A stretch of DNA of 64,000 nt, from assembly GCF_000178835.2 (NCBI RefSeq), contig NC_015275.1:3687001-3751000 (forward strand), in the 5' to 3' direction. Made by a program: the position numbers and the translations under genes. Position 1 is the first letter of the stretch. Every line of letters starts with the position of its first letter. This document shows positions 1-64,000 of the stretch, piece by piece. The notes below the pieces were generated by a model that made no database searches, was not told the origin of the DNA, and saw only the letters and a program-made list of their open reading frames with translations. The stretch comes from Cellulosilyticum lentocellum DSM 5427. Its GTDB lineage: Bacteria; Bacillota; Clostridia; Lachnospirales; Cellulosilyticaceae.

Positions 1-3000
1 GCATTCCTGCTGATACTGGATTACCATTTGCTCTTAGTGGTGTAAATCGGGTACGTCCATTTGCAAGATTAATACGTGTTGTATTAACCTTGGCCAGTTT
101 TTGACCTGACTGTAAATTAGCAGAGTTACCCGCTCCCCGAGATACTACTCCCTTTTTTAACCTTCCTAATTTACTACCAATATTGCTAACTGTTCTTGCT
201 GTTCCATATGCACCTGCTGCTGTACTAAATAAATTTACTTGGTATTTTACAAAATCCTCCGGTGATAACTCACCGCTTAATAATGGACCTGTCTGTGTAT
301 ATACACCATATACAGGTGCTGTTATAATATTTTGACTTGGATCAGAATTTGTTATGCCCCTCCATAATGTTGGAATAACCTCGTCTGGATATGCCATTGC
401 AAAGCCTGCACTTTCACCAATTCCTCTACATATGCTCTCAGCAGCTATAAAGGGCGTCATTAGATAAAGTGTTGTTTGTGTCAACCAGTTATCCAATTTA
501 TACGCCTGCATATCTAACTCATATTGTTCTTGCGTATAGACATATCTTGGTGTCAGCTGCTCTGCTAGATATTCTTCTGGTGGGACTCCCGCTTTTCGCA
601 TCATTGTCTTTGCTTCGTCTGGTATTCCTGTGTAAAGTCCAAAAGGATCAATCCCACTAATAGGGTTTCCATTTGCATAAGCAAAGCGATTAAGGGTTAT
701 GGCATTGTCTAAGCTTCCTTGGACAACATCTTGATTGATAAAGCGTTTAATCTCGGGATTATAGTACCTAGCCCTCATATAGTAGAGGCCATTAGCATCT
801 GTTTCTACACCATACTTTCCATTGTAGAGGAATGATGTAGTTACTTTGCCCGTCTTATTAAGCAATTCTCCGTATGGACCATAGGTGTAACTGGCTATTG
901 TACTGCCACTTTTATTAGTGATAGCTACGGTACTGCCTCTGTTATCAAAGTGATAGGTTGCGTATTCACCACCTTCTACTTGCATGATTAAGCCTAAGCC
1001 ATAAATGTACTGACGAACTGTATCGCCTTTCTTTTCCTCTATGACTCTTGAGAGCTGGCTACTAGTGGTGTCTACTACATAGGTTGTTTGTTTACCATTG
1101 GTGATCTGACCTATGCGATTATTTTCAGCATCGTATTGATAGGTTGTACCACCTGCCTCTATCAGTCTATTTCTAGCATCATATTTAAAGTCTACCATCT
1201 TGCCATCTAACGGACCGTAAATCATGTTACCGCTAGCATCATATTTCACTTCTATGCCATTGTAAGTCAGGAGTTTGTTACCCTTTCCATATGTCATAAC
1301 GGTTTCGCCATTGGTAATCTGAGTAGTAGCAACATTAACGCCTTCTTCTTCTTTGATTTTACCACCGGCATCATAGTCAAAGCTATAATTGATAATGATT
1401 TTTCCTGAGCTTGCTTTTTCTATAATGCTCTTAACCTGGTAAGCATCATCATAAGTCATTTCCCTTGTAGTCCCATTAGGTCGTGTGATTGTTCTAAGCT
1501 TGCCATTAAGGTCATATTGATAGTGGGTTTTGCCCCCGTTAAAGTCTATAACATCTGTAAGTAACCCTGAATGGTCATAGTAATAGGTTAGTACTTGTCC
1601 ACCTGGATAAGTTATTTGCTTCAGGTTACCTACTGCATCGTAGTCATATTTGATGATGTTGCCGTTAACATCCATATAGGTTTTGACACGATTAAGGGCA
1701 TCAAAGGTTCTAGTAATCGTTCCTGCTTTTGCTGCAATTACTTTTTCTAGATTGCCATTTTTATCATAAATGTAATTCGTGGTATCTACCTCATCTTGTA
1801 AGTACACGACCCGACCTGCACCATCATACTTATAAGTGGCTAACTGTCCTCGTGGATTAGTCACGGTCTCTAATAGGTTAACGTCGTTATAGGTGTAGGT
1901 GTACATGGTACGAATAGGTGTGGTTTCTTGTATAAGGTTTCCTACTACATCATATTTATAACTTTGTACGTTATTTTCTGGATCTGTGATACTTTCCACT
2001 TGCCCCTTTGGATTATAAGTAGCTGATGTAGTCACTGGTAAAAGGCGATCGGCTGTTGGTGGATCAACTACCTTAATCAGATTTCCTCTATTGTCACATT
2101 CCCTTTGCTTGATTTGATTCATGGCATCAATGGATTTAAAGAGACGATTCATGTTGTCATATTCATAGGTTGTTGTATAGCCTAGTCCATTGGTTGTGGT
2201 TTTTAAGTTAGAAGCTTCATCATAAACATTTTGCTGAACCAGGACATTGAAGCCATCATAAACAGATTTAACATTGCCACGTTCATCATACAGTGTTCTA
2301 GTAGTCCTTCCTTCTTCATCTGTAGCTAGTTCTATCTTTCCTATGTCATTGTACTTCATCTTTTTTACATAACCGAGAGGATTAGTAACGGTTAAGACTC
2401 TATTTTCATTGTCATACGTATAACGTGTGATTCCGCCTAATGCATCAGTTACTGTTTCTAGATTATCTAAGGTATCATAAGTGTAACTTGTAACATTTCC
2501 TTTGGCATCTGTAATCGTGCGTTGTCTTCCCCATTTATCATAAGTGTAAGAGGTCGTTTCTAATGCGCCATTGGTTGCTGTTAATACATTGCCAAGTACG
2601 TCATAGTTTTGGCTTGTTACATAACGTTTTGGATCTACTGTCTTTTCTAACTGTCCTAGCGCATCATAGTAATAGGTGTAAGTGTGATTATTGCCATCTG
2701 TTTGCGTCCTCACATGATTAGCATCATCATATGTATAGCTTGTGGTACCGGTCTGTGGTGTTGTCACTTCCGATACATTGCCGGCTGCATCATACCTATA
2801 GGATGTCATTCCATTATTTCTATCAAGTATCGTCTTAACTTGATTGTTTGCATTATAAGTCATTTGCTCTGTGGTGCCGTCTGCATACTTAGTGTATTTA
2901 GGTTGCCCTTTAATGGTATAGAAATACTCTGTGACATTACCCCTGGGGTCAATCTCTTTTACCTTGTTGCCCCATTTGTCATACTCATAACTTATAATTC

Positions 3001-6000
3001 CTTTACTATCTTTTTGTTTAAGTAGTAGGCCACGTTTATCATATTCATAGCTTACTTTATTGCCTGCTTGATCTATAGTCGAGAGCAGCTGTCCTACGGC
3101 ATTATAAATATAGGTAGTCACCTTTCCTTCTCTATCAGTGGTAGTCCTTGGATAACCATAACTATCATAGGTAACTGTTGTTGTATTTCCTTTGTAGTCC
3201 CTAGTTGATTTGATTAGACCTGCTTCTCTGTCATAAACAGCATTAACCGCTTTCCCTTCATAATAATCTTCTTTTGTCATAGCTTGTAAAAAGCCATTGC
3301 CATCATATACATAAGAAGTTATAGCTCCTGTTGGTAATGTCGTTGTCATAAGCTGGTTATCTGCTCTATAGGTATTTGCTGTTACGTTACCCTTAGCATC
3401 TGTGGTCGTTAATAAATTTCGCCTATCATCATAAGTATAAATAGTGGTATTGCCTAAAGCATCTATCACTTTAGTCGTATCACCGTAGTCATTATATTCA
3501 AATCGGCTAGTATGTCCATTGCCATCAGTGGCGCCTATTTTACGGTGATTTTCATTATAAGTAAAGTAGTAGGTGTTACCTAAGGCATCTACTTCCTTCA
3601 CTAACTGACCATCTTGATCTACTGTGCGATAGCTAGTATTGCCTACATCATCTGTAGTCTTAAGAATTATATAAGTTAAATCCCCTTCTTTTTTCTTTTC
3701 ATAGGCATATTTTTCAGTATAACCTTCAGGATAGGTTTGAGAAATAACACGTTTAGATTTGTCATATCCAATCTTAACAAAAGTATAACCTTCTGCATTA
3801 ATACCACTTTCAATTAAACCTTTGTTATTATAAGTAAATGTAGTGGTATTACCAATGGCATTGGTAATAGCCTCTAGTAACCCCTCATTATTATAACGTA
3901 AGCTGACATGGCGTCCTTTCGTATCACTGACAGTGGTTAACTTTTTATTAGAGTAATCTAAAATGATACTTTCACCAATACTTTGATCTGTTATAAGACA
4001 TACCTGTCCATCTTCATTATAATCTAGTGATAAGACCTGCCCTATCTTGTTCTTCATTTCTACAAGACGTCCTTGCTTATTATAGGTATGTACTTGGAAA
4101 TCAGAACGTTCTAGTACATAGTCTCCTTCTTTATTAATCGTTAATTTATCTCTTGTGGTCTGCCAATCATCTGCTAGGTAAGCCTTTTCGGTTTCATCAT
4201 AGGTATAGATGGTCCCTTGTCCAGGTCTCCAATAAATAATAACTTCTGTAGCTGACTTTTTCTGTACATAGGAATCAAATGTATGACTCCAGCCTTGACC
4301 TAATGCTGACTTCTTCGTTTGTTTGGAATTATATTCAATGCCAAAGTTTAAAGAATTCGAACCATTTACAGCAAGCAAAGTTTGATTTAATAGCTGCGCG
4401 CCAGTAACAATATCTATGCCTTCATCTGTAACAGCTTCTTGGCAGCTTGCATCTCTTAACCTACTATTACTTTGCTTAACAGGTAATAAAGTTACTTTTT
4501 TATTAATAGTTGTATTAAGCCCTGTGACAAACAGCTTTTTCAGTAAATATTCAGCTTCAAATCCTTCATCATTCTCCTCTGGAAATGTAATTTGAGTAGT
4601 GTACTGGAATTTCAATGTTTGGTTTGGATAAAATTCCTTTATTTTTACTTGTTCACCCAGTTCAAGTACATTGAGTTCTTCTGCATTTTCATAAGTAATT
4701 TCATAAACTGGAGAATCATAAGTTGCAACGATTTCTTCTCCTACTTGTTTATAAGATTCTATATCTCCTGGCGTGAGCATCATATCGTAAACTGGCTTAT
4801 CTGACACATTGGTTAATTCTATATCAATGACGTAATCTTCTCCTGAAATAGCTTTCTCTGGTGCTTCTACATACATATAAAGCGCCGAACTTCCCCATAC
4901 CTTGAGAGGCGATGCATTCTTAAAGGTGAGATGCTGTGGTAAACCAAAGGGCTCTAAAATACCATTGACGATTACATCTAATGTATAATCCCCTTCTTTG
5001 TCACCACGTACATACCAAACTGCTTCGCTTTGCTGTCCACCTGCTAAGTCTTCTAGTTCTTTTTCAAAGCTTTGTTCCTCTTTAGTAGGTGCTAGGCTTA
5101 AACCATCTGGCAAATTAAGCTTGGCTGTAATTTCATCTAAACTAATCTCTGGTACACTTTGGTTAATGATTTCTAGCCTTACTTCAAAAAATTCTTTAAG
5201 GCACTGGATTTCCATAGGGACTTTTAATACATAGATAGTAGGAACTTCTCCACTAGAGCCACCGCCACTTGGTGGTGTACCATAAACATAATAGTTACTA
5301 CCTCCTCCACTAAAGGCATAATAAGCTCCTTTACCACCACTACCTGTATACATTTGCCCACTTGAATTAACAAAGACAGTATGAGTTTCCTTCTCCACTA
5401 CACCCTCATGTTCTTTTTGCTCAAATTCAAAATTAATAGCCACTTCAAAGATCTGAAGATTATCAGGATCTTTAGTATCAATGCCTAAATCTTTGATTTC
5501 CTTAATATCAAGAGGAGTAATAATAACATCACCTTTGGTAATGCCTTCTTTTTTCACATCAAGGACAATGGTCTTAGTTTCTCCTGCTTCTAGATAAACA
5601 CTTTCGCCAGCTTCTCCCTTCTCTCCAGCAAAAGCAGCAATACTATAGTTATCCGGTATTAAGTTCACTTCTAGTTTTCCAAAAGAGGTCTTGTAAAATA
5701 AATTCTCTGTATTCACCGTGTTTGAAGCAATATAAATATTAGCATCACACACACTACTATCATAGCTATTTCTAACGTCTATAATAAGCTTTGCAACGGC
5801 TTCCTTTGGAAGTGGTTCAACCTCTATCACCTTCTTGGTTACATTACCGGCATAATCCTCGACTTCCAACTTCACTTCATATATAGCTTTTTTGTCAAAT
5901 AAATAGCTTACCGTGCTCTTTTCACCAATTAGTTTATCATTTATATACCATCTATAACTTTTTATACCACAGTTGTCAGTGGATGTACTTGCATCTAAGT

Positions 6001-9000
6001 AATAGGTTTCTCCAACAATTGCTTGGTTAAGGTTTACAAGTTCAGCCTTAGGTGCCTGTGTATCAGGTACATCATATGTGGTAAGGATTTGTTTTTCTTT
6101 TCCTTCATTTCCTTGTGCATCTATTGCTACTACACCATAGGTATATTGCTTTTGTGGCGTTAGCGCGTTATCAATGTATGTATTATTTTCTCCATAGTAT
6201 AATAACTGGCGCTTATTTCCTGTGTATCGATAAACCTTATATGTCGCCCCTTCTTCTTCACAATCAAACCAAACCTCTACTCCATTTTCAACAGTAGTTG
6301 CTTTAAAAGCCACATCACTAGGTGGTGTACGGTCAATATATATATCATATAATCTTTCTACACTTTTATTTCCTCTAATATCTATAGCTGTAATTCTAAA
6401 AGTTGCGATTCCTTGCCTAAGTGTACGTGTATCTATATTAAAATAGGTGCTAGCACTTGCTACTTTATTAAAGGATTGACTTGTTAATAAGATAAAGTTT
6501 TCTCTTCCTTCATCTTTTACTTCTATATTAATTTGTGCTAAATAGAAATCATCTTTTGCATAAATACTAAGTGCTTTCTTTAAGTCTATTTTATTATCCC
6601 AACTAGTAGACACAATAGTTGGTGGTGTTACATCTGCCATCACTTGATGTGTTGCATATATGGCTTCCTTTGATAAATTTCCAGCTTTATCTATAGTGTA
6701 TATACGGTATTCATAAGTTTCACCTGGGTCAACTAAGTAGTCTATCAAACTTTCTTCATTTGGTGGCCTTGTGGCAATGTTGGTGTAACTTGCTTCATTT
6801 TTTGCTCGTCTTTCTATCTTATACCCCACTATATCATTCATACTTTGTGGTTTAAGCCAATTTAAGACTAATGTGCCATTTTCTTCTTTTACCTCTAACT
6901 TTTCTAGGGCAGGTGGTGGCGTTTTATCTATCTCATTAATAAGAATCGGACATTTGTCATCTCCCATTGCTACTAAATCTGCTCCTACCACTCTTGCTCT
7001 AATATAGATTGTCCCCTCTGCTTCATCTTCTAAAGTCATTGAATAGGAACCTGTATAAGCTTTAGGTGCGCCTAAAATAGAATACGTAATGATTTCGCTC
7101 CAGTTTATCTTATCCCTTGATTTTTCTAAGATAACAGCCTTAAGGCCTTTATTATGATATAGTGAGAATTGAATAGGGATTGCTTCATTGTATGCACCTT
7201 GATAAGGTCCAAATACACTCACTCCTCCTATCGCATCTACTTTATTCATAAAGAATATTTGACTGATGCTTGTTAATTGAACTTCATTATTGTTATTATA
7301 CTTATAAATGGTGACTTGATAATTTTTCTCCGGCTCAAGATTAGTCTTTGTAAAGCTTCGTTGTGTTAAGTCTAATTCTTCATTACACACTGCTGCTCCT
7401 GTTTCACGATCAATAATCTCAACTATATAATGCCCTAACCTTGAAGTATTCGTTCCTTCCCAGTCAATTTTAGCCGTTCCATCCCCAATTGTAATGTTCT
7501 TTAAAACAAGTGTATTATGTACTATTTGATATGAACTGATTAGTTCATTTTTATTTCCTAAAATATCCTCAACTTCATACTTAATCTTGATTGCTGTTTG
7601 TTTATTAGGCATCTCTAAATGCCCACTTAATCTAGTAAGACTGCTATTATTAGCAAAGCTCTTCCATTCTTCACCTGCTACATCCCAATAATACATTGCA
7701 AGCGTCTTAATACCATCATTATCAATTCCTTCTACTTCAAATACTGTTTCACTACTAATAGTATTTTCCATCGGTGAAATTACATTAATCTGTGGTTTTC
7801 CTTCAAGATTAATACCCGCCGTTATGACCTCTGAGTATTCGCTTTGTTGTTCGAATTGATCTATTGCAGTTACTTTATAATAATAAGGTTTGCTATTTAA
7901 TACAGAAGTATCTCTAAATTGTAATGTTGAACTAGCTGGAATCTTCCCTATTACTTGAAATGTTTGATTATCCTCTGAACGATAAATTTGATAAGCTATA
8001 ACATCCTTCTCTATATTATTATCAAAAGAAAGTACTACACTTGTTTCATCTGCCTTACCAACTAAGTTATGAGGTGATTGGGGTGCGGTCCTATCTACAC
8101 TATATCTCGCTATCATTTCTGCATTATGGCCTACATTGTTATAAACTGTATAACGAATCTGATAATTATTAGATAGAAGCTCTTTAATCTGCCATTCATA
8201 GGTAAACCATTTATAGTCCTCATTGAAACGACTTACTTGTACATCAGTTGCTAATACTTCCCAATTCACTCCATCTAAAGAAACTTCGAATTTGGCGTAT
8301 CCATCCTCAATATTTTTATCATTTATGCAAACAATTTCAAGTTTTTGACCTTTCTCTCCACCTATAGTAGCTCCTTGATCTGGGGTAACCTGAACAAGCT
8401 GGATTGTACTAGCTGTAACAGCTAATTGCTCGGATAACTCTGATTTATTACCCGAACTATCTATAGCTTCTATTTGATAGGTGTAATTGGTATCTGCTTT
8501 GATTGCATTATCAATATATAAAGCAGTATCACTACGTCCAACTAGCTCTCCATCTCTATATATTTGATAATAAGCTACACTTATATTGTCTACAGAAGGC
8601 TCCCAATTGAAAATAGTCTTAGATTTAAGTCCTAAATGATCTGGCTTACTTGGTGGTTGTATATCCAGACTTGTATAGACTTCTAGTAAATTGCTTGCTT
8701 CGGCAGTATTACCTGCTTTGTCATAAGCTATGATTTGGTATGTATATGCTTTATTCGCTTCTAGCTTTGTATCTGTATACCGAGTAGCGGTTACATCTAT
8801 TAATTGCTCACCATTTCGATAGATGGTATAACCGCCAAAAGCATAGTTATCTTCGCTCTTATCCCATTCAAATGTAACCTCTGTATTATCTACGGCTACC
8901 ACTCTTACCTGTGTTATAGTAGGGCCCATATTGTCATAGATAACAGCCTTACTTCTATAGGATTCATTGCCATCATTATCAAAGGAAGATACTGTGTAAC

Positions 9001-9056
9001 GATATAAGCCGCCCTCTTCTACTTGATCTATAAAACGTGGATCTATATTAAATAAG
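1..9056 (-). pseudogene. Giant secreted Rhs/YD-repeat protein, body (5' cut by IS3, 3' beyond window)
   Basis: An open frame of about 3,000 codons runs from the IS junction to the window edge with no stop. The order is: the tail of an FN3 domain (reading FNIDPRF near 9050), many FN3 and Ig-like domains (about 8940-6080), a PKD-like domain (about 6070-5820), a carboxypeptidase-regulatory-like domain and a Gly/Ser-rich stretch (about 5350-5250). A Rhs core opens at about 4440 with DIVTGAQ. Dozens of YD repeats (YTYD, YEYD, LGNVT types) fill 4100-900, and the core ends at RYYNPEIKRF and DPFGLY near 640. Beyond DPFGLY lies a hydrophobic pre-toxin stretch, then a C-terminal domain starting RTRFTPLRANGNPVSAG that the window cuts off. 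Rhs cores are known to form a beta-cage around a C-terminal toxin; what this terminal domain does is not visible. The layout parallels the giant gene at 12,570-22,718. The IS separates this body from its signal peptide, so I treat it as disrupted. Confidence 0.85.
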
Positions 9057-9069
9057 TAGACACGATTTG
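9057..9069 (+). repeat. Left terminal inverted repeat of the IS3 element
   Basis: TAGACACGATTTG matches the reverse complement of the right end (TGGACACGATTTG) at 12 of 13 positions. The outer limit is uncertain because the neighbouring bases do not form a clear duplication. Confidence 0.7.
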
Positions 9070-9113
9070 ATATTAGTGATTATATTAAAGTAGACACAAA
9101 AGGAGGTGCCCAC

Positions 9114-9398
9114 ATGGCAACTAAACAAACTCGTTATGATGAAGATTTTAAAAAATCAATCGTTGCACTTTATCATAATGGCAAAACTCAGACTTCTCTC
9201 TGCCAAGAATATGATATTTCACAGACTTCTCTCGCTAAATGGATTAAACAATATTCTACTGTTGAAACCGATGATGGCAAAGTCCTAACTGCTAAACAAA
9301 TTAAAGAAATGCAAAAAAGAATGGCTCAACTTGAGGAAGAGAACCTCATATTAAAAAAAGCGATTGCCATATTCACGCCACACTCTCTGAGCGACTAG
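9114..9398 (+). CDS. IS3-family transposase OrfA (helix-turn-helix)
   Basis: This 94-residue protein binds the element's ends. The N-terminal half is a transposase_8/IS911-type helix-turn-helix (YDEDFKKSIVALYHNG, then TSLAKWIKQY). The C-terminal part is a leucine-zipper-like coiled coil (MQKRMAQLEEENLILKKA). The start is set by AAAGGAGGTGCCCAC just upstream of the ATG. The gene overlaps orfB in the -1 frame, and the heptamer at 9353-9360 lies inside the coiled-coil codons, as usual for IS3 elements. An ATG eight bases earlier in another frame has no matching product. Confidence 0.9.
   Translation: MATKQTRYDEDFKKSIVALYHNGKTQTSLCQEYDISQTSLAKWIKQYSTVETDDGKVLTAKQIKEMQKRMAQLEEENLILKKAIAIFTPHSLSD
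9353..9360 (+). other. Programmed -1 frameshift site (A7G) between orfA and orfB
   Basis: The run AAAAAAAG is read TTA AAA AAA GCG in the orfA frame. A one-base backward slip continues as AGC GAT TGC CAT and opens the orfB frame without a stop. A6-7G slippery runs are the known signal for OrfAB fusion in IS3 elements. I have not folded a downstream stimulatory structure. Confidence 0.7.
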
Positions 9399-10255
9399 AT
9401 GCTGTTTATAAACTACGTTTTCAGCATGATATTAAAACCCTTTGCCGCGTACTTAACGTAAATCGCAGCACTTACTATAAGCACTTCAACTCCGAACCTG
9501 CTCCAAGAGTAAAAGAGAATCTAAATATCAAACGTGTCATTCTTCAGATTTATTCTGACTATGATAAATGTCTTGGTGCTTATAAAATTACATATATCCT
9601 CAGTCGTGATTATGGTATAAACATCAGCGTGGGACGAGTGTACCGACTGATGCAATCAATGTCTCTTCCTAAAATGTCTACAGATAAACCTTGTAGAGTA
9701 AAACATCACAATCAGGGAGAATGCGATAATCACCTCCATCAGGAATTTAACCAAAAGGCTCCAAATCTTGTCTGGGCTAGTGATTTCACTTACATAAAAG
9801 TTAATGGTAAATGGTATTATCTTTGCATTGTCATGGACTTGTTTTCTAGAAAAATCATTGGTTGGCACATAGCTAGCAACCACGATGTCACCTTAACAAT
9901 GTCAGCTTTTAATAAGGCTTATAAAAGCCGTCATGTTCAGTATGGACTCATATTTCACTCTGACCAGGGAGCTGAGTATACTGCTTTTGCATTTAGAAAT
10001 CTCTTAGATTCCTATAATGTTGTGCAGTCATTTTCTAAAAAAGGATACCCTTTCGATAATGCTTGTTGTGAAAGTTTTTTCAAATATCTCAAAAAGAATC
10101 GCACCAATCGCAGAAGCTATCATACCCTAGAGGAACTTCGACTAGATATTTTCGAGTACATTGAAAATCTATATAACAATCGTCTTCCCCACGGTGCGAT
10201 TGGATATAAAACGCCAAATGAGTTAGAAGCAGAATACTGGGATCAGCACGCATAA
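9359..10255 (+). CDS. IS3-family transposase OrfB (DDE integrase), made as OrfAB by frameshift
   Basis: This is the catalytic part of the transposase. An HTH_21-like segment (NVNRSTYYKHF, then LGAYKITYILSRDYGI) precedes an rve integrase core. The DDE triad is visible: D in WASDFTYIKV, D in FHSDQGAEY and E in CCESFFKYLK. The C-terminal region with YNNRLPHGAIGYKTPNELE is typical of the family. An internal ATG at 9629 would give only the last 208 residues, without the HTH_21 part. The functional product therefore most likely comes from the frameshift at 9353-9360. No internal stop is present. Confidence 0.9.
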   Translation, partial: SDCHIHATLSERLDAVYKLRFQHDIKTLCRVLNVNRSTYYKHFNSEPAPRVKENLNIKRVILQIYSDYDKCLGAYKITYILSRDYGINISVGRVYRLMQSMSLPKMSTDKPCRVKHHNQGECDNHLHQEFNQKAPNLVWASDFTYIKVNGKWYYLCIVMDLFSRKIIGWHIASNHDVTLTMSAFNKAYKSRHVQYGLIFHSDQGAEYTAFAFRNLLDSYNVVQSFSKKGYPFDNACCESFFKYLKKNRTNRRSYHTLEELRLDIFEYIENLYNNRLPHGAIGYKTPNELEAEYWDQHA

Positions 10256-10283
10256 TTATTGATCTCAACAAATTTTTTCGTTA

Positions 10284-10296
10284 CAAATCGTGTCCA
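10284..10296 (-). repeat. Right terminal inverted repeat of the IS3 element
   Basis: CAAATCGTGTCCA is the inverted partner of the left end. The twelve bases 10,295-10,306 between the shared core and the Rhs fragment do not match the left flank, so the true element end may lie further out. Confidence 0.65.
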
Positions 10297-10305
10297 AACT
10301 ATTGA

Positions 10306-10584
10306 CTATACTCCATCATCTATACTATAACCATCTTCTATTTGGTTATACAGTGCTGTCACATTAAGCATACTTGATGTAGTTACTTCCATACTATTAT
10401 CTGCTATAACTTCTAGCATTGATGATGTGGTCTTTGGGTCTACATTATTACTTATTTTCATGCTCGTATTGACCACTGCATTAATCACATCACCTAATGC
10501 ACCTCTAAGCTCTTCCCCATATATTGTCTCAATTAATATAGCCCCCACTAATAAAAAGCATAAATATTTCTTTCTACTCCTCAT
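10306..10584 (-). pseudogene. N-terminal fragment of the IS-disrupted giant Rhs protein
   Basis: The fragment carries a signal peptide (MRSRKKYLCFLLVGAILIET) followed by about 70 residues and ends ...GYSIDDGV at a TAG a few bases before the IS. I chose the ATG at 10,584 because GGAGGGGAAT lies directly before it; an ATG at 10,596 is possible but weaker. It starts 17 bases after the stop of the YD-stalk gene, so the two are probably co-transcribed. Removing 9057-10,306 joins GGA GTA TA to C TTA TTT in frame (IDDGV-YLFNI). This fits one continuous gene with the body at 1-9056. Confidence 0.75.
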
Positions 10585-10601
10585 ATTCCCCTCCATAACC
10601 T

Positions 10602-11339
10602 CTATTTACTTACAATACTTAGCTGTTTCGTATTATTGTCCCAGCTATAACTCACTTCAAATGCCCTACATATATCCCCTATTGGTAAATAAGTTCTTCC
10701 ATTAATAATCTGTGCCTTTTCTAATAATGGTACCTCTATACCATTAACTAGCATATATGTTTTTCCTATGCCTATAACAATTCTCTTACTTCCTAGAATC
10801 TCTACTTCTTTTGTTTTTGCATGCCATTTAATCTGCTCTGGTGATATATTAAGTGCATATGCCAAATATCTTACAGGTACTAGCAATCTATTACTTTTTG
10901 AAATCATTACTGTTGCATCCATCTCTATAGTTTGTCCATTATATACAGCTATATTGCTATTTAATGTTAAGATTACTTGATTTGTAGTAACACTTTCTTT
11001 TTCTCTTCCTGCTGTATCATTCTTTACTCCACTATTTGTTTTATCACTCTCAGTATGATTCTCATTCTGCTTATCCTCGGAATCCTTTCCATCCCCCTTA
11101 TCTTCCTTTTCCCCTTCTTCAGGCTCTTTCTCTTCTCCCTCATTTGACTTATCCGCACCTGTAGTTGTGATTTTACATATATTTCCTGCATTATCATATT
11201 CATATTCAATACAAATACCACTCTCATACTCTACCCGTACTAACCTATTAAGATCATCATAAAAATACTCTGCTGCATAAATACTATTACCCATAAGTAA
11301 AAAAATCATTAGCCATATTATTACTCTCTTCTTCTTCAT
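10602..11339 (-). CDS. Secreted YD-repeat/stalk-domain protein (copy 2)
   Basis: This 245-residue exported protein has a signal peptide (MKKKRVIIWLMIFLLMGNS), one YD-type unit (YFYDDLNRLVRVEYESG, then IEYEYDNAGNI) and a Glu/Lys/Asp-rich linker of about 55 residues. The C-terminal region of about 110 residues is of the copper-amine-oxidase-N1-like 'stalk' type (LLVPVRYLAYALN, NGRTYLPIGDICRAF, YSWDNNTKQLSI). I chose the ATG at 11,339 because GGGAGGGAAT precedes it; an upstream ATG at 11,399 would put 20 extra residues before the signal peptide. It is a paralogue of 22,771-23,673, and both sit directly upstream of a giant Rhs gene. I infer a surface partner or anchor for the Rhs protein; no function is proven. 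Confidence 0.85.
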   Translation of the reverse strand: MKKKRVIIWLMIFLLMGNSIYAAEYFYDDLNRLVRVEYESGICIEYEYDNAGNICKITTTGADKSNEGEEKEPEEGEKEDKGDGKDSEDKQNENHTESDKTNSGVKNDTAGREKESVTTNQVILTLNSNIAVYNGQTIEMDATVMISKSNRLLVPVRYLAYALNISPEQIKWHAKTKEVEILGSKRIVIGIGKTYMLVNGIEVPLLEKAQIINGRTYLPIGDICRAFEVSYSWDNNTKQLSIVSK

Positions 11340-11441
11340 ATTCCCTCCCAAAATTACCAAATATAAAATAATTTTAATATATTTTAAATATTTATTCAAT
11401 TATTTTAATTTTAAATATTTTATTCCGTCAAATTTAAAAGG

Positions 11442-11481
11442 GCTCTCGCATTAGCTGATTTTAATCTGCTAATGCGAGAGC
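11442..11481 (-). terminator. Rho-independent terminator after the first Rhs cassette
   Basis: A perfect 14-bp stem (GCTCTCGCATTAGC and its complement) has a 12-base loop and a T-rich stretch on the minus-strand side. It closes the transcription unit containing the giant Rhs gene, the candidate immunity gene and the decayed core fragment. T-richness on both sides means it could act in both directions. Confidence 0.75.
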
Positions 11482-11716
11482 TGATTTTTATATCTTTTAT
11501 GAATAATGCTATGACTTATAATTCACTACCACAAATAATACAGGCTATACTTAAACCACAGATTTTCTGCATTTTTTAGCGTCTACATTTTTGATAGTAA
11601 AAAAAGAATACTTTCAGCGAGTCTACCGGCAAATGAATAATTCTCCTTTATCTATCCTCAATATTTTTCTCTTTTTATCAACTATAACCAGTACCTTCGT
11701 CTTTTTTTCCTAGACT
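11482..11716. other. Intergenic stretch without a recognisable gene
   Basis: The minus strand has several stops in every reading I tried. It lies where the toxin part of the decayed Rhs end would be expected, so it may be a worn-out toxin/immunity remnant, but no motif supports this. Confidence 0.4.
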
Positions 11717-11911
11717 TCAAACAAAGGGACCATAGCTGATTGGATTACCATTAACGTATGCCTAACGATTTAAGCTTCTACCATCTAATACATTACCTAC
11801 TACTGCATCTGCATTCATAAAACGCTTAATATCTGGATTGTAGTATCGGGTACACATATAGTATAAACCATTGGCATCTGTTATAACACCTGATCGCCCA
11901 TTATATTTAAA
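11717..11911 (-). pseudogene. Orphan Rhs core-end fragment (displaced C-terminal module relic)
   Basis: The minus strand reads FKYNGRSGVITDANGLYYMC, RYYNPDIKRFMNADAVVGNV and DGRSLNR, then a TAG in place of His, then AYVNGNPISYGPFV and a stop. At base level it is roughly 90% identical by eye to the end of the core at about 13,440-13,635. It lies downstream of the toxin and candidate immunity genes, which is where displaced 'orphan' Rhs tips accumulate in other bacteria. It lacks a start, a complete core and the DPFG motif, so it is non-functional. Confidence 0.75.
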
Positions 11912-12191
11912 TTAAACGGCACCTGAATTCACTTTCTTAGTTTGCATAATAAAACACACCCTTTCGCAACTTTTTTCATAGTTGCTAAGAGTGAGTTTAT
12001 ATTAGCGTTTTAGAACTTAATATTAACTTTTCATTTTCCATTCTGACCGAAAGTATACCTAGATGGGAAATTTCACACTAAAGTCTTTTAATTAATCTTT
12101 ATGGGTTACATTACCTTCGGTGAGCGCCATTTCGATTAATTTACAGAGACGAGAGTTGATTAGTGAGTCCTAAAGTATAATCATAATTAAA
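11912..12191. other. Intergenic stretch between immunity gene and Rhs relic
   Basis: I see no gene here. On the minus strand a short run (MQTKKVNSGAV then stop) leads into the Rhs relic in the same frame, and stops are frequent. A short palindrome (GCAACT...AGTTGC) lies near 11,970-11,990. This may be decayed recombination debris. Confidence 0.4.
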
Positions 12192-12548
12192 TCAAATTTC
12201 TTCGTATCGTTGATTTGAGAACCGTTGTATCCACCCATCTTCAGTATACAATTCTCCAGACAACCCATCACTTATTTCAGAAATACTTTCTCCCTCAATT
12301 TGCATATCAATATTTGAATGCTCTTCTAACATACATAGCATATTATGAATACTTAAATCTACAATTTGAGGAACAATTCTTTCTATCAACTGGCGTTGTG
12401 TAATGTCTAACTGTTCAACTTCAGAATATAATTTTTGAGAACTTTCATCTTTCATTTTACCATTTATTCTCATATCATAACTGCGTATAGTCCTATCTCT
12501 AACATCACTTATTAATATTTCTCCAAACCTACTTAACACATCACTCAT
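12192..12548 (-). CDS. Candidate immunity protein for the Rhs C-terminal toxin
   Basis: This 118-residue, acidic, soluble protein has no signal peptide and begins MSDVLSRFGEILISDVRDRT. It starts 21 bases after the stop of the giant Rhs gene, with an AAAGAATGGAGATTTAGGT leader giving a GGAG site. I recognise no family. Position (directly behind a polymorphic-toxin tip), size and predicted cytoplasmic location are those of Rhs immunity genes, so the role is inferred from context. It could also be an unrelated small protein. Confidence 0.6.
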   Translation of the reverse strand: MSDVLSRFGEILISDVRDRTIRSYDMRINGKMKDESSQKLYSEVEQLDITQRQLIERIVPQIVDLSIHNMLCMLEEHSNIDMQIEGESISEISDGLSGELYTEDGWIQRFSNQRYEEI

Positions 12549-12569
12549 ACCTAAATCTCCATTCTTTTA

Positions 12570-15500
12570 TTATTTTGAATACCATGGTATTCTAGTTGGT
12601 TGCTTTACACCTTGTCCAGCTAAATTTGATAATGAATCTTCTAGCAAGTCATTTATAAGACTATCACCTGCGCCACCTGCTTTTAAAGCCTCTCGAGCAA
12701 TCCTTGTATGTTCATCCAATGTGTTGGGTCTACCGCTTTCATATAACTCTTTAAATAACTCACGTTGTTTTGATGTCATCTTTTGATGATTCAGTCCATT
12801 TCGTTCCATAAAATCTTGGCTTATAGAAAACCCTACATTAGGGTCATATTTAGAAGCTCCTTTAAAACCAGCCTTTGCATGTACATGATGGCCCCCAACA
12901 TCCCCATACTTACCAGTTCCTGAATATCTGCCACCCTTATCAGCAAAGAACTGTAAATCTAATTTATACTTAACATTTTTCGTCTGTTCTACAACAGTAT
13001 CTTCTACTGCTTCTTTAATATTTCGCTCTGTTGCCGTTTGTGCTACTTCTCTTATGTTTCTTTCTGTTGCTTGCTGTCCGGCTTCTCTTACTGTTCTTTC
13101 TGCCGTATTTTCTGTAACCGAACCCACTATTTTAAAGCTTGTTTTTTCTGCTAGCTGTTTTGCTATCTCTTTACCAGATTTAGCACCAACTTTACCAAGC
13201 ACATCTGATATGAGTTTTCCTGCTGTTTTTAAGCCTTTGCCTAAGTATTTTACACCTTTAAAGATTAGGTCCGCACCAAAAACACATCCTAAGTAGAATG
13301 CTGCTTTTCCATACTCCCCTTCCTTTAAATAATTAACTGCATTAACAGCATCTATTATATCTCCAAGTACTGGCATAAAGCCTGCTACATCTAACCAGAC
13401 CTCATTAATGCCTTCATCTTCTTCTTTTTCTGGGCTTAGTCCAAAGGGGTCGCTATAGTTGATTGGATTACCATTAACGTACGCATGACGATTTAAGCTT
13501 CTGCCATCTAAAACATTACCTACTATTACATCCGCATTCATAAAACGCTTGATATCTGGATTGTAGTATCGGGTACACATATAGTATAAACCATTACTGT
13601 CTGTTATGACACCTGAGCGTCCATTGTATTTAAAGATAACATCATTACTTCCTTGATGATCTACTAATTCACCATATGCTGTGTAACTAAATCTGTCTGT
13701 TACTTCGCCTTTACTATTTGTAAGTGCTGTAGTGCTACCTCTATTATCAAAGTGATAAATGAAATAATGATCTCCTTGCTCCTGGGCCAATAAACCTTTG
13801 CCATAGATGTACCATGTAACAGGTTCACCCTCTTCTATTTGTGCAATGGTCCTAGGCAGTTCATAGTTGCTATCCACTACATAAGCTGTTCGTTTACCCG
13901 CTTCAATAACAGCAATACGATTGTTTTCACCATCATATTCATAGATGGTGTCTCCTGCTCGAATCAGCCTATTTCTAGCATCATATTCAAATTCTACCCA
14001 TTTACCATTTAGTGGACCATACGTCAAGTTACCATCTTGATCATAAATAACTTTCTTACCATTATAAGTGCTTAACCTATTATCTTTATCATAAGTCATG
14101 GCTACTGTTTCTGAAACAACTGCTGAGGCTTTTACACCTCCTTGTGCTTTGGTTTCTTCTACAATATTGCCTGCTCCATCATAAGTGTAACTATAGCTAT
14201 TAATGACTTGTCCTGTACCCGTTTTATCAATAATGCCAACAAGCTGACCTAGAGCATCATACTGATTGATTTGAACACTGCCATCTGATCTTATCGTTTT
14301 TTCTAGTCTGCCATTAATATCATAACTATACTTGGTTTTTCTACCTGCCCAGTCCTCAACTTCTGTTACTTGATTCACTGCATTATAGCGATATTTAACT
14401 TCCTTATTATTGGAGTAAATCACTTTGGTGACATTTCCTACTGCATCATACTCATACCTAATAGCCATACCATTAGCTTCTATATATTTGATGACACGAT
14501 TCAAAGCATCATATTCTCTTTGAATACTATTTTTCTCATCTAATACTTGAAGGACATTGCCATTAGCATCATATCTATAGCTAACTTTACCTACTTCATC
14601 TGTAAAAGAAGTGATTCTGCCTGCTTTATCATAAGCATAGGTTGTATTTTGCCCTCTACCATTAGTACTACTTTTAAGTTGATCTATATTATTATACGTA
14701 TAACTATGGCTATATCCAAGACTAGTGGTCTCTTTTACCATTTGTCCTGACTGATTATAGGTATAAGTATAGCCACCACCTCCTGGATCTGAATAGGACT
14801 TCAATTTTCCACCTAAGGTATAAATGGCCTTAGAAATGCCTTTTTCAGGATCTTCTACCTGACTTACGTTGCCTGTCTGATCATAGGTTATTTTAGTGGT
14901 ACGATTTAAAGCATCTACTACCTCTATCACTTGATTTAATTGATTGTAAACATTGCTAGTAGTATATCCTAATGCATCTGTGGTACTTACAAGATTATTC
15001 AAGCTATCATAAGTATTAGTAAACAATCTAACCCCAGCAGCATCAAAGTCACTGATGAGATTACCATATTCATCATATTCTCTTCTCACAGTGCGACCTA
15101 AGGAATCAGTAGCACTTATTAAACGTCCTAAAGCATCATACTTAAAGGTAGTTGTGTTGCCATTTGCATCTGTAATAGCTACTACCCTATCTTCTTTGTC
15201 ATAAGTGTAGGTCGTTACATTACCTAATGCATCTGTTACTGTCGTTAAGTTATCATTTAAATCATAGGCATAGCTTGTCATATACCCTCTTGCATCAGTT
15301 TCATTTACAAGGCGTCCCCAATTATCATAAGCATAAGATCTAGTGTTGCCTTCTCCATCCTTACTCCAAATCAAATTACCTGCTTGATCATAGCCGTATT
15401 GTGTTAGATGACCTTCTGCATCTTCCTTACCTGTTAAATTCCAAGCTTTATCATAGCTGTATTTGGTGCTGCCTTTTCCTACGGTGTCCATAGTCCTTAA

Positions 15501-18500
15501 TTTTGTGTTTTTAAAATAGCCATAAATAACTTTTTCACCATCTGGTAAAGTCATTGCATCTAAGCTGCCTCTTGTGTCATAGTGGAAAACAGTTATCGCA
15601 CCTTTTGTATCTACGGTTTTAATGAGATCTCCTATATAATTATATTCTTTTAATTCAAAAGAACCATCGGGATAAATAGTTTTAATGAGTCTATCATTGC
15701 CATCATAAATATAGTGGATTGTATTTCCTTCACAATCTATGGCTTTAACCAGATTATTATTACCATCATATTCAAAGTGTGCGGTGTTCCCTTTACTACC
15801 TGTTATAGTGAGCTGATTACCTCTGCTGTCATAGGTATAGGAAGTTTTATAACCTAATGCATCTGTAAGACTTAATAGGTTTCCTTTATGGTCATATTCA
15901 TAAGTAGTTGTATTACCTTCTCTATCCGTAGTTGTTTTAAGCCTACCAGCTTCATCATATGTCATATGATTCGCATTACCTCTAGAGTCAGTAACACTTG
16001 TTAATAAACCATTTTTGTAATCATATTTGATTTTTCCTAAGCCTACTACCTCTTCTGATAAAATCCGGCTGTACTCATCATATTCATATTGAGTCACTTT
16101 ACCAGACGGTTCCCTCATGGTTAATATTTGATTGTTTTCATTATAGGTAAAGTAAGAAGCTTCTCCTTCTTCATTAACAATACTGGTTACATTTCCATTG
16201 CCATCATAAGCCATATATGTAACTGTATTTTCTGGATCAGTTATTTTAGTAACCTGATTATTCCCATTATACTCATAGGTTACTTCAACATCTCCATTGG
16301 TGTCAGATACCTGATTACCTTTGCTATCATAAGTTAATGTTCTTACCTTTGTTCTTGCTTCACTTACTTCTTCTGTTTCCATAATGAGAAGGCCATCTCG
16401 ATTATAAACATAAGTTTTATTATGACCTAGTCTATTTTTTACTGTTACTATATATCTCCAGAAGCTTTTATCATCATAAGTAAAAGTAGCAAGTTCATTA
16501 CCTGACCTAGCATCATCTTGAATAAGTACCCTTCCTTTTTCATCATAAGTATTCGTCAAATAGGTAATGCCCTCTGCATTGGTCATTGTATGAATGTGAT
16601 ATTTACCTGTATAAGTATAAGTTTCAGTCTTTCCATTCATATCTGTCATACTTACTAGCTGACGGTCAGAATTATAATCAAACTGAACTATTCTGCCTAC
16701 TTGGTCTGTTACACTTCTTAAAAGTGTTTGTCCATCATAATTAAAGGTTAATCTAATATTGCTATTTCTTTCAGATACAGAAGAAAGAACGTCATCTTTG
16801 TAGCTTAAGTCTAAAATACTTCCACCCTTAGGTTGAATACTGGTGAGTCTACCTTTATTATTAAAGGTAAATTCCTGTTTATTAACATCTGTATAAATAT
16901 ACTGTTCTCCTGACTTGACACACTGTACATCTTTTAAGTCTGGTGAATTAGAGGTATATATACCATTTCCACTCTTATCAAAAAGAAAGAGTACATTAAC
17001 TGGTGACAAGTGAAGTACTAATACCTTTGTATTGCCTTCGATTTGTTCTAACTTCATTTCATAGTTATGGTACCACCCTGGCCCCATTTGTTCAGGTGTT
17101 TCGTCTTCTCCCTGTTCTTCTGGCGTTAATGATGAATAATAAGCTTCGAAAGTAACTTGTCCTAAACCTTGAAGCGCCATTAGTGTTTTTGTAGTCTCTT
17201 GTCCTCCTGTAACAACGTTAACTGGGTCTTCCACTAATTCTGGCTCTGCTATGCGGTATTGTGGATTATGTGCTGGAATAACAGAAATACTTACCGGAAT
17301 GTCCATGGACTGAGAAGTTACATAGGCCTCAATAAGCTTATTATATTTTCCATCTGGTGCACCTATACTATTATTGTATACTAAATATATACTTTCTCCA
17401 GGTTCAAGTACTTCTACAGTTATAGCTTTATCACTCTCTTCAATACCTTCTATATTAGCAAAATCATGAATATCTAAATCTGGGATATGGACTTTATCTA
17501 TCTTCATTTTCTCGCCTTCTTGGCTTGAAAATTCATCATATTCTTTTCCTACTTGATTAGATCTATCGTTCTCACCTGCCCAGTCTAAATAACCTCCCAT
17601 ACAATACGTTCCAATGGCACTTGATTGCTCAGTTCCGGTCATCCATTGTAAATTATAAATAGGCTCTGAGCTAGTATTAATAATTTGGAAATAAACATAA
17701 TAGGGTACACCGGTATATGCTGCATCTTCTACTTGTACGTTAACTGCTAGTCCTCCTGGCTTAGACACAGTTACAGGTTCAGATGTTCTAAATATTGCGC
17801 TAATCTTCTTTCTGAATGGCATGAGCATACCATTATAATTAACATCAATATTATATTCACCGGGACTATCTCCTCTTACAAACCAGCTATATTCTGCTTT
17901 TTCGCCCCCTGCTAAGTCATCTAGTTTTACTTCTGCCATTTGATTTCCTTGGTCATCTACTACACTTTTGTTACCACCTAGCATTTGAACTAGAGAGAGT
18001 CCTGGCGGTAATTGAATTTCTATAGTAGAATCTTGAACTACAAATTGTGAATCACACACATTTTGCACAGTTACAGACACATTAAAGAATTCTTTTAGCC
18101 AACTTATTTTCTGAGGTACTGTAATAGTAGAAATAGCTGGTGGCTCATTACTCCCCTCGGGGGCCGGTATAGCTTGTATATATGTTGAAGTACTAGCATT
18201 TCCGGAATAATTTCTTAGGGGACCTACTACATAATTACTAGCATTAGCGCCACCTCCTCCTCCACTCTCATTAGTACTACCATGATATATTATTTCTCCT
18301 TTTGAATTACAAATAATAGGTAAATCTAATTCTTGAAATGTTAAATGAATATTAAAACTAAAAGAGTGTTGATTGTCTGGATTTGAAAGATCTATACCTG
18401 CCTCTTGCATTTCTTCCATGGTCATTTTATGAACTTGGATATCTCCAATAATAGGCTCACCTTTCGGTAAACGAATCGTTTGTTCACTTACTCTTCCTCT

Positions 18501-20345
18501 CGCTACCTTCATATTCACTTCTTTAGGTAAGTAATTAGTAGCATAGGCAGCAATATTATAGTTTCCATCTCTTTGGTAAATAGATACCATTCCTGATTGA
18601 TCTGCTCGTAAGATAATTAAATCTTCTGATCTGATACTGGGTGCATCAACATATACTAAAGCATTCGGAATAGGTAGTCCTGTTTCTTGATCTAACACTT
18701 TTAAACGAATTTCTCCTGTTAAATGTGCTGAATAAACATAGACATTTATACTTGCTGAATCTGTATTACCATAAGCATCTTGTACGGTTAACCTAGTTTC
18801 ATAGACACCTTCTTCTTCAAATACATGTTTCGGAGCTATTCCTGCTCCTTGTTTACCATCACCAAAGTCCCATTTATAACTCACAATCTCATCATTATCA
18901 CTTGATAACGAAGCATCAAATACCACTGCTCTTCCTGTCATTGCTGCCATACTATATCCTAGTCTAGCTGTTGGTGCATAGGGGTCTTGAGCTAGTGGAA
19001 TAACTGTTATTTCATTACTATTGCTCTCTCTACCATAAATATCCCTAGCCGTTATTTTATACGTGTAGGCTTTTTGGGGCGAAATCATTTTATCTATATA
19101 TTCAACTTGCTCAGTTTGAGCGATTAATGTAAAATCTCCATTTAGCCCTTCTTTTCTATATATTTTATAGCTTCGAATTAAATGGGCATCTTGCTCTACT
19201 TTCCAATTAAGTTGTACCTGCCATGGTCCTGGCTGTCCACTTATCGTTGGTGCTGGCAACTTCCCTGTATTTAACTCATACGATACCTTCATATCTATAC
19301 TTCTATTTCCTGTTGAATCTATTGCATAACAACGTAGGTTATAAATACCACTTTCAAGTTTATCTGTTTCCCACTTAAATTCAAATATACCTGATTTTTC
19401 ATCAGTCGCTATGGTGTCGATATTATTCCATTCCAGTTCTCCTTGCTTTTGATAGTCTAATACCACCTGCCCCAACTTATAATTATCATATATAGCTACA
19501 CTTATAGTTGGATTAATAGCTATTTTAGCATTGTTACTTGGTGCAATACTTGTAATAGTCGGTGCCTGAATATCATTAGAAGCTATTATTTCTACTTCCT
19601 TTGAAAATTCACTACGATTTCCTGCGCTATCTATACAGTTGATTTTATACTTATAATTCTGTTTAGGTTTTTTATCTGGTTCTCTATAATAAAGCGCTTG
19701 TAAATTAGCAGCTACTTGCTTATATGTAGCTTCTCTCTCATCATATTTATAGACATCGTAGCCTACTATATCTTCTTCTTGACCTTGCAACCAAGTTAAT
19801 ACTATTCCTTCAACATCTTCTTCCACCTTTAGCCCTAGTGGCACCTGTGGCGCTGTACGATCTACAACATATTCTACAAATGACGCCTGTTCATTCTCTA
19901 TACTCCTATTTCCTTCATTATCTACAGCAATCCCTCTTATAAATATACTTCCTTCATTAAAACTTAGTAGGGATAGTGTAGCACTAGCTTGAGCCTTTTT
20001 TTCATTATTAATATTTGTACTAGCAAACTCTTGCCAGTTTAAACAATCTAAAGAATACTGAAAGATAATATTCTGTAATGCATGATTATCTTCTGCCTGT
20101 ATAGAAATGTTTACTTCTTTATTCAATCTACTAGAACTTGGAGAAATTGCTGTGATACAAGGTATTTCACCATCATTAGTCGTGCGTATACAAAGTTCTT
20201 CTGATATACCTGCTTCATTTTTCCATATGTCGTATCCTATAACTTGTACAAGATAATCTGTTTGTGGCACTAAATTACTTATATTAGTTCCTAATACATT
20301 GCCCGTCTCAATACTAGTAATAAGACTTCCATCTTGCGGATTTTT
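12570..20345 (-). CDS. Giant Rhs/YD-repeat protein, part downstream of an in-frame TAA
   Basis: This continues the 20,346-22,718 gene in the same frame after a single TAA (together about 3,382 codons). Numbering from the Met at 22,718, the order is: the remainder of the split FN3 domain, further FN3/Ig-like domains, a PKD domain (about 1243-1325, with YKWDFGDG), a carboxypeptidase-regulatory-like domain (about 1330-1410), a Gly-rich patch, DUF11-like segments and a Rhs core opening at DPVNVVTGG (about 1830). YD repeats follow to about 3020, with the core end at RYYNPDIKRF...DPFGLS (about 3090). Then come a hydrophobic pre-toxin helix region, the LDLQFFA linker (about 3249) and a toxin-like tip of about 120 residues with GGHHVHAKA. 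The HH pair suggests an HNH/Endo VII-type nuclease, which is inference. A GTG at 20,270 has no good ribosome site. Without readthrough this part would lack a signal peptide. Confidence 0.85.
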   Translation of the reverse strand, partial: KNPQDGSLITSIETGNVLGTNISNLVPQTDYLVQVIGYDIWKNEAGISEELCIRTTNDGEIPCITAISPSSSRLNKEVNISIQAEDNHALQNIIFQYSLDCLNWQEFASTNINNEKKAQASATLSLLSFNEGSIFIRGIAVDNEGNRSIENEQASFVEYVVDRTAPQVPLGLKVEEDVEGIVLTWLQGQEEDIVGYDVYKYDEREATYKQVAANLQALYYREPDKKPKQNYKYKINCIDSAGNRSEFSKEVEIIASNDIQAPTITSIAPSNNAKIAINPTISVAIYDNYKLGQVVLDYQKQGELEWNNIDTIATDEKSGIFEFKWETDKLESGIYNLRCYAIDSTGNRSIDMKVSYELNTGKLPAPTISGQPGPWQVQLNWKVEQDAHLIRSYKIYRKEGLNGDFTLIAQTEQVEYIDKMISPQKAYTYKITARDIYGRESNSNEITVIPLAQDPYAPTARLGYSMAAMTGRAVVFDASLSSDNDEIVSYKWDFGDGKQGAGIAPKHVFEEEGVYETRLTVQDAYGNTDSASINVYVYSAHLTGEIRLKVLDQETGLPIPNALVYVDAPSIRSEDLIILRADQSGMVSIYQRDGNYNIAAYATNYLPKEVNMKVARGRVSEQTIRLPKGEPIIGDIQVHKMTMEEMQEAGIDLSNPDNQHSFSFNIHLTFQELDLPIICNSKGEIIYHGSTNESGGGGGANASNYVVGPLRNYSGNASTSTYIQAIPAPEGSNEPPAISTITVPQKISWLKEFFNVSVTVQNVCDSQFVVQDSTIEIQLPPGLSLVQMLGGNKSVVDDQGNQMAEVKLDDLAGGEKAEYSWFVRGDSPGEYNIDVNYNGMLMPFRKKISAIFRTSEPVTVSKPGGLAVNVQVEDAAYTGVPYYVYFQIINTSSEPIYNLQWMTGTEQSSAIGTYCMGGYLDWAGENDRSNQVGKEYDEFSSQEGEKMKIDKVHIPDLDIHDFANIEGIEESDKAITVEVLEPGESIYLVYNNSIGAPDGKYNKLIEAYVTSQSMDIPVSISVIPAHNPQYRIAEPELVEDPVNVVTGGQETTKTLMALQGLGQVTFEAYYSSLTPEEQGEDETPEQMGPGWYHNYEMKLEQIEGNTKVLVLHLSPVNVLFLFDKSGNGIYTSNSPDLKDVQCVKSGEQYIYTDVNKQEFTFNNKGRLTSIQPKGGSILDLSYKDDVLSSVSERNSNIRLTFNYDGQTLLRSVTDQVGRIVQFDYNSDRQLVSMTDMNGKTETYTYTGKYHIHTMTNAEGITYLTNTYDEKGRVLIQDDARSGNELATFTYDDKSFWRYIVTVKNRLGHNKTYVYNRDGLLIMETEEVSEARTKVRTLTYDSKGNQVSDTNGDVEVTYEYNGNNQVTKITDPENTVTYMAYDGNGNVTSIVNEEGEASYFTYNENNQILTMREPSGKVTQYEYDEYSRILSEEVVGLGKIKYDYKNGLLTSVTDSRGNANHMTYDEAGRLKTTTDREGNTTTYEYDHKGNLLSLTDALGYKTSYTYDSRGNQLTITGSKGNTAHFEYDGNNNLVKAIDCEGNTIHYIYDGNDRLIKTIYPDGSFELKEYNYIGDLIKTVDTKGAITVFHYDTRGSLDAMTLPDGEKVIYGYFKNTKLRTMDTVGKGSTKYSYDKAWNLTGKEDAEGHLTQYGYDQAGNLIWSKDGEGNTRSYAYDNWGRLVNETDARGYMTSYAYDLNDNLTTVTDALGNVTTYTYDKEDRVVAITDANGNTTTFKYDALGRLISATDSLGRTVRREYDEYGNLISDFDAAGVRLFTNTYDSLNNLVSTTDALGYTTSNVYNQLNQVIEVVDALNRTTKITYDQTGNVSQVEDPEKGISKAIYTLGGKLKSYSDPGGGGYTYTYNQSGQMVKETTSLGYSHSYTYNNIDQLKSSTNGRGQNTTYAYDKAGRITSFTDEVGKVSYRYDANGNVLQVLDEKNSIQREYDALNRVIKYIEANGMAIRYEYDAVGNVTKVIYSNNKEVKYRYNAVNQVTEVEDWAGRKTKYSYDINGRLEKTIRSDGSVQINQYDALGQLVGIIDKTGTGQVINSYSYTYDGAGNIVEETKAQGGVKASAVVSETVAMTYDKDNRLSTYNGKKVIYDQDGNLTYGPLNGKWVEFEYDARNRLIRAGDTIYEYDGENNRIAVIEAGKRTAYVVDSNYELPRTIAQIEEGEPVTWYIYGKGLLAQEQGDHYFIYHFDNRGSTTALTNSKGEVTDRFSYTAYGELVDHQGSNDVIFKYNGRSGVITDSNGLYYMCTRYYNPDIKRFMNADVIVGNVLDGRSLNRHAYVNGNPINYSDPFGLSPEKEEDEGINEVWLDVAGFMPVLGDIIDAVNAVNYLKEGEYGKAAFYLGCVFGADLIFKGVKYLGKGLKTAGKLISDVLGKVGAKSGKEIAKQLAEKTSFKIVGSVTENTAERTVREAGQQATERNIREVAQTATERNIKEAVEDTVVEQTKNVKYKLDLQFFADKGGRYSGTGKYGDVGGHHVHAKAGFKGASKYDPNVGFSISQDFMERNGLNHQKMTSKQRELFKELYESGRPNTLDEHTRIAREALKAGGAGDSLINDLLEDSLSNLAGQGVKQPTRIPWYSK

Positions 20346-20348
20346 TTA
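20346..20348 (-). other. Premature in-frame TAA in the giant Rhs gene
   Basis: The reading is GTT TAT TAA AAA AAT CCG: codon 791 is TAA and the frame stays open for another 2,591 codons. TAT to TAA is the simplest change. A seven-A run overlaps it, so a sequencing or assembly error should be excluded. Confidence 0.85.
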
Positions 20349-22718
20349 ATAAACTATAAATTTTTCGAAATCCTCAATATCAAGTTTATCCCATTTTAAC
20401 ATCATTTGTGTACTTGAAGTTTCTACTGTATTAAAGGTAATTGTTTGACAATTAGGCGCAACAATCGTATATGTTCTTATAACTTCTTCTATATTAGTGT
20501 TATCAGAAGTATCTGTAGCAATTGCCTTAATAGTTAAAGTACCTTCCTTTTTCGGATTTGTGAAACTAAATATAGCTTCTGATTGATTAGAAACTGTATC
20601 GATCTCTATCCATTTGCCTTCTTCATTTAAATATTGTAAGGTAGTACTTTTAATACCGATATTATCCTGTGTTCTTACAGTAACAACAACTTCTTTTCCT
20701 ATTTTACTTTTATTAGAAGGGACTATCCCTATTACCTCTGGTGGAGTTGTATCTTTCAAAGCTATAGCCATTATAGATTCACTTGCTTCTCCTATAATGC
20801 CAAACCGTGTTTTAGTATATAATTTATAGTAATATTCTTTCTCTGCTTCTATAGCCTTATCCAAATAACTATTAGCCTTTCCCGTTTCAATTGTAGCTAA
20901 CTTAGTATATACTCCATCTCTTACTTCTGATCTATGTATTTCATAATAAGCAATACTATCATCATCAATTTCTTGCCAACTAATTTCAATTTGTTTTTCC
21001 CCCGGTTCAGCTTTTAAGCTGATTACTTGAGAAGGTTTTGTCGTATCAACTACATAGTTTAATTCTTTAAGTATGTGAATACCTCTTTCATCTTCCATGC
21101 TTATTCTAACTACATAATTCCCACTTATAATATCCTCTAAATCCCATATAGCACTATAGCTAATACCTCCTTCTATCTGGCTCCCCTTGATATTTTCCTC
21201 TGGAATACTATAATACTCACTCTCATTAGTATATTCCACTTTTAAATTGCATTCCTCTAAACTATTATTAGTCATATAATTTATCTTAAAGTTTACACTA
21301 TCACCACCAATAGTACTTTGATTAGTTGGAGTCACTTGTGAAATATAGGGTTCCATAATAATGGTATTTACTTGATTACCATTTTCAGATTGTATCTCCC
21401 CTTCATAAATTGCAGCAACTGTATAATTATAGAGGGTCTGATAATCAATATTAGTATCTTTAAAGGTGTTTTCTTGAGTTTCCTCTATTTCTACACCATT
21501 TCGATATATCTTATAGCTTTCTATTGGAAGATTCGTATATGGCTTATACCACTGTAACTTAATACTATAATCTTTCTGCTCTTTTATTAATAATGTAGTT
21601 ACCGGTAAAGGTTCATTAACCTTAGTTCCTCGTTTATAGTTAATTATCCCTTCACTATTAAACTTAATATTTATAATTTCCGGCAAAATACTATAGATGC
21701 TAAATTCATCTGTTTCTTTAGGAATAAAATAAGAGTTCGGGCGACTAATAGCCCTTGATATAACATCTCCACCTGCCCATGCACTAATAAAGTCCCCATT
21801 TTCTCCCTCTACACTATTTCCTTTTTTCCAATATCCCTCATTCCATACAGCAAAATTTTCATGTCTTGGACTTCCATCTTTTACATAATCAATACTGGCA
21901 AATGTTGTAAAAAATGCTCCTTGTGAATCTTCTGTTAGAATAGACCATGGTTCCTCATACTTATAATAATTTGTTGACCATGTAATATTTATCTCTTCAA
22001 TTCCTAAAGCATCTATCTGCTCCTTTTTATTTACAATAGCATTATATACATTTTCATTACTTTCATCTGAGCTTTCATAGTAATACTTATCCTTATTTAT
22101 TAATTCATACGGCTTAATTGTACCGTTTTCATTAACTTGTATAATATCAAGCATCATATAAGTATTGCTTGCTGGCATATTTAGTTCTACTGAATGTTCA
22201 CCACTGAATAACTGGGGGCAAATATAATATATTGTATGTCCCCATCCATAGTTTCCCACATATGGAATAGTATCAACCAGTTCTCCATCAATAATAACTT
22301 GAACCCCTTGATTTCTGCCATAATGGCTCTGTACAGCAAGTATAAATTGAGATCCTATAAAATTAAACCTCGCTCTCCCCTCCTTGCCTGTTCTTGAATT
22401 ATGTGTTCCTCCATTTAAGAAATTTCCATGGTCACCATTATGCCAATCATCCATATTTTCATACCAGATATTTTTATTATCATCATCAAACACATTCCAT
22501 CCTGGAGCATTAAAGTTAACTTGGATACCTAATTTAGGTATATACTCACTTAATTGATTTATCTGTAATGCAGATGCTGTGGTAGTTGTAACATCCCCCT
22601 GTGTTGCTTTTATACCAATATCATTATTTGTTATATCAATAGTCTTTTCTCCATAAGTATATTGTAAAAGTAAGATAATAGTTAGCATGATACAAATTAC
22701 TCTTTTTTGCATTTTCAT
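20346..22718 (-). CDS. Giant Rhs/YD-repeat protein, N-terminal part ending at a premature TAA
   Basis: This part has 790 residues. A signal peptide (MKMQKRVICIMLTIILLLQY) is followed by a carbohydrate-binding-like beta domain (about 75-200, with MDDWHNGDHG, GWGHTIYY and HSVELNMP). Next come a Tyr/Glu-rich segment, an FN3 domain (about 370-450), an Ig-like domain (about 455-555), an FN3 domain (about 556-645) and an Ig-like domain (about 650-745). The final FN3 domain stops mid-strand at EDFEKFIVY. The next codons in the same frame (KNPQDGSLIT ... VPQTDYLVQVIGYD) complete that FN3 domain. The TAA therefore looks like a one-base change from a Tyr codon beside an A7 run. GGGGAA lies before the start. 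The YD-stalk gene ends 52 bases upstream. Confidence 0.85.
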   Translation of the reverse strand: MKMQKRVICIMLTIILLLQYTYGEKTIDITNNDIGIKATQGDVTTTTASALQINQLSEYIPKLGIQVNFNAPGWNVFDDDNKNIWYENMDDWHNGDHGNFLNGGTHNSRTGKEGRARFNFIGSQFILAVQSHYGRNQGVQVIIDGELVDTIPYVGNYGWGHTIYYICPQLFSGEHSVELNMPASNTYMMLDIIQVNENGTIKPYELINKDKYYYESSDESNENVYNAIVNKKEQIDALGIEEINITWSTNYYKYEEPWSILTEDSQGAFFTTFASIDYVKDGSPRHENFAVWNEGYWKKGNSVEGENGDFISAWAGGDVISRAISRPNSYFIPKETDEFSIYSILPEIINIKFNSEGIINYKRGTKVNEPLPVTTLLIKEQKDYSIKLQWYKPYTNLPIESYKIYRNGVEIEETQENTFKDTNIDYQTLYNYTVAAIYEGEIQSENGNQVNTIIMEPYISQVTPTNQSTIGGDSVNFKINYMTNNSLEECNLKVEYTNESEYYSIPEENIKGSQIEGGISYSAIWDLEDIISGNYVVRISMEDERGIHILKELNYVVDTTKPSQVISLKAEPGEKQIEISWQEIDDDSIAYYEIHRSEVRDGVYTKLATIETGKANSYLDKAIEAEKEYYYKLYTKTRFGIIGEASESIMAIALKDTTPPEVIGIVPSNKSKIGKEVVVTVRTQDNIGIKSTTLQYLNEEGKWIEIDTVSNQSEAIFSFTNPKKEGTLTIKAIATDTSDNTNIEEVIRTYTIVAPNCQTITFNTVETSSTQMMLKWDKLDIEDFEKFIVY

Positions 22719-22770
22719 TATTTTTCCCCTTATAATTCATTATCTTATTTTTAAACCCTATCTAGTTTTT

Positions 22771-23673
22771 CTAATAAATAAGTAGTTGTTTTAATGTATT
22801 ATCCCAACTGTACTTCAATTCAAAGGCCCTACATATATCTCCAATAGGCAAATACGTCCTGCCATCTATAACTTGAGCTTTCTCACTAAGCTTCACCTGT
22901 TCCCCATTTACAAGCATGTAATCTTTATTGATGCCTATTTTAATCTGCTTTTCTCCTTGAATGACTGCTTGCTTATTATTCTTATCCCATATAATTTGAT
23001 CAGGTGAAATATTAAGTACATAAGTAATGTATCTAATAGGAACCATTAAACGATTATTTTTTGATACAAACACAGAAGCATCCATCTCTATCTTCTGATC
23101 ATCAATTTCTAATACTTTATTTTTTAATGTAAAGAGTAGTTTAGTATACTTGGGACCATTTCCATTGTTTTCGTTATTATTATTCTGGTTTCCACTGTTC
23201 CCACTATTTCCGTTGTTATTACCTTGGTTTCCATTACCCCCATTATTTCCATTGCCATTACTCTGGCCTCCGCTATTCCCATTGTTATTACCTTGGTTTC
23301 CACTCCCCCCACTATTTCCGTTGTTATTACCTTGGTTCTCGCTATTCCCACTACCTCCATTGTTATTACCCTGGTTTCTATTCCCCTCATTATTTCCGTT
23401 GTTATTTCCCTGGTTTCCGCTATTCCCACTACCTTCATTGTTATTACCTTGGTTTCCATTATTTCCGCTATTACTATCCTCTTTTTTAGTTCCCCCTGTA
23501 GTAGTAACCCCTATAATATTGCCCGCTTGATCATATGTGTATTCTATTACAACCCCAGACTCATATGTAACTTTTGTAAGACGATTCAAATCATCATATG
23601 TATATGTTTCTGCTTGTACTAGTATCCCCATACAATAGACACTTAATAAGAAAACTCCCCAATGCTTTTTCAT
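22771..23673 (-). CDS. Secreted YD-repeat/stalk-domain protein (copy 1)
   Basis: This 300-residue protein has a signal peptide (MKKHWGVFLLSVYCMGILVQ), one YD-type unit (YTYDDLNRLTKVTYESG, then IEYTYDQAGNIIGVTTTG) and a Gly/Asn linker of about 110 residues. The C-terminus is a copper-amine-oxidase-N1-like stalk domain (RLMVPIRYITYVLN, DGRTYLPIGDICRAF, YSWDNTLKQLLI). The start has AAAAGGGGAAAAT before ATG. It heads the first Rhs cassette. Compared with copy 2, the YD and stalk parts are conserved while the linkers differ completely (Gly/Asn versus Glu/Lys), so the two ends are under selection and the linker is a spacer. No metal-binding cluster is evident; 'copper amine oxidase' is only the family name. 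Confidence 0.85.
   Translation of the reverse strand: MKKHWGVFLLSVYCMGILVQAETYTYDDLNRLTKVTYESGVVIEYTYDQAGNIIGVTTTGGTKKEDSNSGNNGNQGNNNEGSGNSGNQGNNNGNNEGNRNQGNNNGGSGNSENQGNNNGNSGGSGNQGNNNGNSGGQSNGNGNNGGNGNQGNNNGNSGNSGNQNNNNENNGNGPKYTKLLFTLKNKVLEIDDQKIEMDASVFVSKNNRLMVPIRYITYVLNISPDQIIWDKNNKQAVIQGEKQIKIGINKDYMLVNGEQVKLSEKAQVIDGRTYLPIGDICRAFELKYSWDNTLKQLLIY
23150..23480 (-). repeat. Gly/Asn-rich tandem coding repeat (linker)
   Basis: The repeating units encode GNQGNNNG, GNSG and GGSG types, about 12-30 bases each, and separate the YD unit from the stalk domain. The opposite strand gives long Pro/Leu- or Ile/Thr-rich frames, which are artefacts of the repeat. Confidence 0.85.
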
Positions 23674-23796
23674 ATTTTCCCCTTTTGCAAGTATTTTCTA
23701 AATATTTTATCATATTTTTGTCTTAAATCCAATATTTTCATCAAATTATACTTATTTCAATTCTCAATATATATTTCCAGAAAAATTTTCAATATA

Positions 23797-23844
23797 AAAG
23801 CCGTTATAAAAGGAACTTTATCTCTTCCTCTTATAACGGCTTTT
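23797..23844 (-). terminator. Terminator after spoIIE
   Basis: AAAAGCCGTTATAA and its perfect complement enclose a 20-base loop. The minus-strand transcript leaves the stem in a U run three bases after the spoIIE stop. Confidence 0.8.
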
Positions 23845-23846
23845 TA

Positions 23847-26141
23847 TTAACATTGTTTCCAAACTCTCGCTACAATAATAGTCATATCATCATTTTCTTC
23901 CCCAGCTAGAAGATTCCTTGTCTTCTCTAGCAAATAACTTGCTAAATATTGAGGATTATTACTTTTTGCTTCTCTTATAAAGTGTTTAAAGGTTTCTTCT
24001 TTATTAAGGAAGTCATTTTTACTTTCTAAAATACCATCTGTCACCATGATCACCATGTCACCATCTTTCAGCTGTTTCTTACAGCTTACAATATCAACGC
24101 GGTCCAAAATGCCAATAGGTAAACTACTTGCTTTAATGGTGGTTACTTCTTCCTCTCGTACTAAGAAGCTCGTAGATGCTCCTAGTTTTAGGAATTCAGC
24201 GATGCCTGTATATTCATCTACCAAGGTAATATCCATGGTAGAGAAGTTATCTATATCTGATTTTAATACTAGGGCTGAGTTAATCATTTTAACGGCAACT
24301 TCATTTTTAAAGCCTGACTCCATAAAGCTTTCTAACAGCTCGATGGTAGCTGTACTTTCTTCATTAGCAAGTTTACCACTGCCCATACCATCAGCTAGGG
24401 CTAAAAGGTATTTGCCACTTGTAAGCTCCATAAAGCTATACACATCTCCTGATATGTCTCCTTTAGCTGCTACTGCAGCACCTGCAGTAATGTTAAACTG
24501 CTTTCTAATACCTAATTTAAAATAACAATATTTATCTTCTATATGATACTCATATTTAATGACATCCACTTTTAAGTCTAAAGCTTCTTGAATCCCTTGT
24601 ATTAAACGCTCCTTGAGATCCATTTCCCCTTTATAATGGACATAAATATGAATCTCTTCTTTACGGCCATTATTTTCTAGTACCATGATATCTTTGGTTC
24701 GAATGCCCTTCATATGTAAATGCTCCCTAATATTTCGTTCATCTTCTTTATTAAAGTAAAACTCACTTTGAATATTAGAAGAGAGTTTTTCAATACTTTC
24801 AGAAACGGCTTCAAACTGCTGACTAATAAGCCCCCTAGTTTCCACAAAACGCTTTTGCCATTGGCGTTTCAATTTAAGTAGGTCCATTTTAAAGCCTAAA
24901 GTAAAGGCAAAGCTTTCTGCGTTAATACAGGCATTTTTAAATTTTACAGGGATATCTGCTACTGTAATACAGCCTTTTTTCTCTATGGTATCTAACATAT
25001 CATAACTAGAAGCATATGTATCTTTAATATAGTCTTGCCAGCAAAAATGGTTCATAGAGCATTTTTGACAAATACATTCTCCTGTATCTTCTATCATATT
25101 TTGAATATCAGCTTGTCCAAAATGAACTTCTTTATCCGATATACGCTCAAAAGTCTTACTTAAGTCATTAAAGGCTTTTGAGAAATGATTCAACCTCTCA
25201 GTAATAATGGTTTGAACATGTATCAGGTGCTTTTCCTCATCCACATCTATACCATAGCCAAACCAGTCTCCTAGTCCAAAATAATTTCTAGGAATGCACA
25301 AACTCATCACCACTGCTCCTACATAAGCTCCTACAATAGGTAAGTCAATCACCCTTTGATTAAATAAAGCAAAGCCTAAAAGCAAACCTAAACCTGCAGC
25401 AAAAACAATCCCTACTCGATCCAAAAAATAAAATAAGCCGCCAATGAGCGCTGCAAATAAGTAAATCGCTACAAACTGTGTAGGCATATAACCAATAACT
25501 ACTAAGACGGTACTAATGATTAAAGTCATAATAATCCCACTGCTCATTCCCCCTAGGAAAATTACAGAAAGAATTAATATAAATATAAGAACATCCTTGA
25601 AGTAAACTCTCTCAAACAAGGGTACTATCATATAAAAATCCATCATCCCCCCTAAGAGCCCCGCTATTAGGAAACTCATACTAGCCATTTCGTTTTGAGT
25701 TAAAGGAGTTGTCCTTTTCTTATCTAAGACTTGGATACTATAAGCTAATATAGTTACCAATCCCATAGCCACTGCTGTCTCTAGTAAACATACTGCCATG
25801 CTATAGATCGTAGCTTGTCCTATAAGAAGTGACATCAGGGAAATAATAAATGTACTTAATCCCGTTAAAACAGTTTGATTCTTTGTATTACACTCACTAC
25901 CAAAAAACTGCATTCCCATGCGAAAACCCATTAAAAGTAAAAGAATAAGAATATACCTGACTAAGATGGTATCTAATTTCCCAACTGATAATAACCCCAG
26001 AATACCTAATACAGCTCCCCATCTTCTCGTTTGCTTGTTCAGATACATTGCTCCTACATAAGCAATGCCCAAGGTATAAAAGCCACCAAACAACTGGATT
26101 CTCCCCATAAAAAATGCCATACAACATAGCATTACTGTCAT
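23847..26141 (-). CDS. spoIIE: Stage II sporulation protein E (SpoIIE), membrane PP2C phosphatase
   Basis: This 764-residue protein has about ten hydrophobic segments in residues 1-290, a middle regulatory region with two Cys pairs (CICQKC and HFCW, about 350-365) and a C-terminal PP2C-type phosphatase domain. Metal-binding Asp motifs are visible: LALADGMGSGKLAN and MVTDGILES. In the known system SpoIIE dephosphorylates SpoIIAA at the asymmetric septum to release sigma-F in the forespore; the same role is expected here. AAAAGGGG lies about nine bases before the chosen ATG. A terminator follows. The gene sits downstream of two tRNA genes, with the ArAE gene between. Its presence marks a spore former. 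Confidence 0.95.
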   Translation of the reverse strand: MTVMLCCMAFFMGRIQLFGGFYTLGIAYVGAMYLNKQTRRWGAVLGILGLLSVGKLDTILVRYILILLLLMGFRMGMQFFGSECNTKNQTVLTGLSTFIISLMSLLIGQATIYSMAVCLLETAVAMGLVTILAYSIQVLDKKRTTPLTQNEMASMSFLIAGLLGGMMDFYMIVPLFERVYFKDVLIFILILSVIFLGGMSSGIIMTLIISTVLVVIGYMPTQFVAIYLFAALIGGLFYFLDRVGIVFAAGLGLLLGFALFNQRVIDLPIVGAYVGAVVMSLCIPRNYFGLGDWFGYGIDVDEEKHLIHVQTIITERLNHFSKAFNDLSKTFERISDKEVHFGQADIQNMIEDTGECICQKCSMNHFCWQDYIKDTYASSYDMLDTIEKKGCITVADIPVKFKNACINAESFAFTLGFKMDLLKLKRQWQKRFVETRGLISQQFEAVSESIEKLSSNIQSEFYFNKEDERNIREHLHMKGIRTKDIMVLENNGRKEEIHIYVHYKGEMDLKERLIQGIQEALDLKVDVIKYEYHIEDKYCYFKLGIRKQFNITAGAAVAAKGDISGDVYSFMELTSGKYLLALADGMGSGKLANEESTATIELLESFMESGFKNEVAVKMINSALVLKSDIDNFSTMDITLVDEYTGIAEFLKLGASTSFLVREEEVTTIKASSLPIGILDRVDIVSCKKQLKDGDMVIMVTDGILESKNDFLNKEETFKHFIREAKSNNPQYLASYLLEKTRNLLAGEENDDMTIIVARVWKQC

Positions 26142-26385
26142 CCAATTAACCCCTTTTAATAATTCACTTACTGCTATCTTTTTTTCTCTTCTGTATTAAT
26201 CAACTTAATCTCTCCCTCCTGCAGCAATATTAATTATACAAACAGTAGGATTAGATTTTTGTAAATATTTGGTAAGCAATACATAAAATTTTGCGACATA
26301 TTTTATTGATTTACAAACGAAAGGGTGAGTATTTCCCAGGAAAAGCTTTTCTCCACTTGATACTGCTTTTTATCTTGTCGAATGC

Positions 26386-27387
26386 TTAAGTTAAATCGTA
26401 GTAACTATTATATTCTTTTCTTTCTTTATCGTTTAATTTATCCTTGAAAGCTTTTTTAATATCTAAGAAGTGTTCCATATCATTTAAAAATTGATAAAGC
26501 ATGGCTCTATTTTCAAACTCTTCTCTTGAACTAGGAAGTACGCTTTGCTTGAAACCTTCTTTTAAAGCGTCTAATTCATCTAATAGCACTTCTACCACAA
26601 TCTTTCCTTTAACAGAATCTGCTACTCGTCTTGTAAAAGCTGCCACCTCATAGCCTTGCTCTACATTCATAAATAAATGTGTAAAGTGTCTTAACATATA
26701 TTGAAGTACCTGAAACTGACTACTTCGCATGTTGAAATATTTCTCATATGGCGAATCAAAATTAAAAAAATAATTATTGGCATTACGATGTGCCCTCTTT
26801 TCTCCATTGGAAAGATGTATTTGTAGCTGTTCAAGTATTTTATCTGTTTCTATAGTAGTAGCTTTCTCCTCTAAGGTATCAGCCATATATGTAAAAAGTT
26901 GATACATCTCTTCCTCAATCGCACGTTTATCCTTTAAAAGCTCGATTTCTATACTAGGCATATATAAATTAAGCACTAAAGCAACTCCCGCACCAACAAT
27001 CATTAACAAAAGTTCGTTGCCTATTAAACTGATACTTGTACTTTGTTCTCCTAATAAATGCGTTACTAAAACAGAGGCTGGTACAATTCCTTCTGTCATC
27101 TTAAATCTAGCAGCTATAGGAATAAAGAACACTAGATATAATCCAAATACATAAGGTCTGAAACCTAAAATCTGAAATAAAATACTTCCTATCAATAAAG
27201 CTACGCAAGTAGCAATAAATCTTCTAACAGCTATTTGCATAGATTCTTTCTTAGTACTCTGTATACTTAAGATGGTAATAATACCTGCTGAAGCCATATA
27301 TTTAAGTCCTATAAGGTCTGCTATAACCATAGCAATACTGGCACCTAAACCTGTTTTAATCGTTCTTACTCCAACGATTCTTTTCAT
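26386..27387 (-). CDS. Aromatic acid exporter family (FUSC/ArAE_1-like) membrane protein
   Basis: This protein has 333 residues. Four to five hydrophobic segments in residues 1-145 (for example GLGASIAMVIADLIGL) resemble the N-terminal half of a FUSC-type transporter. A soluble, mostly helical ArAE_1_C-like domain (about 150-320) follows, with the NYFFNFDSPYEKYF segment often seen in this Firmicutes family. The ATG at 27,387 follows GAGGAGGGAAAGGAA and is preferred to a GTG 27 bases earlier. It is monocistronic as far as visible. The substrate is unknown; export of aromatic carboxylates is known only for distant relatives. Confidence 0.8.
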   Translation of the reverse strand: MKRIVGVRTIKTGLGASIAMVIADLIGLKYMASAGIITILSIQSTKKESMQIAVRRFIATCVALLIGSILFQILGFRPYVFGLYLVFFIPIAARFKMTEGIVPASVLVTHLLGEQSTSISLIGNELLLMIVGAGVALVLNLYMPSIEIELLKDKRAIEEEMYQLFTYMADTLEEKATTIETDKILEQLQIHLSNGEKRAHRNANNYFFNFDSPYEKYFNMRSSQFQVLQYMLRHFTHLFMNVEQGYEVAAFTRRVADSVKGKIVVEVLLDELDALKEGFKQSVLPSSREEFENRAMLYQFLNDMEHFLDIKKAFKDKLNDKERKEYNSYYDLT

Positions 27388-27590
27388 TTCCTTTCCCTCC
27401 TCATTTTTATTCACTTCACATTTAACTTACACTACAATTTCTAGGCTATACTACTATAGATATAGATTAAATTATACCTATGCCAATATGCTTAGCATAT
27501 AATAAAAGGTATCAATGTATAAGGTAAGCGTTCATACATCTCTCTTCATTCTTCATATATCTCTATTTTACTTTACAAACAGCAAAAAAA

Positions 27591-27630
27591 GAAGAGCTAT
27601 AAAACTTTAAAGTTTTATAGCTCTTCTTTT
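27591..27630 (-). terminator. Terminator after tRNA-Val/tRNA-Met
   Basis: GAAGAGCTATAAAACTTT and its complement form a long stem with almost no loop. A run of U follows on the minus strand, seven bases past tRNA-Val. Confidence 0.85.
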
Positions 27631-27636
27631 AAGAAA

Positions 27637-27709
27637 TGGTCGCTATAGGGCTCGAACCTATGACCCCCTGCTTGTAAGGCAGGTGCTCTCCCAGCTGAGC
27701 TAAGCGACC
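27637..27709 (-). tRNA. tRNA-Val (TAC anticodon)
   Basis: A complete 73-base cloverleaf: acceptor GGTCGCT/AGCGACC, D-arm GCTCAGCTGGGAGAGC, anticodon loop CTTACAA and T-arm GGTTCGAGCC. CCA is not encoded. It is co-transcribed with the tRNA-Met four bases upstream. Confidence 0.95.
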
Positions 27710-27713
27710 ATAG

Positions 27714-27787
27714 TAGCGGAAAAGGGATTTGAACCCATGACACCACGGGTATGAACCGTGTGCTCTAGCCAACTGAGCTATTCCGCC
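27714..27787 (-). tRNA. tRNA-Met (CAT anticodon)
   Basis: A 74-base cloverleaf: acceptor GGCGGAA/TTCCGCT with a G-U closing pair, D-arm GCTCAGTTGGCTAGAGC, anticodon loop TTCATAC and T-arm GGGTTCAAATCCC. It has the elongator rather than the initiator pattern. A CAT anticodon with a modified C34 (tRNA-Ile2) cannot be excluded by reading alone. CCA is not encoded. Confidence 0.9.
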
Positions 27788-27944
27788 ATATTTATTCTGT
27801 GCCTCAAGCACTTTTGTAGTATATCCTATTACTTGTCATAATGCAAGTGTTTTTTTCATTTTTTATGTTTTTTTATTAGGATTTTATTCAGCATTATTTT
27901 CCTAGTATGGTTTACAGAAGATTTACTTATACTACTATTATAAA

Positions 27945-28085
27945 ATGAAGCAAACCTCTTTATTTTATAGTGCTTTAGCGATACCTCACCTTATAGGTGG
28001 TTATTAACCACACGGACTATGTTGTTTGGCTTTAGCAAAGATCTTATTAACCAATAAAATCCACTCTATTAAGAGTGGATTTTAT
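27945..28085 (+). ncRNA. Possible small RNA ending in a strong terminator
   Basis: No open frame is present, but the plus strand shows ordered complementarity. AAGCAAAC near 27,948 can pair with GTTTGGCTT near 28,025. ATAGT can pair with ACTAT around a hairpin ACCTCACC/GGTGGT. The transcript would end in ATAAAATCCACTCT/AGAGTGGATTTTAT. TTTACA and TATTATAAAAT upstream could be a promoter, with a long 19-base spacer. I could not match it to a named RNA family; a 6S-like RNA is one idea. Confidence 0.3.
28054..28085. terminator. Bidirectional terminator
   Basis: ATAAAATCCACTCT and AGAGTGGATTTTAT enclose a 4-base loop. It lies 12 bases after the minus-strand gene at 28,098-28,457 and also at the end of the possible plus-strand RNA. 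Confidence 0.75.
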
Positions 28086-28097
28086 ACTTATTTTTAA

Positions 28098-28457
28098 TTA
28101 CATAAGTCCTTGCTTTCTAAGTTCACACATCAATCTTCTGTTGAAATTTTCACAATCCTTTGCGCTTCTTTCACGATCTCCTGGTATATTCGGTGAATAA
28201 GCTATATACTGCCTAAGTACTTCTAGCTGTTCTTCTTTCCCATTACTGTAAATGCGCTCATGTAAATGCCCTCCTGTCCCATGGATTGCATAATATTCTA
28301 CATAGGGCCCATCTTCATTTTCTTGCATGACCACCTTAAGCAGCCATTCTCTAGCAGGAATTGTTTTCTTGTTACCTATAAATAGGTCTTCTTCATTAAG
28401 TAAGTTTTCTGCTGATGGAAATTTCCTAGTAAACCTTTCTTTAATCATATTATACAT
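28098..28457 (-). CDS. Small hypothetical protein
   Basis: This 119-residue soluble, charged protein begins MYNMIKERFTRKF and ends RRLMCELRKQGLM. A purine-rich AAGGGGGGTGGGATT precedes the ATG and a terminator follows, so it is a real, probably monocistronic gene. The middle holds a beta-like stretch (YVEYYAIHGTGGHLHERIYSN). I recognise no domain, signal peptide or membrane segment. Confidence 0.7.
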   Translation of the reverse strand: MYNMIKERFTRKFPSAENLLNEEDLFIGNKKTIPAREWLLKVVMQENEDGPYVEYYAIHGTGGHLHERIYSNGKEEQLEVLRQYIAYSPNIPGDRERSAKDCENFNRRLMCELRKQGLM

Positions 28458-28866
28458 AATCCCACCCCCCTTAATTAATATGCAGGTGTATAATATCTTT
28501 TATACATATATTATACTATATGAGTTAAAATTTTAAAAGTTTTATTTATTTTTTCTACTTAGTTAACATTTTTATTTTTTATAGTTATTAATTTTGCACA
28601 AATATATTTTATTTTTTATTCTTACTAAGTGTATATTGCACAATTTCATTTTTCGAGATACTTCACTTCTTAAAACTAAACCCAAGCCTTTTTCTCCCCA
28701 CTTGATTAGTTTATTCTAGTATTATCTCATTTATGTCTAATAATATATATCTCTTTTGATTTTCAAAAACAAAAAAGCATAGAAGCAACCTTCAGTGTAT
28801 CTCACACTTAATCACAAGGTTATCTTTTATGCTTTTCTATAATAAAAATACTATTGTTTATTGCTA
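28458..28866. other. AT-rich intergenic region
   Basis: About 400 bases with no gene. It contains upstream sequence of the hypothetical gene on one side and the hairpin at 28,771-28,836 that ends the GH130 operon on the other. No riboswitch or repeat is recognisable. Confidence 0.6.
28771..28836 (-). terminator. Terminator of the GH130 operon
   Basis: AAAAAAGCATA...CAACCTT pairs with AAGGTTA...TATGCTTTT across a loop of about 20 bases. It starts 31 bases after the GH130 stop. The stem is imperfect. Confidence 0.6.
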
Positions 28867-29889
28867 TTAACGCTTTCCAATCTCTTTATCTTCTTCAGTT
28901 AATACACTATGTTCTTTAATATAATCAACAATTTCTTCAAGCTTTGTAAAAGCAAGCCCTACATAGCTGTCTGCTGCACCATAATAAATAGCTATTTTTC
29001 CAGTAGCTGAGTCATGAACTGTTGCACATGGGAAAGTAACATTTGGCACAAAACCACGTTCCTCAAACCATTCTTCTGGTGTTAGAAGGAAAGTTTCACA
29101 TCTATATTTTACAATAGAAGGATTATCTATATCTAAAATAGCACCACCTATACTGTAGACATAGCCATTACAGGTTCCTGAAACACCATGATAGAATAAA
29201 AGCCATCCTTCAGTTGTTTCAATAGGAGCTGCACCACCACCAATTTTCAGTGACTCCCACCATTGTTTTCCTTTACCCATAACATGTCTGTGTTTTCCCC
29301 AATAAACAAGGTCAGGGCTTTCACTTAAGAATATATCCCCGAAAGGTGTATGTCCACTATCGCTTGGTCTAGATAACATCATGAAATTGCCATTAATTTT
29401 TCTAGGGAATAATACAGCATTTCGATTAAATGGTAAGAATGGATTTTCTACTCTTACAAATGTTTTAAAATCTGTTGTTTTTGCCATTCCAATGGCTGCA
29501 CCATAAAAGTCTTGACACCAAATAATATAGTAAGTATCTTCAACTTTGACTAAACGTGGATCATATGCGTAGATTGGCATAAAAGGATTGCCATCTTCAT
29601 CTATAAAAGGTATTTTGTTTTCATCAAAATCCCACTTAATTCCATCTTTACTTCTTCCCATATAAATATAAGGAATGCCATTGGTTTGTTCTCCACGAAA
29701 TACACCAATAAATTCATCTTCATAGGGCATTACTGCGCTATTAAATATTCTAGCTACACCCTTTACTGGATTTCTTCCTATAATAGGATTTTCTGTATAT
29801 CTCCATATAGGAGCTCCTACTATCCCTTCTGGCTTTTCTTGCCAAGGTACATTTTTCACTTCTGGTGATAACATTTTTAATTCACTCAT
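28867..29889 (-). CDS. GH130 family glycoside phosphorylase (beta-mannoside type)
   Basis: This 340-residue cytoplasmic protein has a five-bladed propeller pattern. GH130 signatures include NPIIGRNPVKGVARIFNSAV near the N-terminus, FRGEQ, YDPRLV (probable catalytic Asp) and, late, PNVTFPCATVHD with AIYYGAADSYVGLAF. Known GH130 enzymes phosphorolyse beta-mannosides to mannose-1-phosphate. The motifs resemble the beta-1,2-oligomannoside (GH130_2) branch, but the linkage cannot be fixed by reading. It is the last gene of the sugar transport operon, 30 bases after the YesL-like gene. This indicates that imported mannosides are split inside the cell with energy conserved. Confidence 0.9.
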   Translation of the reverse strand: MSELKMLSPEVKNVPWQEKPEGIVGAPIWRYTENPIIGRNPVKGVARIFNSAVMPYEDEFIGVFRGEQTNGIPYIYMGRSKDGIKWDFDENKIPFIDEDGNPFMPIYAYDPRLVKVEDTYYIIWCQDFYGAAIGMAKTTDFKTFVRVENPFLPFNRNAVLFPRKINGNFMMLSRPSDSGHTPFGDIFLSESPDLVYWGKHRHVMGKGKQWWESLKIGGGAAPIETTEGWLLFYHGVSGTCNGYVYSIGGAILDIDNPSIVKYRCETFLLTPEEWFEERGFVPNVTFPCATVHDSATGKIAIYYGAADSYVGLAFTKLEEIVDYIKEHSVLTEEDKEIGKR

Positions 29890-29919
29890 TTTTAATTTAC
29901 CTCTCAGTCAATTTTCATC

Positions 29920-30594
29920 CTACTTTTTCTGTGTTATTTCTAAATTAGCACATTTTCCCATTGCGTATTTTACTAACTGAGCATATTCCCCTTCTTCTTC
30001 TATTCCATTTAATTGCTTGTAATAAAGCATATGCAAAAACACTACGAGTTCTATAATAAATAAGAATATAAAACCTGAAGCGAGTAAAATTTTTACAATA
30101 AGTCCTTGAAAAAAGAAAGTAAAAATAACCATTGCACTAAATAACGGGATTAATAAAGTTGGCTTATAAAACATACAAAACGCAACTTCTACCAATGTCA
30201 TTTTATTAGCTATAAACACATAAAACCCTGCAATATAAAAGATCATAGTAAGTAAAAGAGCTATTATAACTAAGCAAAGTACCGCATACATAGTCATCTC
30301 TAATTTTACTGCAACCATTATTCCTACAATATTAAATAGCAAAATTAAATTAACAGGAATAAAGCGAAGTAAGCATAAGGCTTTTTTGAATTCTCTAAAA
30401 AAACTTTTAATAATACTGTCATTAATATCAAATTCGTTGTAAATAATCATTCTCCCAATAACAAATGCTGCTGCAATAGATGGAATCATAAGTAAAGTCC
30501 CTGATAAAAGCGTAATGCCAAAACATAAAACACTTACGAATAAAATGACATGTATTGCGGACATTACCTTATAAAGAAGAGATTCCTTCATCAT
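29920..30594 (-). CDS. YesL/DUF624 family membrane protein
   Basis: This 224-residue protein has about six hydrophobic segments (for example VLFVSVLCFGITLLSG and ALLLTMIFYIAGFYVF). DUF624/YesL proteins are regularly found in oligosaccharide ABC operons, with unknown function. The start overlaps the stop of the upstream permease by four bases, so translation is coupled. It stands between the permease pair and the GH130 gene. Confidence 0.8.
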   Translation of the reverse strand: MMKESLLYKVMSAIHVILFVSVLCFGITLLSGTLLMIPSIAAAFVIGRMIIYNEFDINDSIIKSFFREFKKALCLLRFIPVNLILLFNIVGIMVAVKLEMTMYAVLCLVIIALLLTMIFYIAGFYVFIANKMTLVEVAFCMFYKPTLLIPLFSAMVIFTFFFQGLIVKILLASGFIFLFIIELVVFLHMLYYKQLNGIEEEGEYAQLVKYAMGKCANLEITQKK

Positions 30595-31418
30595 GACTTC
30601 ACTGCACCTGCCAATCCATAGAAAATATATTTTTGTAAGAAAATATATGCAATACCTATTGGAATAATACCAATGAGAATCGCCGCTGCTACAATTTCAA
30701 ACGGTGTTGCCGTATTACCAAAGAATTTATAAAGTGCTACGGTAAAGGTCTGTACATCTTTTCTTAAATAAAGATTTGGAACGTAGAAATCATTATAATA
30801 TCCAATTCCATTCAAGATTAAAAGCGTTGTACAAGCTGGCTTTAGAAGCGGAAGAATGATCTTTCCATAAATCGTAAAATAATTCGCTCCATCAATTAAA
30901 GCTGCTTCATCTAATTCACTTGATAAAGAATCAAGTAAATTAAACATAATATAAATACCTATAATACCTACACCAGAATATAAAATAATAACACTAGGCA
31001 TTTTATTTACTAATTGAAGCTTATACATAATTTGAAACACTACTGTTTGCGTTGTTACAAGAGGAATGAACATAGTCATGGTAAATAGCGCCATGATTAA
31101 TTTCTTCAATTTAAATTCAAAACGATGGAGCACATAAGAGACCATAGTTGTAAACATAATTTGAATAGTTAATGAAACGCCTAAAATAATAGCGGTATTA
31201 ACAAGTGCTTTTCCAAGATTACCTACTTTTATGGCATATTTAAAGTTATAACTATTAAACCAATTTACAGGTCCTTGAAGTACACTTGTCGTTGCATATT
31301 CGGTACCAGTTTTAAAGGCCATAAAGATGAGTGGAATGATTGGAATAATAACAAAACATGCTGACAATATTAAAAATAGATAACGGAATACTTTAAATCC
31401 TTTACTTTCTTGTATCAT
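30591..31418 (-). CDS. Carbohydrate ABC transporter permease (MalG type)
   Basis: This 275-residue membrane protein has six hydrophobic segments and an EAA loop at about 185-205 (DEAALIDGANYFTIYGKIIL) that contacts the ATPase. It ends ...IFYGLAGAVKS, a typical MalG-like tail (YFVKGLTAGAVK in relatives). It starts one base after the partner permease stop and overlaps the YesL-like gene. The substrate is probably a mannooligosaccharide given the GH130 gene. Confidence 0.92.
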   Translation of the reverse strand: MIQESKGFKVFRYLFLILSACFVIIPIIPLIFMAFKTGTEYATTSVLQGPVNWFNSYNFKYAIKVGNLGKALVNTAIILGVSLTIQIMFTTMVSYVLHRFEFKLKKLIMALFTMTMFIPLVTTQTVVFQIMYKLQLVNKMPSVIILYSGVGIIGIYIMFNLLDSLSSELDEAALIDGANYFTIYGKIILPLLKPACTTLLILNGIGYYNDFYVPNLYLRKDVQTFTVALYKFFGNTATPFEIVAAAILIGIIPIGIAYIFLQKYIFYGLAGAVKS

Positions 31419-31419
31419 T

Positions 31420-32277
31420 CTATTCCTCTCCTCTCTTAGTTACTATATTTTGTAATAGTACTGCCAGTACTACAACAAAGAATACAACAACAGATAAAGC
31501 TGCTGCAAATCCTAAACGACTATCTGAGAATGCACTCTGTTGGATTTGAATAACAGGTGTAACTGTTCCATTAGAACCATTCATCATAATATAAGGTATT
31601 TCAAATACTTGAATAGAGCCAGAAATGCTCAATAAAATATTGATAAATAATACATTTTTAATAAATGGAATAGATATATATTTAATTTCTTGCCATTTTG
31701 TACAACCATCTACTGCTGCTGCTTCATATAATTCAGATGGTATAGTTTGCAAAGCGCCAAAGAACATAATAAAGTTCATACCATAATAACGCCAAATACT
31801 AATAGAAGCTATAGATGGATTAACTAAGTTTAACTGCTGTAACCATTGTGGCCCATCTATTCCTATGTAGGCTAACAGTGTATTTAATGTACCTGAGTTA
31901 TTAAAGAAGATAATAAAAATCGTAGATACAATAACACCATTAAGTAAATAAGGAATAATTAAAATAGATTTAAATACATTAAGTCCACGGAATTTTCCGT
32001 TTACTACAATCGCCAAACCGAATGCAAAAATCAGTTGTGGTATAGCTACAACCATGTACCAAAGACAATTTTTGAATACTTTAAGATATTGTGGATCTGT
32101 AAAAATACGTTGGTAGTTTTTTAGCCCGATAAATTTAGGGGTACCTACCCCCTTATAGTTCGTAAGACTCCAGTAGAAATTGGTGAATATTGGAATATAC
32201 GAAAAAATCAAGAGGTGGATAACGGGTATAATTAAAAATGTAAATATAATGATTCTGCTATTCTTATCCTGTCTCAT
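31420..32277 (-). CDS. Carbohydrate ABC transporter permease (MalF type)
   Basis: This 285-residue membrane protein has six hydrophobic segments. The N-terminal FLIIPVIHLLIFSYIPIF and the NFYWSLTNY segment are usual for the UgpA/LacF family. The EAA loop EAAAVDGCTKWQEIKYISIP is visible. GGGAAGGAGCC precedes the ATG. It follows the binding-protein gene across a strong hairpin. No ATPase gene is in the operon, so a shared MsmX-type ATPase encoded elsewhere is expected. Confidence 0.92.
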   Translation of the reverse strand: MRQDKNSRIIIFTFLIIPVIHLLIFSYIPIFTNFYWSLTNYKGVGTPKFIGLKNYQRIFTDPQYLKVFKNCLWYMVVAIPQLIFAFGLAIVVNGKFRGLNVFKSILIIPYLLNGVIVSTIFIIFFNNSGTLNTLLAYIGIDGPQWLQQLNLVNPSIASISIWRYYGMNFIMFFGALQTIPSELYEAAAVDGCTKWQEIKYISIPFIKNVLFINILLSISGSIQVFEIPYIMMNGSNGTVTPVIQIQQSAFSDSRLGFAAALSVVVFFVVVLAVLLQNIVTKRGEE

Positions 32278-32307
32278 TTTTGGCTCCTTCCCTGCTAAAA
32301 ATATATA

Positions 32308-32350
32308 ACATTAAAGAGGGGGGAGGCATCCTCCCTCCTCTTTAATGTTA
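32308..32350 (-). terminator. Intercistronic hairpin between binding protein and permease genes
   Basis: ACATTAAAGAGG(GG)GGAGG pairs with CCTCCCTCCTCTTTAATGT around CATC: a very stable stem 28 bases after the binding-protein stop. The U run is weak. In similar operons such hairpins partly terminate or protect the 3' end, giving excess binding protein over permease. Confidence 0.65.
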
Positions 32351-32378
32351 CTTAACTTATGCAGTCAACTAAGAATTT

Positions 32379-33815
32379 CTATTCTTGCCAAGATACTCCT
32401 AATTCATCTCTATATTCAACATAAGCTTTATTTTGTGCTTCTACTTGTTTGTTGTATGCTGTCCAATCATCTGGTTTTGTTACGTCTAATGCATCAAATA
32501 ATAAACCTGCATATTTATAATCTGCCCATAAGTTTGCTTCTGTTAATACATTTTGGTTATTGATTGTGTTTTGAGTTTGTGCTGGTTGCATCATTGCTAT
32601 AGCTTCACCAGATTCTACCATTTGATCGATAATGCTATAAAGTTCTGGTACTACAGGAGTAACACCTTTTTTGTTTGCAATGTATCCACTGTCTGCTATA
32701 AATTGTGCATCTTCAGATACATACTCAATAAATGCTCTTGCTGCTTCTTTGTTTTTAGAGAATTTGCTGATAGCCCAGTTATCTGCTGGTGCTGCTAATA
32801 CATAACGACCACTTCCAAAGTCAGGAGCTGGTGCGAATTTAATGATAGAAGGATCTGTTCCTGCTGGTACACGACCTTGAATTTGAGGCACTACCCAAGA
32901 ACCGAATAACATCATAGCTGCTTTACCATAAGCTACAGAGTCCATTGCAACACCAAAGTCTGTATAAACTTCTGGTTCAAAGAAACCTTTTGCTTTCCAC
33001 TCTGTATACATTTTAATTGTTTTTCCAACTGGTTCTGTTTCACTAAATGGTGTATCACTCTTTAACATTGATTCGAATGCATTTGGAACACCAGATACAT
33101 AAGCTGCAAAGTCATTAAGAGTAGCTAAAGGCCAGTTTTCAACTCTATGTATAGAAATTGGTGTGATGCCTGCTGCACGAATTTTTTCACACATTTCTTC
33201 AAATTCAGCTTGTGTTGCTGGAATAGCATCATAACCTACTGATTTTAATACTTCTTCATTATATACTACAGCTTGGTTATATGCTTTACCTGGCATGATA
33301 CTAAAGATGTTTTTCTCATCATTAGGCATTGCATATGCATAGTCACCATATAACTCTGCTGCTTCTTCAACTGTACAATATGGTTCTGTGTAAGCAGCCC
33401 ATTGCTCTAAACTCCAGTTAGGAGCTGTGAAAACATCAACACTGTCATCTTCAACTTTAAATAAAGGCTCAATTTCACTTTCATTAGTAATTACATTTAA
33501 TTCAACATTAATACCTGTTTCTTGTGTGAATTTCTCAGCTAAATGTTTTAAGATAGCTGTAGATTCATCACGGTAAGTATTACCTGCATCATCTTTCTTT
33601 TCTTCTCCTAGAACTCTATTTCCCCCGTGAGTATAAACACTGATAGTTGTTCCTGCAAGAGAAGAGGTATCTTTTTCTGCTTCAGCTGATGCGCTTGGAG
33701 CTGTGGAAGGTGATGCTGCTGGTTCGTCAGTTTTTGTTTGGTTGCCACCACAACCTGCAAGTAAAGATGATGCCATAGCTGTCGTTAACAATAAGGTAAA
33801 TAATTTCTTTTTCAT
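32379..33815 (-). CDS. Extracellular sugar-binding lipoprotein of the ABC transporter
   Basis: This protein has 478 residues. A lipoprotein signal peptide with lipobox LLAGC (Cys near residue 21) is followed by a Ser/Ala/Pro-rich linker. A family-1 solute-binding fold follows, with GTTISVYTHGGNR at the start, the middle motif YGKAAMMLFGSWVVPQI typical of this family, and a C-terminal helical lobe. AGGAGGGAAATT precedes the ATG. It is the first gene of the operon and delivers the sugar to the MalF/MalG pair. Confidence 0.93.
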   Translation of the reverse strand: MKKKLFTLLLTTAMASSLLAGCGGNQTKTDEPAASPSTAPSASAEAEKDTSSLAGTTISVYTHGGNRVLGEEKKDDAGNTYRDESTAILKHLAEKFTQETGINVELNVITNESEIEPLFKVEDDSVDVFTAPNWSLEQWAAYTEPYCTVEEAAELYGDYAYAMPNDEKNIFSIMPGKAYNQAVVYNEEVLKSVGYDAIPATQAEFEEMCEKIRAAGITPISIHRVENWPLATLNDFAAYVSGVPNAFESMLKSDTPFSETEPVGKTIKMYTEWKAKGFFEPEVYTDFGVAMDSVAYGKAAMMLFGSWVVPQIQGRVPAGTDPSIIKFAPAPDFGSGRYVLAAPADNWAISKFSKNKEAARAFIEYVSEDAQFIADSGYIANKKGVTPVVPELYSIIDQMVESGEAIAMMQPAQTQNTINNQNVLTEANLWADYKYAGLLFDALDVTKPDDWTAYNKQVEAQNKAYVEYRDELGVSWQE

Positions 33816-34110
33816 AATTTCCCTCCTGAAGTTAATTTTTTAATTTTTTTAACTTAATATTATTTTAAATCACTTTGTTTATTTAGTCATCACCTTTTCT
33901 TGCAATTTATATCACTATATTGATTTTTTTATATTAAATATTAATTTTTTATATTAGTTCGTTTATTTTTTTGTCTATTTTAACCACCCTAAAATTGTAT
34001 TTACTGAATTTTAGCTTATACTTTTACATTAATAAAACTAAATCTATATTTTTTAGCTTATTTTAATTTGAAACTATACTTGATACGACATAATAAAGTA
34101 AAAATAGCAA
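33816..34110. other. AT-rich promoter region of the sugar operon
   Basis: About 295 bases, very AT-rich, with no gene. It must hold the promoter of the binding-protein operon. Several TATAAT-like words occur and I cannot choose one with confidence; no catabolite-repression site is obvious. Confidence 0.4.
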
Positions 34111-34146
34111 AAAATAAGGATAGCTCCTAGGAGCTATCCTTATTTT
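34111..34146 (-). terminator. Terminator after secA
   Basis: AAAATAAGGATAGCTCCTAG and its complement form an almost perfect palindrome with a U run on the minus strand, four bases before the secA stop. It may also act in the other direction. Confidence 0.8.
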
Positions 34147-34149
34147 ACT

Positions 34150-36735
34150 TTATTCGTTTTTACCGCAACAAGCTTTATATTTTTTACCACTACCACATGG
34201 GCAAAGATCATTTCTTCCAACTTTTTCTTTTTTAACTATAGGTTTTGCACCTAAGCTATCATCTTGGTGATTAACAGCTACTGGTTCTGCCACACGCTCA
34301 CGCTTAATCTCTACGTTTTCTCTAATTCTTACGTGATATAGTGCTCTTACTGTCTCTAATTTAATATTTTCTGTCATTTCCTCGAAAATATCAAAGCTTT
34401 GGAAGCGATATTCTACAAGTGGATCTCTCTGACCATATGCTTGAAGGTTAACACCTTGTTTCATTTGATCCATATTGTCTAAATGATCCATCCATTTTTG
34501 ATCGATTACTTTAAGTAAAATAACACGTTCAATTTCTCTTAATTGTTCGCCTATTTCTTCTTCTTTAGCATTATATAATCTTTCTGCTTCTTCATATAAT
34601 CTTTCTTTTAACGCAAGCGCAGTAAGACCTTGTTGTTCTTCTTTAGTATAATTCACATTTTCTACTGGTATAACACTGCGTAAATGCTCAAGCATAGCTG
34701 GAAGATTCCATTCTTCTGCATATTCAATACCATGAGTTGCGTTGTCTACAATTGTGCTAATAACATCTTTAGCCATGGTTACAATGTTATCACGTAAGTT
34801 TTCATTTTTGAGTACTTTATAACGTTCACCATAAACGATTTCTCTTTGTTCATTCATGATTTTATCATATTCTAATAAATGCTTACGTACACCAAAGTTA
34901 TTTCCTTCAACTTTCTTTTGAGCACGCTCAATAGCAGAAGAAAGAATTTTATGTTCAATTGGCTCATCATCTGGAAGACCAAGTGCATCAAACATTTTGA
35001 GTGTTGATTCTGGTGTAAATAATCTCATTAAATCATCTTCAAGTGCAAGGTAAAATCTAGATTCACCAGGATCACCTTGACGTCCTGAACGTCCACGAAG
35101 CTGATTATCAATACGTCTTGATTCATGGCGTTCTGTACCAATAATCTTAAGACCACCTAAGGCTTGCACACCTTCTTCAAGCTGAATATCTGTACCACGA
35201 CCAGCCATGTTTGTAGCAATGGTAACAGCACCTTTTTTACCTGCTAAAGCAATAATTTCAGCTTCTTTTGCATGATACTTGGCATTAAGTACTTGGTGTG
35301 GTACCCCCTCACGTTTAAGTAATTTACTTAAAAGCTCTGAAGTATCAATGGTTACAGTACCAACAAGTACTGGTTGCCCTTTAGCATGAGATGCTTTAAT
35401 GTCTTCAATAACAGCTTTAAACTTAGCATCCTCTTTCTTAAATACGATATCTGGATGATCTTTACGTAAGACAGGCATATTAGTTGGAATAACAATAACA
35501 TCCATACCATAAATATCTCTAAACTCAGCTTCTTCTGTAAGAGCTGTACCTGTCATACCTGATTTCTTAGCATATTTATTGAAGTAGTTTTGGAAGGTAA
35601 TAGTAGCAAGTGTTTGACTTTCTTTTCTAACTTCTACGCCTTCTTTTGCTTCAATAGCTTGGTGAAGACCATCTGAGTAACGACGTCCATCCATTAGACG
35701 TCCTGTAAATTCATCAACGATAATAATTTCACCTTTTTCGTTAATGATATAGTCTTTTTCTCTATGCATTAAGTTGTGAGCTTTGAGGGCAATATTGATG
35801 TGATGTTGAATTTCCATATTCTCTGGATCTGCTAGGTTATCTAGTCCAAAATACTGTTCTGCTTTTTTCACACCATCCTGAGTAAGGGTTACCGTCTTTT
35901 GTTTCTCATCTACAACGAAATCCCCTTCTTCTTCAATCTCTTCTCTCATAAGATTACTCATAGCAGATTCTTCTCCTAAGAGACGCCCTTTTGTTAAGCG
36001 ACGTACAAATACGTCAGCTGATGTGTAAAGCTTAGTAGATTTAGAACCTTGTCCTGAAATAATAAGTGGTGTTCTAGCTTCATCGATAAGAACAGAGTCA
36101 ACCTCATCTATTACCGCAAAGTTAAGGTCTCTTTGTACCATTTCCTCTGCATAAATAACCATATTATCACGTAGATAATCGAAACCAAACTCATTATTAG
36201 TTCCATAAGTAATATCGTTGTTATAAGCTTCACGCCTAGCATCATTTTTCATATCACTAAGGATACATCCTACTGAAAGTCCTAAGAAATTATGCACTTG
36301 TCCAATTTCCTGTGAGTCACGTTGCGCTAAGTAATCGTTAACAGTAACAACGTGTACCCCTTTACCTTCAAGTGCATTTAAATAAGCAGGAAGCATACCT
36401 ACTAAAGTCTTACCTTCACCAGTTCTCATCTCTGCTATACGCCCATTGTGAAGGATAATACCACCCATGATTTGTACACGGAAGTGCTTTTTACCAAGTA
36501 CACGCCAGCTAGCTTCTCTACATACAGCATAAGCTTCTGGTAAAATGTCATCTAAGGTTTCACCTTTTTCTAAACGCTCTTTAAACTCTACAGTCTTGTG
36601 CTTTAATTCATCATCTGAAAGCTTTTGCATAGCTTCATCATACGATTCTACTTTCGCAACGATAGGTTCAATTCTTTTAAGCTCTCTTTGGGAGTGAGTC
36701 CCAAAAATTTTATCTATTATCTTCAAACTATTCAC
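34150..36735 (-). CDS. secA: Protein translocase ATPase SecA
   Basis: This 861-residue protein drives preproteins through SecYEG at the membrane. Visible motifs are Walker [12 protein letters not shown] (about 104), [15 protein letters not shown] (about 213), the second nucleotide-binding domain with [13 protein letters not shown] and [13 protein letters not shown], the scaffold/wing region, and a C-terminal zinc tail [13 protein letters not shown]. The length is normal. It lies downstream of hpf, a common order in Firmicutes, but a terminator separates them. prfB, often next in clostridia, is absent here. Confidence 0.98.
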
Positions 36736-36931
36736 CCTCTTTATCTTTATATGTATGTTAAGTATTTCTATCCGCCTTTTTCTTTCTATTCAAACATCAG
36801 CCTTAAGTATAACAAATATTAAATTGCATTACAACTAGGTGCTTAATCCAATTATACCCATTATATTAGCTTTAAACGCACTTCTTTTCAAGTTTTACGT
36901 TTAAAGTGTTTATATTATCTAACTTGCATAC

Positions 36932-36973
36932 AAAAAAGGGTGTAAGAGCAAGCTTTAGCTCTTACACCCCTTA
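36932..36973 (-). terminator. Terminator between hpf and secA
   Basis: GGGTGTAAGAGC pairs with GCTCTTACACCC, flanked by AAAAAA and giving a U run on the minus-strand transcript. It lies 11 bases after the hpf stop. Confidence 0.85.
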
Positions 36974-36983
36974 GCTACCATTT

Positions 36984-37517
36984 TTATTCTAATACAGGTT
37001 CGATAAGACCATATGTGCCATTTTTTCTCTTGTAAACCACATTAACTTCTTCTGTTTCACCATCTAAGTATACAAAGAAATTATGTCCAACTAATTCCAT
37101 TTGAAGTACTGCTTCCTCTGCACTCATAGGCTTAATAGCAAATTTCTTTGTTTTTTCAATTTTGAGTGTTACTCCATCATTTTCATCTTCTTCTAAGAAA
37201 CTTGGTGTGAACTCACTAACTGTATTTCTATGTTTATCTCTTAATCTATTCTTATACTTATTGATTTGCTTTTCTATTACTGCTACGGCATCATCCATAA
37301 TATTGTACATATTCTTGCCTTCAACTTCTGCTCTTAGTACTGAGCCGTTAAAAGGAATAGTAATCTCAATAATATGACTTAATTTTTCTACACTAAGTGT
37401 AATTTGAGCCATAACACTATCATTAAAATATTTATCTAATTTAACGATTTTCTCCTCCACTGCATTTTCTAGTGCTGCTGTTAGTTCTATGTTTTTTCCA
37501 CTAATGTTGTATTTCAT
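36984..37517 (-). CDS. hpf: Ribosome hibernation promoting factor, long form
   Basis: This 177-residue protein has an N-terminal S30AE domain (1-100; MKYNISGKNIELTAALENAV, DAVAVIEKQINKYKNRL) that occupies the decoding centre. A linker and a C-terminal dimerisation domain (about 120-177; KKFAIKPMSAEEAVLQMELV and HNFFVYLDGETEEVNVVYKR) mark the long form, known to make 100S ribosome dimers. AAAGGAGAGATGCAAT precedes the ATG. It has its own terminator. Confidence 0.95.
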   Translation of the reverse strand: MKYNISGKNIELTAALENAVEEKIVKLDKYFNDSVMAQITLSVEKLSHIIEITIPFNGSVLRAEVEGKNMYNIMDDAVAVIEKQINKYKNRLRDKHRNTVSEFTPSFLEEDENDGVTLKIEKTKKFAIKPMSAEEAVLQMELVGHNFFVYLDGETEEVNVVYKRKNGTYGLIEPVLE

Positions 37518-37713
37518 ATTGCATCTCTCCTTTCAACTCTATGAAGTCTCTGTCTTTAATATCATAGGGTTATACTATAATTATTCTACACATGATGCGC
37601 TTTTCCTCTTTTTTATAGTATATTTTTAAATTTAGTTTAAAATTCCAATATAAATTTAGTATGAATTAAAATGAGATGCTCTATAATTATTTGTTATAAA
37701 GCTTTGTAAAAAT

Positions 37714-37753
37714 AAAAGGTGACGATTTTCTAGATTAAAATCGTCACCTTTTC
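37714..37753 (-). terminator. Terminator after queT
   Basis: AAAAGGTGACGATTTT pairs perfectly with AAAATCGTCACCTTTT. The loop is CTAGATT, followed by a U run on the minus strand. Confidence 0.85.
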
Positions 37754-37789
37754 AATCTGATCTATGAAAATGGTGCGTATTACACCTTC

Positions 37790-38335
37790 TTATGCTTGTA
37801 AAAATTGGCCAATTGCTTTTTTATATTTATTCATAACTAGTAGTGTGACAGGAATACCCATTACCATAACGACTATAAATTCACCAAGGCCTACACTTGC
37901 CATGGATGAAATTAGCGCTACTACTGCCCCGTGTTCACTTGGCAGACTAAAGCCTGCGAAGTAAAGCATTGCACCTACAATAATGGCATTAAATACTACT
38001 GGCCAGATAGAAGCAACCCAAATACCTTTCTTACTACCCTTGAAGATTTTAGCTGTGTAGCTGATAGCACCTACGCTTATTAAAGTTGCTAAAGTACCAA
38101 AGATACAATCCAGCACAGGTGTTGGTGAAAATAAAAGATTAGCTAAAAAGCATCCTAAAGTTAAACCAATTGTAGCAAGCGGATTGAAATAAGCTAAAAA
38201 TACCATAATCTCTGATAAACGTAGCTGAAGTGGTGTAAAGCTAATAGTCATAAATAATCCTGTTAATGCGGCATAAATAGCTGCTACTAAAGCTATTTGC
38301 ACAAGCTGTTTGGTAGTAATCTTTGTTTTCATCAT
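37790..38335 (-). CDS. queT: QueT-type ECF transporter S component (queuosine precursor uptake)
   Basis: This 181-residue protein has five to six hydrophobic segments. The QueT family pattern is visible: AALTGLFMTISFTPLQLRLS near the N-terminus, FNPLATIGLTLGCFLANL, DCIFGTLATLI, and the C-terminal GLGEFIVVMVMGIPVTLL. QueT proteins bind a deazapurine precursor of queuosine and use a shared ECF energising module encoded elsewhere. A preQ1-I riboswitch and a terminator lie in its leader, which supports the substrate. The first of two adjacent ATGs was taken. Confidence 0.92.
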   Translation of the reverse strand: MMKTKITTKQLVQIALVAAIYAALTGLFMTISFTPLQLRLSEIMVFLAYFNPLATIGLTLGCFLANLLFSPTPVLDCIFGTLATLISVGAISYTAKIFKGSKKGIWVASIWPVVFNAIIVGAMLYFAGFSLPSEHGAVVALISSMASVGLGEFIVVMVMGIPVTLLVMNKYKKAIGQFLQA

Positions 38336-38404
38336 TTTGATTTCCCCTTTTTAAAATAAATTTAGCCGAGGTAAATGATTAATAGATTATTCTTACAAAT
38401 AAAA

Positions 38405-38440
38405 AATCGTAGGAATAAGTTCCTACGATAAATGTATTGC
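38405..38440 (-). terminator. Riboswitch-controlled terminator before queT
   Basis: ATCGTAGGAAC and GTTCCTACGAT-type arms form a stem followed by TTTTTTATTT on the minus strand, about 70 bases before the queT start. It is the expected expression platform of the preQ1 riboswitch. Confidence 0.75.
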
Positions 38441-38510
38441 AAGCGGTGCATCAAAAGACAGAGCTTTCTTTAAGAAAACTCTATCTCACCGTTTGTTAAT
38501 CTTATTATTT

Positions 38511-38552
38511 ACCGTAGTTTTGTTTAAAGACAGGAGGCTTTCGAACTGTCTG
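38511..38552 (-). promoter_or_regulatory. queT: preQ1-I riboswitch aptamer
   Basis: The minus strand reads CAGACAG-TTCGAAAGCCTC-CTGTC, then TTTAAACAAAACTACGG. This has the H-type pseudoknot layout of preQ1-I: a 5-bp stem, a TTC...C loop and an A-rich tail ending AAAACTA. It lies upstream of queT. About 80 bases separate it from the terminator, with an additional hairpin closed by CGGTG/CACCG (38,450-38,492). Confidence 0.8.
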
Positions 38553-38634
38553 CATATTATTACTAGCTTAATTATTATACTCTCTTCCTCTTCATTTTTC
38601 AAGCTAGTTGCCCTCTAAGAATAACTGCTGTTCT

Positions 38635-39558
38635 TTATTCATTATTAATTATTAATTGTTCTTTAGCTGTTTCCGATTTTTCACTTCTCACATGCATATA
38701 CTCAGCTGTTATTACAGCAGCCAAAATCAGAGTAGCTCCTATAATCATTTGAAGTGTTAATGCTTCTTTTAAAATAAGTACAGATAATGCTGTCCCAAAT
38801 ACAGATTCCATACATAAAATAATAGCTGCTCTTGAAGCTGAAGTATATTTTTGCCCTATCGTTTGGCAAAGAAACGCACAAAAGCTACTAAATACACCTA
38901 AATAAACAACAGGTATAGCCATTTCCATAGTAATGGCCTTAGGCGGCTCTTCAAATAATAAGGCACAAATAAAGCCTAAAACGCAGCAAGTAATCATTTG
39001 TAAAATAGCTAATACAATGGCATCCATTTTATCTGCATACTGACCTAATACAGTAATGTGAGCTGCGAAAAATACGGCACATAAAATGCCTAAAAGCTCT
39101 CCAACACCAATGCTAAAACCTGCTTCTTGATTTAAATTTAAAAAACCAAAGCCAACTACAGCAATTAATCCTGCTATAAGGTTGTATTTTTTAATATGTT
39201 GTTTAAATACAACAAAAGTAAGAAAAGGAACAATAATAACATTTAATGCAGTTAAAAAGGATAATTTTCCTACACTAATATAAAGAGCTCCCACTGTTTG
39301 AAAGGTAAAACCTAAAAATAAAAAGGTACCAATCATACAGCCAGGTAAGAGGTCCTCTTTTTTAATCGCTTTAAATTTCTTCCAAAATAATATAATCATC
39401 AAAACACTTGCGATAGCAAAACGAATCGCTATCATATAAAAAGGTGATAAGGTATCTAGAGATTTAGATACACCTATAAACCCTCCACCCCATACAATTG
39501 CTGTTATTAAAAGGAGTAAATCTCCTATGCCTTTAGGTATATTCTTTGTATTAGTCAT
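38635..39558 (-). CDS. EamA/DMT family transporter
   Basis: This 307-residue protein has ten hydrophobic segments arranged as two EamA repeats (starting GDLLLLITAIVWGGGFIGVS and about residue 150). It is typical of drug/metabolite exporters such as YtfF/RhaT-like proteins; the substrate is not predictable. The C-terminal end is charged and cytoplasmic. A stop-rich gap separates it from the queT leader. The ATG is preceded by GGAGGATGACAGGCG. Confidence 0.9.
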   Translation of the reverse strand: MTNTKNIPKGIGDLLLLITAIVWGGGFIGVSKSLDTLSPFYMIAIRFAIASVLMIILFWKKFKAIKKEDLLPGCMIGTFLFLGFTFQTVGALYISVGKLSFLTALNVIIVPFLTFVVFKQHIKKYNLIAGLIAVVGFGFLNLNQEAGFSIGVGELLGILCAVFFAAHITVLGQYADKMDAIVLAILQMITCCVLGFICALLFEEPPKAITMEMAIPVVYLGVFSSFCAFLCQTIGQKYTSASRAAIILCMESVFGTALSVLILKEALTLQMIIGATLILAAVITAEYMHVRSEKSETAKEQLIINNE

Positions 39559-39798
39559 CGCCTGTCATCCTCCATTATTTATGTACATATACTTAAATAA
39601 TATAATTCATTTACTTTATTTATAAAAGTTTTATTTTTCAATTTTTGTGCATTCTCCATATTATTGTCGTTTTTTTACATATTATGTCGTGTATTTTTTT
39701 ACCATTTATATAATTCGCACTAAAACCCTCACTTATTTTGATGTTATTTTAAATTATTCTCAACCTTATGATATAATATTTTAAAAGGGGTGATTAAT

Positions 39799-41553
39799 AT
39801 GAATCATTTTAAACTTTCTCAGTTAAAGCTAAGCCGCAAACTTATGCTCATGTTTGTGCTAGTTAGCTTAATTCCGATGGTACTCATGGGGATATTCTCT
39901 ACTTCTAGTGCCAAACAATCGCTTACCGACCTTCAGGAACTTTTACTTAATAAGCAACTCAGTACTAATATTCAAGTAGCAAACCGTTATTTATATAATG
40001 CTTATGGAGATATTGCTCTTAAGGATAATGTTCTAGTTACTTCTTCTGGTGAGCCTATTACGTCTGAAGATGAAATGATCGAAACTTTAGGAGAAGACTT
40101 AGATGTATATGCTACTTTATTTGTCAAAAATAGTGAAGGTTTCATGCGAGTAAATACTAATGTATTAAATGAGCAAGGTGAAAAAGCAATCAATACCTAT
40201 TTAGATACTTCTAGTGCTGCTTATAGTACAGTGAATAGTGGTGAAGAATATGTCGGCTATGCAAAGATATTAGATGAGAATTACTTTACTATTTATGAAC
40301 CTCTAAAAGATTCTAATGGTACTATAATTGGTATCCTTTTTCTAGGTGTTGCAACTAAAGATTCTTTGGCTGTCATTAGCAGTAGTATCCAATCTTCTAC
40401 TTTATCCATTGCTATCGGTATTATATTTACCTGTTTATTAGGTCTTATTATTGCAATTCTTCTATCTAGATCTATTACAAAACCTATTCAAATTGTCATT
40501 AATCATGCTAAGAAAATTGCTAGTTATGAAATTGGCGAAAGCTTACCTGATACATATATCACACGCCCAGATGAAGTCGGTGATTTAGCACGGGCAACAA
40601 TAGATATTCAAGATAACCTAAAAAATATGGTTCAAGAAATTAAAGGTGTTTCTAAAATGGTAGCTGACTCTTCTACTCAGCTTAGTGTCAACTCTTCTGA
40701 AACCTCTGTTGCTACTGATGAAATTGCACGTTCTACTACAGAAATTGCTCAAGGTGCTTCAGACCAAGCTAGTAGCACCACTGAAGGTTTAAATAAACTT
40801 AAAGATTTAGGAGATTTATTGGACCAAGATAGCCACAGTGTTGATGCTCTTAATGAACTCTCTGAAAAGATTTCTGCCCTTACTACTACTGGCTTAAGTA
40901 TTATTGAAACCCTGACTGCTAAGACTAGCGAAAGTAATGCTCATGTTTCCGATGTATATGCTAGCATCATGAAAACTAACGAAAGCTCTTCTCAGATTGG
41001 TGAAGTTAGTAATTTAATTACCAGTATTTCTTCTCAGACGAATTTACTAGCCCTTAATGCTTCGATTGAAGCAGCCAGAGCTGGTGAACACGGCCGCGGC
41101 TTTGCTGTAGTTGCTGAAGAAATTCGTAAATTAGCAGAACAAACAGCTGCCTCTACAAAAATGATTGATGCCTTGGTAGTCACTCTTCAAGCTGATGCTA
41201 GTAATGCTGTAGCCACTACTAGCAAAGTAAAAGAAACCCTGGCTATTCAATCAGAAAGTGTTATCACTACAGAAACTAAATATAAAGAAATCGCTAATGC
41301 CATTCAGGAATCTACAAAAATGGCTGAACTCCTACATCATTCTAGCGAGCTACTAACTACTAAGAAAAATGAACTTTATGAAACCATGCATGATCTAGCT
41401 TTGGTAGCTCAATCTAATGCCGCTGCCACTGAGGAAGCATCTGCCTGTATAGAAGAACAATCTGCTTCTATTCTAGAATTACTTAACTCTAGTAAGACCC
41501 TAGCTGAACTTTCTCACTCTCTCCATAAATTAATTGAACGATTCAAACTTTAA
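39799..41553 (+). CDS. Methyl-accepting chemotaxis protein (Cache sensor)
   Basis: This 584-residue receptor has one membrane span at about 14-34, an extracellular Cache_3/Cache_2-type sensor (about 40-195; [20 protein letters not shown] ... [13 protein letters not shown]-like), a second span (about 198-222), a HAMP domain (about 223-280) and a complete signalling coiled coil. The tip is canonical: [20 protein letters not shown] then [16 protein letters not shown]. It should signal to CheA/CheW. The ATG at 39,799 has AAAGGGGTGATTAAT before it; a GTG nine bases earlier lies inside that site. A terminator follows. No other chemotaxis gene is in the window. Confidence 0.95.
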
Positions 41554-41560
41554 ATCAAGA

Positions 41561-41583
41561 GCTGTTGCATTAAGTGCAACAGC
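41561..41583 (+). terminator. Terminator after the chemoreceptor gene
   Basis: GCTGTTGCA/TGCAACAGC with a short TTAAG loop, then TTCTTTCTTTT. It starts seven bases after the stop. Confidence 0.8.
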
Positions 41584-41723
41584 TTCTTTCTTTTCCTCCA
41601 TATATCTATCTCATACCATTTAGTACAAAAAATCCTACATTATGTCGTAGAGTACTTTAAATTCATTTAATTTATGGCAATATTAAATCACAATCATCAA
41701 CTTATTACATAGGAGGAAAAAAT

Positions 41724-43871
41724 ATGAATAAAAAAGCAAAAAAACTGGGATTATTCACTGCTGCTCTATTAACTGCTACTAGTTCCATGCCTCTTAGCTT
41801 ATATACCAATATCAATCCTACCAATATTTATGCTTCTACCTTAAGTGACACTTCTTTTAATTTCGACTTTGAAACAGATGAAGAAGGTTGGGGGCCTAGA
41901 GGCGATGAAACAGTTGCTATTGCTACAGATGCAGCTTACAAAGGTAGTCAAAGCTTAAAGGTTACTAGTAGAAAAAGTAGTTGGAATGGACCTTCTTGCA
42001 ATATTACTAGTCTTCTTCAGGAAGGAAAAACCTATCGCTTCTCAGCTTGGGTTATGTACAATGATACCACTGCTAGTAATACCCAAACCCTAACACTATC
42101 ACTAGCTTGTACACCTACAGGCAGCAGCGAAACTTATAAGAATATTGTTTCTAAAAGTGCCACAAAAGGTAACTGGACATTATTAGAGGGTACCTATACT
42201 TACACAGGTGGTATGGATGCTGTTAAACTCTATGTTGAAGGCGGTACCATGGATTTCTATATAGATAATGTTACTGTCCAGGCCTTAGAGGATGCTAAGA
42301 TTGAAACAGATATTCCTTCTATTAAAGAAGCTTATAATAGTTATTTTAAATTTGGTACTGCTATTACTGCTAATACTTTAAGCCAATCTAACAAAGATTT
42401 AATCTTAAAGCATTTTGATAGTTTAACTTGTGGCAATGAAATGAAACCTGATGCCATTTTGGACCACGGGGCAACGGTTGCTTATATGGAAGCTACTGGA
42501 GATCAAACTTCTCCTCAAATTTCCTTAACTCAAGCTGCTCCTATTCTTAACTTTGCAAGAGATAATCATATTCCAATGCGTGGTCACGTTCTCGTTTGGC
42601 ATGCACAAACACCTCGTTGGTTCTTTGCTGAGAACTACTCTACTAATAGCAATGCCCCTTTAGTATCTAAAGAGGTTATGCTTCAGAGATTAGAAAATTA
42701 TATTAAAACTGTATTTGAAACATTAGAAGCTAAATATCCAGATATAGAGTTCTATAGTTGGGACGTTGTTAATGAAGCCATTGACCCAAGTACCTCTAAC
42801 GGTTATAGAAATCCTGGTACTGTAGCTAGTACCACTACTTCTTTATGGATGCAGGTAATAGGTGAAGACTTTATTCCAAAAGCTTTTGAATATGCTCGTA
42901 AATACGCGCCTAGCGGCACTTTATTAGCTTACAATGACTATAACGAGTGTGAATCTGGTAAAAGTAAGTATATTTATGAACTCTGCAAAAAACTAGTTGC
43001 TAATGGTACCTTAGATGTGATTGGTATGCAACAACATAATAATATGTATAGTCCAAGTGTAAGTGAATTTGAAACAGCTGTAAGAAAATATGCTTCTTTA
43101 GGTGTTAAAATAGAAGTTACTGAATTAGACATTACAACAACAGACCTTTCTACCTCTGGCTTTACAGCTCAAGGCACAAGATATAAAGCCTTTATGGATG
43201 TGCTTAAAAAGCTAAAGAAAGAAGGCATAGATATTAATGCCGCTGTTGTTTGGGGTACAATAGATTCCGAATCTTGGAGAAGTAGTCAAGCACCACTTTT
43301 ATTCGATGCTAACTTCAAAGCAAAACCTGCTTTTTGGGGTGTTATAGGTGATACCACACCAGTGGATCCTGTGGATCCAGTAGACCCTGTAGACCCTGTA
43401 GATCCTGTAGACCCTGTAGATCCTGTAGACCCTGTAGATCCTGTAGACCCTGTAGACCCTGTGGATCCTAGTGAAACAGTTGTTCCAATAGTTACCGTTA
43501 AAAATCAAATCGGTGGCTCTATTGCTCAACAATATACTGTTACAGCAAGTGGTACTGCACCTCTTGATTTATCATTACTTAAGATTCGCTATTACTATAC
43601 AAAAGATGGTAATACGCCTCAATCTTTCTGGTGTGATACTGCTGGCATTACCTTGAATAAAGCTCCTTGGTATGTGAATTATACATCTTCCGTTAAAGGA
43701 ACCTTTAATGATGGGTATCTTGAAATTAGCTTTAAGGATGCCGTCACCCTCTCCCCTTCTGAGGCTGGCTTAAAATTTGATATTCGCTTTAACCAACAAG
43801 ATTGGTCAAGCTATACCAATTTTAAGGCTGGTGCTATAGAAATTGTTTATGACGGCATAACTATAAAGTAG
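41724..43871 (+). CDS. Secreted endo-1,4-beta-xylanase, CBM22-GH10-CBM3
   Basis: This 715-residue protein has a signal peptide (MNKKAKKLGLFTAALLTATS, cleavage near 38), a CBM22/CBM4_9-type module (about 45-185; FDFETDEEGWGPRG, VKLYVEGGTMDFYIDNVTV) and a GH10 catalytic domain (about 195-545). The acid/base is Glu351 in WDVVNEAID and the nucleophile is Glu467 in EVTELDI; GHVLVWHAQTPRWF is also conserved. A VDP repeat linker (about 547-583) and a C-terminal CBM3 (about 585-715) follow. It cleaves xylan while bound to cellulose. No dockerin is present, so it is a free enzyme. AGGAGGAAAAAAT precedes the ATG; a terminator follows. Confidence 0.97.
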   Translation: MNKKAKKLGLFTAALLTATSSMPLSLYTNINPTNIYASTLSDTSFNFDFETDEEGWGPRGDETVAIATDAAYKGSQSLKVTSRKSSWNGPSCNITSLLQEGKTYRFSAWVMYNDTTASNTQTLTLSLACTPTGSSETYKNIVSKSATKGNWTLLEGTYTYTGGMDAVKLYVEGGTMDFYIDNVTVQALEDAKIETDIPSIKEAYNSYFKFGTAITANTLSQSNKDLILKHFDSLTCGNEMKPDAILDHGATVAYMEATGDQTSPQISLTQAAPILNFARDNHIPMRGHVLVWHAQTPRWFFAENYSTNSNAPLVSKEVMLQRLENYIKTVFETLEAKYPDIEFYSWDVVNEAIDPSTSNGYRNPGTVASTTTSLWMQVIGEDFIPKAFEYARKYAPSGTLLAYNDYNECESGKSKYIYELCKKLVANGTLDVIGMQQHNNMYSPSVSEFETAVRKYASLGVKIEVTELDITTTDLSTSGFTAQGTRYKAFMDVLKKLKKEGIDINAAVVWGTIDSESWRSSQAPLLFDANFKAKPAFWGVIGDTTPVDPVDPVDPVDPVDPVDPVDPVDPVDPVDPVDPVDPSETVVPIVTVKNQIGGSIAQQYTVTASGTAPLDLSLLKIRYYYTKDGNTPQSFWCDTAGITLNKAPWYVNYTSSVKGTFNDGYLEISFKDAVTLSPSEAGLKFDIRFNQQDWSSYTNFKAGAIEIVYDGITIK
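43363..43470 (+). repeat. Tandem 9-base VDP coding repeat (linker)
   Basis: About eleven units of GT(G/A)GA(T/C)CC(T/A) encode Val-Asp-Pro between GH10 and CBM3. The repeat is prone to copy-number change. The opposite strand gives a Tyr/Arg-rich frame that is an artefact. Confidence 0.9.
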
Positions 43872-43900
43872 TAGGTCCCCCTTGCCACGTTCCTACTAAA

Positions 43901-43955
43901 AATAAAATAGCCGGCTGACTTAGTGTTCATCACTAAGTCAGCCGGCTATTTTATT
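43901..43955. terminator. Bidirectional terminator
   Basis: A perfect 25-bp stem (AATAAAATAGCCGGCTGAC...) with loop TTCAT lies between the convergent xylanase and DUF6483-like genes. It overlaps the last two bases of the latter. Confidence 0.9.
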
Positions 43956-44310
43956 AATTTAGAGGTACACCATAGTGGCTAGCCACATCTTTCAAACCTT
44001 GTAAGATTTCATCCTTCCCATAATCATGTTCCTCTAAAAATGCTTCATCTAATTTATTTAACTGATTATAAAAATCCACCATTAATGCTAAGTAACGTAA
44101 ATCAGCAGTATTCATATGTTCATAAAGTATATTTTCAGCCTCATTGATCTCCCCCTTACCTACCATCTCTTTAAGGCGTAGATAAAGTTCATCCGTAAGT
44201 GTTTCTTCCTCTTCTGCTTCATAAACAACAGTTTCTTTATTAAAAAATATCTTAGCTATCGCTCTTGCTAAACCTTCTATTTGAGTTAAAATATAATCGT
44301 TTTTTAACAC
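43954..44310 (-). CDS. DUF6483-like small helical protein
   Basis: This 118-residue acidic, all-helical soluble protein (MLKNDYILTQIEGLARAIAK; ENILYEHMNTADLRYLALMV) resembles clostridial DUF6483 proteins, whose function is unknown. AGGAAGTGTTTAAACC precedes the start. It ends inside the terminator stem. It stands alone downstream of cobS with a gap of 63 bases, so co-transcription is possible but not shown. Confidence 0.65.
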   Translation of the reverse strand: MLKNDYILTQIEGLARAIAKIFFNKETVVYEAEEEETLTDELYLRLKEMVGKGEINEAENILYEHMNTADLRYLALMVDFYNQLNKLDEAFLEEHDYGKDEILQGLKDVASHYGVPLN

Positions 44311-44373
44311 GGTTTAAACACTTCCTTTAGTATTTTTTCTAACATTCTATACTACTTGTTTTATTGTTTCAAG

Positions 44374-45144
44374 TTAAAAGCTGATATATGTTACATATAT
44401 TAAGACTAGATAACCTAATTCTGCTAATTCGCAAATGCAGCCTAGAATGTCACCTGTTATGCCATCAATCTTCTTGTATATTGAGCGAACAAATAACCTA
44501 ACAGCTATTATAAGAAGTAACACACTTCCTAACTGCATCAAGATGCTTGGCAGCGTTAGTTCTCCTACTATAAATATGACTATTCCTATAATGCCTAACA
44601 TAATGAGGATTGTTCCTATTAAATATGGTGTACTTACTTTACCGATAAAGAGATTACCCATGCCTTTTTCTCTAGGAGTCTTTGTTTTATAACAAGCTAT
44701 TACTTGCATGCTGCGAGCCACAACTGGCATGAGTAAAATAACCCAGAGCAGGCCTTGTTCTAGCAAGGTATATATAAAGCCTGCTTTAAGCAATAAAACA
44801 AGTAAAATGGCTAGAAGGGCATTGGTTCCTAGTCTTGAATCTTTCATAATCTCCAACATACGTTCTTTGTCTCTGTAGCTATAAAGGCCATCAAAGGTAT
44901 CACCTAATCCATCTAAATGGAGTCCCCCTGTTAAGATGACTTCACCTATTAAAATGATGATAGTTGCAATATACGTATTAAATACCTCTTGGCTCACTAT
45001 TCCCATAGCATAATAGAACAAACCTAAAACTAAGCCTACTACGGGAAAATAAATCATACTTTTATGAAACTCTTCATCTATCCCTGTATCCACTGGTATA
45101 GGAAGCCTCGTCATAAACTGCATAATACCTATTAATCTTTTCAT
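44374..45144 (-). CDS. cobS: Adenosylcobinamide-GDP ribazoletransferase (cobalamin synthase)
   Basis: This 256-residue membrane enzyme joins adenosylcobinamide-GDP and alpha-ribazole (phosphate), the last assembly step of the lower loop. Motifs are MQFMTRLPIPV at the N-terminus and GGLHLDGLGDTFDGL (about 75), with several hydrophobic segments. The ATG at 45,144 follows GGGAGAAAAA and matches the family start; an ATG four codons earlier overlaps the cobU stop as TAATG. Translation is coupled to cobU. Confidence 0.95.
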   Translation of the reverse strand: MKRLIGIMQFMTRLPIPVDTGIDEEFHKSMIYFPVVGLVLGLFYYAMGIVSQEVFNTYIATIIILIGEVILTGGLHLDGLGDTFDGLYSYRDKERMLEIMKDSRLGTNALLAILLVLLLKAGFIYTLLEQGLLWVILLMPVVARSMQVIACYKTKTPREKGMGNLFIGKVSTPYLIGTILIMLGIIGIVIFIVGELTLPSILMQLGSVLLLIIAVRLFVRSIYKKIDGITGDILGCICELAELGYLVLIYVTYISF

Positions 45145-45155
45145 TTTTTCTCCCA

Positions 45156-45716
45156 TTACCCTTTGATTTTCATAGGAATGCCACTTATTACAAAATAAAC
45201 TTCGTCGCTTGCTTTTGCAATTAGCTGATTCATACGTCCAATAATATCTGTGTAGATTCTAGTAAGTCTATTACCAGCTACTGGAGATAACCCTATTTCA
45301 TTAGTTACTAAAACAAAATAAAGCTCTGTTTCTTTAACTGCTTCTAGAAGCTTTATAAACGCTTCCTTAATCATTTGTTCTAACTGATTGACCTCTTCTT
45401 CTGAAAGCTGATCATAATCTAGGTGTTCTTTAAACATAAGGTTATTCACCATCAGCGTCACACAATCTAAAATAACTGTTTGATACTCCTTGGCAATCTC
45501 CTCTATTTGTCCTGCTATATTTTCATATATTTCATAAGTTGTCCACTCACTAGGACGCATTTCCTGATGCTTTCTTACACGCTCTTTCATTTCTTCATCA
45601 AAAGGAATACTTGTTGCGATATAAGCTGTTTGATTATTTTGTGCTTTGCAAAGTGCCTCTGCATAACTACTTTTCCCAGACCTAGCACCACCTGTTACAA
45701 GAATTATTTTGCTCAT
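45156..45716 (-). CDS. cobU: Adenosylcobinamide kinase / adenosylcobinamide-phosphate guanylyltransferase
   Basis: This 186-residue cytoplasmic protein has P-loop VTGGARSGKSSYAE, HQEMRPSEWTTYE (region of the guanylated His), VILDCVTLMVNNL and VTNEIGLSPVAGNRLTRIYT. It activates adenosylcobinamide to the GDP form used by CobS. It overlaps or adjoins cobS and follows cobT after 105 bases. GAAAGAGGTT precedes the ATG. Confidence 0.95.
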   Translation of the reverse strand: MSKIILVTGGARSGKSSYAEALCKAQNNQTAYIATSIPFDEEMKERVRKHQEMRPSEWTTYEIYENIAGQIEEIAKEYQTVILDCVTLMVNNLMFKEHLDYDQLSEEEVNQLEQMIKEAFIKLLEAVKETELYFVLVTNEIGLSPVAGNRLTRIYTDIIGRMNQLIAKASDEVYFVISGIPMKIKG

Positions 45717-45821
45717 TTTCTAACCTCTTTCTAACTGCATCTCTTTCCCACCATCTCTAGTCATTCTATCACTAAAACATAATAGGAATCCATATTTCTA
45801 TCACATGACAGTATTTTAACC

Positions 45822-46862
45822 TTAGCATTTACTAGCTGCTCTTGTTGCCATGTTTTCATATAAATAATTAGCTGTGTCTAGTAGAGGGAAAAGTAAGATT
45901 CCCCCTGAACCTTCTCCGAGTCTCATATCTAAATGTAAAATAGCTTTTAATCCTAATAACTCCAGTGCTTTTACTGTTCCTGGTTCTGCTGAATAATGGG
46001 ATGCAATCATATATGAAGCTGCTTCTTCATGAAGTTTTTTAGCCAAAAGTGCTGCGGCATAAGAAATAAAACCATCTAAAATGACTGGTACTCTATAAGC
46101 TGCTGCACCTAAAATAGCACCTGCCATAGCACCAATTTCAAAGCCTCCTACCTTCATTAGTACATCTATAGCATCCTCTTGATTTGGTGTATTAAGAGCA
46201 ATCGCTTCTCTAATAATATTAGCTTTATGTCCCACTTTTTCTGGTGTTAAACCTGCTCCTCTACCTGTCACTTCTTTAGGATCACAATTTGCAAATACAG
46301 AAATAATGGCACTCGAAGGTGTGGTATTAGCAATACCCATTTCTCCAATCGCTAATACTCTACTTCCTTCATCAATAGCCTTTGTTGCTACCTCTATACC
46401 TATTTCTATACTTTTTACCGCTTCTTCCCTACTCATGGCAGGGCCTTTATGGATATTTGAGGTACCTTTTCTAATTTTATAATCTAATACGCCTTCTAAT
46501 TTTTCTTCACAATTCACCCCAACATCTACTGCAATAACGTTTGCCTTCATATACTTTGCTAAAGTCCCCACTGCGCAAATGCCTGATGCAAAATTAGGAA
46601 TCTGCGCTTTTGTTATCCACTGGGGGTCTGCTGCTACGCCTTCTTCATAGACGCCATGATCTCCTGCAAAAGCCACTACAGTCTTTTTCTCCATATTAAA
46701 GCTTACGCTTTCATAAATACCAGCTAGCTGCACACATAAATTTTCCAGATAACCTAGGCTTCCTAAAGGTTTGCTTAAAAGGTCTATCTTTTGCTGTGCT
46801 CTATCCATTATATCTTTATTTAAAGGTTGAATTTGTTTTAAGGTTTCTTCTAAACGCGCCAT
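45822..46862 (-). CDS. cobT: Nicotinate-nucleotide--dimethylbenzimidazole phosphoribosyltransferase
   Basis: This 346-residue protein makes alpha-ribazole-5'-phosphate, the lower ligand. Motifs are the N-terminal LSKPLGSLGYLENL, VVAFAGDHGVYEEGVAA, GEMGIANTTPSSAI, the C-terminal SAEPGTVKALELLGL and MRLGEGSGGILLFPLL with the catalytic Glu. It is the first gene of the cobT-cobU-cobS group. No riboswitch is visible in the short gap upstream, which instead holds the terminator of the carbonic anhydrase gene. Confidence 0.96.
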   Translation of the reverse strand: MARLEETLKQIQPLNKDIMDRAQQKIDLLSKPLGSLGYLENLCVQLAGIYESVSFNMEKKTVVAFAGDHGVYEEGVAADPQWITKAQIPNFASGICAVGTLAKYMKANVIAVDVGVNCEEKLEGVLDYKIRKGTSNIHKGPAMSREEAVKSIEIGIEVATKAIDEGSRVLAIGEMGIANTTPSSAIISVFANCDPKEVTGRGAGLTPEKVGHKANIIREAIALNTPNQEDAIDVLMKVGGFEIGAMAGAILGAAAYRVPVILDGFISYAAALLAKKLHEEAASYMIASHYSAEPGTVKALELLGLKAILHLDMRLGEGSGGILLFPLLDTANYLYENMATRAASKC

Positions 46863-46951
46863 AATCTTATCTCTTTCTTTTATTTTTTACTTCTATAGAG
46901 TTCTAACTTAATTCATTAATATTTCTACACTCTTCGATATATAGTATAGCA

Positions 46952-46987
46952 TAAAAAAGCCTATTGAATTATGCAATAGACCCTTTT
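46952..46987 (-). terminator. Terminator after the carbonic anhydrase gene
   Basis: AAAAGCCTATTG pairs with CAATAGACCCTTTT across a loop of about 9 bases; moderately stable. Confidence 0.55.
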
Positions 46988-47015
46988 GTATGTATCAACT
47001 ACTTCTTATTGATTC

Positions 47016-47693
47016 TTAATCTAAGAAGGTTACTTTTCCATTTAAGTTATAATAGGCACCTATTACTTTGACTTTACCTTCTTCTATTAGCTCTTTAATT
47101 ACTGCATCTTCTTTAATCTGTTCTTCTACATCCTTTATGTTTTGATAAATAGCATCCTCTACAGAAGAGGCATTTGTTTCTGTGATACTAGGTGTAATCC
47201 TCTTAACAATATCTGCTATATGTCCTTCTACCTCTTGCTTTTTAACAACAGCATCGTAGGTTGCTGTTACCGCTCCACAGTTTTCATGCCCTAATACTAC
47301 TATCAATGGTGTCTCTAAATGTTCGGCGCCATACTCTATAGACCCTAAAGTCGTATCATCTAACACATTACCAGCTGTACGAATTTCAAAAAGTTCACCT
47401 AAACCTGCATTAAATAAATGAGTAGGTGTTACTCTAGAATCTGAACATCCCACGATTACGGCATAAGGGTCCTGTCCCTTAGTTAAAGTTTCTCTTCTTT
47501 CTGCATTAATATTCACTTGCCTAGATTCATTTTCATAAAATCTTTCGTTACCTGCTTTTAATAAAGCTAGCGCTTCATCTGATGTCTTAACTGTAGTTTC
47601 AACTGTTTGACTTTGAACGGCTGTACTATTATTTGAGCATCCTGCGAAGGTTACCATTATTAATAACGTAAATGTCACTGCAAACTTTTTCAT
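47016..47693 (-). CDS. Beta-class carbonic anhydrase, predicted lipoprotein
   Basis: This protein has 225 residues. Zinc ligands and the active site are visible: CSDSRVTPTHLF (Cys and Asp/Arg dyad) and GHENCGAV (His and Cys), with AGNVLDDTTLGSIEYGAEHL between them. The enzyme interconverts CO2 and bicarbonate. Unusually it begins with a lipoprotein signal, MKKFAVTFTLLIMVTFAGCS, with Cys at about 19, so it should sit outside the membrane. GGAGAACTTTAA precedes the start. It is transcribed away from the cyclophilin gene and separated from cobT by a hairpin, so it is not part of cobalamin synthesis. Confidence 0.9.
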   Translation of the reverse strand: MKKFAVTFTLLIMVTFAGCSNNSTAVQSQTVETTVKTSDEALALLKAGNERFYENESRQVNINAERRETLTKGQDPYAVIVGCSDSRVTPTHLFNAGLGELFEIRTAGNVLDDTTLGSIEYGAEHLETPLIVVLGHENCGAVTATYDAVVKKQEVEGHIADIVKRITPSITETNASSVEDAIYQNIKDVEEQIKEDAVIKELIEEGKVKVIGAYYNLNGKVTFLD

Positions 47694-47932
47694 TTAAAGT
47701 TCTCCTTTTCAGTATTTTCTGAAATATATTAGCACAGCCTTTTTCCTAAATCGCGTATTTTGTGTCGTCTAATCCTCTATATGTATTTACATTTTTTCCC
47801 TTAATTCTACATTTCTACTCCATATGTATTCAAATGATATCAAGCTGTACTTCATAAGTAGTCAAGCCTTAGAAAATAATGCTATAATGAATTCATTAAG
47901 TACTTACACTTTAAAAGGAGGAATCTTTGTAG

Positions 47933-48907
47933 ATGTACATAACTCATTTAAAAAAATCGCTGTTATTTCTTAGTCTCATGCTTACCCTAACTTTATTATC
48001 TATTCCTTGCTTTGCTAAAAATATTCAACTTACTTTAGATGGTAAACCGCTTCAAAGCACCGCTGCTCCTATTCAAGAAAATGGAACAACACTAGTACCA
48101 CTTCGTGTTATTAGTGAAAATCTTGGTGCCAAAGTCAATTATAATGCTGTAAATGGAGAAATTATCATTAGTAAAACGAATGCCACTATGATACTTACTC
48201 TGGGTCAATCTACTGTTAAGGTAAATGGTGTCACTTCTAAGCTTCAAACAGCACCTAAAGTAATTAACAATACTACCATGGTTCCTTTACGTTTTATTAG
48301 TGAAAATTTAGATTGTCAGGTGAACTGGATTAGTCAGCAGAATCTAATAGCTATCACTACTCAGCCTGAGAATAACAACGCCTTACCTATTGCCACCTTA
48401 AAAATTAAAGGTTATGGTACTGTTACTCTAGAGCTTTACCCTGACTTAGCACCTAATACAGTTAATAATTTTATTACCTTAGCTAATAGTGGCTTCTATG
48501 ATGGACTGATCTTCCACCGTGTCATTGAAGATTTTATGATCCAAGGAGGAGATCCTAATGGTAATGGTACTGGTGGACCTGGTTATAGTATTGCTGGTGA
48601 GTTTTCTTCTAATGGTTTTACCACTAATACCCTTTCTCATACAAAAGGTGTCATTTCTATGGCCAGAGCAATGAATCCTGATTCAGCAGGTAGCCAATTC
48701 TTCATTATGTCTTCTGATGGTACCTATTTAGATGGCCAATATGCCGCTTTTGGAAAGGTCATTTCTGGCCTTGATATTATTGAAAAAATTCAACTCGTAG
48801 ATACCAATAATCAAGATAAACCTCTTAAAGATATTGTCATTGAAAGTATACGTGTAAGCCTGGGTGCTCTTAAGGTTACAACACCTATTAAAATTGAAGA
48901 CAAATAA
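47933..48907 (+). CDS. Secreted stalk-domain/cyclophilin fusion (peptidyl-prolyl isomerase)
   Basis: This protein has 324 residues. A signal peptide (LLFLSLMLTLTLLSIPCFA) precedes a copper-amine-oxidase-N1-like stalk domain (about 30-140; NGTTLVPLRVISENLGAKVN and NNTTMVPLRFISENLDCQVN). A cyclophilin-type isomerase follows (about 155-310; GLIFHRVIEDFMIQGGDPNG and the SQFFIM region), which speeds proline isomerisation of exported proteins. The cyclophilin core residues (Phe, Arg, Gln, Met, Phe) are present. AAAAGGAGGAATC lies upstream. The stalk domain links it to the YD-stalk proteins in the Rhs cassettes. A bidirectional terminator follows. Confidence 0.93.
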   Translation: MYITHLKKSLLFLSLMLTLTLLSIPCFAKNIQLTLDGKPLQSTAAPIQENGTTLVPLRVISENLGAKVNYNAVNGEIIISKTNATMILTLGQSTVKVNGVTSKLQTAPKVINNTTMVPLRFISENLDCQVNWISQQNLIAITTQPENNNALPIATLKIKGYGTVTLELYPDLAPNTVNNFITLANSGFYDGLIFHRVIEDFMIQGGDPNGNGTGGPGYSIAGEFSSNGFTTNTLSHTKGVISMARAMNPDSAGSQFFIMSSDGTYLDGQYAAFGKVISGLDIIEKIQLVDTNNQDKPLKDIVIESIRVSLGALKVTTPIKIEDK

Positions 48908-48911
48908 ATTT

Positions 48912-48953
48912 TAACAGCCGATTGAAGCTTCTTAGTTTTTCAATCGGCTGTTA
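48912..48953. terminator. Bidirectional terminator
   Basis: TAACAGCCGATTGAA and its complement enclose a 12-base loop, between the convergent cyclophilin and Cys-rich genes. Confidence 0.85.
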
Positions 48954-48965
48954 TACTAAATATTA

Positions 48966-49241
48966 CTATTTTCCTATCTCATTATGAGTTCTCTTACCCA
49001 TTTCCATAAGATCCTTCATCTTTTTCATCACATGCTCATAAGCATCCTTATCATGAGGTTTCGTACAAGCCTGACAACTCTTAATCCCATTTTCTAAATA
49101 CACATAATGACCACCACACTGATCCTTCAATGTATAAAGTGGACAATAGCAAAATAAACAGTTAAATTCCTTCTCATTCTTAAGCTTATGACAAGGGAAA
49201 TACTCGCATGCTTTATTCTGCATAAATTTATAGTTTTCCAT
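48966..49241 (-). CDS. Cysteine-rich small domain protein (PF04071-like)
   Basis: This 91-residue protein has cysteines in CEYFPCHKL, CLFCYCPLY, DQCGG and CQACTKPH, suggesting metal binding. The family is commonly encoded near cobalamin genes or fused to CbiZ, and here it lies between the two cob groups. The C-terminal 25 residues form a charged helix. AAAGGAGAAAATAATAT precedes the ATG. Its biochemical role is unknown. Confidence 0.8.
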   Translation of the reverse strand: MENYKFMQNKACEYFPCHKLKNEKEFNCLFCYCPLYTLKDQCGGHYVYLENGIKSCQACTKPHDKDAYEHVMKKMKDLMEMGKRTHNEIGK

Positions 49242-49298
49242 ATATTATTTTCTCCTTTATTACTTATGTCTTTTTAGACTATTCATCTATACAAATAA

Positions 49299-49643
49299 AA
49301 TTTTGTCTGGACGTTTACGAGAAATACGTCTGGGAGAAAATGAGTGGGTATGGGTACCTTCCGTTGTTCCGGTTCACATTTTTAAAAGCACTAAGTCACT
49401 ACTCCAGGCACCCATACCCACTCATTTTCATAAACGCTATTGACCTCATAAACATCCAGGACAATGAAACGGCGTGAAAAAAGGGTAACGACAATGTGAA
49501 CTTTTTTATGGGTTTTAGTACCAATGTTTGAATTCAATGATCTTTCACACGTGCTTCAAAAAATACAGAGCGGAATTCCGGAAAGTAGTCCTTAGCCTCT
49601 CATTTCCGCCCAGTAGCATGTCTCATAAACACTCAGACAAATT
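49299..49643. repeat. Structured intergenic repeat element, copy 1
   Basis: About 345 bases with no plausible gene. The ends are inverted: TTTGTCTGGACGTTTACGAG at the left and CTCATAAACACTCAGACAAA at the right. An internal near-perfect hairpin has AAAATGAGTGGGTATGGGTA (49,337-) pairing with its complement at 49,406-49,428. Left-half sequence reappears at 57,330-57,600 and the right end at 62,869-62,945. It may be a non-autonomous mobile element or a structured RNA. It sits between the Cys-rich gene and cobD. Confidence 0.7.
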
Positions 49644-49650
49644 GCTATCT

Positions 49651-50745
49651 TTATCCTACAATTTCCCACATAGCCTTTAATAGTTTGTCATTATCTGCCT
49701 TGCCTTTAATGGCTACCCTAATAAAATGCTTATTTAGCCCTTTAAAGTTAGAAGCATCTCTGATAAGAATATTATACTTTATGATCATCTGTTCTTTTAA
49801 TTCTTGACTTGTCATCGTCTTAAGTTCTATTAATATATAATTAGTAGTTGTAGCATAAACCTTTATATTAGGGAGCGTCCTTAAAGCTTCTAATAGATGA
49901 TTACGTTCTTCCTTGAAATAGGCTTTTGTCTTCTTTTGAAAAACTTTATCCTCTAATAAAACTGGGGTTAAGTATTCAGCAAAACCATTAACCGTCCATG
50001 GCTCTTTAAAATGATACATTCCTCTTAATAAAGCTTTATTGCTTGTTACTCCATAGCCTAATCTTAAGCCAGGTAGCCCAAAAAACTTAGTAACAGCTTT
50101 AATAATAATGAGCTGATTATTACACTGTACTAATGGTATTAAGCTATATTTTGCTTCCTCTTCTACGAACTCCATAAAGGTTTCATCTACAATGAGTAGC
50201 TTTTGCATTTCTTCCATTTGTTTAGCAATAGAAGCTAAGCTATAGCTGTTCCCTGTTGGATTATTAGGATTACAAATAAATAAGCCATCTATTTGATGAA
50301 GCCTTGCTTTAAGCTTTTCTACTTCTAGATCAAACTCTGTAGATGCTTTTAACTGAAAAGGCACAATTTCTAAACCATTTAGCTTGGCACTTCTTTCATA
50401 TTCAGAAAAGGTAGGATTTATAATACCTAATCTAAAAGGCTCCTCCTTTTGCCTACTACTCTCCCCTAGCGTTTTCATTAGTAAGTACATGATTTCCGTA
50501 GCACCATTTCCAGGTATAATCTGCTTCATCTCACAGCTTAGATACTGACTAAGTACTTGTCTAAGCTTAGTATAATGAATATCCGGATAGTTTTGGCAAC
50601 TTTTTAAGGCACTTTGTACTGAATTGACCAAGTGCTCACTCATAAAAGGATTGATATTTGAGCTAAAATCTATAAGTTCCTCTTGTTTCTTCCCATAAAG
50701 TGCTGCCATTTCAGCACTATTTGCCCCATGTCCTAGATTAATCAT
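49651..50745 (-). CDS. cobD: Threonine-phosphate decarboxylase
   Basis: This 364-residue PLP enzyme of aminotransferase fold I makes (R)-1-amino-2-propanol O-2-phosphate for the cobalamin side chain. Motifs are LGHGANSAEMAALYG and DFSSNINPF at the N-terminus, CNPNNPTGNSY, VDETFMEF, and the Schiff-base Lys region AVTKFFGLPGLRLGYG. It looks like histidinol-phosphate aminotransferase, but the N-terminal HGAN pattern and the operon point to CobD. It follows cbiB by 46 bases and ends beside the repeat element. Confidence 0.93.
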   Translation of the reverse strand: MINLGHGANSAEMAALYGKKQEELIDFSSNINPFMSEHLVNSVQSALKSCQNYPDIHYTKLRQVLSQYLSCEMKQIIPGNGATEIMYLLMKTLGESSRQKEEPFRLGIINPTFSEYERSAKLNGLEIVPFQLKASTEFDLEVEKLKARLHQIDGLFICNPNNPTGNSYSLASIAKQMEEMQKLLIVDETFMEFVEEEAKYSLIPLVQCNNQLIIIKAVTKFFGLPGLRLGYGVTSNKALLRGMYHFKEPWTVNGFAEYLTPVLLEDKVFQKKTKAYFKEERNHLLEALRTLPNIKVYATTTNYILIELKTMTSQELKEQMIIKYNILIRDASNFKGLNKHFIRVAIKGKADNDKLLKAMWEIVG

Positions 50746-50791
50746 GTATTCTTTCTCCTCTTTTTAGTGTATTACATGCAGTATGTAAATT

Positions 50792-51748
50792 TTAATACAA
50801 AAAGCAAATAAGCCATAGACCAGTGAAAATGAGTACTCCAACAACCGATGTCATATACATCAGCTGATTTCCTCTTGTAATATCTGCGATCACTAGTTCT
50901 CTTGTAGCATCTCCTATGGTTGGTTTCACGACTACTTCACCAAAATAAACGTTAGTCCCACCTAATTGCACACCTAAAGCCCCTGCTGCAGCACCCTCTG
51001 GATAAGCACAGTTAGGACTTTTGTGATTCTTTCTATCACGAATAGCAATTTTTAAACAGTTTTTAGCATCAAAGTGTAAAAGGACGCTTGCTAAACTCAT
51101 TAAAACAGCTGTTAACCTTGCTGGCACGTAATTAGCTATGTCATCTATTTTAGCAGAAGCAAAACCTAAGTCTTTATACTTTTCATTTTTATAACCTACT
51201 GTAGAATCTAAGGTATTAATAGCCTTATACGCAAAAGCTAAAGGTGCTCCTCCAATAAAGGCATAAAATAAGGGTGCGATAATACCATCTACAGTATTTT
51301 CTGCTACTGTCTCCACAGTGGCACGAATGATTTCCTTTTCACTCAGTTTGGAAGTATCTCTTCCTACTATATAAGAAAGCTGTACTCTAGCTTTTTCTAG
51401 CGTATCTGTCTCCAATACTTTTCTAATTTTATTAGCTTCATCCCCTAGGCACTTAGTTGCTAAAGTCGTATATAGTAAGATACTATTTACAACAAAATAA
51501 AGCAACCAATGCACTTTAGCTAATACCAGTACCAAATAAACTACTGTAACTGTTGTGCCTACAGTTATACCCCATAAAACAAAGCCTCCTACCTTTAAAC
51601 CCCTAGGTGACTTTGCTATTTTTCTTATTTGCTTTTCACTCCATTTAATAAGGCGGCCTATATATCTTATAGGATGAGGAAAGCTGTAAGGATCTCCGAA
51701 GATCAAATCCAATACATAAGCCGTGATTAAACACCCTAGCATCATCAT
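50792..51748 (-). CDS. cbiB: Adenosylcobinamide-phosphate synthase
   Basis: This 318-residue membrane protein attaches aminopropanol (phosphate) to adenosylcobyric acid. Signatures are LDLIFGDPYSFPHPIRYIGR (residues 14-33), AENTVDGIIAPLFYAFIGG, the AYKAINTLDSTVGYKN segment and NCAYPEGAAAGALGVQLGG, plus about four hydrophobic segments. The start overlaps the cbiA stop as TAATG with GGAGG upstream, so translation is coupled. Confidence 0.96.
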   Translation of the reverse strand: MMMLGCLITAYVLDLIFGDPYSFPHPIRYIGRLIKWSEKQIRKIAKSPRGLKVGGFVLWGITVGTTVTVVYLVLVLAKVHWLLYFVVNSILLYTTLATKCLGDEANKIRKVLETDTLEKARVQLSYIVGRDTSKLSEKEIIRATVETVAENTVDGIIAPLFYAFIGGAPLAFAYKAINTLDSTVGYKNEKYKDLGFASAKIDDIANYVPARLTAVLMSLASVLLHFDAKNCLKIAIRDRKNHKSPNCAYPEGAAAGALGVQLGGTNVYFGEVVVKPTIGDATRELVIADITRGNQLMYMTSVVGVLIFTGLWLICFLY

Positions 51749-53097
51749 TAGACTTTTCCTCCTGCACTTAACAATCTTTCTACAGCTTCTAAATGGCTAT
51801 AAAAGTGTAAATGTAAATAAGTGGCTAGTGTATTACCTTTTGTATAGCCTCCTACCCAAGCTTCACCTTTATTGTCTTTTTGCATTCTATAAACTGCTTT
51901 TTCATTGGTGTAAAACTCTGAATGATGAAACTCATGTCCTTTTAATGTCTGTCCTTTTGCAGAAAGCAAGGTATCTTCCTCGGCAGTTCCAAAGCAATAG
52001 CCAAAACGCTTTAATCCCTTAGTCATACGGCTTTCCCCTTCAAAAACGCCTACCATTTCATAGCTTTTCCCTTCATGATCTATCAGGCGTTCTCCTAAAT
52101 ACATGAGTCCACCACACTCTGCATAAATAGGAATGTTATTTTCATGAGCTGTTTTAAGTTCCCTCCTCATTGTCTGATTAGCTTCTAAGTCTGCTGCAAA
52201 GACCTCTGGAAAACCACCACCGATATAAATCAAATCACACACAGGTAAACTGGTATCTGCTAAAGGACTAAAATAAATAAGCTTTATCCCTAAATCCTCT
52301 AATAACTGTAAATTATCTTGATAATAAAAATGAAAAGCTTCATCATAAGCTACTGCTATTGTTTGGATCTTATGATCTCGTTTAATAAGAGGCTGAAATG
52401 TACTAGTGATTTCTTCACCTTCTATAAGTTCCAAAAGTAAATCTAAATCAATAGACGTCTCTACTGCTTTGGCTAAAAGCTCCATTCTTTCCTCTAAAGC
52501 TTCTAACTCTTCACTAGGCACAAGTCCTAAGTGTCTAGAAGGTAAGTTAAAATGGTCTTCTGGAGGTAAATAACCAATAGCTGGTATGTGACAGTACTTT
52601 TCAATAGAGGCTTTGACCAAGTTAAAGTGACTTTCTGTTTTGATACCATTCGCTATCACCCCTACTATATTCACTTCTGGATCGATGTTTTTGTAACCTA
52701 ACACCATAGCTGCACTAGACGCTGCCATAGCTCTTGCATCAATCACTAAAATCACTGGTAATTTCAGCAGCTTAGCAACTGATGCGCTGCTACATTCAGT
52801 AATAGAACTGCCTTTACCATCGTATAAGCCCATTACTCCCTCTACTACAGCAACATCCGCGTCCTGCATACTTCTATTAAATAGATACTTGACTTGTTCC
52901 TCTTCTAGCATATAAAGGTCCAAATTTCTAGAAGCTCTTCCTGTTACCTTCGTATGGTAAGCTGTATCAATATAATCTGGGCCTACTTTATAAGGTTGAA
53001 CTTGAAGGCCCCTTGCTTGCAAAGCCCTCATAATTCCTAAAGAAAGAGTCGTTTTCCCAACACCACTCGCTGTTCCTGCAATCAATAATTTTTTCAT
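51748..53097 (-). CDS. cbiA: Cobyrinate a,c-diamide synthase
   Basis: This 449-residue protein amidates the a and c side chains of cobyrinate with glutamine and ATP. The N-terminal dethiobiotin-synthetase-like domain has P-loop [14 protein letters not shown]. The C-terminal class I glutamine amidotransferase domain has the nucleophile region [12 protein letters not shown] and GHEFHHSEF. It overlaps cbiP by four bases. Since cbiA acts on a finished corrin ring, ring-building genes must lie elsewhere or precursors are taken up. Confidence 0.96.
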
Positions 53098-54623
53098 TTC
53101 TTTGTTACTCCTAAAATATCATAAATAGCTGCCATATCTACATGTTCTCTAAGTACTTGTGCCAGCTTGTCATATTCACCTTGTTTGAAAGCCTCAAAAG
53201 AAACAGTGCTATTTTCTACTGCTTCTAATCCTTTCTTAACTCTTATGGCATTTAAAAGGTTTCTAGTAAAACTAGCTTCATCAAAGATACCATGTAAGTA
53301 TGTGCCAAATACATTACCCGCTTCATTACAAGTCCCTTCTAATTCATTTATGGTTTGGCCTAGTCTCTTTGTAAAAGTCATTAAGGGTTTTGCTTCCTTT
53401 GCCATTTTTGTCACACCCATATGAATTTCATAGCCTTTTACCTTAGTAGATGTCACTGCACTTAGCACATCTGGTAAGTTTTTACAAATAGTTCCTTCTA
53501 CTTGAGTCGTTACCTTCTCACCTTCAAAAGTCGTCTCAATAGGAAGTAAGCCAAGCCCATATGCTTCTTTCATATGACCTTCTACACCATAAGGGTCTGC
53601 TATTTTTTCGCCTAATATTTGATAACCACCACATATGCCCATAATAAGAATGCCTTGTGCATGAAGTTTATGAAGTTCTATATCTAAACCGCTTTCTTTT
53701 AAATAGGCTAGATCTGCTAAAGTATTTTTACTTCCTGGCAAAATAACTAAGTCGGGTATTCCGATTTTTTCACCACGTCTTATATATCTTAGCTGTACAT
53801 CCTCTTGTATTTCTAACATATTAAAGTCTGTAAAATTAGAGATATGTGGCAGGTGGATGATAGCAATATCAATGGCATTATTTTTGCCTACAGTTTGATA
53901 AAAACGACTTGTTAAACTATCTTCATCCTCTACCTTTAAATACGTATAAGGCACTACACCTAATACAGGGATTTTAATTAAATCCTCTAGCATTTTGATG
54001 CCTGGTTCTAAAATACTACGATCTCCTCTAAATTTATTAATGATCACACCTTTGACTCTAGCTCTTTCTTCCTCTGTTAAAAGCATAATGGTTCCTAAAA
54101 TAGAAGCAAACACCCCACCCTTATCAATATCTGCAATTAAAATAACCGGTGAATCTGCTATTTCCGCCATACCCATATTGACAATATCTTTATCTCTTAA
54201 GTTAATCTCCGCAGGACTTCCTGCTCCTTCTATAGCCACAACGTCATATTCACTACTTAAACTCTCATAATGTCTTTTAATCATTTCTGCTAACTGTGGT
54301 TTGAATTCATGATACTCTCTAGCTGTCATATTGCCATATACTTTCCCATTTATAATCACCTGTGAGCCCTGATCACTTGTAGGCTTGAGTAAAATAGGAT
54401 TCATCCTAGCACTAGGTTTAATCCCTGCCGCCTCTGCTTGAAAAACCTGAGCTCTTCCCATTTCTAAGCCTTCTTCTGTAATAAACGAGTTAAGCGCCAT
54501 ATTTTGAGATTTAAAAGGAATAACCCTAAGGCCATCTTGTTTAAATACTCTACAAAACCCCGCAGTTAATAAACTTTTCCCTACATTCGAGGCCGTTCCC
54601 TGAAACATAATACTTTTTCCCAT
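53094..54623 (-). CDS. cbiP: Cobyric acid synthase
   Basis: This 509-residue glutamine-dependent enzyme amidates positions b, d, e and g. It has an N-terminal P-loop [48 protein letters not shown] and [10 protein letters not shown]. The C-terminal amidotransferase domain has [11 protein letters not shown] and GTYLHGIFD. It is also named CobQ. It is the first gene after the cobalamin riboswitch, about 350 bases downstream of the aptamer. Genes cbiP, cbiA, cbiB and cobD form one operon. Confidence 0.97.
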
Positions 54624-54777
54624 AAGTGCTCCTTTAATATGAATGAATTAAGAATGAATAATGAAAAGCAGAGTGTTAAAAATAGAGGTTTAGATAAGCT
54701 CACATTTTATACTGTCATTCACTTTATTTCTATTTAGTATAGCGGCAAAATATACGCTTTCCTATAGTAATAACAAA

Positions 54778-54807
54778 TAAAAAGTCTCCCACATCGGGGA
54801 GACTTTT
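54778..54807 (-). terminator. Terminator in the cobalamin riboswitch leader (distal)
   Basis: AAAAGTCTCCCC...GGGAGACTTTTT arms with an ATGT-type loop and a U run on the minus strand, 155 bases before cbiP. Confidence 0.75.
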
Positions 54808-54841
54808 GCTTATATAAGAACATAGATTCTATCTACTCTAT

Positions 54842-54882
54842 AAAAAGAGCTACTCTACATTCTTCTAAGCTCTTTTCTTTTA
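54842..54882 (-). terminator. Terminator in the cobalamin riboswitch leader (proximal)
   Basis: AAAAGAGCT and AGCTCTTTTT arms separated by about 20 bases, then a U-rich run on the minus strand. It lies between the aptamer and the distal terminator, so two stops may act in series. Confidence 0.55.
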
Positions 54883-54974
54883 TAGTCAATGCTACTTACG
54901 CTAGTTAGCAGCATCTCTATACTAGTTTTCTTAATGGATAAGCCTCTTTCCCTCCGAAAGATTCTTTTATCATT

Positions 54975-55122
54975 TAAGGTAGGTCTCCTGGCTTATAATT
55001 CTTCCTTCCTGCCACCTTCCCATAACCAAGTTACAGTGGCTTACTGGCAGTTAGTCCTTATATACAGTAGCGGGGGCTGCAGTGTTCCACACATTTCCCT
55101 ATTAAGCTTACACAGCACCTTA
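54975..55122 (-). promoter_or_regulatory. Cobalamin riboswitch
   Basis: The minus strand contains the class hallmarks in order: AATAGGGAAATGTGTGGAA, CTGCAGCCCCCGCTACTG, the B12-box type segment GCCACTG, GGGAAGGTGGCAGGAAGG and AAGCCAGGAGACCTACCTT. It controls cbiP-cbiA-cbiB-cobD through the two downstream terminators, presumably shutting them when adenosylcobalamin is plentiful. Confidence 0.93.
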
Positions 55123-55208
55123 AATTCTTATTATTCATTTCCTTTATTCTAGCATAGGTATTCGTATTTTGAAATGCTTCATCATTATTAGATTGCTTAT
55201 ATGTGCTT

Positions 55209-55868
55209 CTATTTAAAATCTTTCTTCGTCCAAATATTAAGGCTAATACGATACGAAATATAGTAAATTATAACACCTATTAACATCATTAGTATCGGCA
55301 TAATACCATCCAGTTTATTGATATATACTACTATACTTTCATCTACTAATCTCATGTTACTTATCGTATTAGCACCTACAAATATGAGAATATAGCTAAA
55401 TATTAAATAATATCTGGCTTTAATCGTTCCAAAATAAAAAATAACTGGTAAGATAATACTGTTATAAATAGCTCCTATTAAGAAAGTAGCAGCTAGCATT
55501 ATAGGTACCATCTTAAGTATTTCTTCCATCATCATGTGCTGCTGAGTGATAAAGTTAAACCATAAACCTATTTGAGCAATCACGCAACCACCTATAAGAT
55601 AAATAAGACTTTCTATATATCTTGAAGTACACATTTCCTTTCTACTGACAGGCATGGCAGCTGTCATGAGCTCTACCTTACTACGCTCTTCATACGCCAT
55701 GATACTGTATGTTAAAATATAGCCAATAAGTGCAGGCATCACAACTCCAAAACCAATACTCCACATTGGCATAAATAAGCAAAATAAGATACTTGATACT
55801 AAAGCTGATTTAATCGAAGTGATGAGATAAATCCAGTTTTTCTTAATGAGTAAAAATGTTCCATTCAT
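55209..55868 (-). CDS. ABC-2 type permease
   Basis: This 219-residue protein has six hydrophobic segments and fits the ABC2_membrane_5-like group (MAYEERSKVELMTAAMPVSR is the typical cytoplasmic loop). It pairs with the ATPase gene three bases upstream. The exported substrate is unknown; GntR/YtrA-linked exporters of this layout are often tied to cell-envelope stress. Confidence 0.87.
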   Translation of the reverse strand: MNGTFLLIKKNWIYLITSIKSALVSSILFCLFMPMWSIGFGVVMPALIGYILTYSIMAYEERSKVELMTAAMPVSRKEMCTSRYIESLIYLIGGCVIAQIGLWFNFITQQHMMMEEILKMVPIMLAATFLIGAIYNSIILPVIFYFGTIKARYYLIFSYILIFVGANTISNMRLVDESIVVYINKLDGIMPILMMLIGVIIYYISYRISLNIWTKKDFK

Positions 55869-55871
55869 CCT

Positions 55872-56732
55872 CTATTCCCCCCTCTTGCTAGATAAGAGCA
55901 CCATAACATCTTCAATAGTTGGCACTACATATTTCACTTCATTGCCAAAAAGTTCCTTGGCTAATGCTCTACTTCTCACTAGTGCTTCACCACCTAGGCT
56001 GGTTTGTTTATAGCCTAGTAGCTCTTTTTGAATTTCCTTATCAAATAAATGCTTTGGCCCTTTAACAATGCAGTAATTGTTTAAAAGTTCATCTTTTGGG
56101 GCTTGCATTTCGATGCGGCCATTTCGGATATATACTAGATAGTCTCCTGCTTTTTCAAGATCTGAAGTGATATGGGTCGAATAAAAAATAGTTACTTCTT
56201 CGTTTTGCATATGCTCCATTAATAAATCAATCATCTCACTTCTTACAACTGGGTCAAGTCCAGCTGTTGGTTCATCTAAAATAATAAGTTCCGGCTTATG
56301 CGCCAGAGCTACAATAAGGGCAAATTGCTTTTTTTGTCCTGTAGATAAGTCCCCATACTTTTTATCTTCTTTTAATCCAAAGCGCTCCATATAGCTATTA
56401 AAAAGCTCTTCATCCCAATCTTTATAAAAAGGCTTTACCATGCGTTTAATATTTTTAAGCTTAGATTCTTGAGGATAACCAGTTGGCTCTCCCACATATC
56501 CTATTTTCTCTTTGATTGCTTTCGCATTTTCACTCACTCTCATCCCATCAATTAGAACCTCGCCCGTATCAGGAATAAGCATATCTAGCATTAGTTTAAT
56601 AGTAGTCGTTTTACCCGACCCATTTTCACCTATAAAACCAGTAATATACCCTTTCTTAATACTTAACTTGGGAATATTTAATTCAAATCCATCAAACTGT
56701 TTTTTAACATCTTTAAAAACCACTGCTTCCAT
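55872..56732 (-). CDS. ABC transporter ATP-binding protein
   Basis: This 286-residue protein has Walker A GENGSGKTTTIK, signature LSTGQKKQ, Walker B LIILDEPTAGLD and switch His in YSTHITSDLE. A C-terminal extension of about 80 residues is typical of BcrA/YtrB-type exporters. It starts three bases after the GntR regulator stop and precedes the permease, all in one operon. Confidence 0.95.
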   Translation of the reverse strand: MEAVVFKDVKKQFDGFELNIPKLSIKKGYITGFIGENGSGKTTTIKLMLDMLIPDTGEVLIDGMRVSENAKAIKEKIGYVGEPTGYPQESKLKNIKRMVKPFYKDWDEELFNSYMERFGLKEDKKYGDLSTGQKKQFALIVALAHKPELIILDEPTAGLDPVVRSEMIDLLMEHMQNEEVTIFYSTHITSDLEKAGDYLVYIRNGRIEMQAPKDELLNNYCIVKGPKHLFDKEIQKELLGYKQTSLGGEALVRSRALAKELFGNEVKYVVPTIEDVMVLLSSKRGE

Positions 56733-56735
56733 CTT

Positions 56736-57110
56736 CTATACCTCCTCATAAATAACGGCTACGCGTTCTTGAAGTTCTTCTAAAGTCATATCTATACTTT
56801 TGGCTGCGACTACAATAGCTTCTAGTTTTTCTTCTAATTGGCTCATTTGCATTTCCTTGAGCCTTTCCTTATTAGCTAAAGAAACATAGGTCCCCTTTCC
56901 TGGTGTAGTTTGCACAAAGCCTTCCGCCTCTAAATCCTCATAAGCCCTTTTTACTGTAATAATACTTACCTTTAATTCTTTTGCCATCATACGAATAGAG
57001 GGTAATAAAGTCCCTTGCTGAATCTCACCTTTTAAAATGTGTTCTTTAATCTGGCTAATAATCTGCTCATAAAGTGGAATTGCACTGTCATTTACAATAA
57101 TAATATCCAC
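56736..57110 (-). CDS. GntR family (YtrA type) transcriptional regulator
   Basis: This 124-residue protein has an N-terminal winged helix (about 8-75; PLYEQIISQIKEHILKGEIQ, LPSIRMMAKELKVSIITVKR, GFVQTTPGKGTYV) and a short C-terminal helical tail. The absence of a large effector domain defines the YtrA group. It heads the ABC operon and probably represses it; no operator palindrome was pinned down. AGGGAAAGGAGTGAAGGTGTG lies before the ATG. Confidence 0.92.
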   Translation of the reverse strand: MDIIIVNDSAIPLYEQIISQIKEHILKGEIQQGTLLPSIRMMAKELKVSIITVKRAYEDLEAEGFVQTTPGKGTYVSLANKERLKEMQMSQLEEKLEAIVVAAKSIDMTLEELQERVAVIYEEV

Positions 57111-57320
57111 ACCTTCACTCCTTTCCCTCTTTTTAATTCACAACCTTTTACACTTATCAATACTTTTATGTTATTGTTTAAACTTATATTAATTTTAAAT
57201 ACTTTTCTCAAGCCAACTGTACATATACTGTGTATATAGTCTATATACAGATATTAACTCTATATTTTTAGATTGTCAATATGATTTGTTAATTTATCGT
57301 CGTTATTGAGATACTATTCT
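57111..57320. other. Promoter region of the GntR-ABC operon
   Basis: AT-rich, no gene. TGTATATAGTCTATATACA at about 57,231-57,249 is a near-perfect palindrome and a plausible YtrA-type operator or promoter overlap, but this is unproven. Confidence 0.4.
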
Positions 57321-58092
57321 AAATAGAAATTTGTCTGGGCGTTTATGAGAAGTACGTCTGAGAGAAAATGAGTGGGTATGGGTGCCTTCCGTTGTTCCGG
57401 TTCACATTTTTTGAAGCACTAAGTTCACTTATTTAGATGAACGGCAGAACTCACTTCGTTCAAACAGCTGCCTAAAACCCATCTAAAACGTTCACTAAGT
57501 GCTTCTAAAAAATGCTCCCAAGTCACTACTCCAGGCACCCATTCCCACTCATTTTCACAAACGTTGTTGACCTCATAAACATCCAAGACAGTGAAGCAGA
57601 GTGGAAAGAAGGCGTAACAACAGTTAAAAAATACTCGAAGCCAGGGGCAGGCGCCCAAGGCAATAACGTATAAAGCTTCCCATAAGTCTATTTTGCCAAG
57701 AAGTAGCTCTGTAAGGAAGCTAGGGAGCCTTACAAGCATTATTGATCTCTTAAGCGTTCAAACCCCTAAGTGAGAAGTGCAGAAAAGAGATAATAATAAG
57801 TTTTCTTTTTTCTTGAATACACCTAATGGAGGAGGCTTTACGCGTTATTGTTGGTAGAACTGAAAGAGGGTGGCTGTCCTAGCGGGGTGACTTCGGAGTA
57901 TTTTCAGTAGGCACTTAGCGAACGTTTTGGATGGTATTTAGCCCACGTGTTCGAGGGAACCGAGTTTGTGGGCGTTCATCCAAAAAAGTGAGCTTAGTGC
58001 CTATTGAAAATACGGAGCCAAGCCACGTAGGATAGCCACCCTCTCTCAGTTCCTCCCAAATGGCCCAGTAACGCCACCAACAAATTTCTATT
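57321..58092. repeat. Structured intergenic repeat element, copy 2 (long form)
   Basis: About 770 bases bounded by inverted ATAGAAATTTGT / ACAAATTTCTAT. The left part matches copy 1: GTCTGG(G)CGTTTATGAGA, and the hairpin AAAATGAGTGGGTATGGGTG at 57,365-57,387 with its complement at 57,533-57,555. It has about 100 extra bases in the loop. The right part is a separate imperfect palindrome (57,843-58,085). Frames inside it, including one of 104 codons on the minus strand, have no domain or ribosome site and follow the repeat, so I call no gene. Confidence 0.65.
57843..58085. repeat. Long imperfect palindrome within repeat copy 2
   Basis: Two arms of about 95 bases are mostly complementary, for example AGAGGGTGGCTGTCCT with AGGATAGCCACCCTCT, and GAGTATTTTCAGTAGGC with GCCTATTGAAAATACGG. 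The apex has a GCCCAC/GTGGGC hairpin. RNA from either strand would fold into one long rod. Confidence 0.75.
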
Positions 58093-58236
58093 CATATTTT
58101 CACTAAAAAATGACATAAATATCTTTCTTACTAAACTGTAATAAATAAATCTGCCTCACTGTAAGATTTCCTATGTATAATAACGACTATAATTTGGTTA
58201 TATTTAAATAAGTAACCTAGCACTAAGGAGGTATTT

Positions 58237-59106
58237 ATGAACGAAAATCCTGGAAACTATCTTACCAAATCCCCCACTTATAAAAGGACTACTATAAAAT
58301 CCAAGAAAAAACATAAAAGAAAACAGTTAATACAAGCTACTCGCTATATCTTTTTCTGGTTACTTATTTTATGTGTAGCTGCGTTAGTAAAGAAAACCTT
58401 CTTTTCTTTTCCTACTTCTTCAGTTCCTGAGACCATTCTCTATTCAAGTGAGAGCTCAGACATATTAGCAGATGCCAACTACTCAGATTATCCAGCTTCG
58501 CTTCTAGAACTTGCCGAAAAGAAACCTGAAACTATCGCTTTTGTAAACAACTATGCCAACTACCTAGCCAACCTTGAGGACAAATCTCCTATTTCTATCA
58601 CGAAAGACTATACTCCTGGAGAAATCCCTTTATTTATTCAATGGGATACAAGATGGGGCTATGAACACTATGGAGATGATTTTATTGCCGTAAATGGTTG
58701 TGGTCCTACGGCTCTTTCTATGGTAGCTGTAGGTCTCACTGGAAATACCGAACTCAACCCAAAAGCCATAGCTGACTTTAGCTATGAACAAGGTTACTTG
58801 GTAGAAGGACGAGGCTCCAGTTGGGATCTCATGACAAAAGGAGCAGAGACTTTAGGTATTACCAGTGAAGAACTACCTTTAAATGACGATGTCATTATTA
58901 GTCGCCTTACTAATGGTAATCCTATTATTGCAAGTATGCGCCCCGGAGATTTTACCACTTCTGGACATTTTATTGTTTTAACAGGTATTGCTCCTAATGG
59001 AAAAATTATTGTTAATGATTCGGATAGCTTAATTAGGAGCAATCAAACTTGGGACCTAGATACACTTACTAAACAAATAAAGAACCTATGGGCATTTAGC
59101 TCATAG
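58237..59106 (+). CDS. C39-like cysteine peptidase, membrane-anchored
   Basis: This protein has 289 residues. A short basic N-terminus, one membrane span (about 35-52; YIFFWLLILCVAALV) and an extracellular Peptidase_C39_2 domain (about 130-285) are present. The catalytic Cys lies in NGCGPTALSMV, the His in SGHFIVLTG and the Asn/Asp in IVNDSDS. Family members cleave peptides or act as surface hydrolases; the target is unknown. AAGGAGGTATTT precedes the ATG. The terminator stem overlaps the stop codon. Confidence 0.88.
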   Translation: MNENPGNYLTKSPTYKRTTIKSKKKHKRKQLIQATRYIFFWLLILCVAALVKKTFFSFPTSSVPETILYSSESSDILADANYSDYPASLLELAEKKPETIAFVNNYANYLANLEDKSPISITKDYTPGEIPLFIQWDTRWGYEHYGDDFIAVNGCGPTALSMVAVGLTGNTELNPKAIADFSYEQGYLVEGRGSSWDLMTKGAETLGITSEELPLNDDVIISRLTNGNPIIASMRPGDFTTSGHFIVLTGIAPNGKIIVNDSDSLIRSNQTWDLDTLTKQIKNLWAFSS

Positions 59107-59118
59107 GTTCTTTATTTG
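59074..59118 (+). terminator. Terminator overlapping the end of the peptidase gene
   Basis: CAAATAAAGAACCTATG and its complement enclose about 10 bases; the TAG stop lies in the 3' arm. It is symmetrical enough to work in both directions. Confidence 0.8.
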
Positions 59119-59349
59119 TCTTATCAAGATTTATTTAGCTTGCAAAAGCTCCTCTTTAAAGGCTTCTTCTTCATCAATATCTCAAAAAATAAATGCTATT
59201 TACTACAAAATATATTTTTTTAATAGATATCTTAATGTATTTTGCTATTATTTACTATTATTTGTTATTATTTATAGAATAATTAAAATAATCCTATTAT
59301 AATGTCTATTGTATAGGACCTATTATTTACACAAAGGAAGGAACTTCTC

Positions 59350-60957
59350 ATGCACAAAAAAGGAATTGTTATTAAGTTAATTTCATGCTTTTTAGTAGCT
59401 ATTATTGTACCACTTACATTTTTAAGTATTATGTCTATCCAGAAATCTCATAGCGTTTTGACAGATAATATGCAACTTACTAGCTTTCAAACGCTTAAAG
59501 AAAGTAAGAATAGTTTTGAACTCTATTTAAAAAACTTAGGCCAACAACTCAATATTCTAACTCGTAAAAATGAACTAAAGCATATGGAAGATAGTGGCTC
59601 TTTAGAAGATAATGTGACTGCTATTGAAGACTCTATCGTTGCTGCTCTTAAAACAACAGAAGGTGCCCTAAGAGGCTATTATGCTACTAATAGCGGTAAA
59701 GTCGTTACAGCTTGGTATACTGTAGAAAATGGAAAAAATATTCCTCATCATACCCTTGAAAATGACGACTACACCGATAAACCTTGGTTTAAAAATGCCA
59801 TCGGTTCTTCTTATAGAAGTGGTGTATATGCTGTTTTTACTGAACCTTATATAGATCCTACAACTAATAGACTCATTATTACCGTTTCCCAAGAAGTGAA
59901 AGCTAATAAAGAACAAGTAGGTTGTGTTGCTATAGATATCCCTTTTGATGAAATAAAAAAGTTCGTCCAAAATATTAACCTATTAAACACAGGCTATGTA
60001 CTTTTAGCCAATGCAGATGGCACAATCTTAGTTGACAATAATCGGAATACATTTATCAAATCTAGCTTAACCACACTTCCTAACTGGGATAATATTAAAG
60101 ACCAAAATCAAGTTAATACTCAGATTAATTTAAATGGACAAACAGTTAATGTGGTTATTTTTAATGACGAAATTACTAACTGGAAACTAGTCGGTGTTGT
60201 TAGTGAGAAAGAAATTTCTGATAGCTTAAATACGATTGTTTACTTTACATTAGGCACTGCTCTTATCGGTATTATTTTAGGTATTATAATTGCTATAGCT
60301 GTCACTACTATGATTAAGCGAAAACTCAATTATATGAATAAAGCCGTTAGTGATGTAGCCAAAGGAGATTTAAGTCAAAACATCCAACTTATTGGTAATG
60401 ATGAATTTACCGACTTAGCTAATAATTTTAATAAGATGATTACAAGCGTATCTATCCTCATTCGTAATGTTGACTCAGCTTCTCATGCACTATTAAAGTC
60501 TTCTGATGAGATTGCTACTATTAGCTCTGAAACTAGTGATTCTACAAAAAATGTATTTGCTGCTATAAGTGATGTGGCTCATAGTACGACAAATCAAGCC
60601 CACCGTATACAAGAAGCAAGTATCCATGTAGACAATTTAGGTAGTATTTTAGCTGAAACCAATGCTTATATTAACAAGCAACTCTCTCCTGGCAGTCAAA
60701 ATCCTTTAGATACTGATCCTTCAAGTGTCTTTAACGACATTTTTACTAGGGCTACTGCAAGTACCAATATTGCTATTACTAAAGTTGAGAATATAGCCGC
60801 TGATTCTGAAGAAGTTGCTGCAGCTGCTGAAGAGGTTTCTGATTTAACCAAAAATGTTAATCAATCCCTTATTAAATTAGATGAACATACAGAAGAGCTT
60901 AAATACATGGCTAAAGACCTAAAAGCTGCTCTTTCTCACTTTAAATTAAAAGAATAA
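59350..60957 (+). CDS. Chemoreceptor-like sensor without the signalling tip
   Basis: This protein has 535 residues. It has a membrane span at about 8-28, a dCache-type extracellular sensor (about 35-285; LRGYYATNSGKVVTAWYTVE, DKPWFKNAI, RLIITVSQEV), a second span (about 290-312) and a HAMP domain (about 313-366; MNKAVSDVAKGDLSQNIQLI). A cytoplasmic coiled coil of about 165 residues follows. The usual hairpin tip ([13 protein letters not shown]...GRGFAVVA) is absent, although both flanking helices resemble MCP helices (NVFAAISDVAHSTTNQAHRI and IAADSEEVAAAAEEVSDLTK). The start has AAAGGAAGGAACTTCTC. It cannot be a normal CheA/CheW receptor; it may be a truncated receptor or serve another partner. 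Confidence 0.88.
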   Translation: MHKKGIVIKLISCFLVAIIVPLTFLSIMSIQKSHSVLTDNMQLTSFQTLKESKNSFELYLKNLGQQLNILTRKNELKHMEDSGSLEDNVTAIEDSIVAALKTTEGALRGYYATNSGKVVTAWYTVENGKNIPHHTLENDDYTDKPWFKNAIGSSYRSGVYAVFTEPYIDPTTNRLIITVSQEVKANKEQVGCVAIDIPFDEIKKFVQNINLLNTGYVLLANADGTILVDNNRNTFIKSSLTTLPNWDNIKDQNQVNTQINLNGQTVNVVIFNDEITNWKLVGVVSEKEISDSLNTIVYFTLGTALIGIILGIIIAIAVTTMIKRKLNYMNKAVSDVAKGDLSQNIQLIGNDEFTDLANNFNKMITSVSILIRNVDSASHALLKSSDEIATISSETSDSTKNVFAAISDVAHSTTNQAHRIQEASIHVDNLGSILAETNAYINKQLSPGSQNPLDTDPSSVFNDIFTRATASTNIAITKVENIAADSEEVAAAAEEVSDLTKNVNQSLIKLDEHTEELKYMAKDLKAALSHFKLKE

Positions 60958-60968
60958 ACCTTACATAA

Positions 60969-61008
60969 AAAGGAGCCTATGCTTAATAATTTAAGCACAG
61001 GCTCCTTT
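60969..61008. terminator. Bidirectional terminator
   Basis: AAAGGAGCCTATGCTT pairs with AAGCACAGGCTCCTTT, loop AATAATTT, between the convergent receptor and PhnA-like genes. Confidence 0.85.
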
Positions 61009-61022
61009 ACTCAAAGCTTATA

Positions 61023-61370
61023 TTAAAGTTTTTTTACGAATTCAGATTTAAGCTTCATACCACCAATCCCATCAATTTTACAATCAATGTTATGTCCATC
61101 TGTAGCATCTTCAATTAAACGGATGTTCTTTACTTTTGTTCCTATTTTAATAACTAATGAACTTCCTTTTACTTTAAGATCTTTGATAACTGTTACAGAA
61201 TCTCCTTCATTTAAAATATTACCATTTGCATCTTTAATAGCACTTGCATCTTCTTGTTGGGCCTCTGTCGTTGGCGTCCACTCATAAGCACACTCTGGGC
61301 AAACTAAAAGCGTCCCATCTTCATAAGTATATTCTGAATTACATTTTGGGCAATTAGGCAAAGTTGTCAT
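61023..61370 (-). CDS. PhnA/YjdM-type zinc-ribbon protein
   Basis: This 115-residue protein has an N-terminal zinc ribbon (CPKC...CPEC, residues about 6-27) followed by a PhnA beta domain ([56 protein letters not shown]). The family name comes from a gene beside phosphonate genes; its role in phosphonate metabolism is not supported in general. The ATG at 61,370 follows GGAGAACAGAAAT, so I prefer it to an ATG five codons earlier. Confidence 0.92.
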
Positions 61371-61511
61371 ATTTCTGTTCTCCATTCTTTGTTGTACATT
61401 CTAGTCCATCTATCATAACATAGTCTTAAATACTTGACAAATTTTTAAGTTTTTTATCTTGACTAGTTTGTCCTATTTTTTATTTTGTATCATCTAACTT
61501 ATCCTATCCTA

Positions 61512-62723
61512 TTACTCTTCTTTGTCTGCTATACCTCTAAAAGAATGATATCCTTTAATAGCTATCGTTTCACTTGGAATGGCCCAATGAATACCTAATT
61601 CATTAGGTAATTTTTTCTCTTCATAGCAGCGTTCTAATAATCTATCTAGTTCTTTAACATAAACAGATTTTTCATCTTCAAAAACAAGTTCTTTAGGAAA
61701 TTCACGAACCGCAATATACTGCATAGCGGCATTAGCAGCTATAACCCCTGGTAAAATAGTTTCTACATCACAAGCTACTCTTTCCCTTGTTTGTATAGCT
61801 TCTGCTGCGCGTAAATAATGCATAAAACGCCCTTCTTCTGGAGAACCATAAACCATTTGTTCTCCTATATGAGTATGTACAACTATATTTTCTTCTTCTC
61901 CTTCTGGGAAGTTTACCGTAGCTTTTTCTAATTCAATGGTAAATCTAGGTCTTTTTGCTTCTTTCGCTGCAATAGTAGCTAGATATAATAACTCCTGCCC
62001 CTCACTAGTCATCATGCGCATAAAAACAGTATCATATCCTTCCACTTGATGGGCTCTGTATCCTTCTCCTTCAATACTTACAGGATAAGCTGACTGCTGT
62101 ATCGTTTCTCCACATAAAAAAAACAAATTGTGTAAAAAGTGAGCTGCTCCATTACTCATAACAGACTCTAAAATATACTTACCATCCTCCCCCTGTATTT
62201 TCCCCTTCCAGTTACTATCTTCAAAGTAGCTTTTAGGTCTATTCCAGTTAACTACTGTTTTAATACTTTTAATAGCACCATATTTGCCAGCTAAAATATC
62301 TCTTTTTAGATGCTGTATTGCCTTAGAATAGGACCACTGGAAGTCTACTGCAGCAACCTTTCCTAATTGCTCCGCTACTTTCTTTATTTCCAGACATTCA
62401 TCTATAGTAGGTGCTAATGGTTTCTCACAAAACACATTAACGCCGTGTTTTAAAGCACACATGACTTCCTCATAGTGGACATGCATGGGTGTCGCAATAA
62501 TGGCTAAGTCCACTTCATTTTCTACTAAACATTGTTCTAATTTCGTATATAGCATCACACCATTTTCTAGTAGCTTCTCATAATACTCACTAGCTGTAGG
62601 ATTTCTGCTCACTACTCCAACTAATTGAATATCTTTAGAGATTTCTTCTCTTAGTATTTCAGTTATAAAATTTTTTCCATAACCATTTAATCCTGTTAAT
62701 ATAACCTTAATCCTTTTTCTCAT
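61512..62723 (-). CDS. Gfo/Idh/MocA family oxidoreductase
   Basis: This 403-residue protein has an N-terminal Rossmann fold with GLNGYGKNF as the dinucleotide loop, the family hallmark FCEKPLAPTIDECL (about 95-108) and DFQWSYSKAIQHLKRDILA at the start of the beta-sheet substrate domain. It probably oxidises or epimerises a sugar or cyclitol with NAD(P); the substrate is not deducible. It is monocistronic here. AGGAAGAAGACT precedes the ATG. Confidence 0.88.
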   Translation of the reverse strand: MRKRIKVILTGLNGYGKNFITEILREEISKDIQLVGVVSRNPTASEYYEKLLENGVMLYTKLEQCLVENEVDLAIIATPMHVHYEEVMCALKHGVNVFCEKPLAPTIDECLEIKKVAEQLGKVAAVDFQWSYSKAIQHLKRDILAGKYGAIKSIKTVVNWNRPKSYFEDSNWKGKIQGEDGKYILESVMSNGAAHFLHNLFFLCGETIQQSAYPVSIEGEGYRAHQVEGYDTVFMRMMTSEGQELLYLATIAAKEAKRPRFTIELEKATVNFPEGEEENIVVHTHIGEQMVYGSPEEGRFMHYLRAAEAIQTRERVACDVETILPGVIAANAAMQYIAVREFPKELVFEDEKSVYVKELDRLLERCYEEKKLPNELGIHWAIPSETIAIKGYHSFRGIADKEE

Positions 62724-63075
62724 AGTCTTCTTCCTAAAATGATCTATTTTTTTATAATCGTATAGCTACTATAATACATGACTTTTTCGCTATTATTTTC
62801 TATTTAACTCCAACTATTGAGAAAATGCAACCAATTTTATGTATAGTAGTTAAAGACAGCAAAAAATACGAAGCATATTTCCGAGAGGTAGCCCTTATCC
62901 TCTCATTTCTACCTAGCATCATTCCTCATAAACGCTCAGACAACTTTATATTTATTGGCTAGTGGTTGAAATGTACAGAAAAATATTGTAAATTATACTA
63001 AACCCTTGTTAATAATAATTTGATTTCAATAAACTAGTAACTTAAATACCAAATTAACTAAAAAGGAGAGAAAAC
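62724..63075. other. Intergenic region with a partial repeat-element end
   Basis: No gene. Bases 62,869-62,945 match the right end of the repeat element at 49,562-49,643. The remainder is AT-rich and contains the promoter and AAAAAGGAGAGAAAAC ribosome site of the aminotransferase gene. Confidence 0.6.
62869..62945. repeat. Solo right end of the structured repeat element
   Basis: It aligns by eye with 49,562-49,643: AATACgaAGC, then TTCCG, then agtaG(C)CCTTA(T/G)CCTCTCATTT, the CC-AGCAT block and CTCATAAACGCTCAGACAA. The left part of the element is missing here, so it is a decayed copy or a minimal unit. Confidence 0.6.
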
Positions 63076-64000
63076 ATGATTTCAAATGAAATGCTTCAAT
63101 TAGGAACAAAACGCTCTGTCATCAGAGAAATCTTTGAGTATGGTAAAATAAGAGCTGGGGAAATTGGCGCGGAGAACGTCTATGACTTTAGTCTTGGCAA
63201 TCCTAATGTGCCTGCTCCAGAATGTGTAAAGGAGGCTCTTTTAGAATTATTAAATTCTAATGATTCTAATGTACTTCATAGCTACACCTCTGCACAGGGC
63301 GATGCTGGTGTTAGAAAAACCATAGCAGATTCTATTAATGAAAGATTTGGTACGAATGTTACAGCTAATCATATTTACATGACGGTAGGAGCTGCTGCTT
63401 CTTTATGTATTTGTGCTAAAGCTCTTACAATGCCTGGTGATGAGTTTATTACTTTTGCGCCTTTCTTTCCCGAATACCGTGTCTTTGTAGAGTCAGTAGG
63501 TGCAAAACTTAAAGTAGTTCCTGTTAATACTGATAACTTCCAGATTGACTTTAAGAGTTTTAAAGCCCTTCTTTCTCCGAATACAAAAGCCATCATTATG
63601 AACTCACCAAACAACCCATCTGGTGTCGTTTATTCAGAAGAAACAGTTAAAGAATTATGTAGTATTTTAGAAGAAAAATCTAAAGAATACAATCATCCTA
63701 TTTACTTAATCTCCGATGAACCTTACAGAGAAATTGTTTATGATAACATTAAAGTACCCTACCTTATGAACTACTATAAAAATACTTTGGTATGCTACTC
63801 TTACAGCAAATCTCTTTCTTTACCTGGTGAAAGAATTGGTTACATTGCCGTATCAGATCAAATGGAAGATGGGGGCAATATGTACGCTGCTATCTGTGGT
63901 GCAGGTAGAGCCCTTGGTTATGTGTGTGCACCTAGCTTGTTCCAATTTGTTATTCAAAAATGCATTGGTGCTACTTCTGATATTAATGCTTATAAGGAAA
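63076..64000 (+). CDS. PLP-dependent aminotransferase (fold I), 3' end beyond window
   Basis: The first 308 residues are present. Motifs of class I/II aminotransferases are FSLGNPNVPAPECVKEALLE, YTSAQGDAGVRKTIA, MTVGAAASLCICAKAL, IIMNSPNNPSGVVYS (Asn for PLP), LISDEPYREIVYD (Asp) and YSYSKSLSLPGERIGYIA with the Schiff-base Lys. It resembles aspartate/aromatic aminotransferase-like enzymes of clostridia; the amino-acid substrate is open. AAAAAGGAGAGAAAAC sets the start. Confidence 0.93.
   Translation, partial: MISNEMLQLGTKRSVIREIFEYGKIRAGEIGAENVYDFSLGNPNVPAPECVKEALLELLNSNDSNVLHSYTSAQGDAGVRKTIADSINERFGTNVTANHIYMTVGAAASLCICAKALTMPGDEFITFAPFFPEYRVFVESVGAKLKVVPVNTDNFQIDFKSFKALLSPNTKAIIMNSPNNPSGVVYSEETVKELCSILEEKSKEYNHPIYLISDEPYREIVYDNIKVPYLMNYYKNTLVCYSYSKSLSLPGERIGYIAVSDQMEDGGNMYAAICGAGRALGYVCAPSLFQFVIQKCIGATSDINAYKE

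What the first reader, a model, noticed from the sequence alone, without database searches (positions are those of the whole stretch)
1..23673. Duplicated two-gene cassette: small secreted YD-stalk protein plus giant Rhs protein
Twice in this window a small secreted protein with one YD repeat, a low-complexity linker and a stalk domain lies directly upstream of a giant secreted Rhs/YD protein. In copy 2 only 17 bases separate the genes. Between copies the YD unit and stalk domain are conserved, whereas the linkers are unrelated (Gly/Asn versus Glu/Lys). This suggests a fixed job for the two ends. One hypothesis is that the lone YD strand docks onto or caps the Rhs beta-cage, while the stalk domain holds it at the cell surface. 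I know of no described Rhs accessory protein with this make-up.
Basis: partly seen in the sequence, partly recalled or inferred. Interest (0 to 1): 0.75.

Follow-up and report, generated by a model that had tools for sequence, protein, structure and literature searches.

The report
Single-YD adaptor proteins for Rhs giants
Next to the gene of a giant secreted Rhs (probable toxin) protein, this bacterium and relatives encode a small secreted protein that carries one copy of the Rhs building block plus an exchangeable part that may bind surfaces, which looks like a made-to-measure holder for the giant.

Summary
Both small genes encode a signal peptide (by eye), one YD unit (PF05593), unrelated linkers and a stalk domain (PF07833), 52 and 17 bases upstream of a giant Rhs. 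Both Rhs genes are broken as assembled.

The pairing recurs. Of 53 loci with the Rhs pre-core domain, 41 had readable upstream DNA: a single-YD secreted gene precedes 18 of 24 with a YD core (16 directly) and 0 of 17 without one. Two loci set aside probably lack it too. A profile of the unit finds nothing small-like in 80 genomes of a sister family without this Rhs type.

Only the 37-residue unit is constant. The other part swaps: stalk, membrane tail, aromatic tail, CBM25, CBM26+dockerin, CBM77, leucine-rich, GLUG-like, or nothing. In 14 of 18 the unit starts 3-4 residues after a likely signal cleavage site; in 2 it ends the protein.

Best reading: an in-trans adaptor whose YD unit docks on the Rhs shell edge while the other module tethers the complex. 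Docking is inferred; structure prediction was off. Presence is clustered on the tree. My searches found no printed description. New variant of a known kind.

The parts
10602..11339 (-). small gene B: signal peptide, single YD unit, Glu/Lys-rich linker, PF07833 stalk domain (245 aa)
11163..11273 (-). 37-residue YD unit of small gene B, directly after the likely signal cleavage site
   Evidence: (G000:C1:3698163-3698273)
10306..10584 (-). 5' piece of Rhs-B (signal peptide region), cut off by the insertion
9050..10300 (+). IS3-type insertion in Rhs-B (approximate limits); reading frames 9114-9398 (HTH_Tnp_1) and 9629-10255 (rve)
   Evidence: the name IS3-type is my inference from these two domains
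1..9049 (-). Rhs-B downstream of the insertion: fn3-like repeats (by eye), pre-core domain (about 4525-5548), YD core; runs off the window
22771..23673 (-). small gene A: signal peptide, single YD unit, Gly/Asn repeat linker, PF07833 stalk domain (300 aa)
23500..23610 (-). 37-residue YD unit of small gene A
   Evidence: (G000:C1:3710500-3710610)
20346..22718 (-). 5' frame of Rhs-A: signal peptide, fn3 domain
12570..20270 (-). main frame of Rhs-A: PKD, pre-core domain (17331-18470), DUF6531, YD core, Rhs_assc_core, polymorphic tail
12192..12548 (-). 118-aa gene just after Rhs-A, immunity-like by position (DUF6547 below its Pfam cut-off)

Best explanation
The small protein is a dedicated adaptor for the giant Rhs encoded next to it. 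Both are exported by their own signal peptides. The lone YD unit, a pair of beta strands of the kind that builds the Rhs shell, stands at a free end of the mature small protein and adds to an open edge of the partner's YD shell (inferred). Linker and second module then hold the complex on a surface: cell wall (stalk), membrane (hydrophobic or aromatic tail), polysaccharide (CBM25/26/77), or a dockerin-receiving scaffold (inferred from domain names). Shown: recurrent adjacency, constancy and protein-level constraint of the unit, its position at a free end, exchange of the other module, and no recognisable wall-binding domain in the partner Rhs N-parts tested. Inferred: binding, edge pairing and tethering.
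For: (1) Adjacency: of 24 readable loci with a YD core 18 have the gene upstream on the same strand, 16 directly and 2 with other ORFs between; of 17 with the same pre-core domain but no YD core 0 have it (Fisher p 7e-7; 15 of 21 against 0 of 17 without the window pair and L028, p 4e-6; 18 of 26 or 15 of 23 if two set-aside loci are taken as absences, p 3e-6 and 1.3e-5). In 80 genomes without the pre-core domain 15 have YD matches, none above 51.5 bits and none in a frame under 526 aa. (3) Constancy: left out in turn, 15 of 17 units outscore every unit of 18 Rhs cores (some partial), L097 only by 0.1 bit; pN below pS in 91 of 91 pairs of 14 units, synonymous sites near saturation. (4) Free end: first YD aromatic (or its counterpart) 3-4 residues after an A-X-A-like site in 14 of 18 (by eye), unit at the C-terminus in L093 and L097. 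(5) Swapped module. (6) Six partner Rhs N-parts of 18, and Rhs-A, show fn3, PKD, Ig-like and weak other matches and no wall-binding family. (7) L060: the small protein shares a 304-residue module with its own Rhs and with none of the 15 others compared (43% identity). (8) G280, without the small gene, has two C-type lectin domains in the Rhs itself, while its sister G286 has two CBM77 in the small protein. (9) Unit and Rhs distances correlate, r 0.68, Mantel p 0.0002, 16 pairs.
Against: No contact was shown; structure prediction was off. Six of 24 readable Rhs loci with a YD core lack the gene, and two more probably do: in G1276 (upstream side cut by a contig end) and for the second Rhs of G1355 (C19) no further strong unit exists anywhere in the assembly; G277, whose core was not seen, has none either. 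Two partners (L059, L060) have units no more like the others than Rhs units are. On the tree presence is clustered, and the independent-pairs test does not reach significance (median p 0.5). Correlated distances are expected from linkage alone. Long stretches of the Rhs N-parts, often the first 1,800 residues, match no Pfam family, so an unknown anchor in the Rhs itself cannot be excluded. G1273, G870 and G1335 lack the gene and show no substitute anchor (G1335's first frame only). Some tails and linkers have no known function. Secreted N-terminal YD units occur in a Deltaproteobacteria and a Nitrospirota contig with no Rhs downstream, though L025's upstream side is a contig end.
Confidence: 0.55

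Rival explanations
1. Folding or secretion helper: the unit seeds or caps the Rhs shell while it folds outside the membrane, and the second module only keeps the helper near the exit site; no lasting tether.
For: Gene order (helper first), own signal peptide, unit at the very N-terminus, one partner reduced to signal/linker plus unit (L093). Cognate upstream export factors are reported for S. suis WapA (SecF-like, SrtB; PMC12704120, passages).
Against: CBMs, dockerin and leucine-rich modules are odd for a pure chaperone; 6 of 24 readable YD-core loci lack it.
Confidence: 0.22
2. Independent co-expressed surface protein: it binds surfaces by itself and the YD unit is an old relic or generic hairpin without contact with the Rhs.
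For: Lone secreted YD units occur without an Rhs downstream in other phyla; two units (L059, L060) have drifted.
Against: The unit is the only part kept while everything else is replaced, is constrained at protein level, and was not found in 80 genomes without this Rhs type.
Confidence: 0.13
3. Self-protection or regulation: the YD unit competes for the shell and blocks premature opening or autocleavage, so that the toxin stays caged until contact.
For: Rhs cores autocleave in known relatives (PMC13018210, passages); an added strand at the shell edge could gate this.
Against: Does not explain the variety of binding modules; nothing here measures cleavage.
Confidence: 0.06
4. Chance neighbour or split 5' end of the Rhs gene.
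For: Both Rhs genes in the window are broken, so mis-annotation was worth considering.
Against: Recurs in 18 of 24 readable YD-core loci, under 14 genus codes plus L028, with its own signal region while the Rhs keeps one.
Confidence: 0.02

Closest known systems
Streptococcus suis Rhs/WapA with upstream SecF-like protein and sortase SrtB (PMC12704120, passages read)
   Same: giant secreted Gram-positive Rhs with dedicated upstream helper genes for export and surface display
   Different: there the wall-binding LysM part lies in the Rhs itself and the helpers are a membrane protein and an enzyme; here the helper is a small secreted protein with a YD unit
Bacterial Teneurin-like proteins (PMC13018210; abstract, passages and one section read)
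   Same: secreted YD shells with variable adhesion modules and toxic tails
   Different: their adhesion and anchor modules are reported in the same chain; no NHL propeller was found in Rhs-A; no lone-YD partner is mentioned in the parts read
Two-chain Rhs cage of ABC (Tc) toxins (recalled, nothing fetched)
   Same: an Rhs shell built from two polypeptides suggests that YD strands can join between chains
   Different: there each chain gives a large part of the shell; here one 37-residue unit
Dockerin-cohesin coupling and pilus donor-strand exchange (recalled)
   Same: a short unit joins exchangeable modules to a large assembly
   Different: unrelated sequence; no cohesin-like receiver identified; the proposed receiver is the YD shell
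Cu_amine_oxidN1 / stalk proteins (PF07833)
   Same: the C-terminal domain of small genes A and B
   Different: no oxidase domain; none of the other 15 small proteins scanned matches PF07833

Membership tests
RHS_repeat PF05593 (small proteins) | match above Pfam's cut-off of 22 bits | tested here: met
   17 of 17 small proteins scanned, 24 to 51 bits; one pair unit in each of 16 by pattern, though Pfam counts two stretches in L093 and L096; L028's frame-broken copy and G1245 C211 were not scanned
Rhs/WapA polymorphic toxin (large proteins) | signal peptide, YD core, Rhs_assc_core, polymorphic tail with a small gene after it | tested here: met
   Rhs-A: RHS_repeat E 2.9e-120, TIGR03696 E 2.5e-15, tail and a 118-aa gene; signal peptide by eye; toxicity and immunity not tested
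Rhs/WapA polymorphic toxin (large proteins) | wall-binding domain in the same chain | tested here: not met
   no wall-binding Pfam family in Rhs-A or in six partner N-parts; long unmatched stretches remain
Bacterial Teneurin-like proteins | FN-plug, NHL propeller, YD shell | tested here: inconclusive
   no NHL match in Rhs-A; FN-plug not looked for; no structure
Copper amine oxidase | oxidase catalytic domain | tested here: not met
   only PF07833 and PF05593 in small A and B
WapA export helpers (SecF-like, SrtB) | membrane transporter fold or sortase domain | tested here: not met
   no such Pfam match in the 17 small proteins scanned
T6SS Rhs chaperones of the EagR kind (recalled) | cytosolic chaperone fold, T6SS genes nearby | not tested
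   the small proteins carry signal regions; T6SS genes were not searched for

The most novel reading that the evidence does not exclude
The single-YD unit is a general coupling tag: a free-end beta hairpin that completes or extends the edge of an Rhs shell in the manner of donor-strand exchange, letting these bacteria refit one giant toxin platform with any surface module (wall, membrane, starch, pectin, cellulosome scaffold) by swapping a small upstream gene instead of re-engineering the giant.
Probability: 0.35. Interest if true: 0.85.

Novelty: new variant of a known kind. Interest (0 to 1): 0.7.

Why it matters
How giant Gram-positive Rhs proteins are held at the surface and aimed is poorly known, and the described cases that I read of carry their anchor in the same chain. 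A separate, exchangeable adaptor with a conserved 37-residue docking unit would explain display and targeting across many genera, and gives a short defined element whose binding to an Rhs shell can be tested directly.

Tried and rejected
Recent duplication of the cassette: rejected, since the Rhs long pieces are 32% identical. Chance adjacency or a split 5' end of Rhs: rejected by recurrence. Copying of the unit from the partner's own Rhs: in 14 of 16 the unit's median similarity to other small units exceeds its best match in its own Rhs, exceptions L059 and L060 (the cores of L081, L082, L089 are partial and L091's is nearly absent). Stalk domain as the defining part: rejected; in the genome 22 places match the small-B query at E 0.001 or better, and the 19 besides A and B match its stalk half (one also the linker) and not the YD end. 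Searching with the whole small protein reached mostly stalk proteins, so the search was turned round to the Rhs pre-core domain. DNA-level role of the unit: disfavoured by pN below pS in 91 of 91 pairs, L059 and L060 left out.

Rows dropped: 12 of 53 loci were set aside before the counts because the upstream side was a contig end, too short or not fetched (G277, G153 with 252 bases only, G216-C10, G1276, G1355-C19, G1108, G315, G438, G317, G969; G228 and G421 not fetched). G1276 and G1355-C19 have a YD core and no further strong unit in their assemblies, so they are probable absences; counts with them are. G1224 was counted as having a YD core although its contig ends just as the core begins. 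G1245's small gene and the first part of its giant lie on a contig other than its YD core, and I take them as one locus. G216-C124 was counted as core-less on only 2296 bases before the contig end. L028 and the window pair were found through the small gene itself, so the count was repeated without them. Profile A3 was built from seven loci of which six have the small gene, so sampling leans towards their kin. The A4 profile leaves out L059 and L060. In one search I first took the G1245 C211 match for an Rhs piece; one search shows it to be a further signal + YD frame that overlaps the start of a YD-core piece without pre-core domain. It is outside the 53 loci. Among the other weak matches in frames under 450 aa, four looked at are multi-unit Rhs pieces (G1224 C15, G286 C87, G1355 C4, G1335); the match in G286 C66 (520 aa, 27.5 bits) stayed unclear.
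Full report
WHAT IS IN THE WINDOW. The window is G000:C1:3687001-3751000 of a 4,714,237-base single-contig genome. From recall of its size I think this is Cellulosilyticum lentocellum, order Lachnospirales; no call confirms it, and the genomes searched below bear codes, not names. On the minus strand lie two cassettes. Small gene A (22771-23673) ends 52 bases before Rhs-A, and small gene B (10602-11339) ends 17 bases before Rhs-B. Each small protein has a hydrophobic signal region (by eye), one RHS_repeat stretch and a Cu_amine_oxidN1 match. Between A and B the YD end is 51% and the stalk domain 60% identical, and the linkers do not align. Both Rhs genes are broken as assembled: Rhs-B by an insertion with HTH_Tnp_1 and rve frames, Rhs-A by a frame break. 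The two Rhs long pieces are 32% identical, so the pairs are old.

HOW THE FAMILY WAS FOUND. Searching with the whole small protein mostly returned stalk proteins. One scan of named genome contigs gave four loci. One of them, L028, is an uncultured Lachnospiraceae MAG in which a signal + YD gene (frame-broken in the MAG) lies 16 bases before a giant Rhs and carries a membrane tail in place of the stalk. Two (L025, L026) show a signal + YD unit without an Rhs downstream, and L027 is a stalk protein. I then searched with a domain of the large protein that lies before the Rhs core (alignments A2 and A3). It was found in 10 of 295 order, 12 of 391 class and 5 of 398 phylum genomes (the window's genome counts in each), and in 4 of 48, 2 of 38 and 19 of 299 genomes of three further families and 4 of 61 of one genus (sets overlap). 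With the two window copies and L028 this gave 53 loci, of which 41 had readable upstream DNA.

THE ASSOCIATION. Upstream DNA was read, and the presence of a YD core was scored. With YD core: 18 of 24 have a secreted single-YD gene upstream on the same strand (window A and B, L028, G285, G286, G189, G1059, G1052, G1172, G1363, G1184, G1157, G1224, G1263, G1355-C2, G1207, G1117, G1245). Six do not: G1273, G280, two of G1380, G1335, G870. Without YD core: 0 of 17. In 16 of the 18 the small gene is the direct neighbour; in G1355 and G1245 a membrane-protein-like gene of roughly 420 codons (and in G1355 one more ORF) lies between. Fisher p is 7e-7, or 4e-6 without the window pair and L028. Two loci set aside, G1276 and the second Rhs of G1355, probably lack the gene, since their assemblies hold no further strong unit; counted so, 18 of 26 or 15 of 23, p 3e-6 and 1.3e-5. 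These are not independent events: on the pre-core tree (quick method) presence is clustered and the independent-pairs test is not significant.

THE REVERSE TEST. The 15 matches of 62-80 bits are all such small genes, including one I had not seen (G1245 C277). L059's and L060's units score only 32-33 bits, at Rhs level. One more match, G1245 C211 at 48.6 bits, is a further signal + YD frame that overlaps the start of a YD-core piece lacking the pre-core domain, so it too lies next to Rhs sequence. Of the other weak matches in short frames, four looked at are multi-unit Rhs pieces. In 80 genomes of family code f5 (probably Lachnospiraceae) without the pre-core domain, 15 have matches, all at most 51.5 bits and all in frames of at least 526 aa, so none is small-like. 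Outside the phylum, L025 and L026 are the exceptions named above.

WHAT IS CONSTANT AND WHAT CHANGES. The unit aligns without gaps over 14 rows with 10 invariant columns. Left out in turn, 15 of 17 units score above every unit in 18 Rhs cores, L097 by 0.1 bit; L059 and L060 do not. In 91 of 91 pairs of 14 units pN is below pS, with synonymous sites near saturation, so selection acts on the protein. In 13 of 17 the first YD aromatic (Ile in L165) stands 3 to 4 residues after an A-X-A-like site, likewise in L028; in L093 and L097 the unit ends the protein (2 and 5 residues after it); L086 and L096 have spacers. Cleavage sites were judged by eye. The remainder changes freely: stalk (A, B), membrane tail with basic end (L028, L085, L096), Phe/Trp-rich amphipathic or hydrophobic tail (L057, L081, L082, L087, L091), fn3-like (L089, by eye), CBM25 x3 (L086), CBM26 x2 + dockerin (L097), CBM77 x2 (L059), leucine-rich (L165), GLUG/M26-like (L060), Lys/Ala-rich (L095), nothing after the unit (L093). 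In L060 the module is shared with its own Rhs at 43% identity over 304 residues and with none of the 15 other Rhs compared.

WHY AN ADAPTOR. Printed accounts of Gram-positive WapA and Teneurin-like proteins put the wall-binding module in the giant chain. The partners here lack a recognisable one: six N-parts of 18, plus Rhs-A, show fn3, PKD, Ig-like and weak other matches only. Long stretches match nothing, so an unknown anchor is not excluded. In the sister pair G280/G286 (SH-aLRT 99) the Rhs without small gene has two C-type lectin domains of its own, and the one with it has CBM77 in the small protein and no lectin match in the N-part scanned. That is one pair only; the other Rhs without the gene show SpaA-like (G1380), RCC1 (G870) or nothing special (G1273; G1335, first frame only). 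A unit at a free end that resembles the strands of the partner's shell suggests edge addition; this step is inference.

WHAT IS NOT SHOWN. Binding, tethering, toxicity and expression. Correlated distances between unit and Rhs (r 0.68, Mantel p 0.0002, 16 pairs) are expected from linkage alone.

KNOWN OR NEW. Ten paper searches of the open library returned no paper whose title or abstract start described a lone-YD partner of Rhs; five of the ten returned no paper at all. I read the outline, passages and one section of PMC13018210 and passages of PMC12704120. Subscription journals and preprints are not in that library, so absence in print is not proven. The large proteins belong to the known Rhs kind; the adaptor is, as far as I can see, an undescribed variant of how such a system is built.

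Noticed in passing
window 9050-10300: IS3-type insertion splits the start of Rhs-B in this genome.
   Followed up: partly
window about 20270-20346: Rhs-A changes frame at an A-rich stretch; mutation, phase variation or base-calling error cannot be told apart here.
   Followed up: no
window about 11670-11930; L024 12995-13417 and 12285-12806: Orphan Rhs tips and tail-like ORFs lie after the Rhs genes, as in other Rhs loci that swap C-terminal tails (recalled).
   Followed up: no
L061, L064, L067-L073, L075, L077, L078, L098-L101, L104: Giant proteins share the Rhs pre-core domain but have no YD core: 17 of 41 readable loci. The domain is therefore a module of its own, of unknown role.
   Followed up: partly
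L090:8061-9275 (-), L095 reverse complement 2978-4249, L165 reverse complement about 4160-5423: A membrane-protein-like gene of roughly 420 codons sits between small gene and Rhs, or directly before the Rhs where the small gene is missing (L090). The L090 copy has no Pfam match; that the three are alike was judged by eye.
   Followed up: partly
L166:6349-6729 (G1245 C211): A second small signal + YD frame of G1245 overlaps the start of a YD-core piece that lacks the giant's N-part: a deletion between the two genes, or an assembly fault.
   Followed up: partly
L060:3028-6150 (-) and the Rhs after it: Small partner and Rhs share an N-terminal module found in no other Rhs compared.
   Followed up: partly
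L025:262-1566; L026 around 192-400: Deltaproteobacteria and Nitrospirota contigs encode a signal peptide directly followed by one YD unit, with no Rhs downstream.
   Followed up: no
window 43368-43462: Nine-base tandem repeat inside a gene with GH10, CBM4_9 and CBM3 domains, apparently a repeat linker.
   Followed up: no
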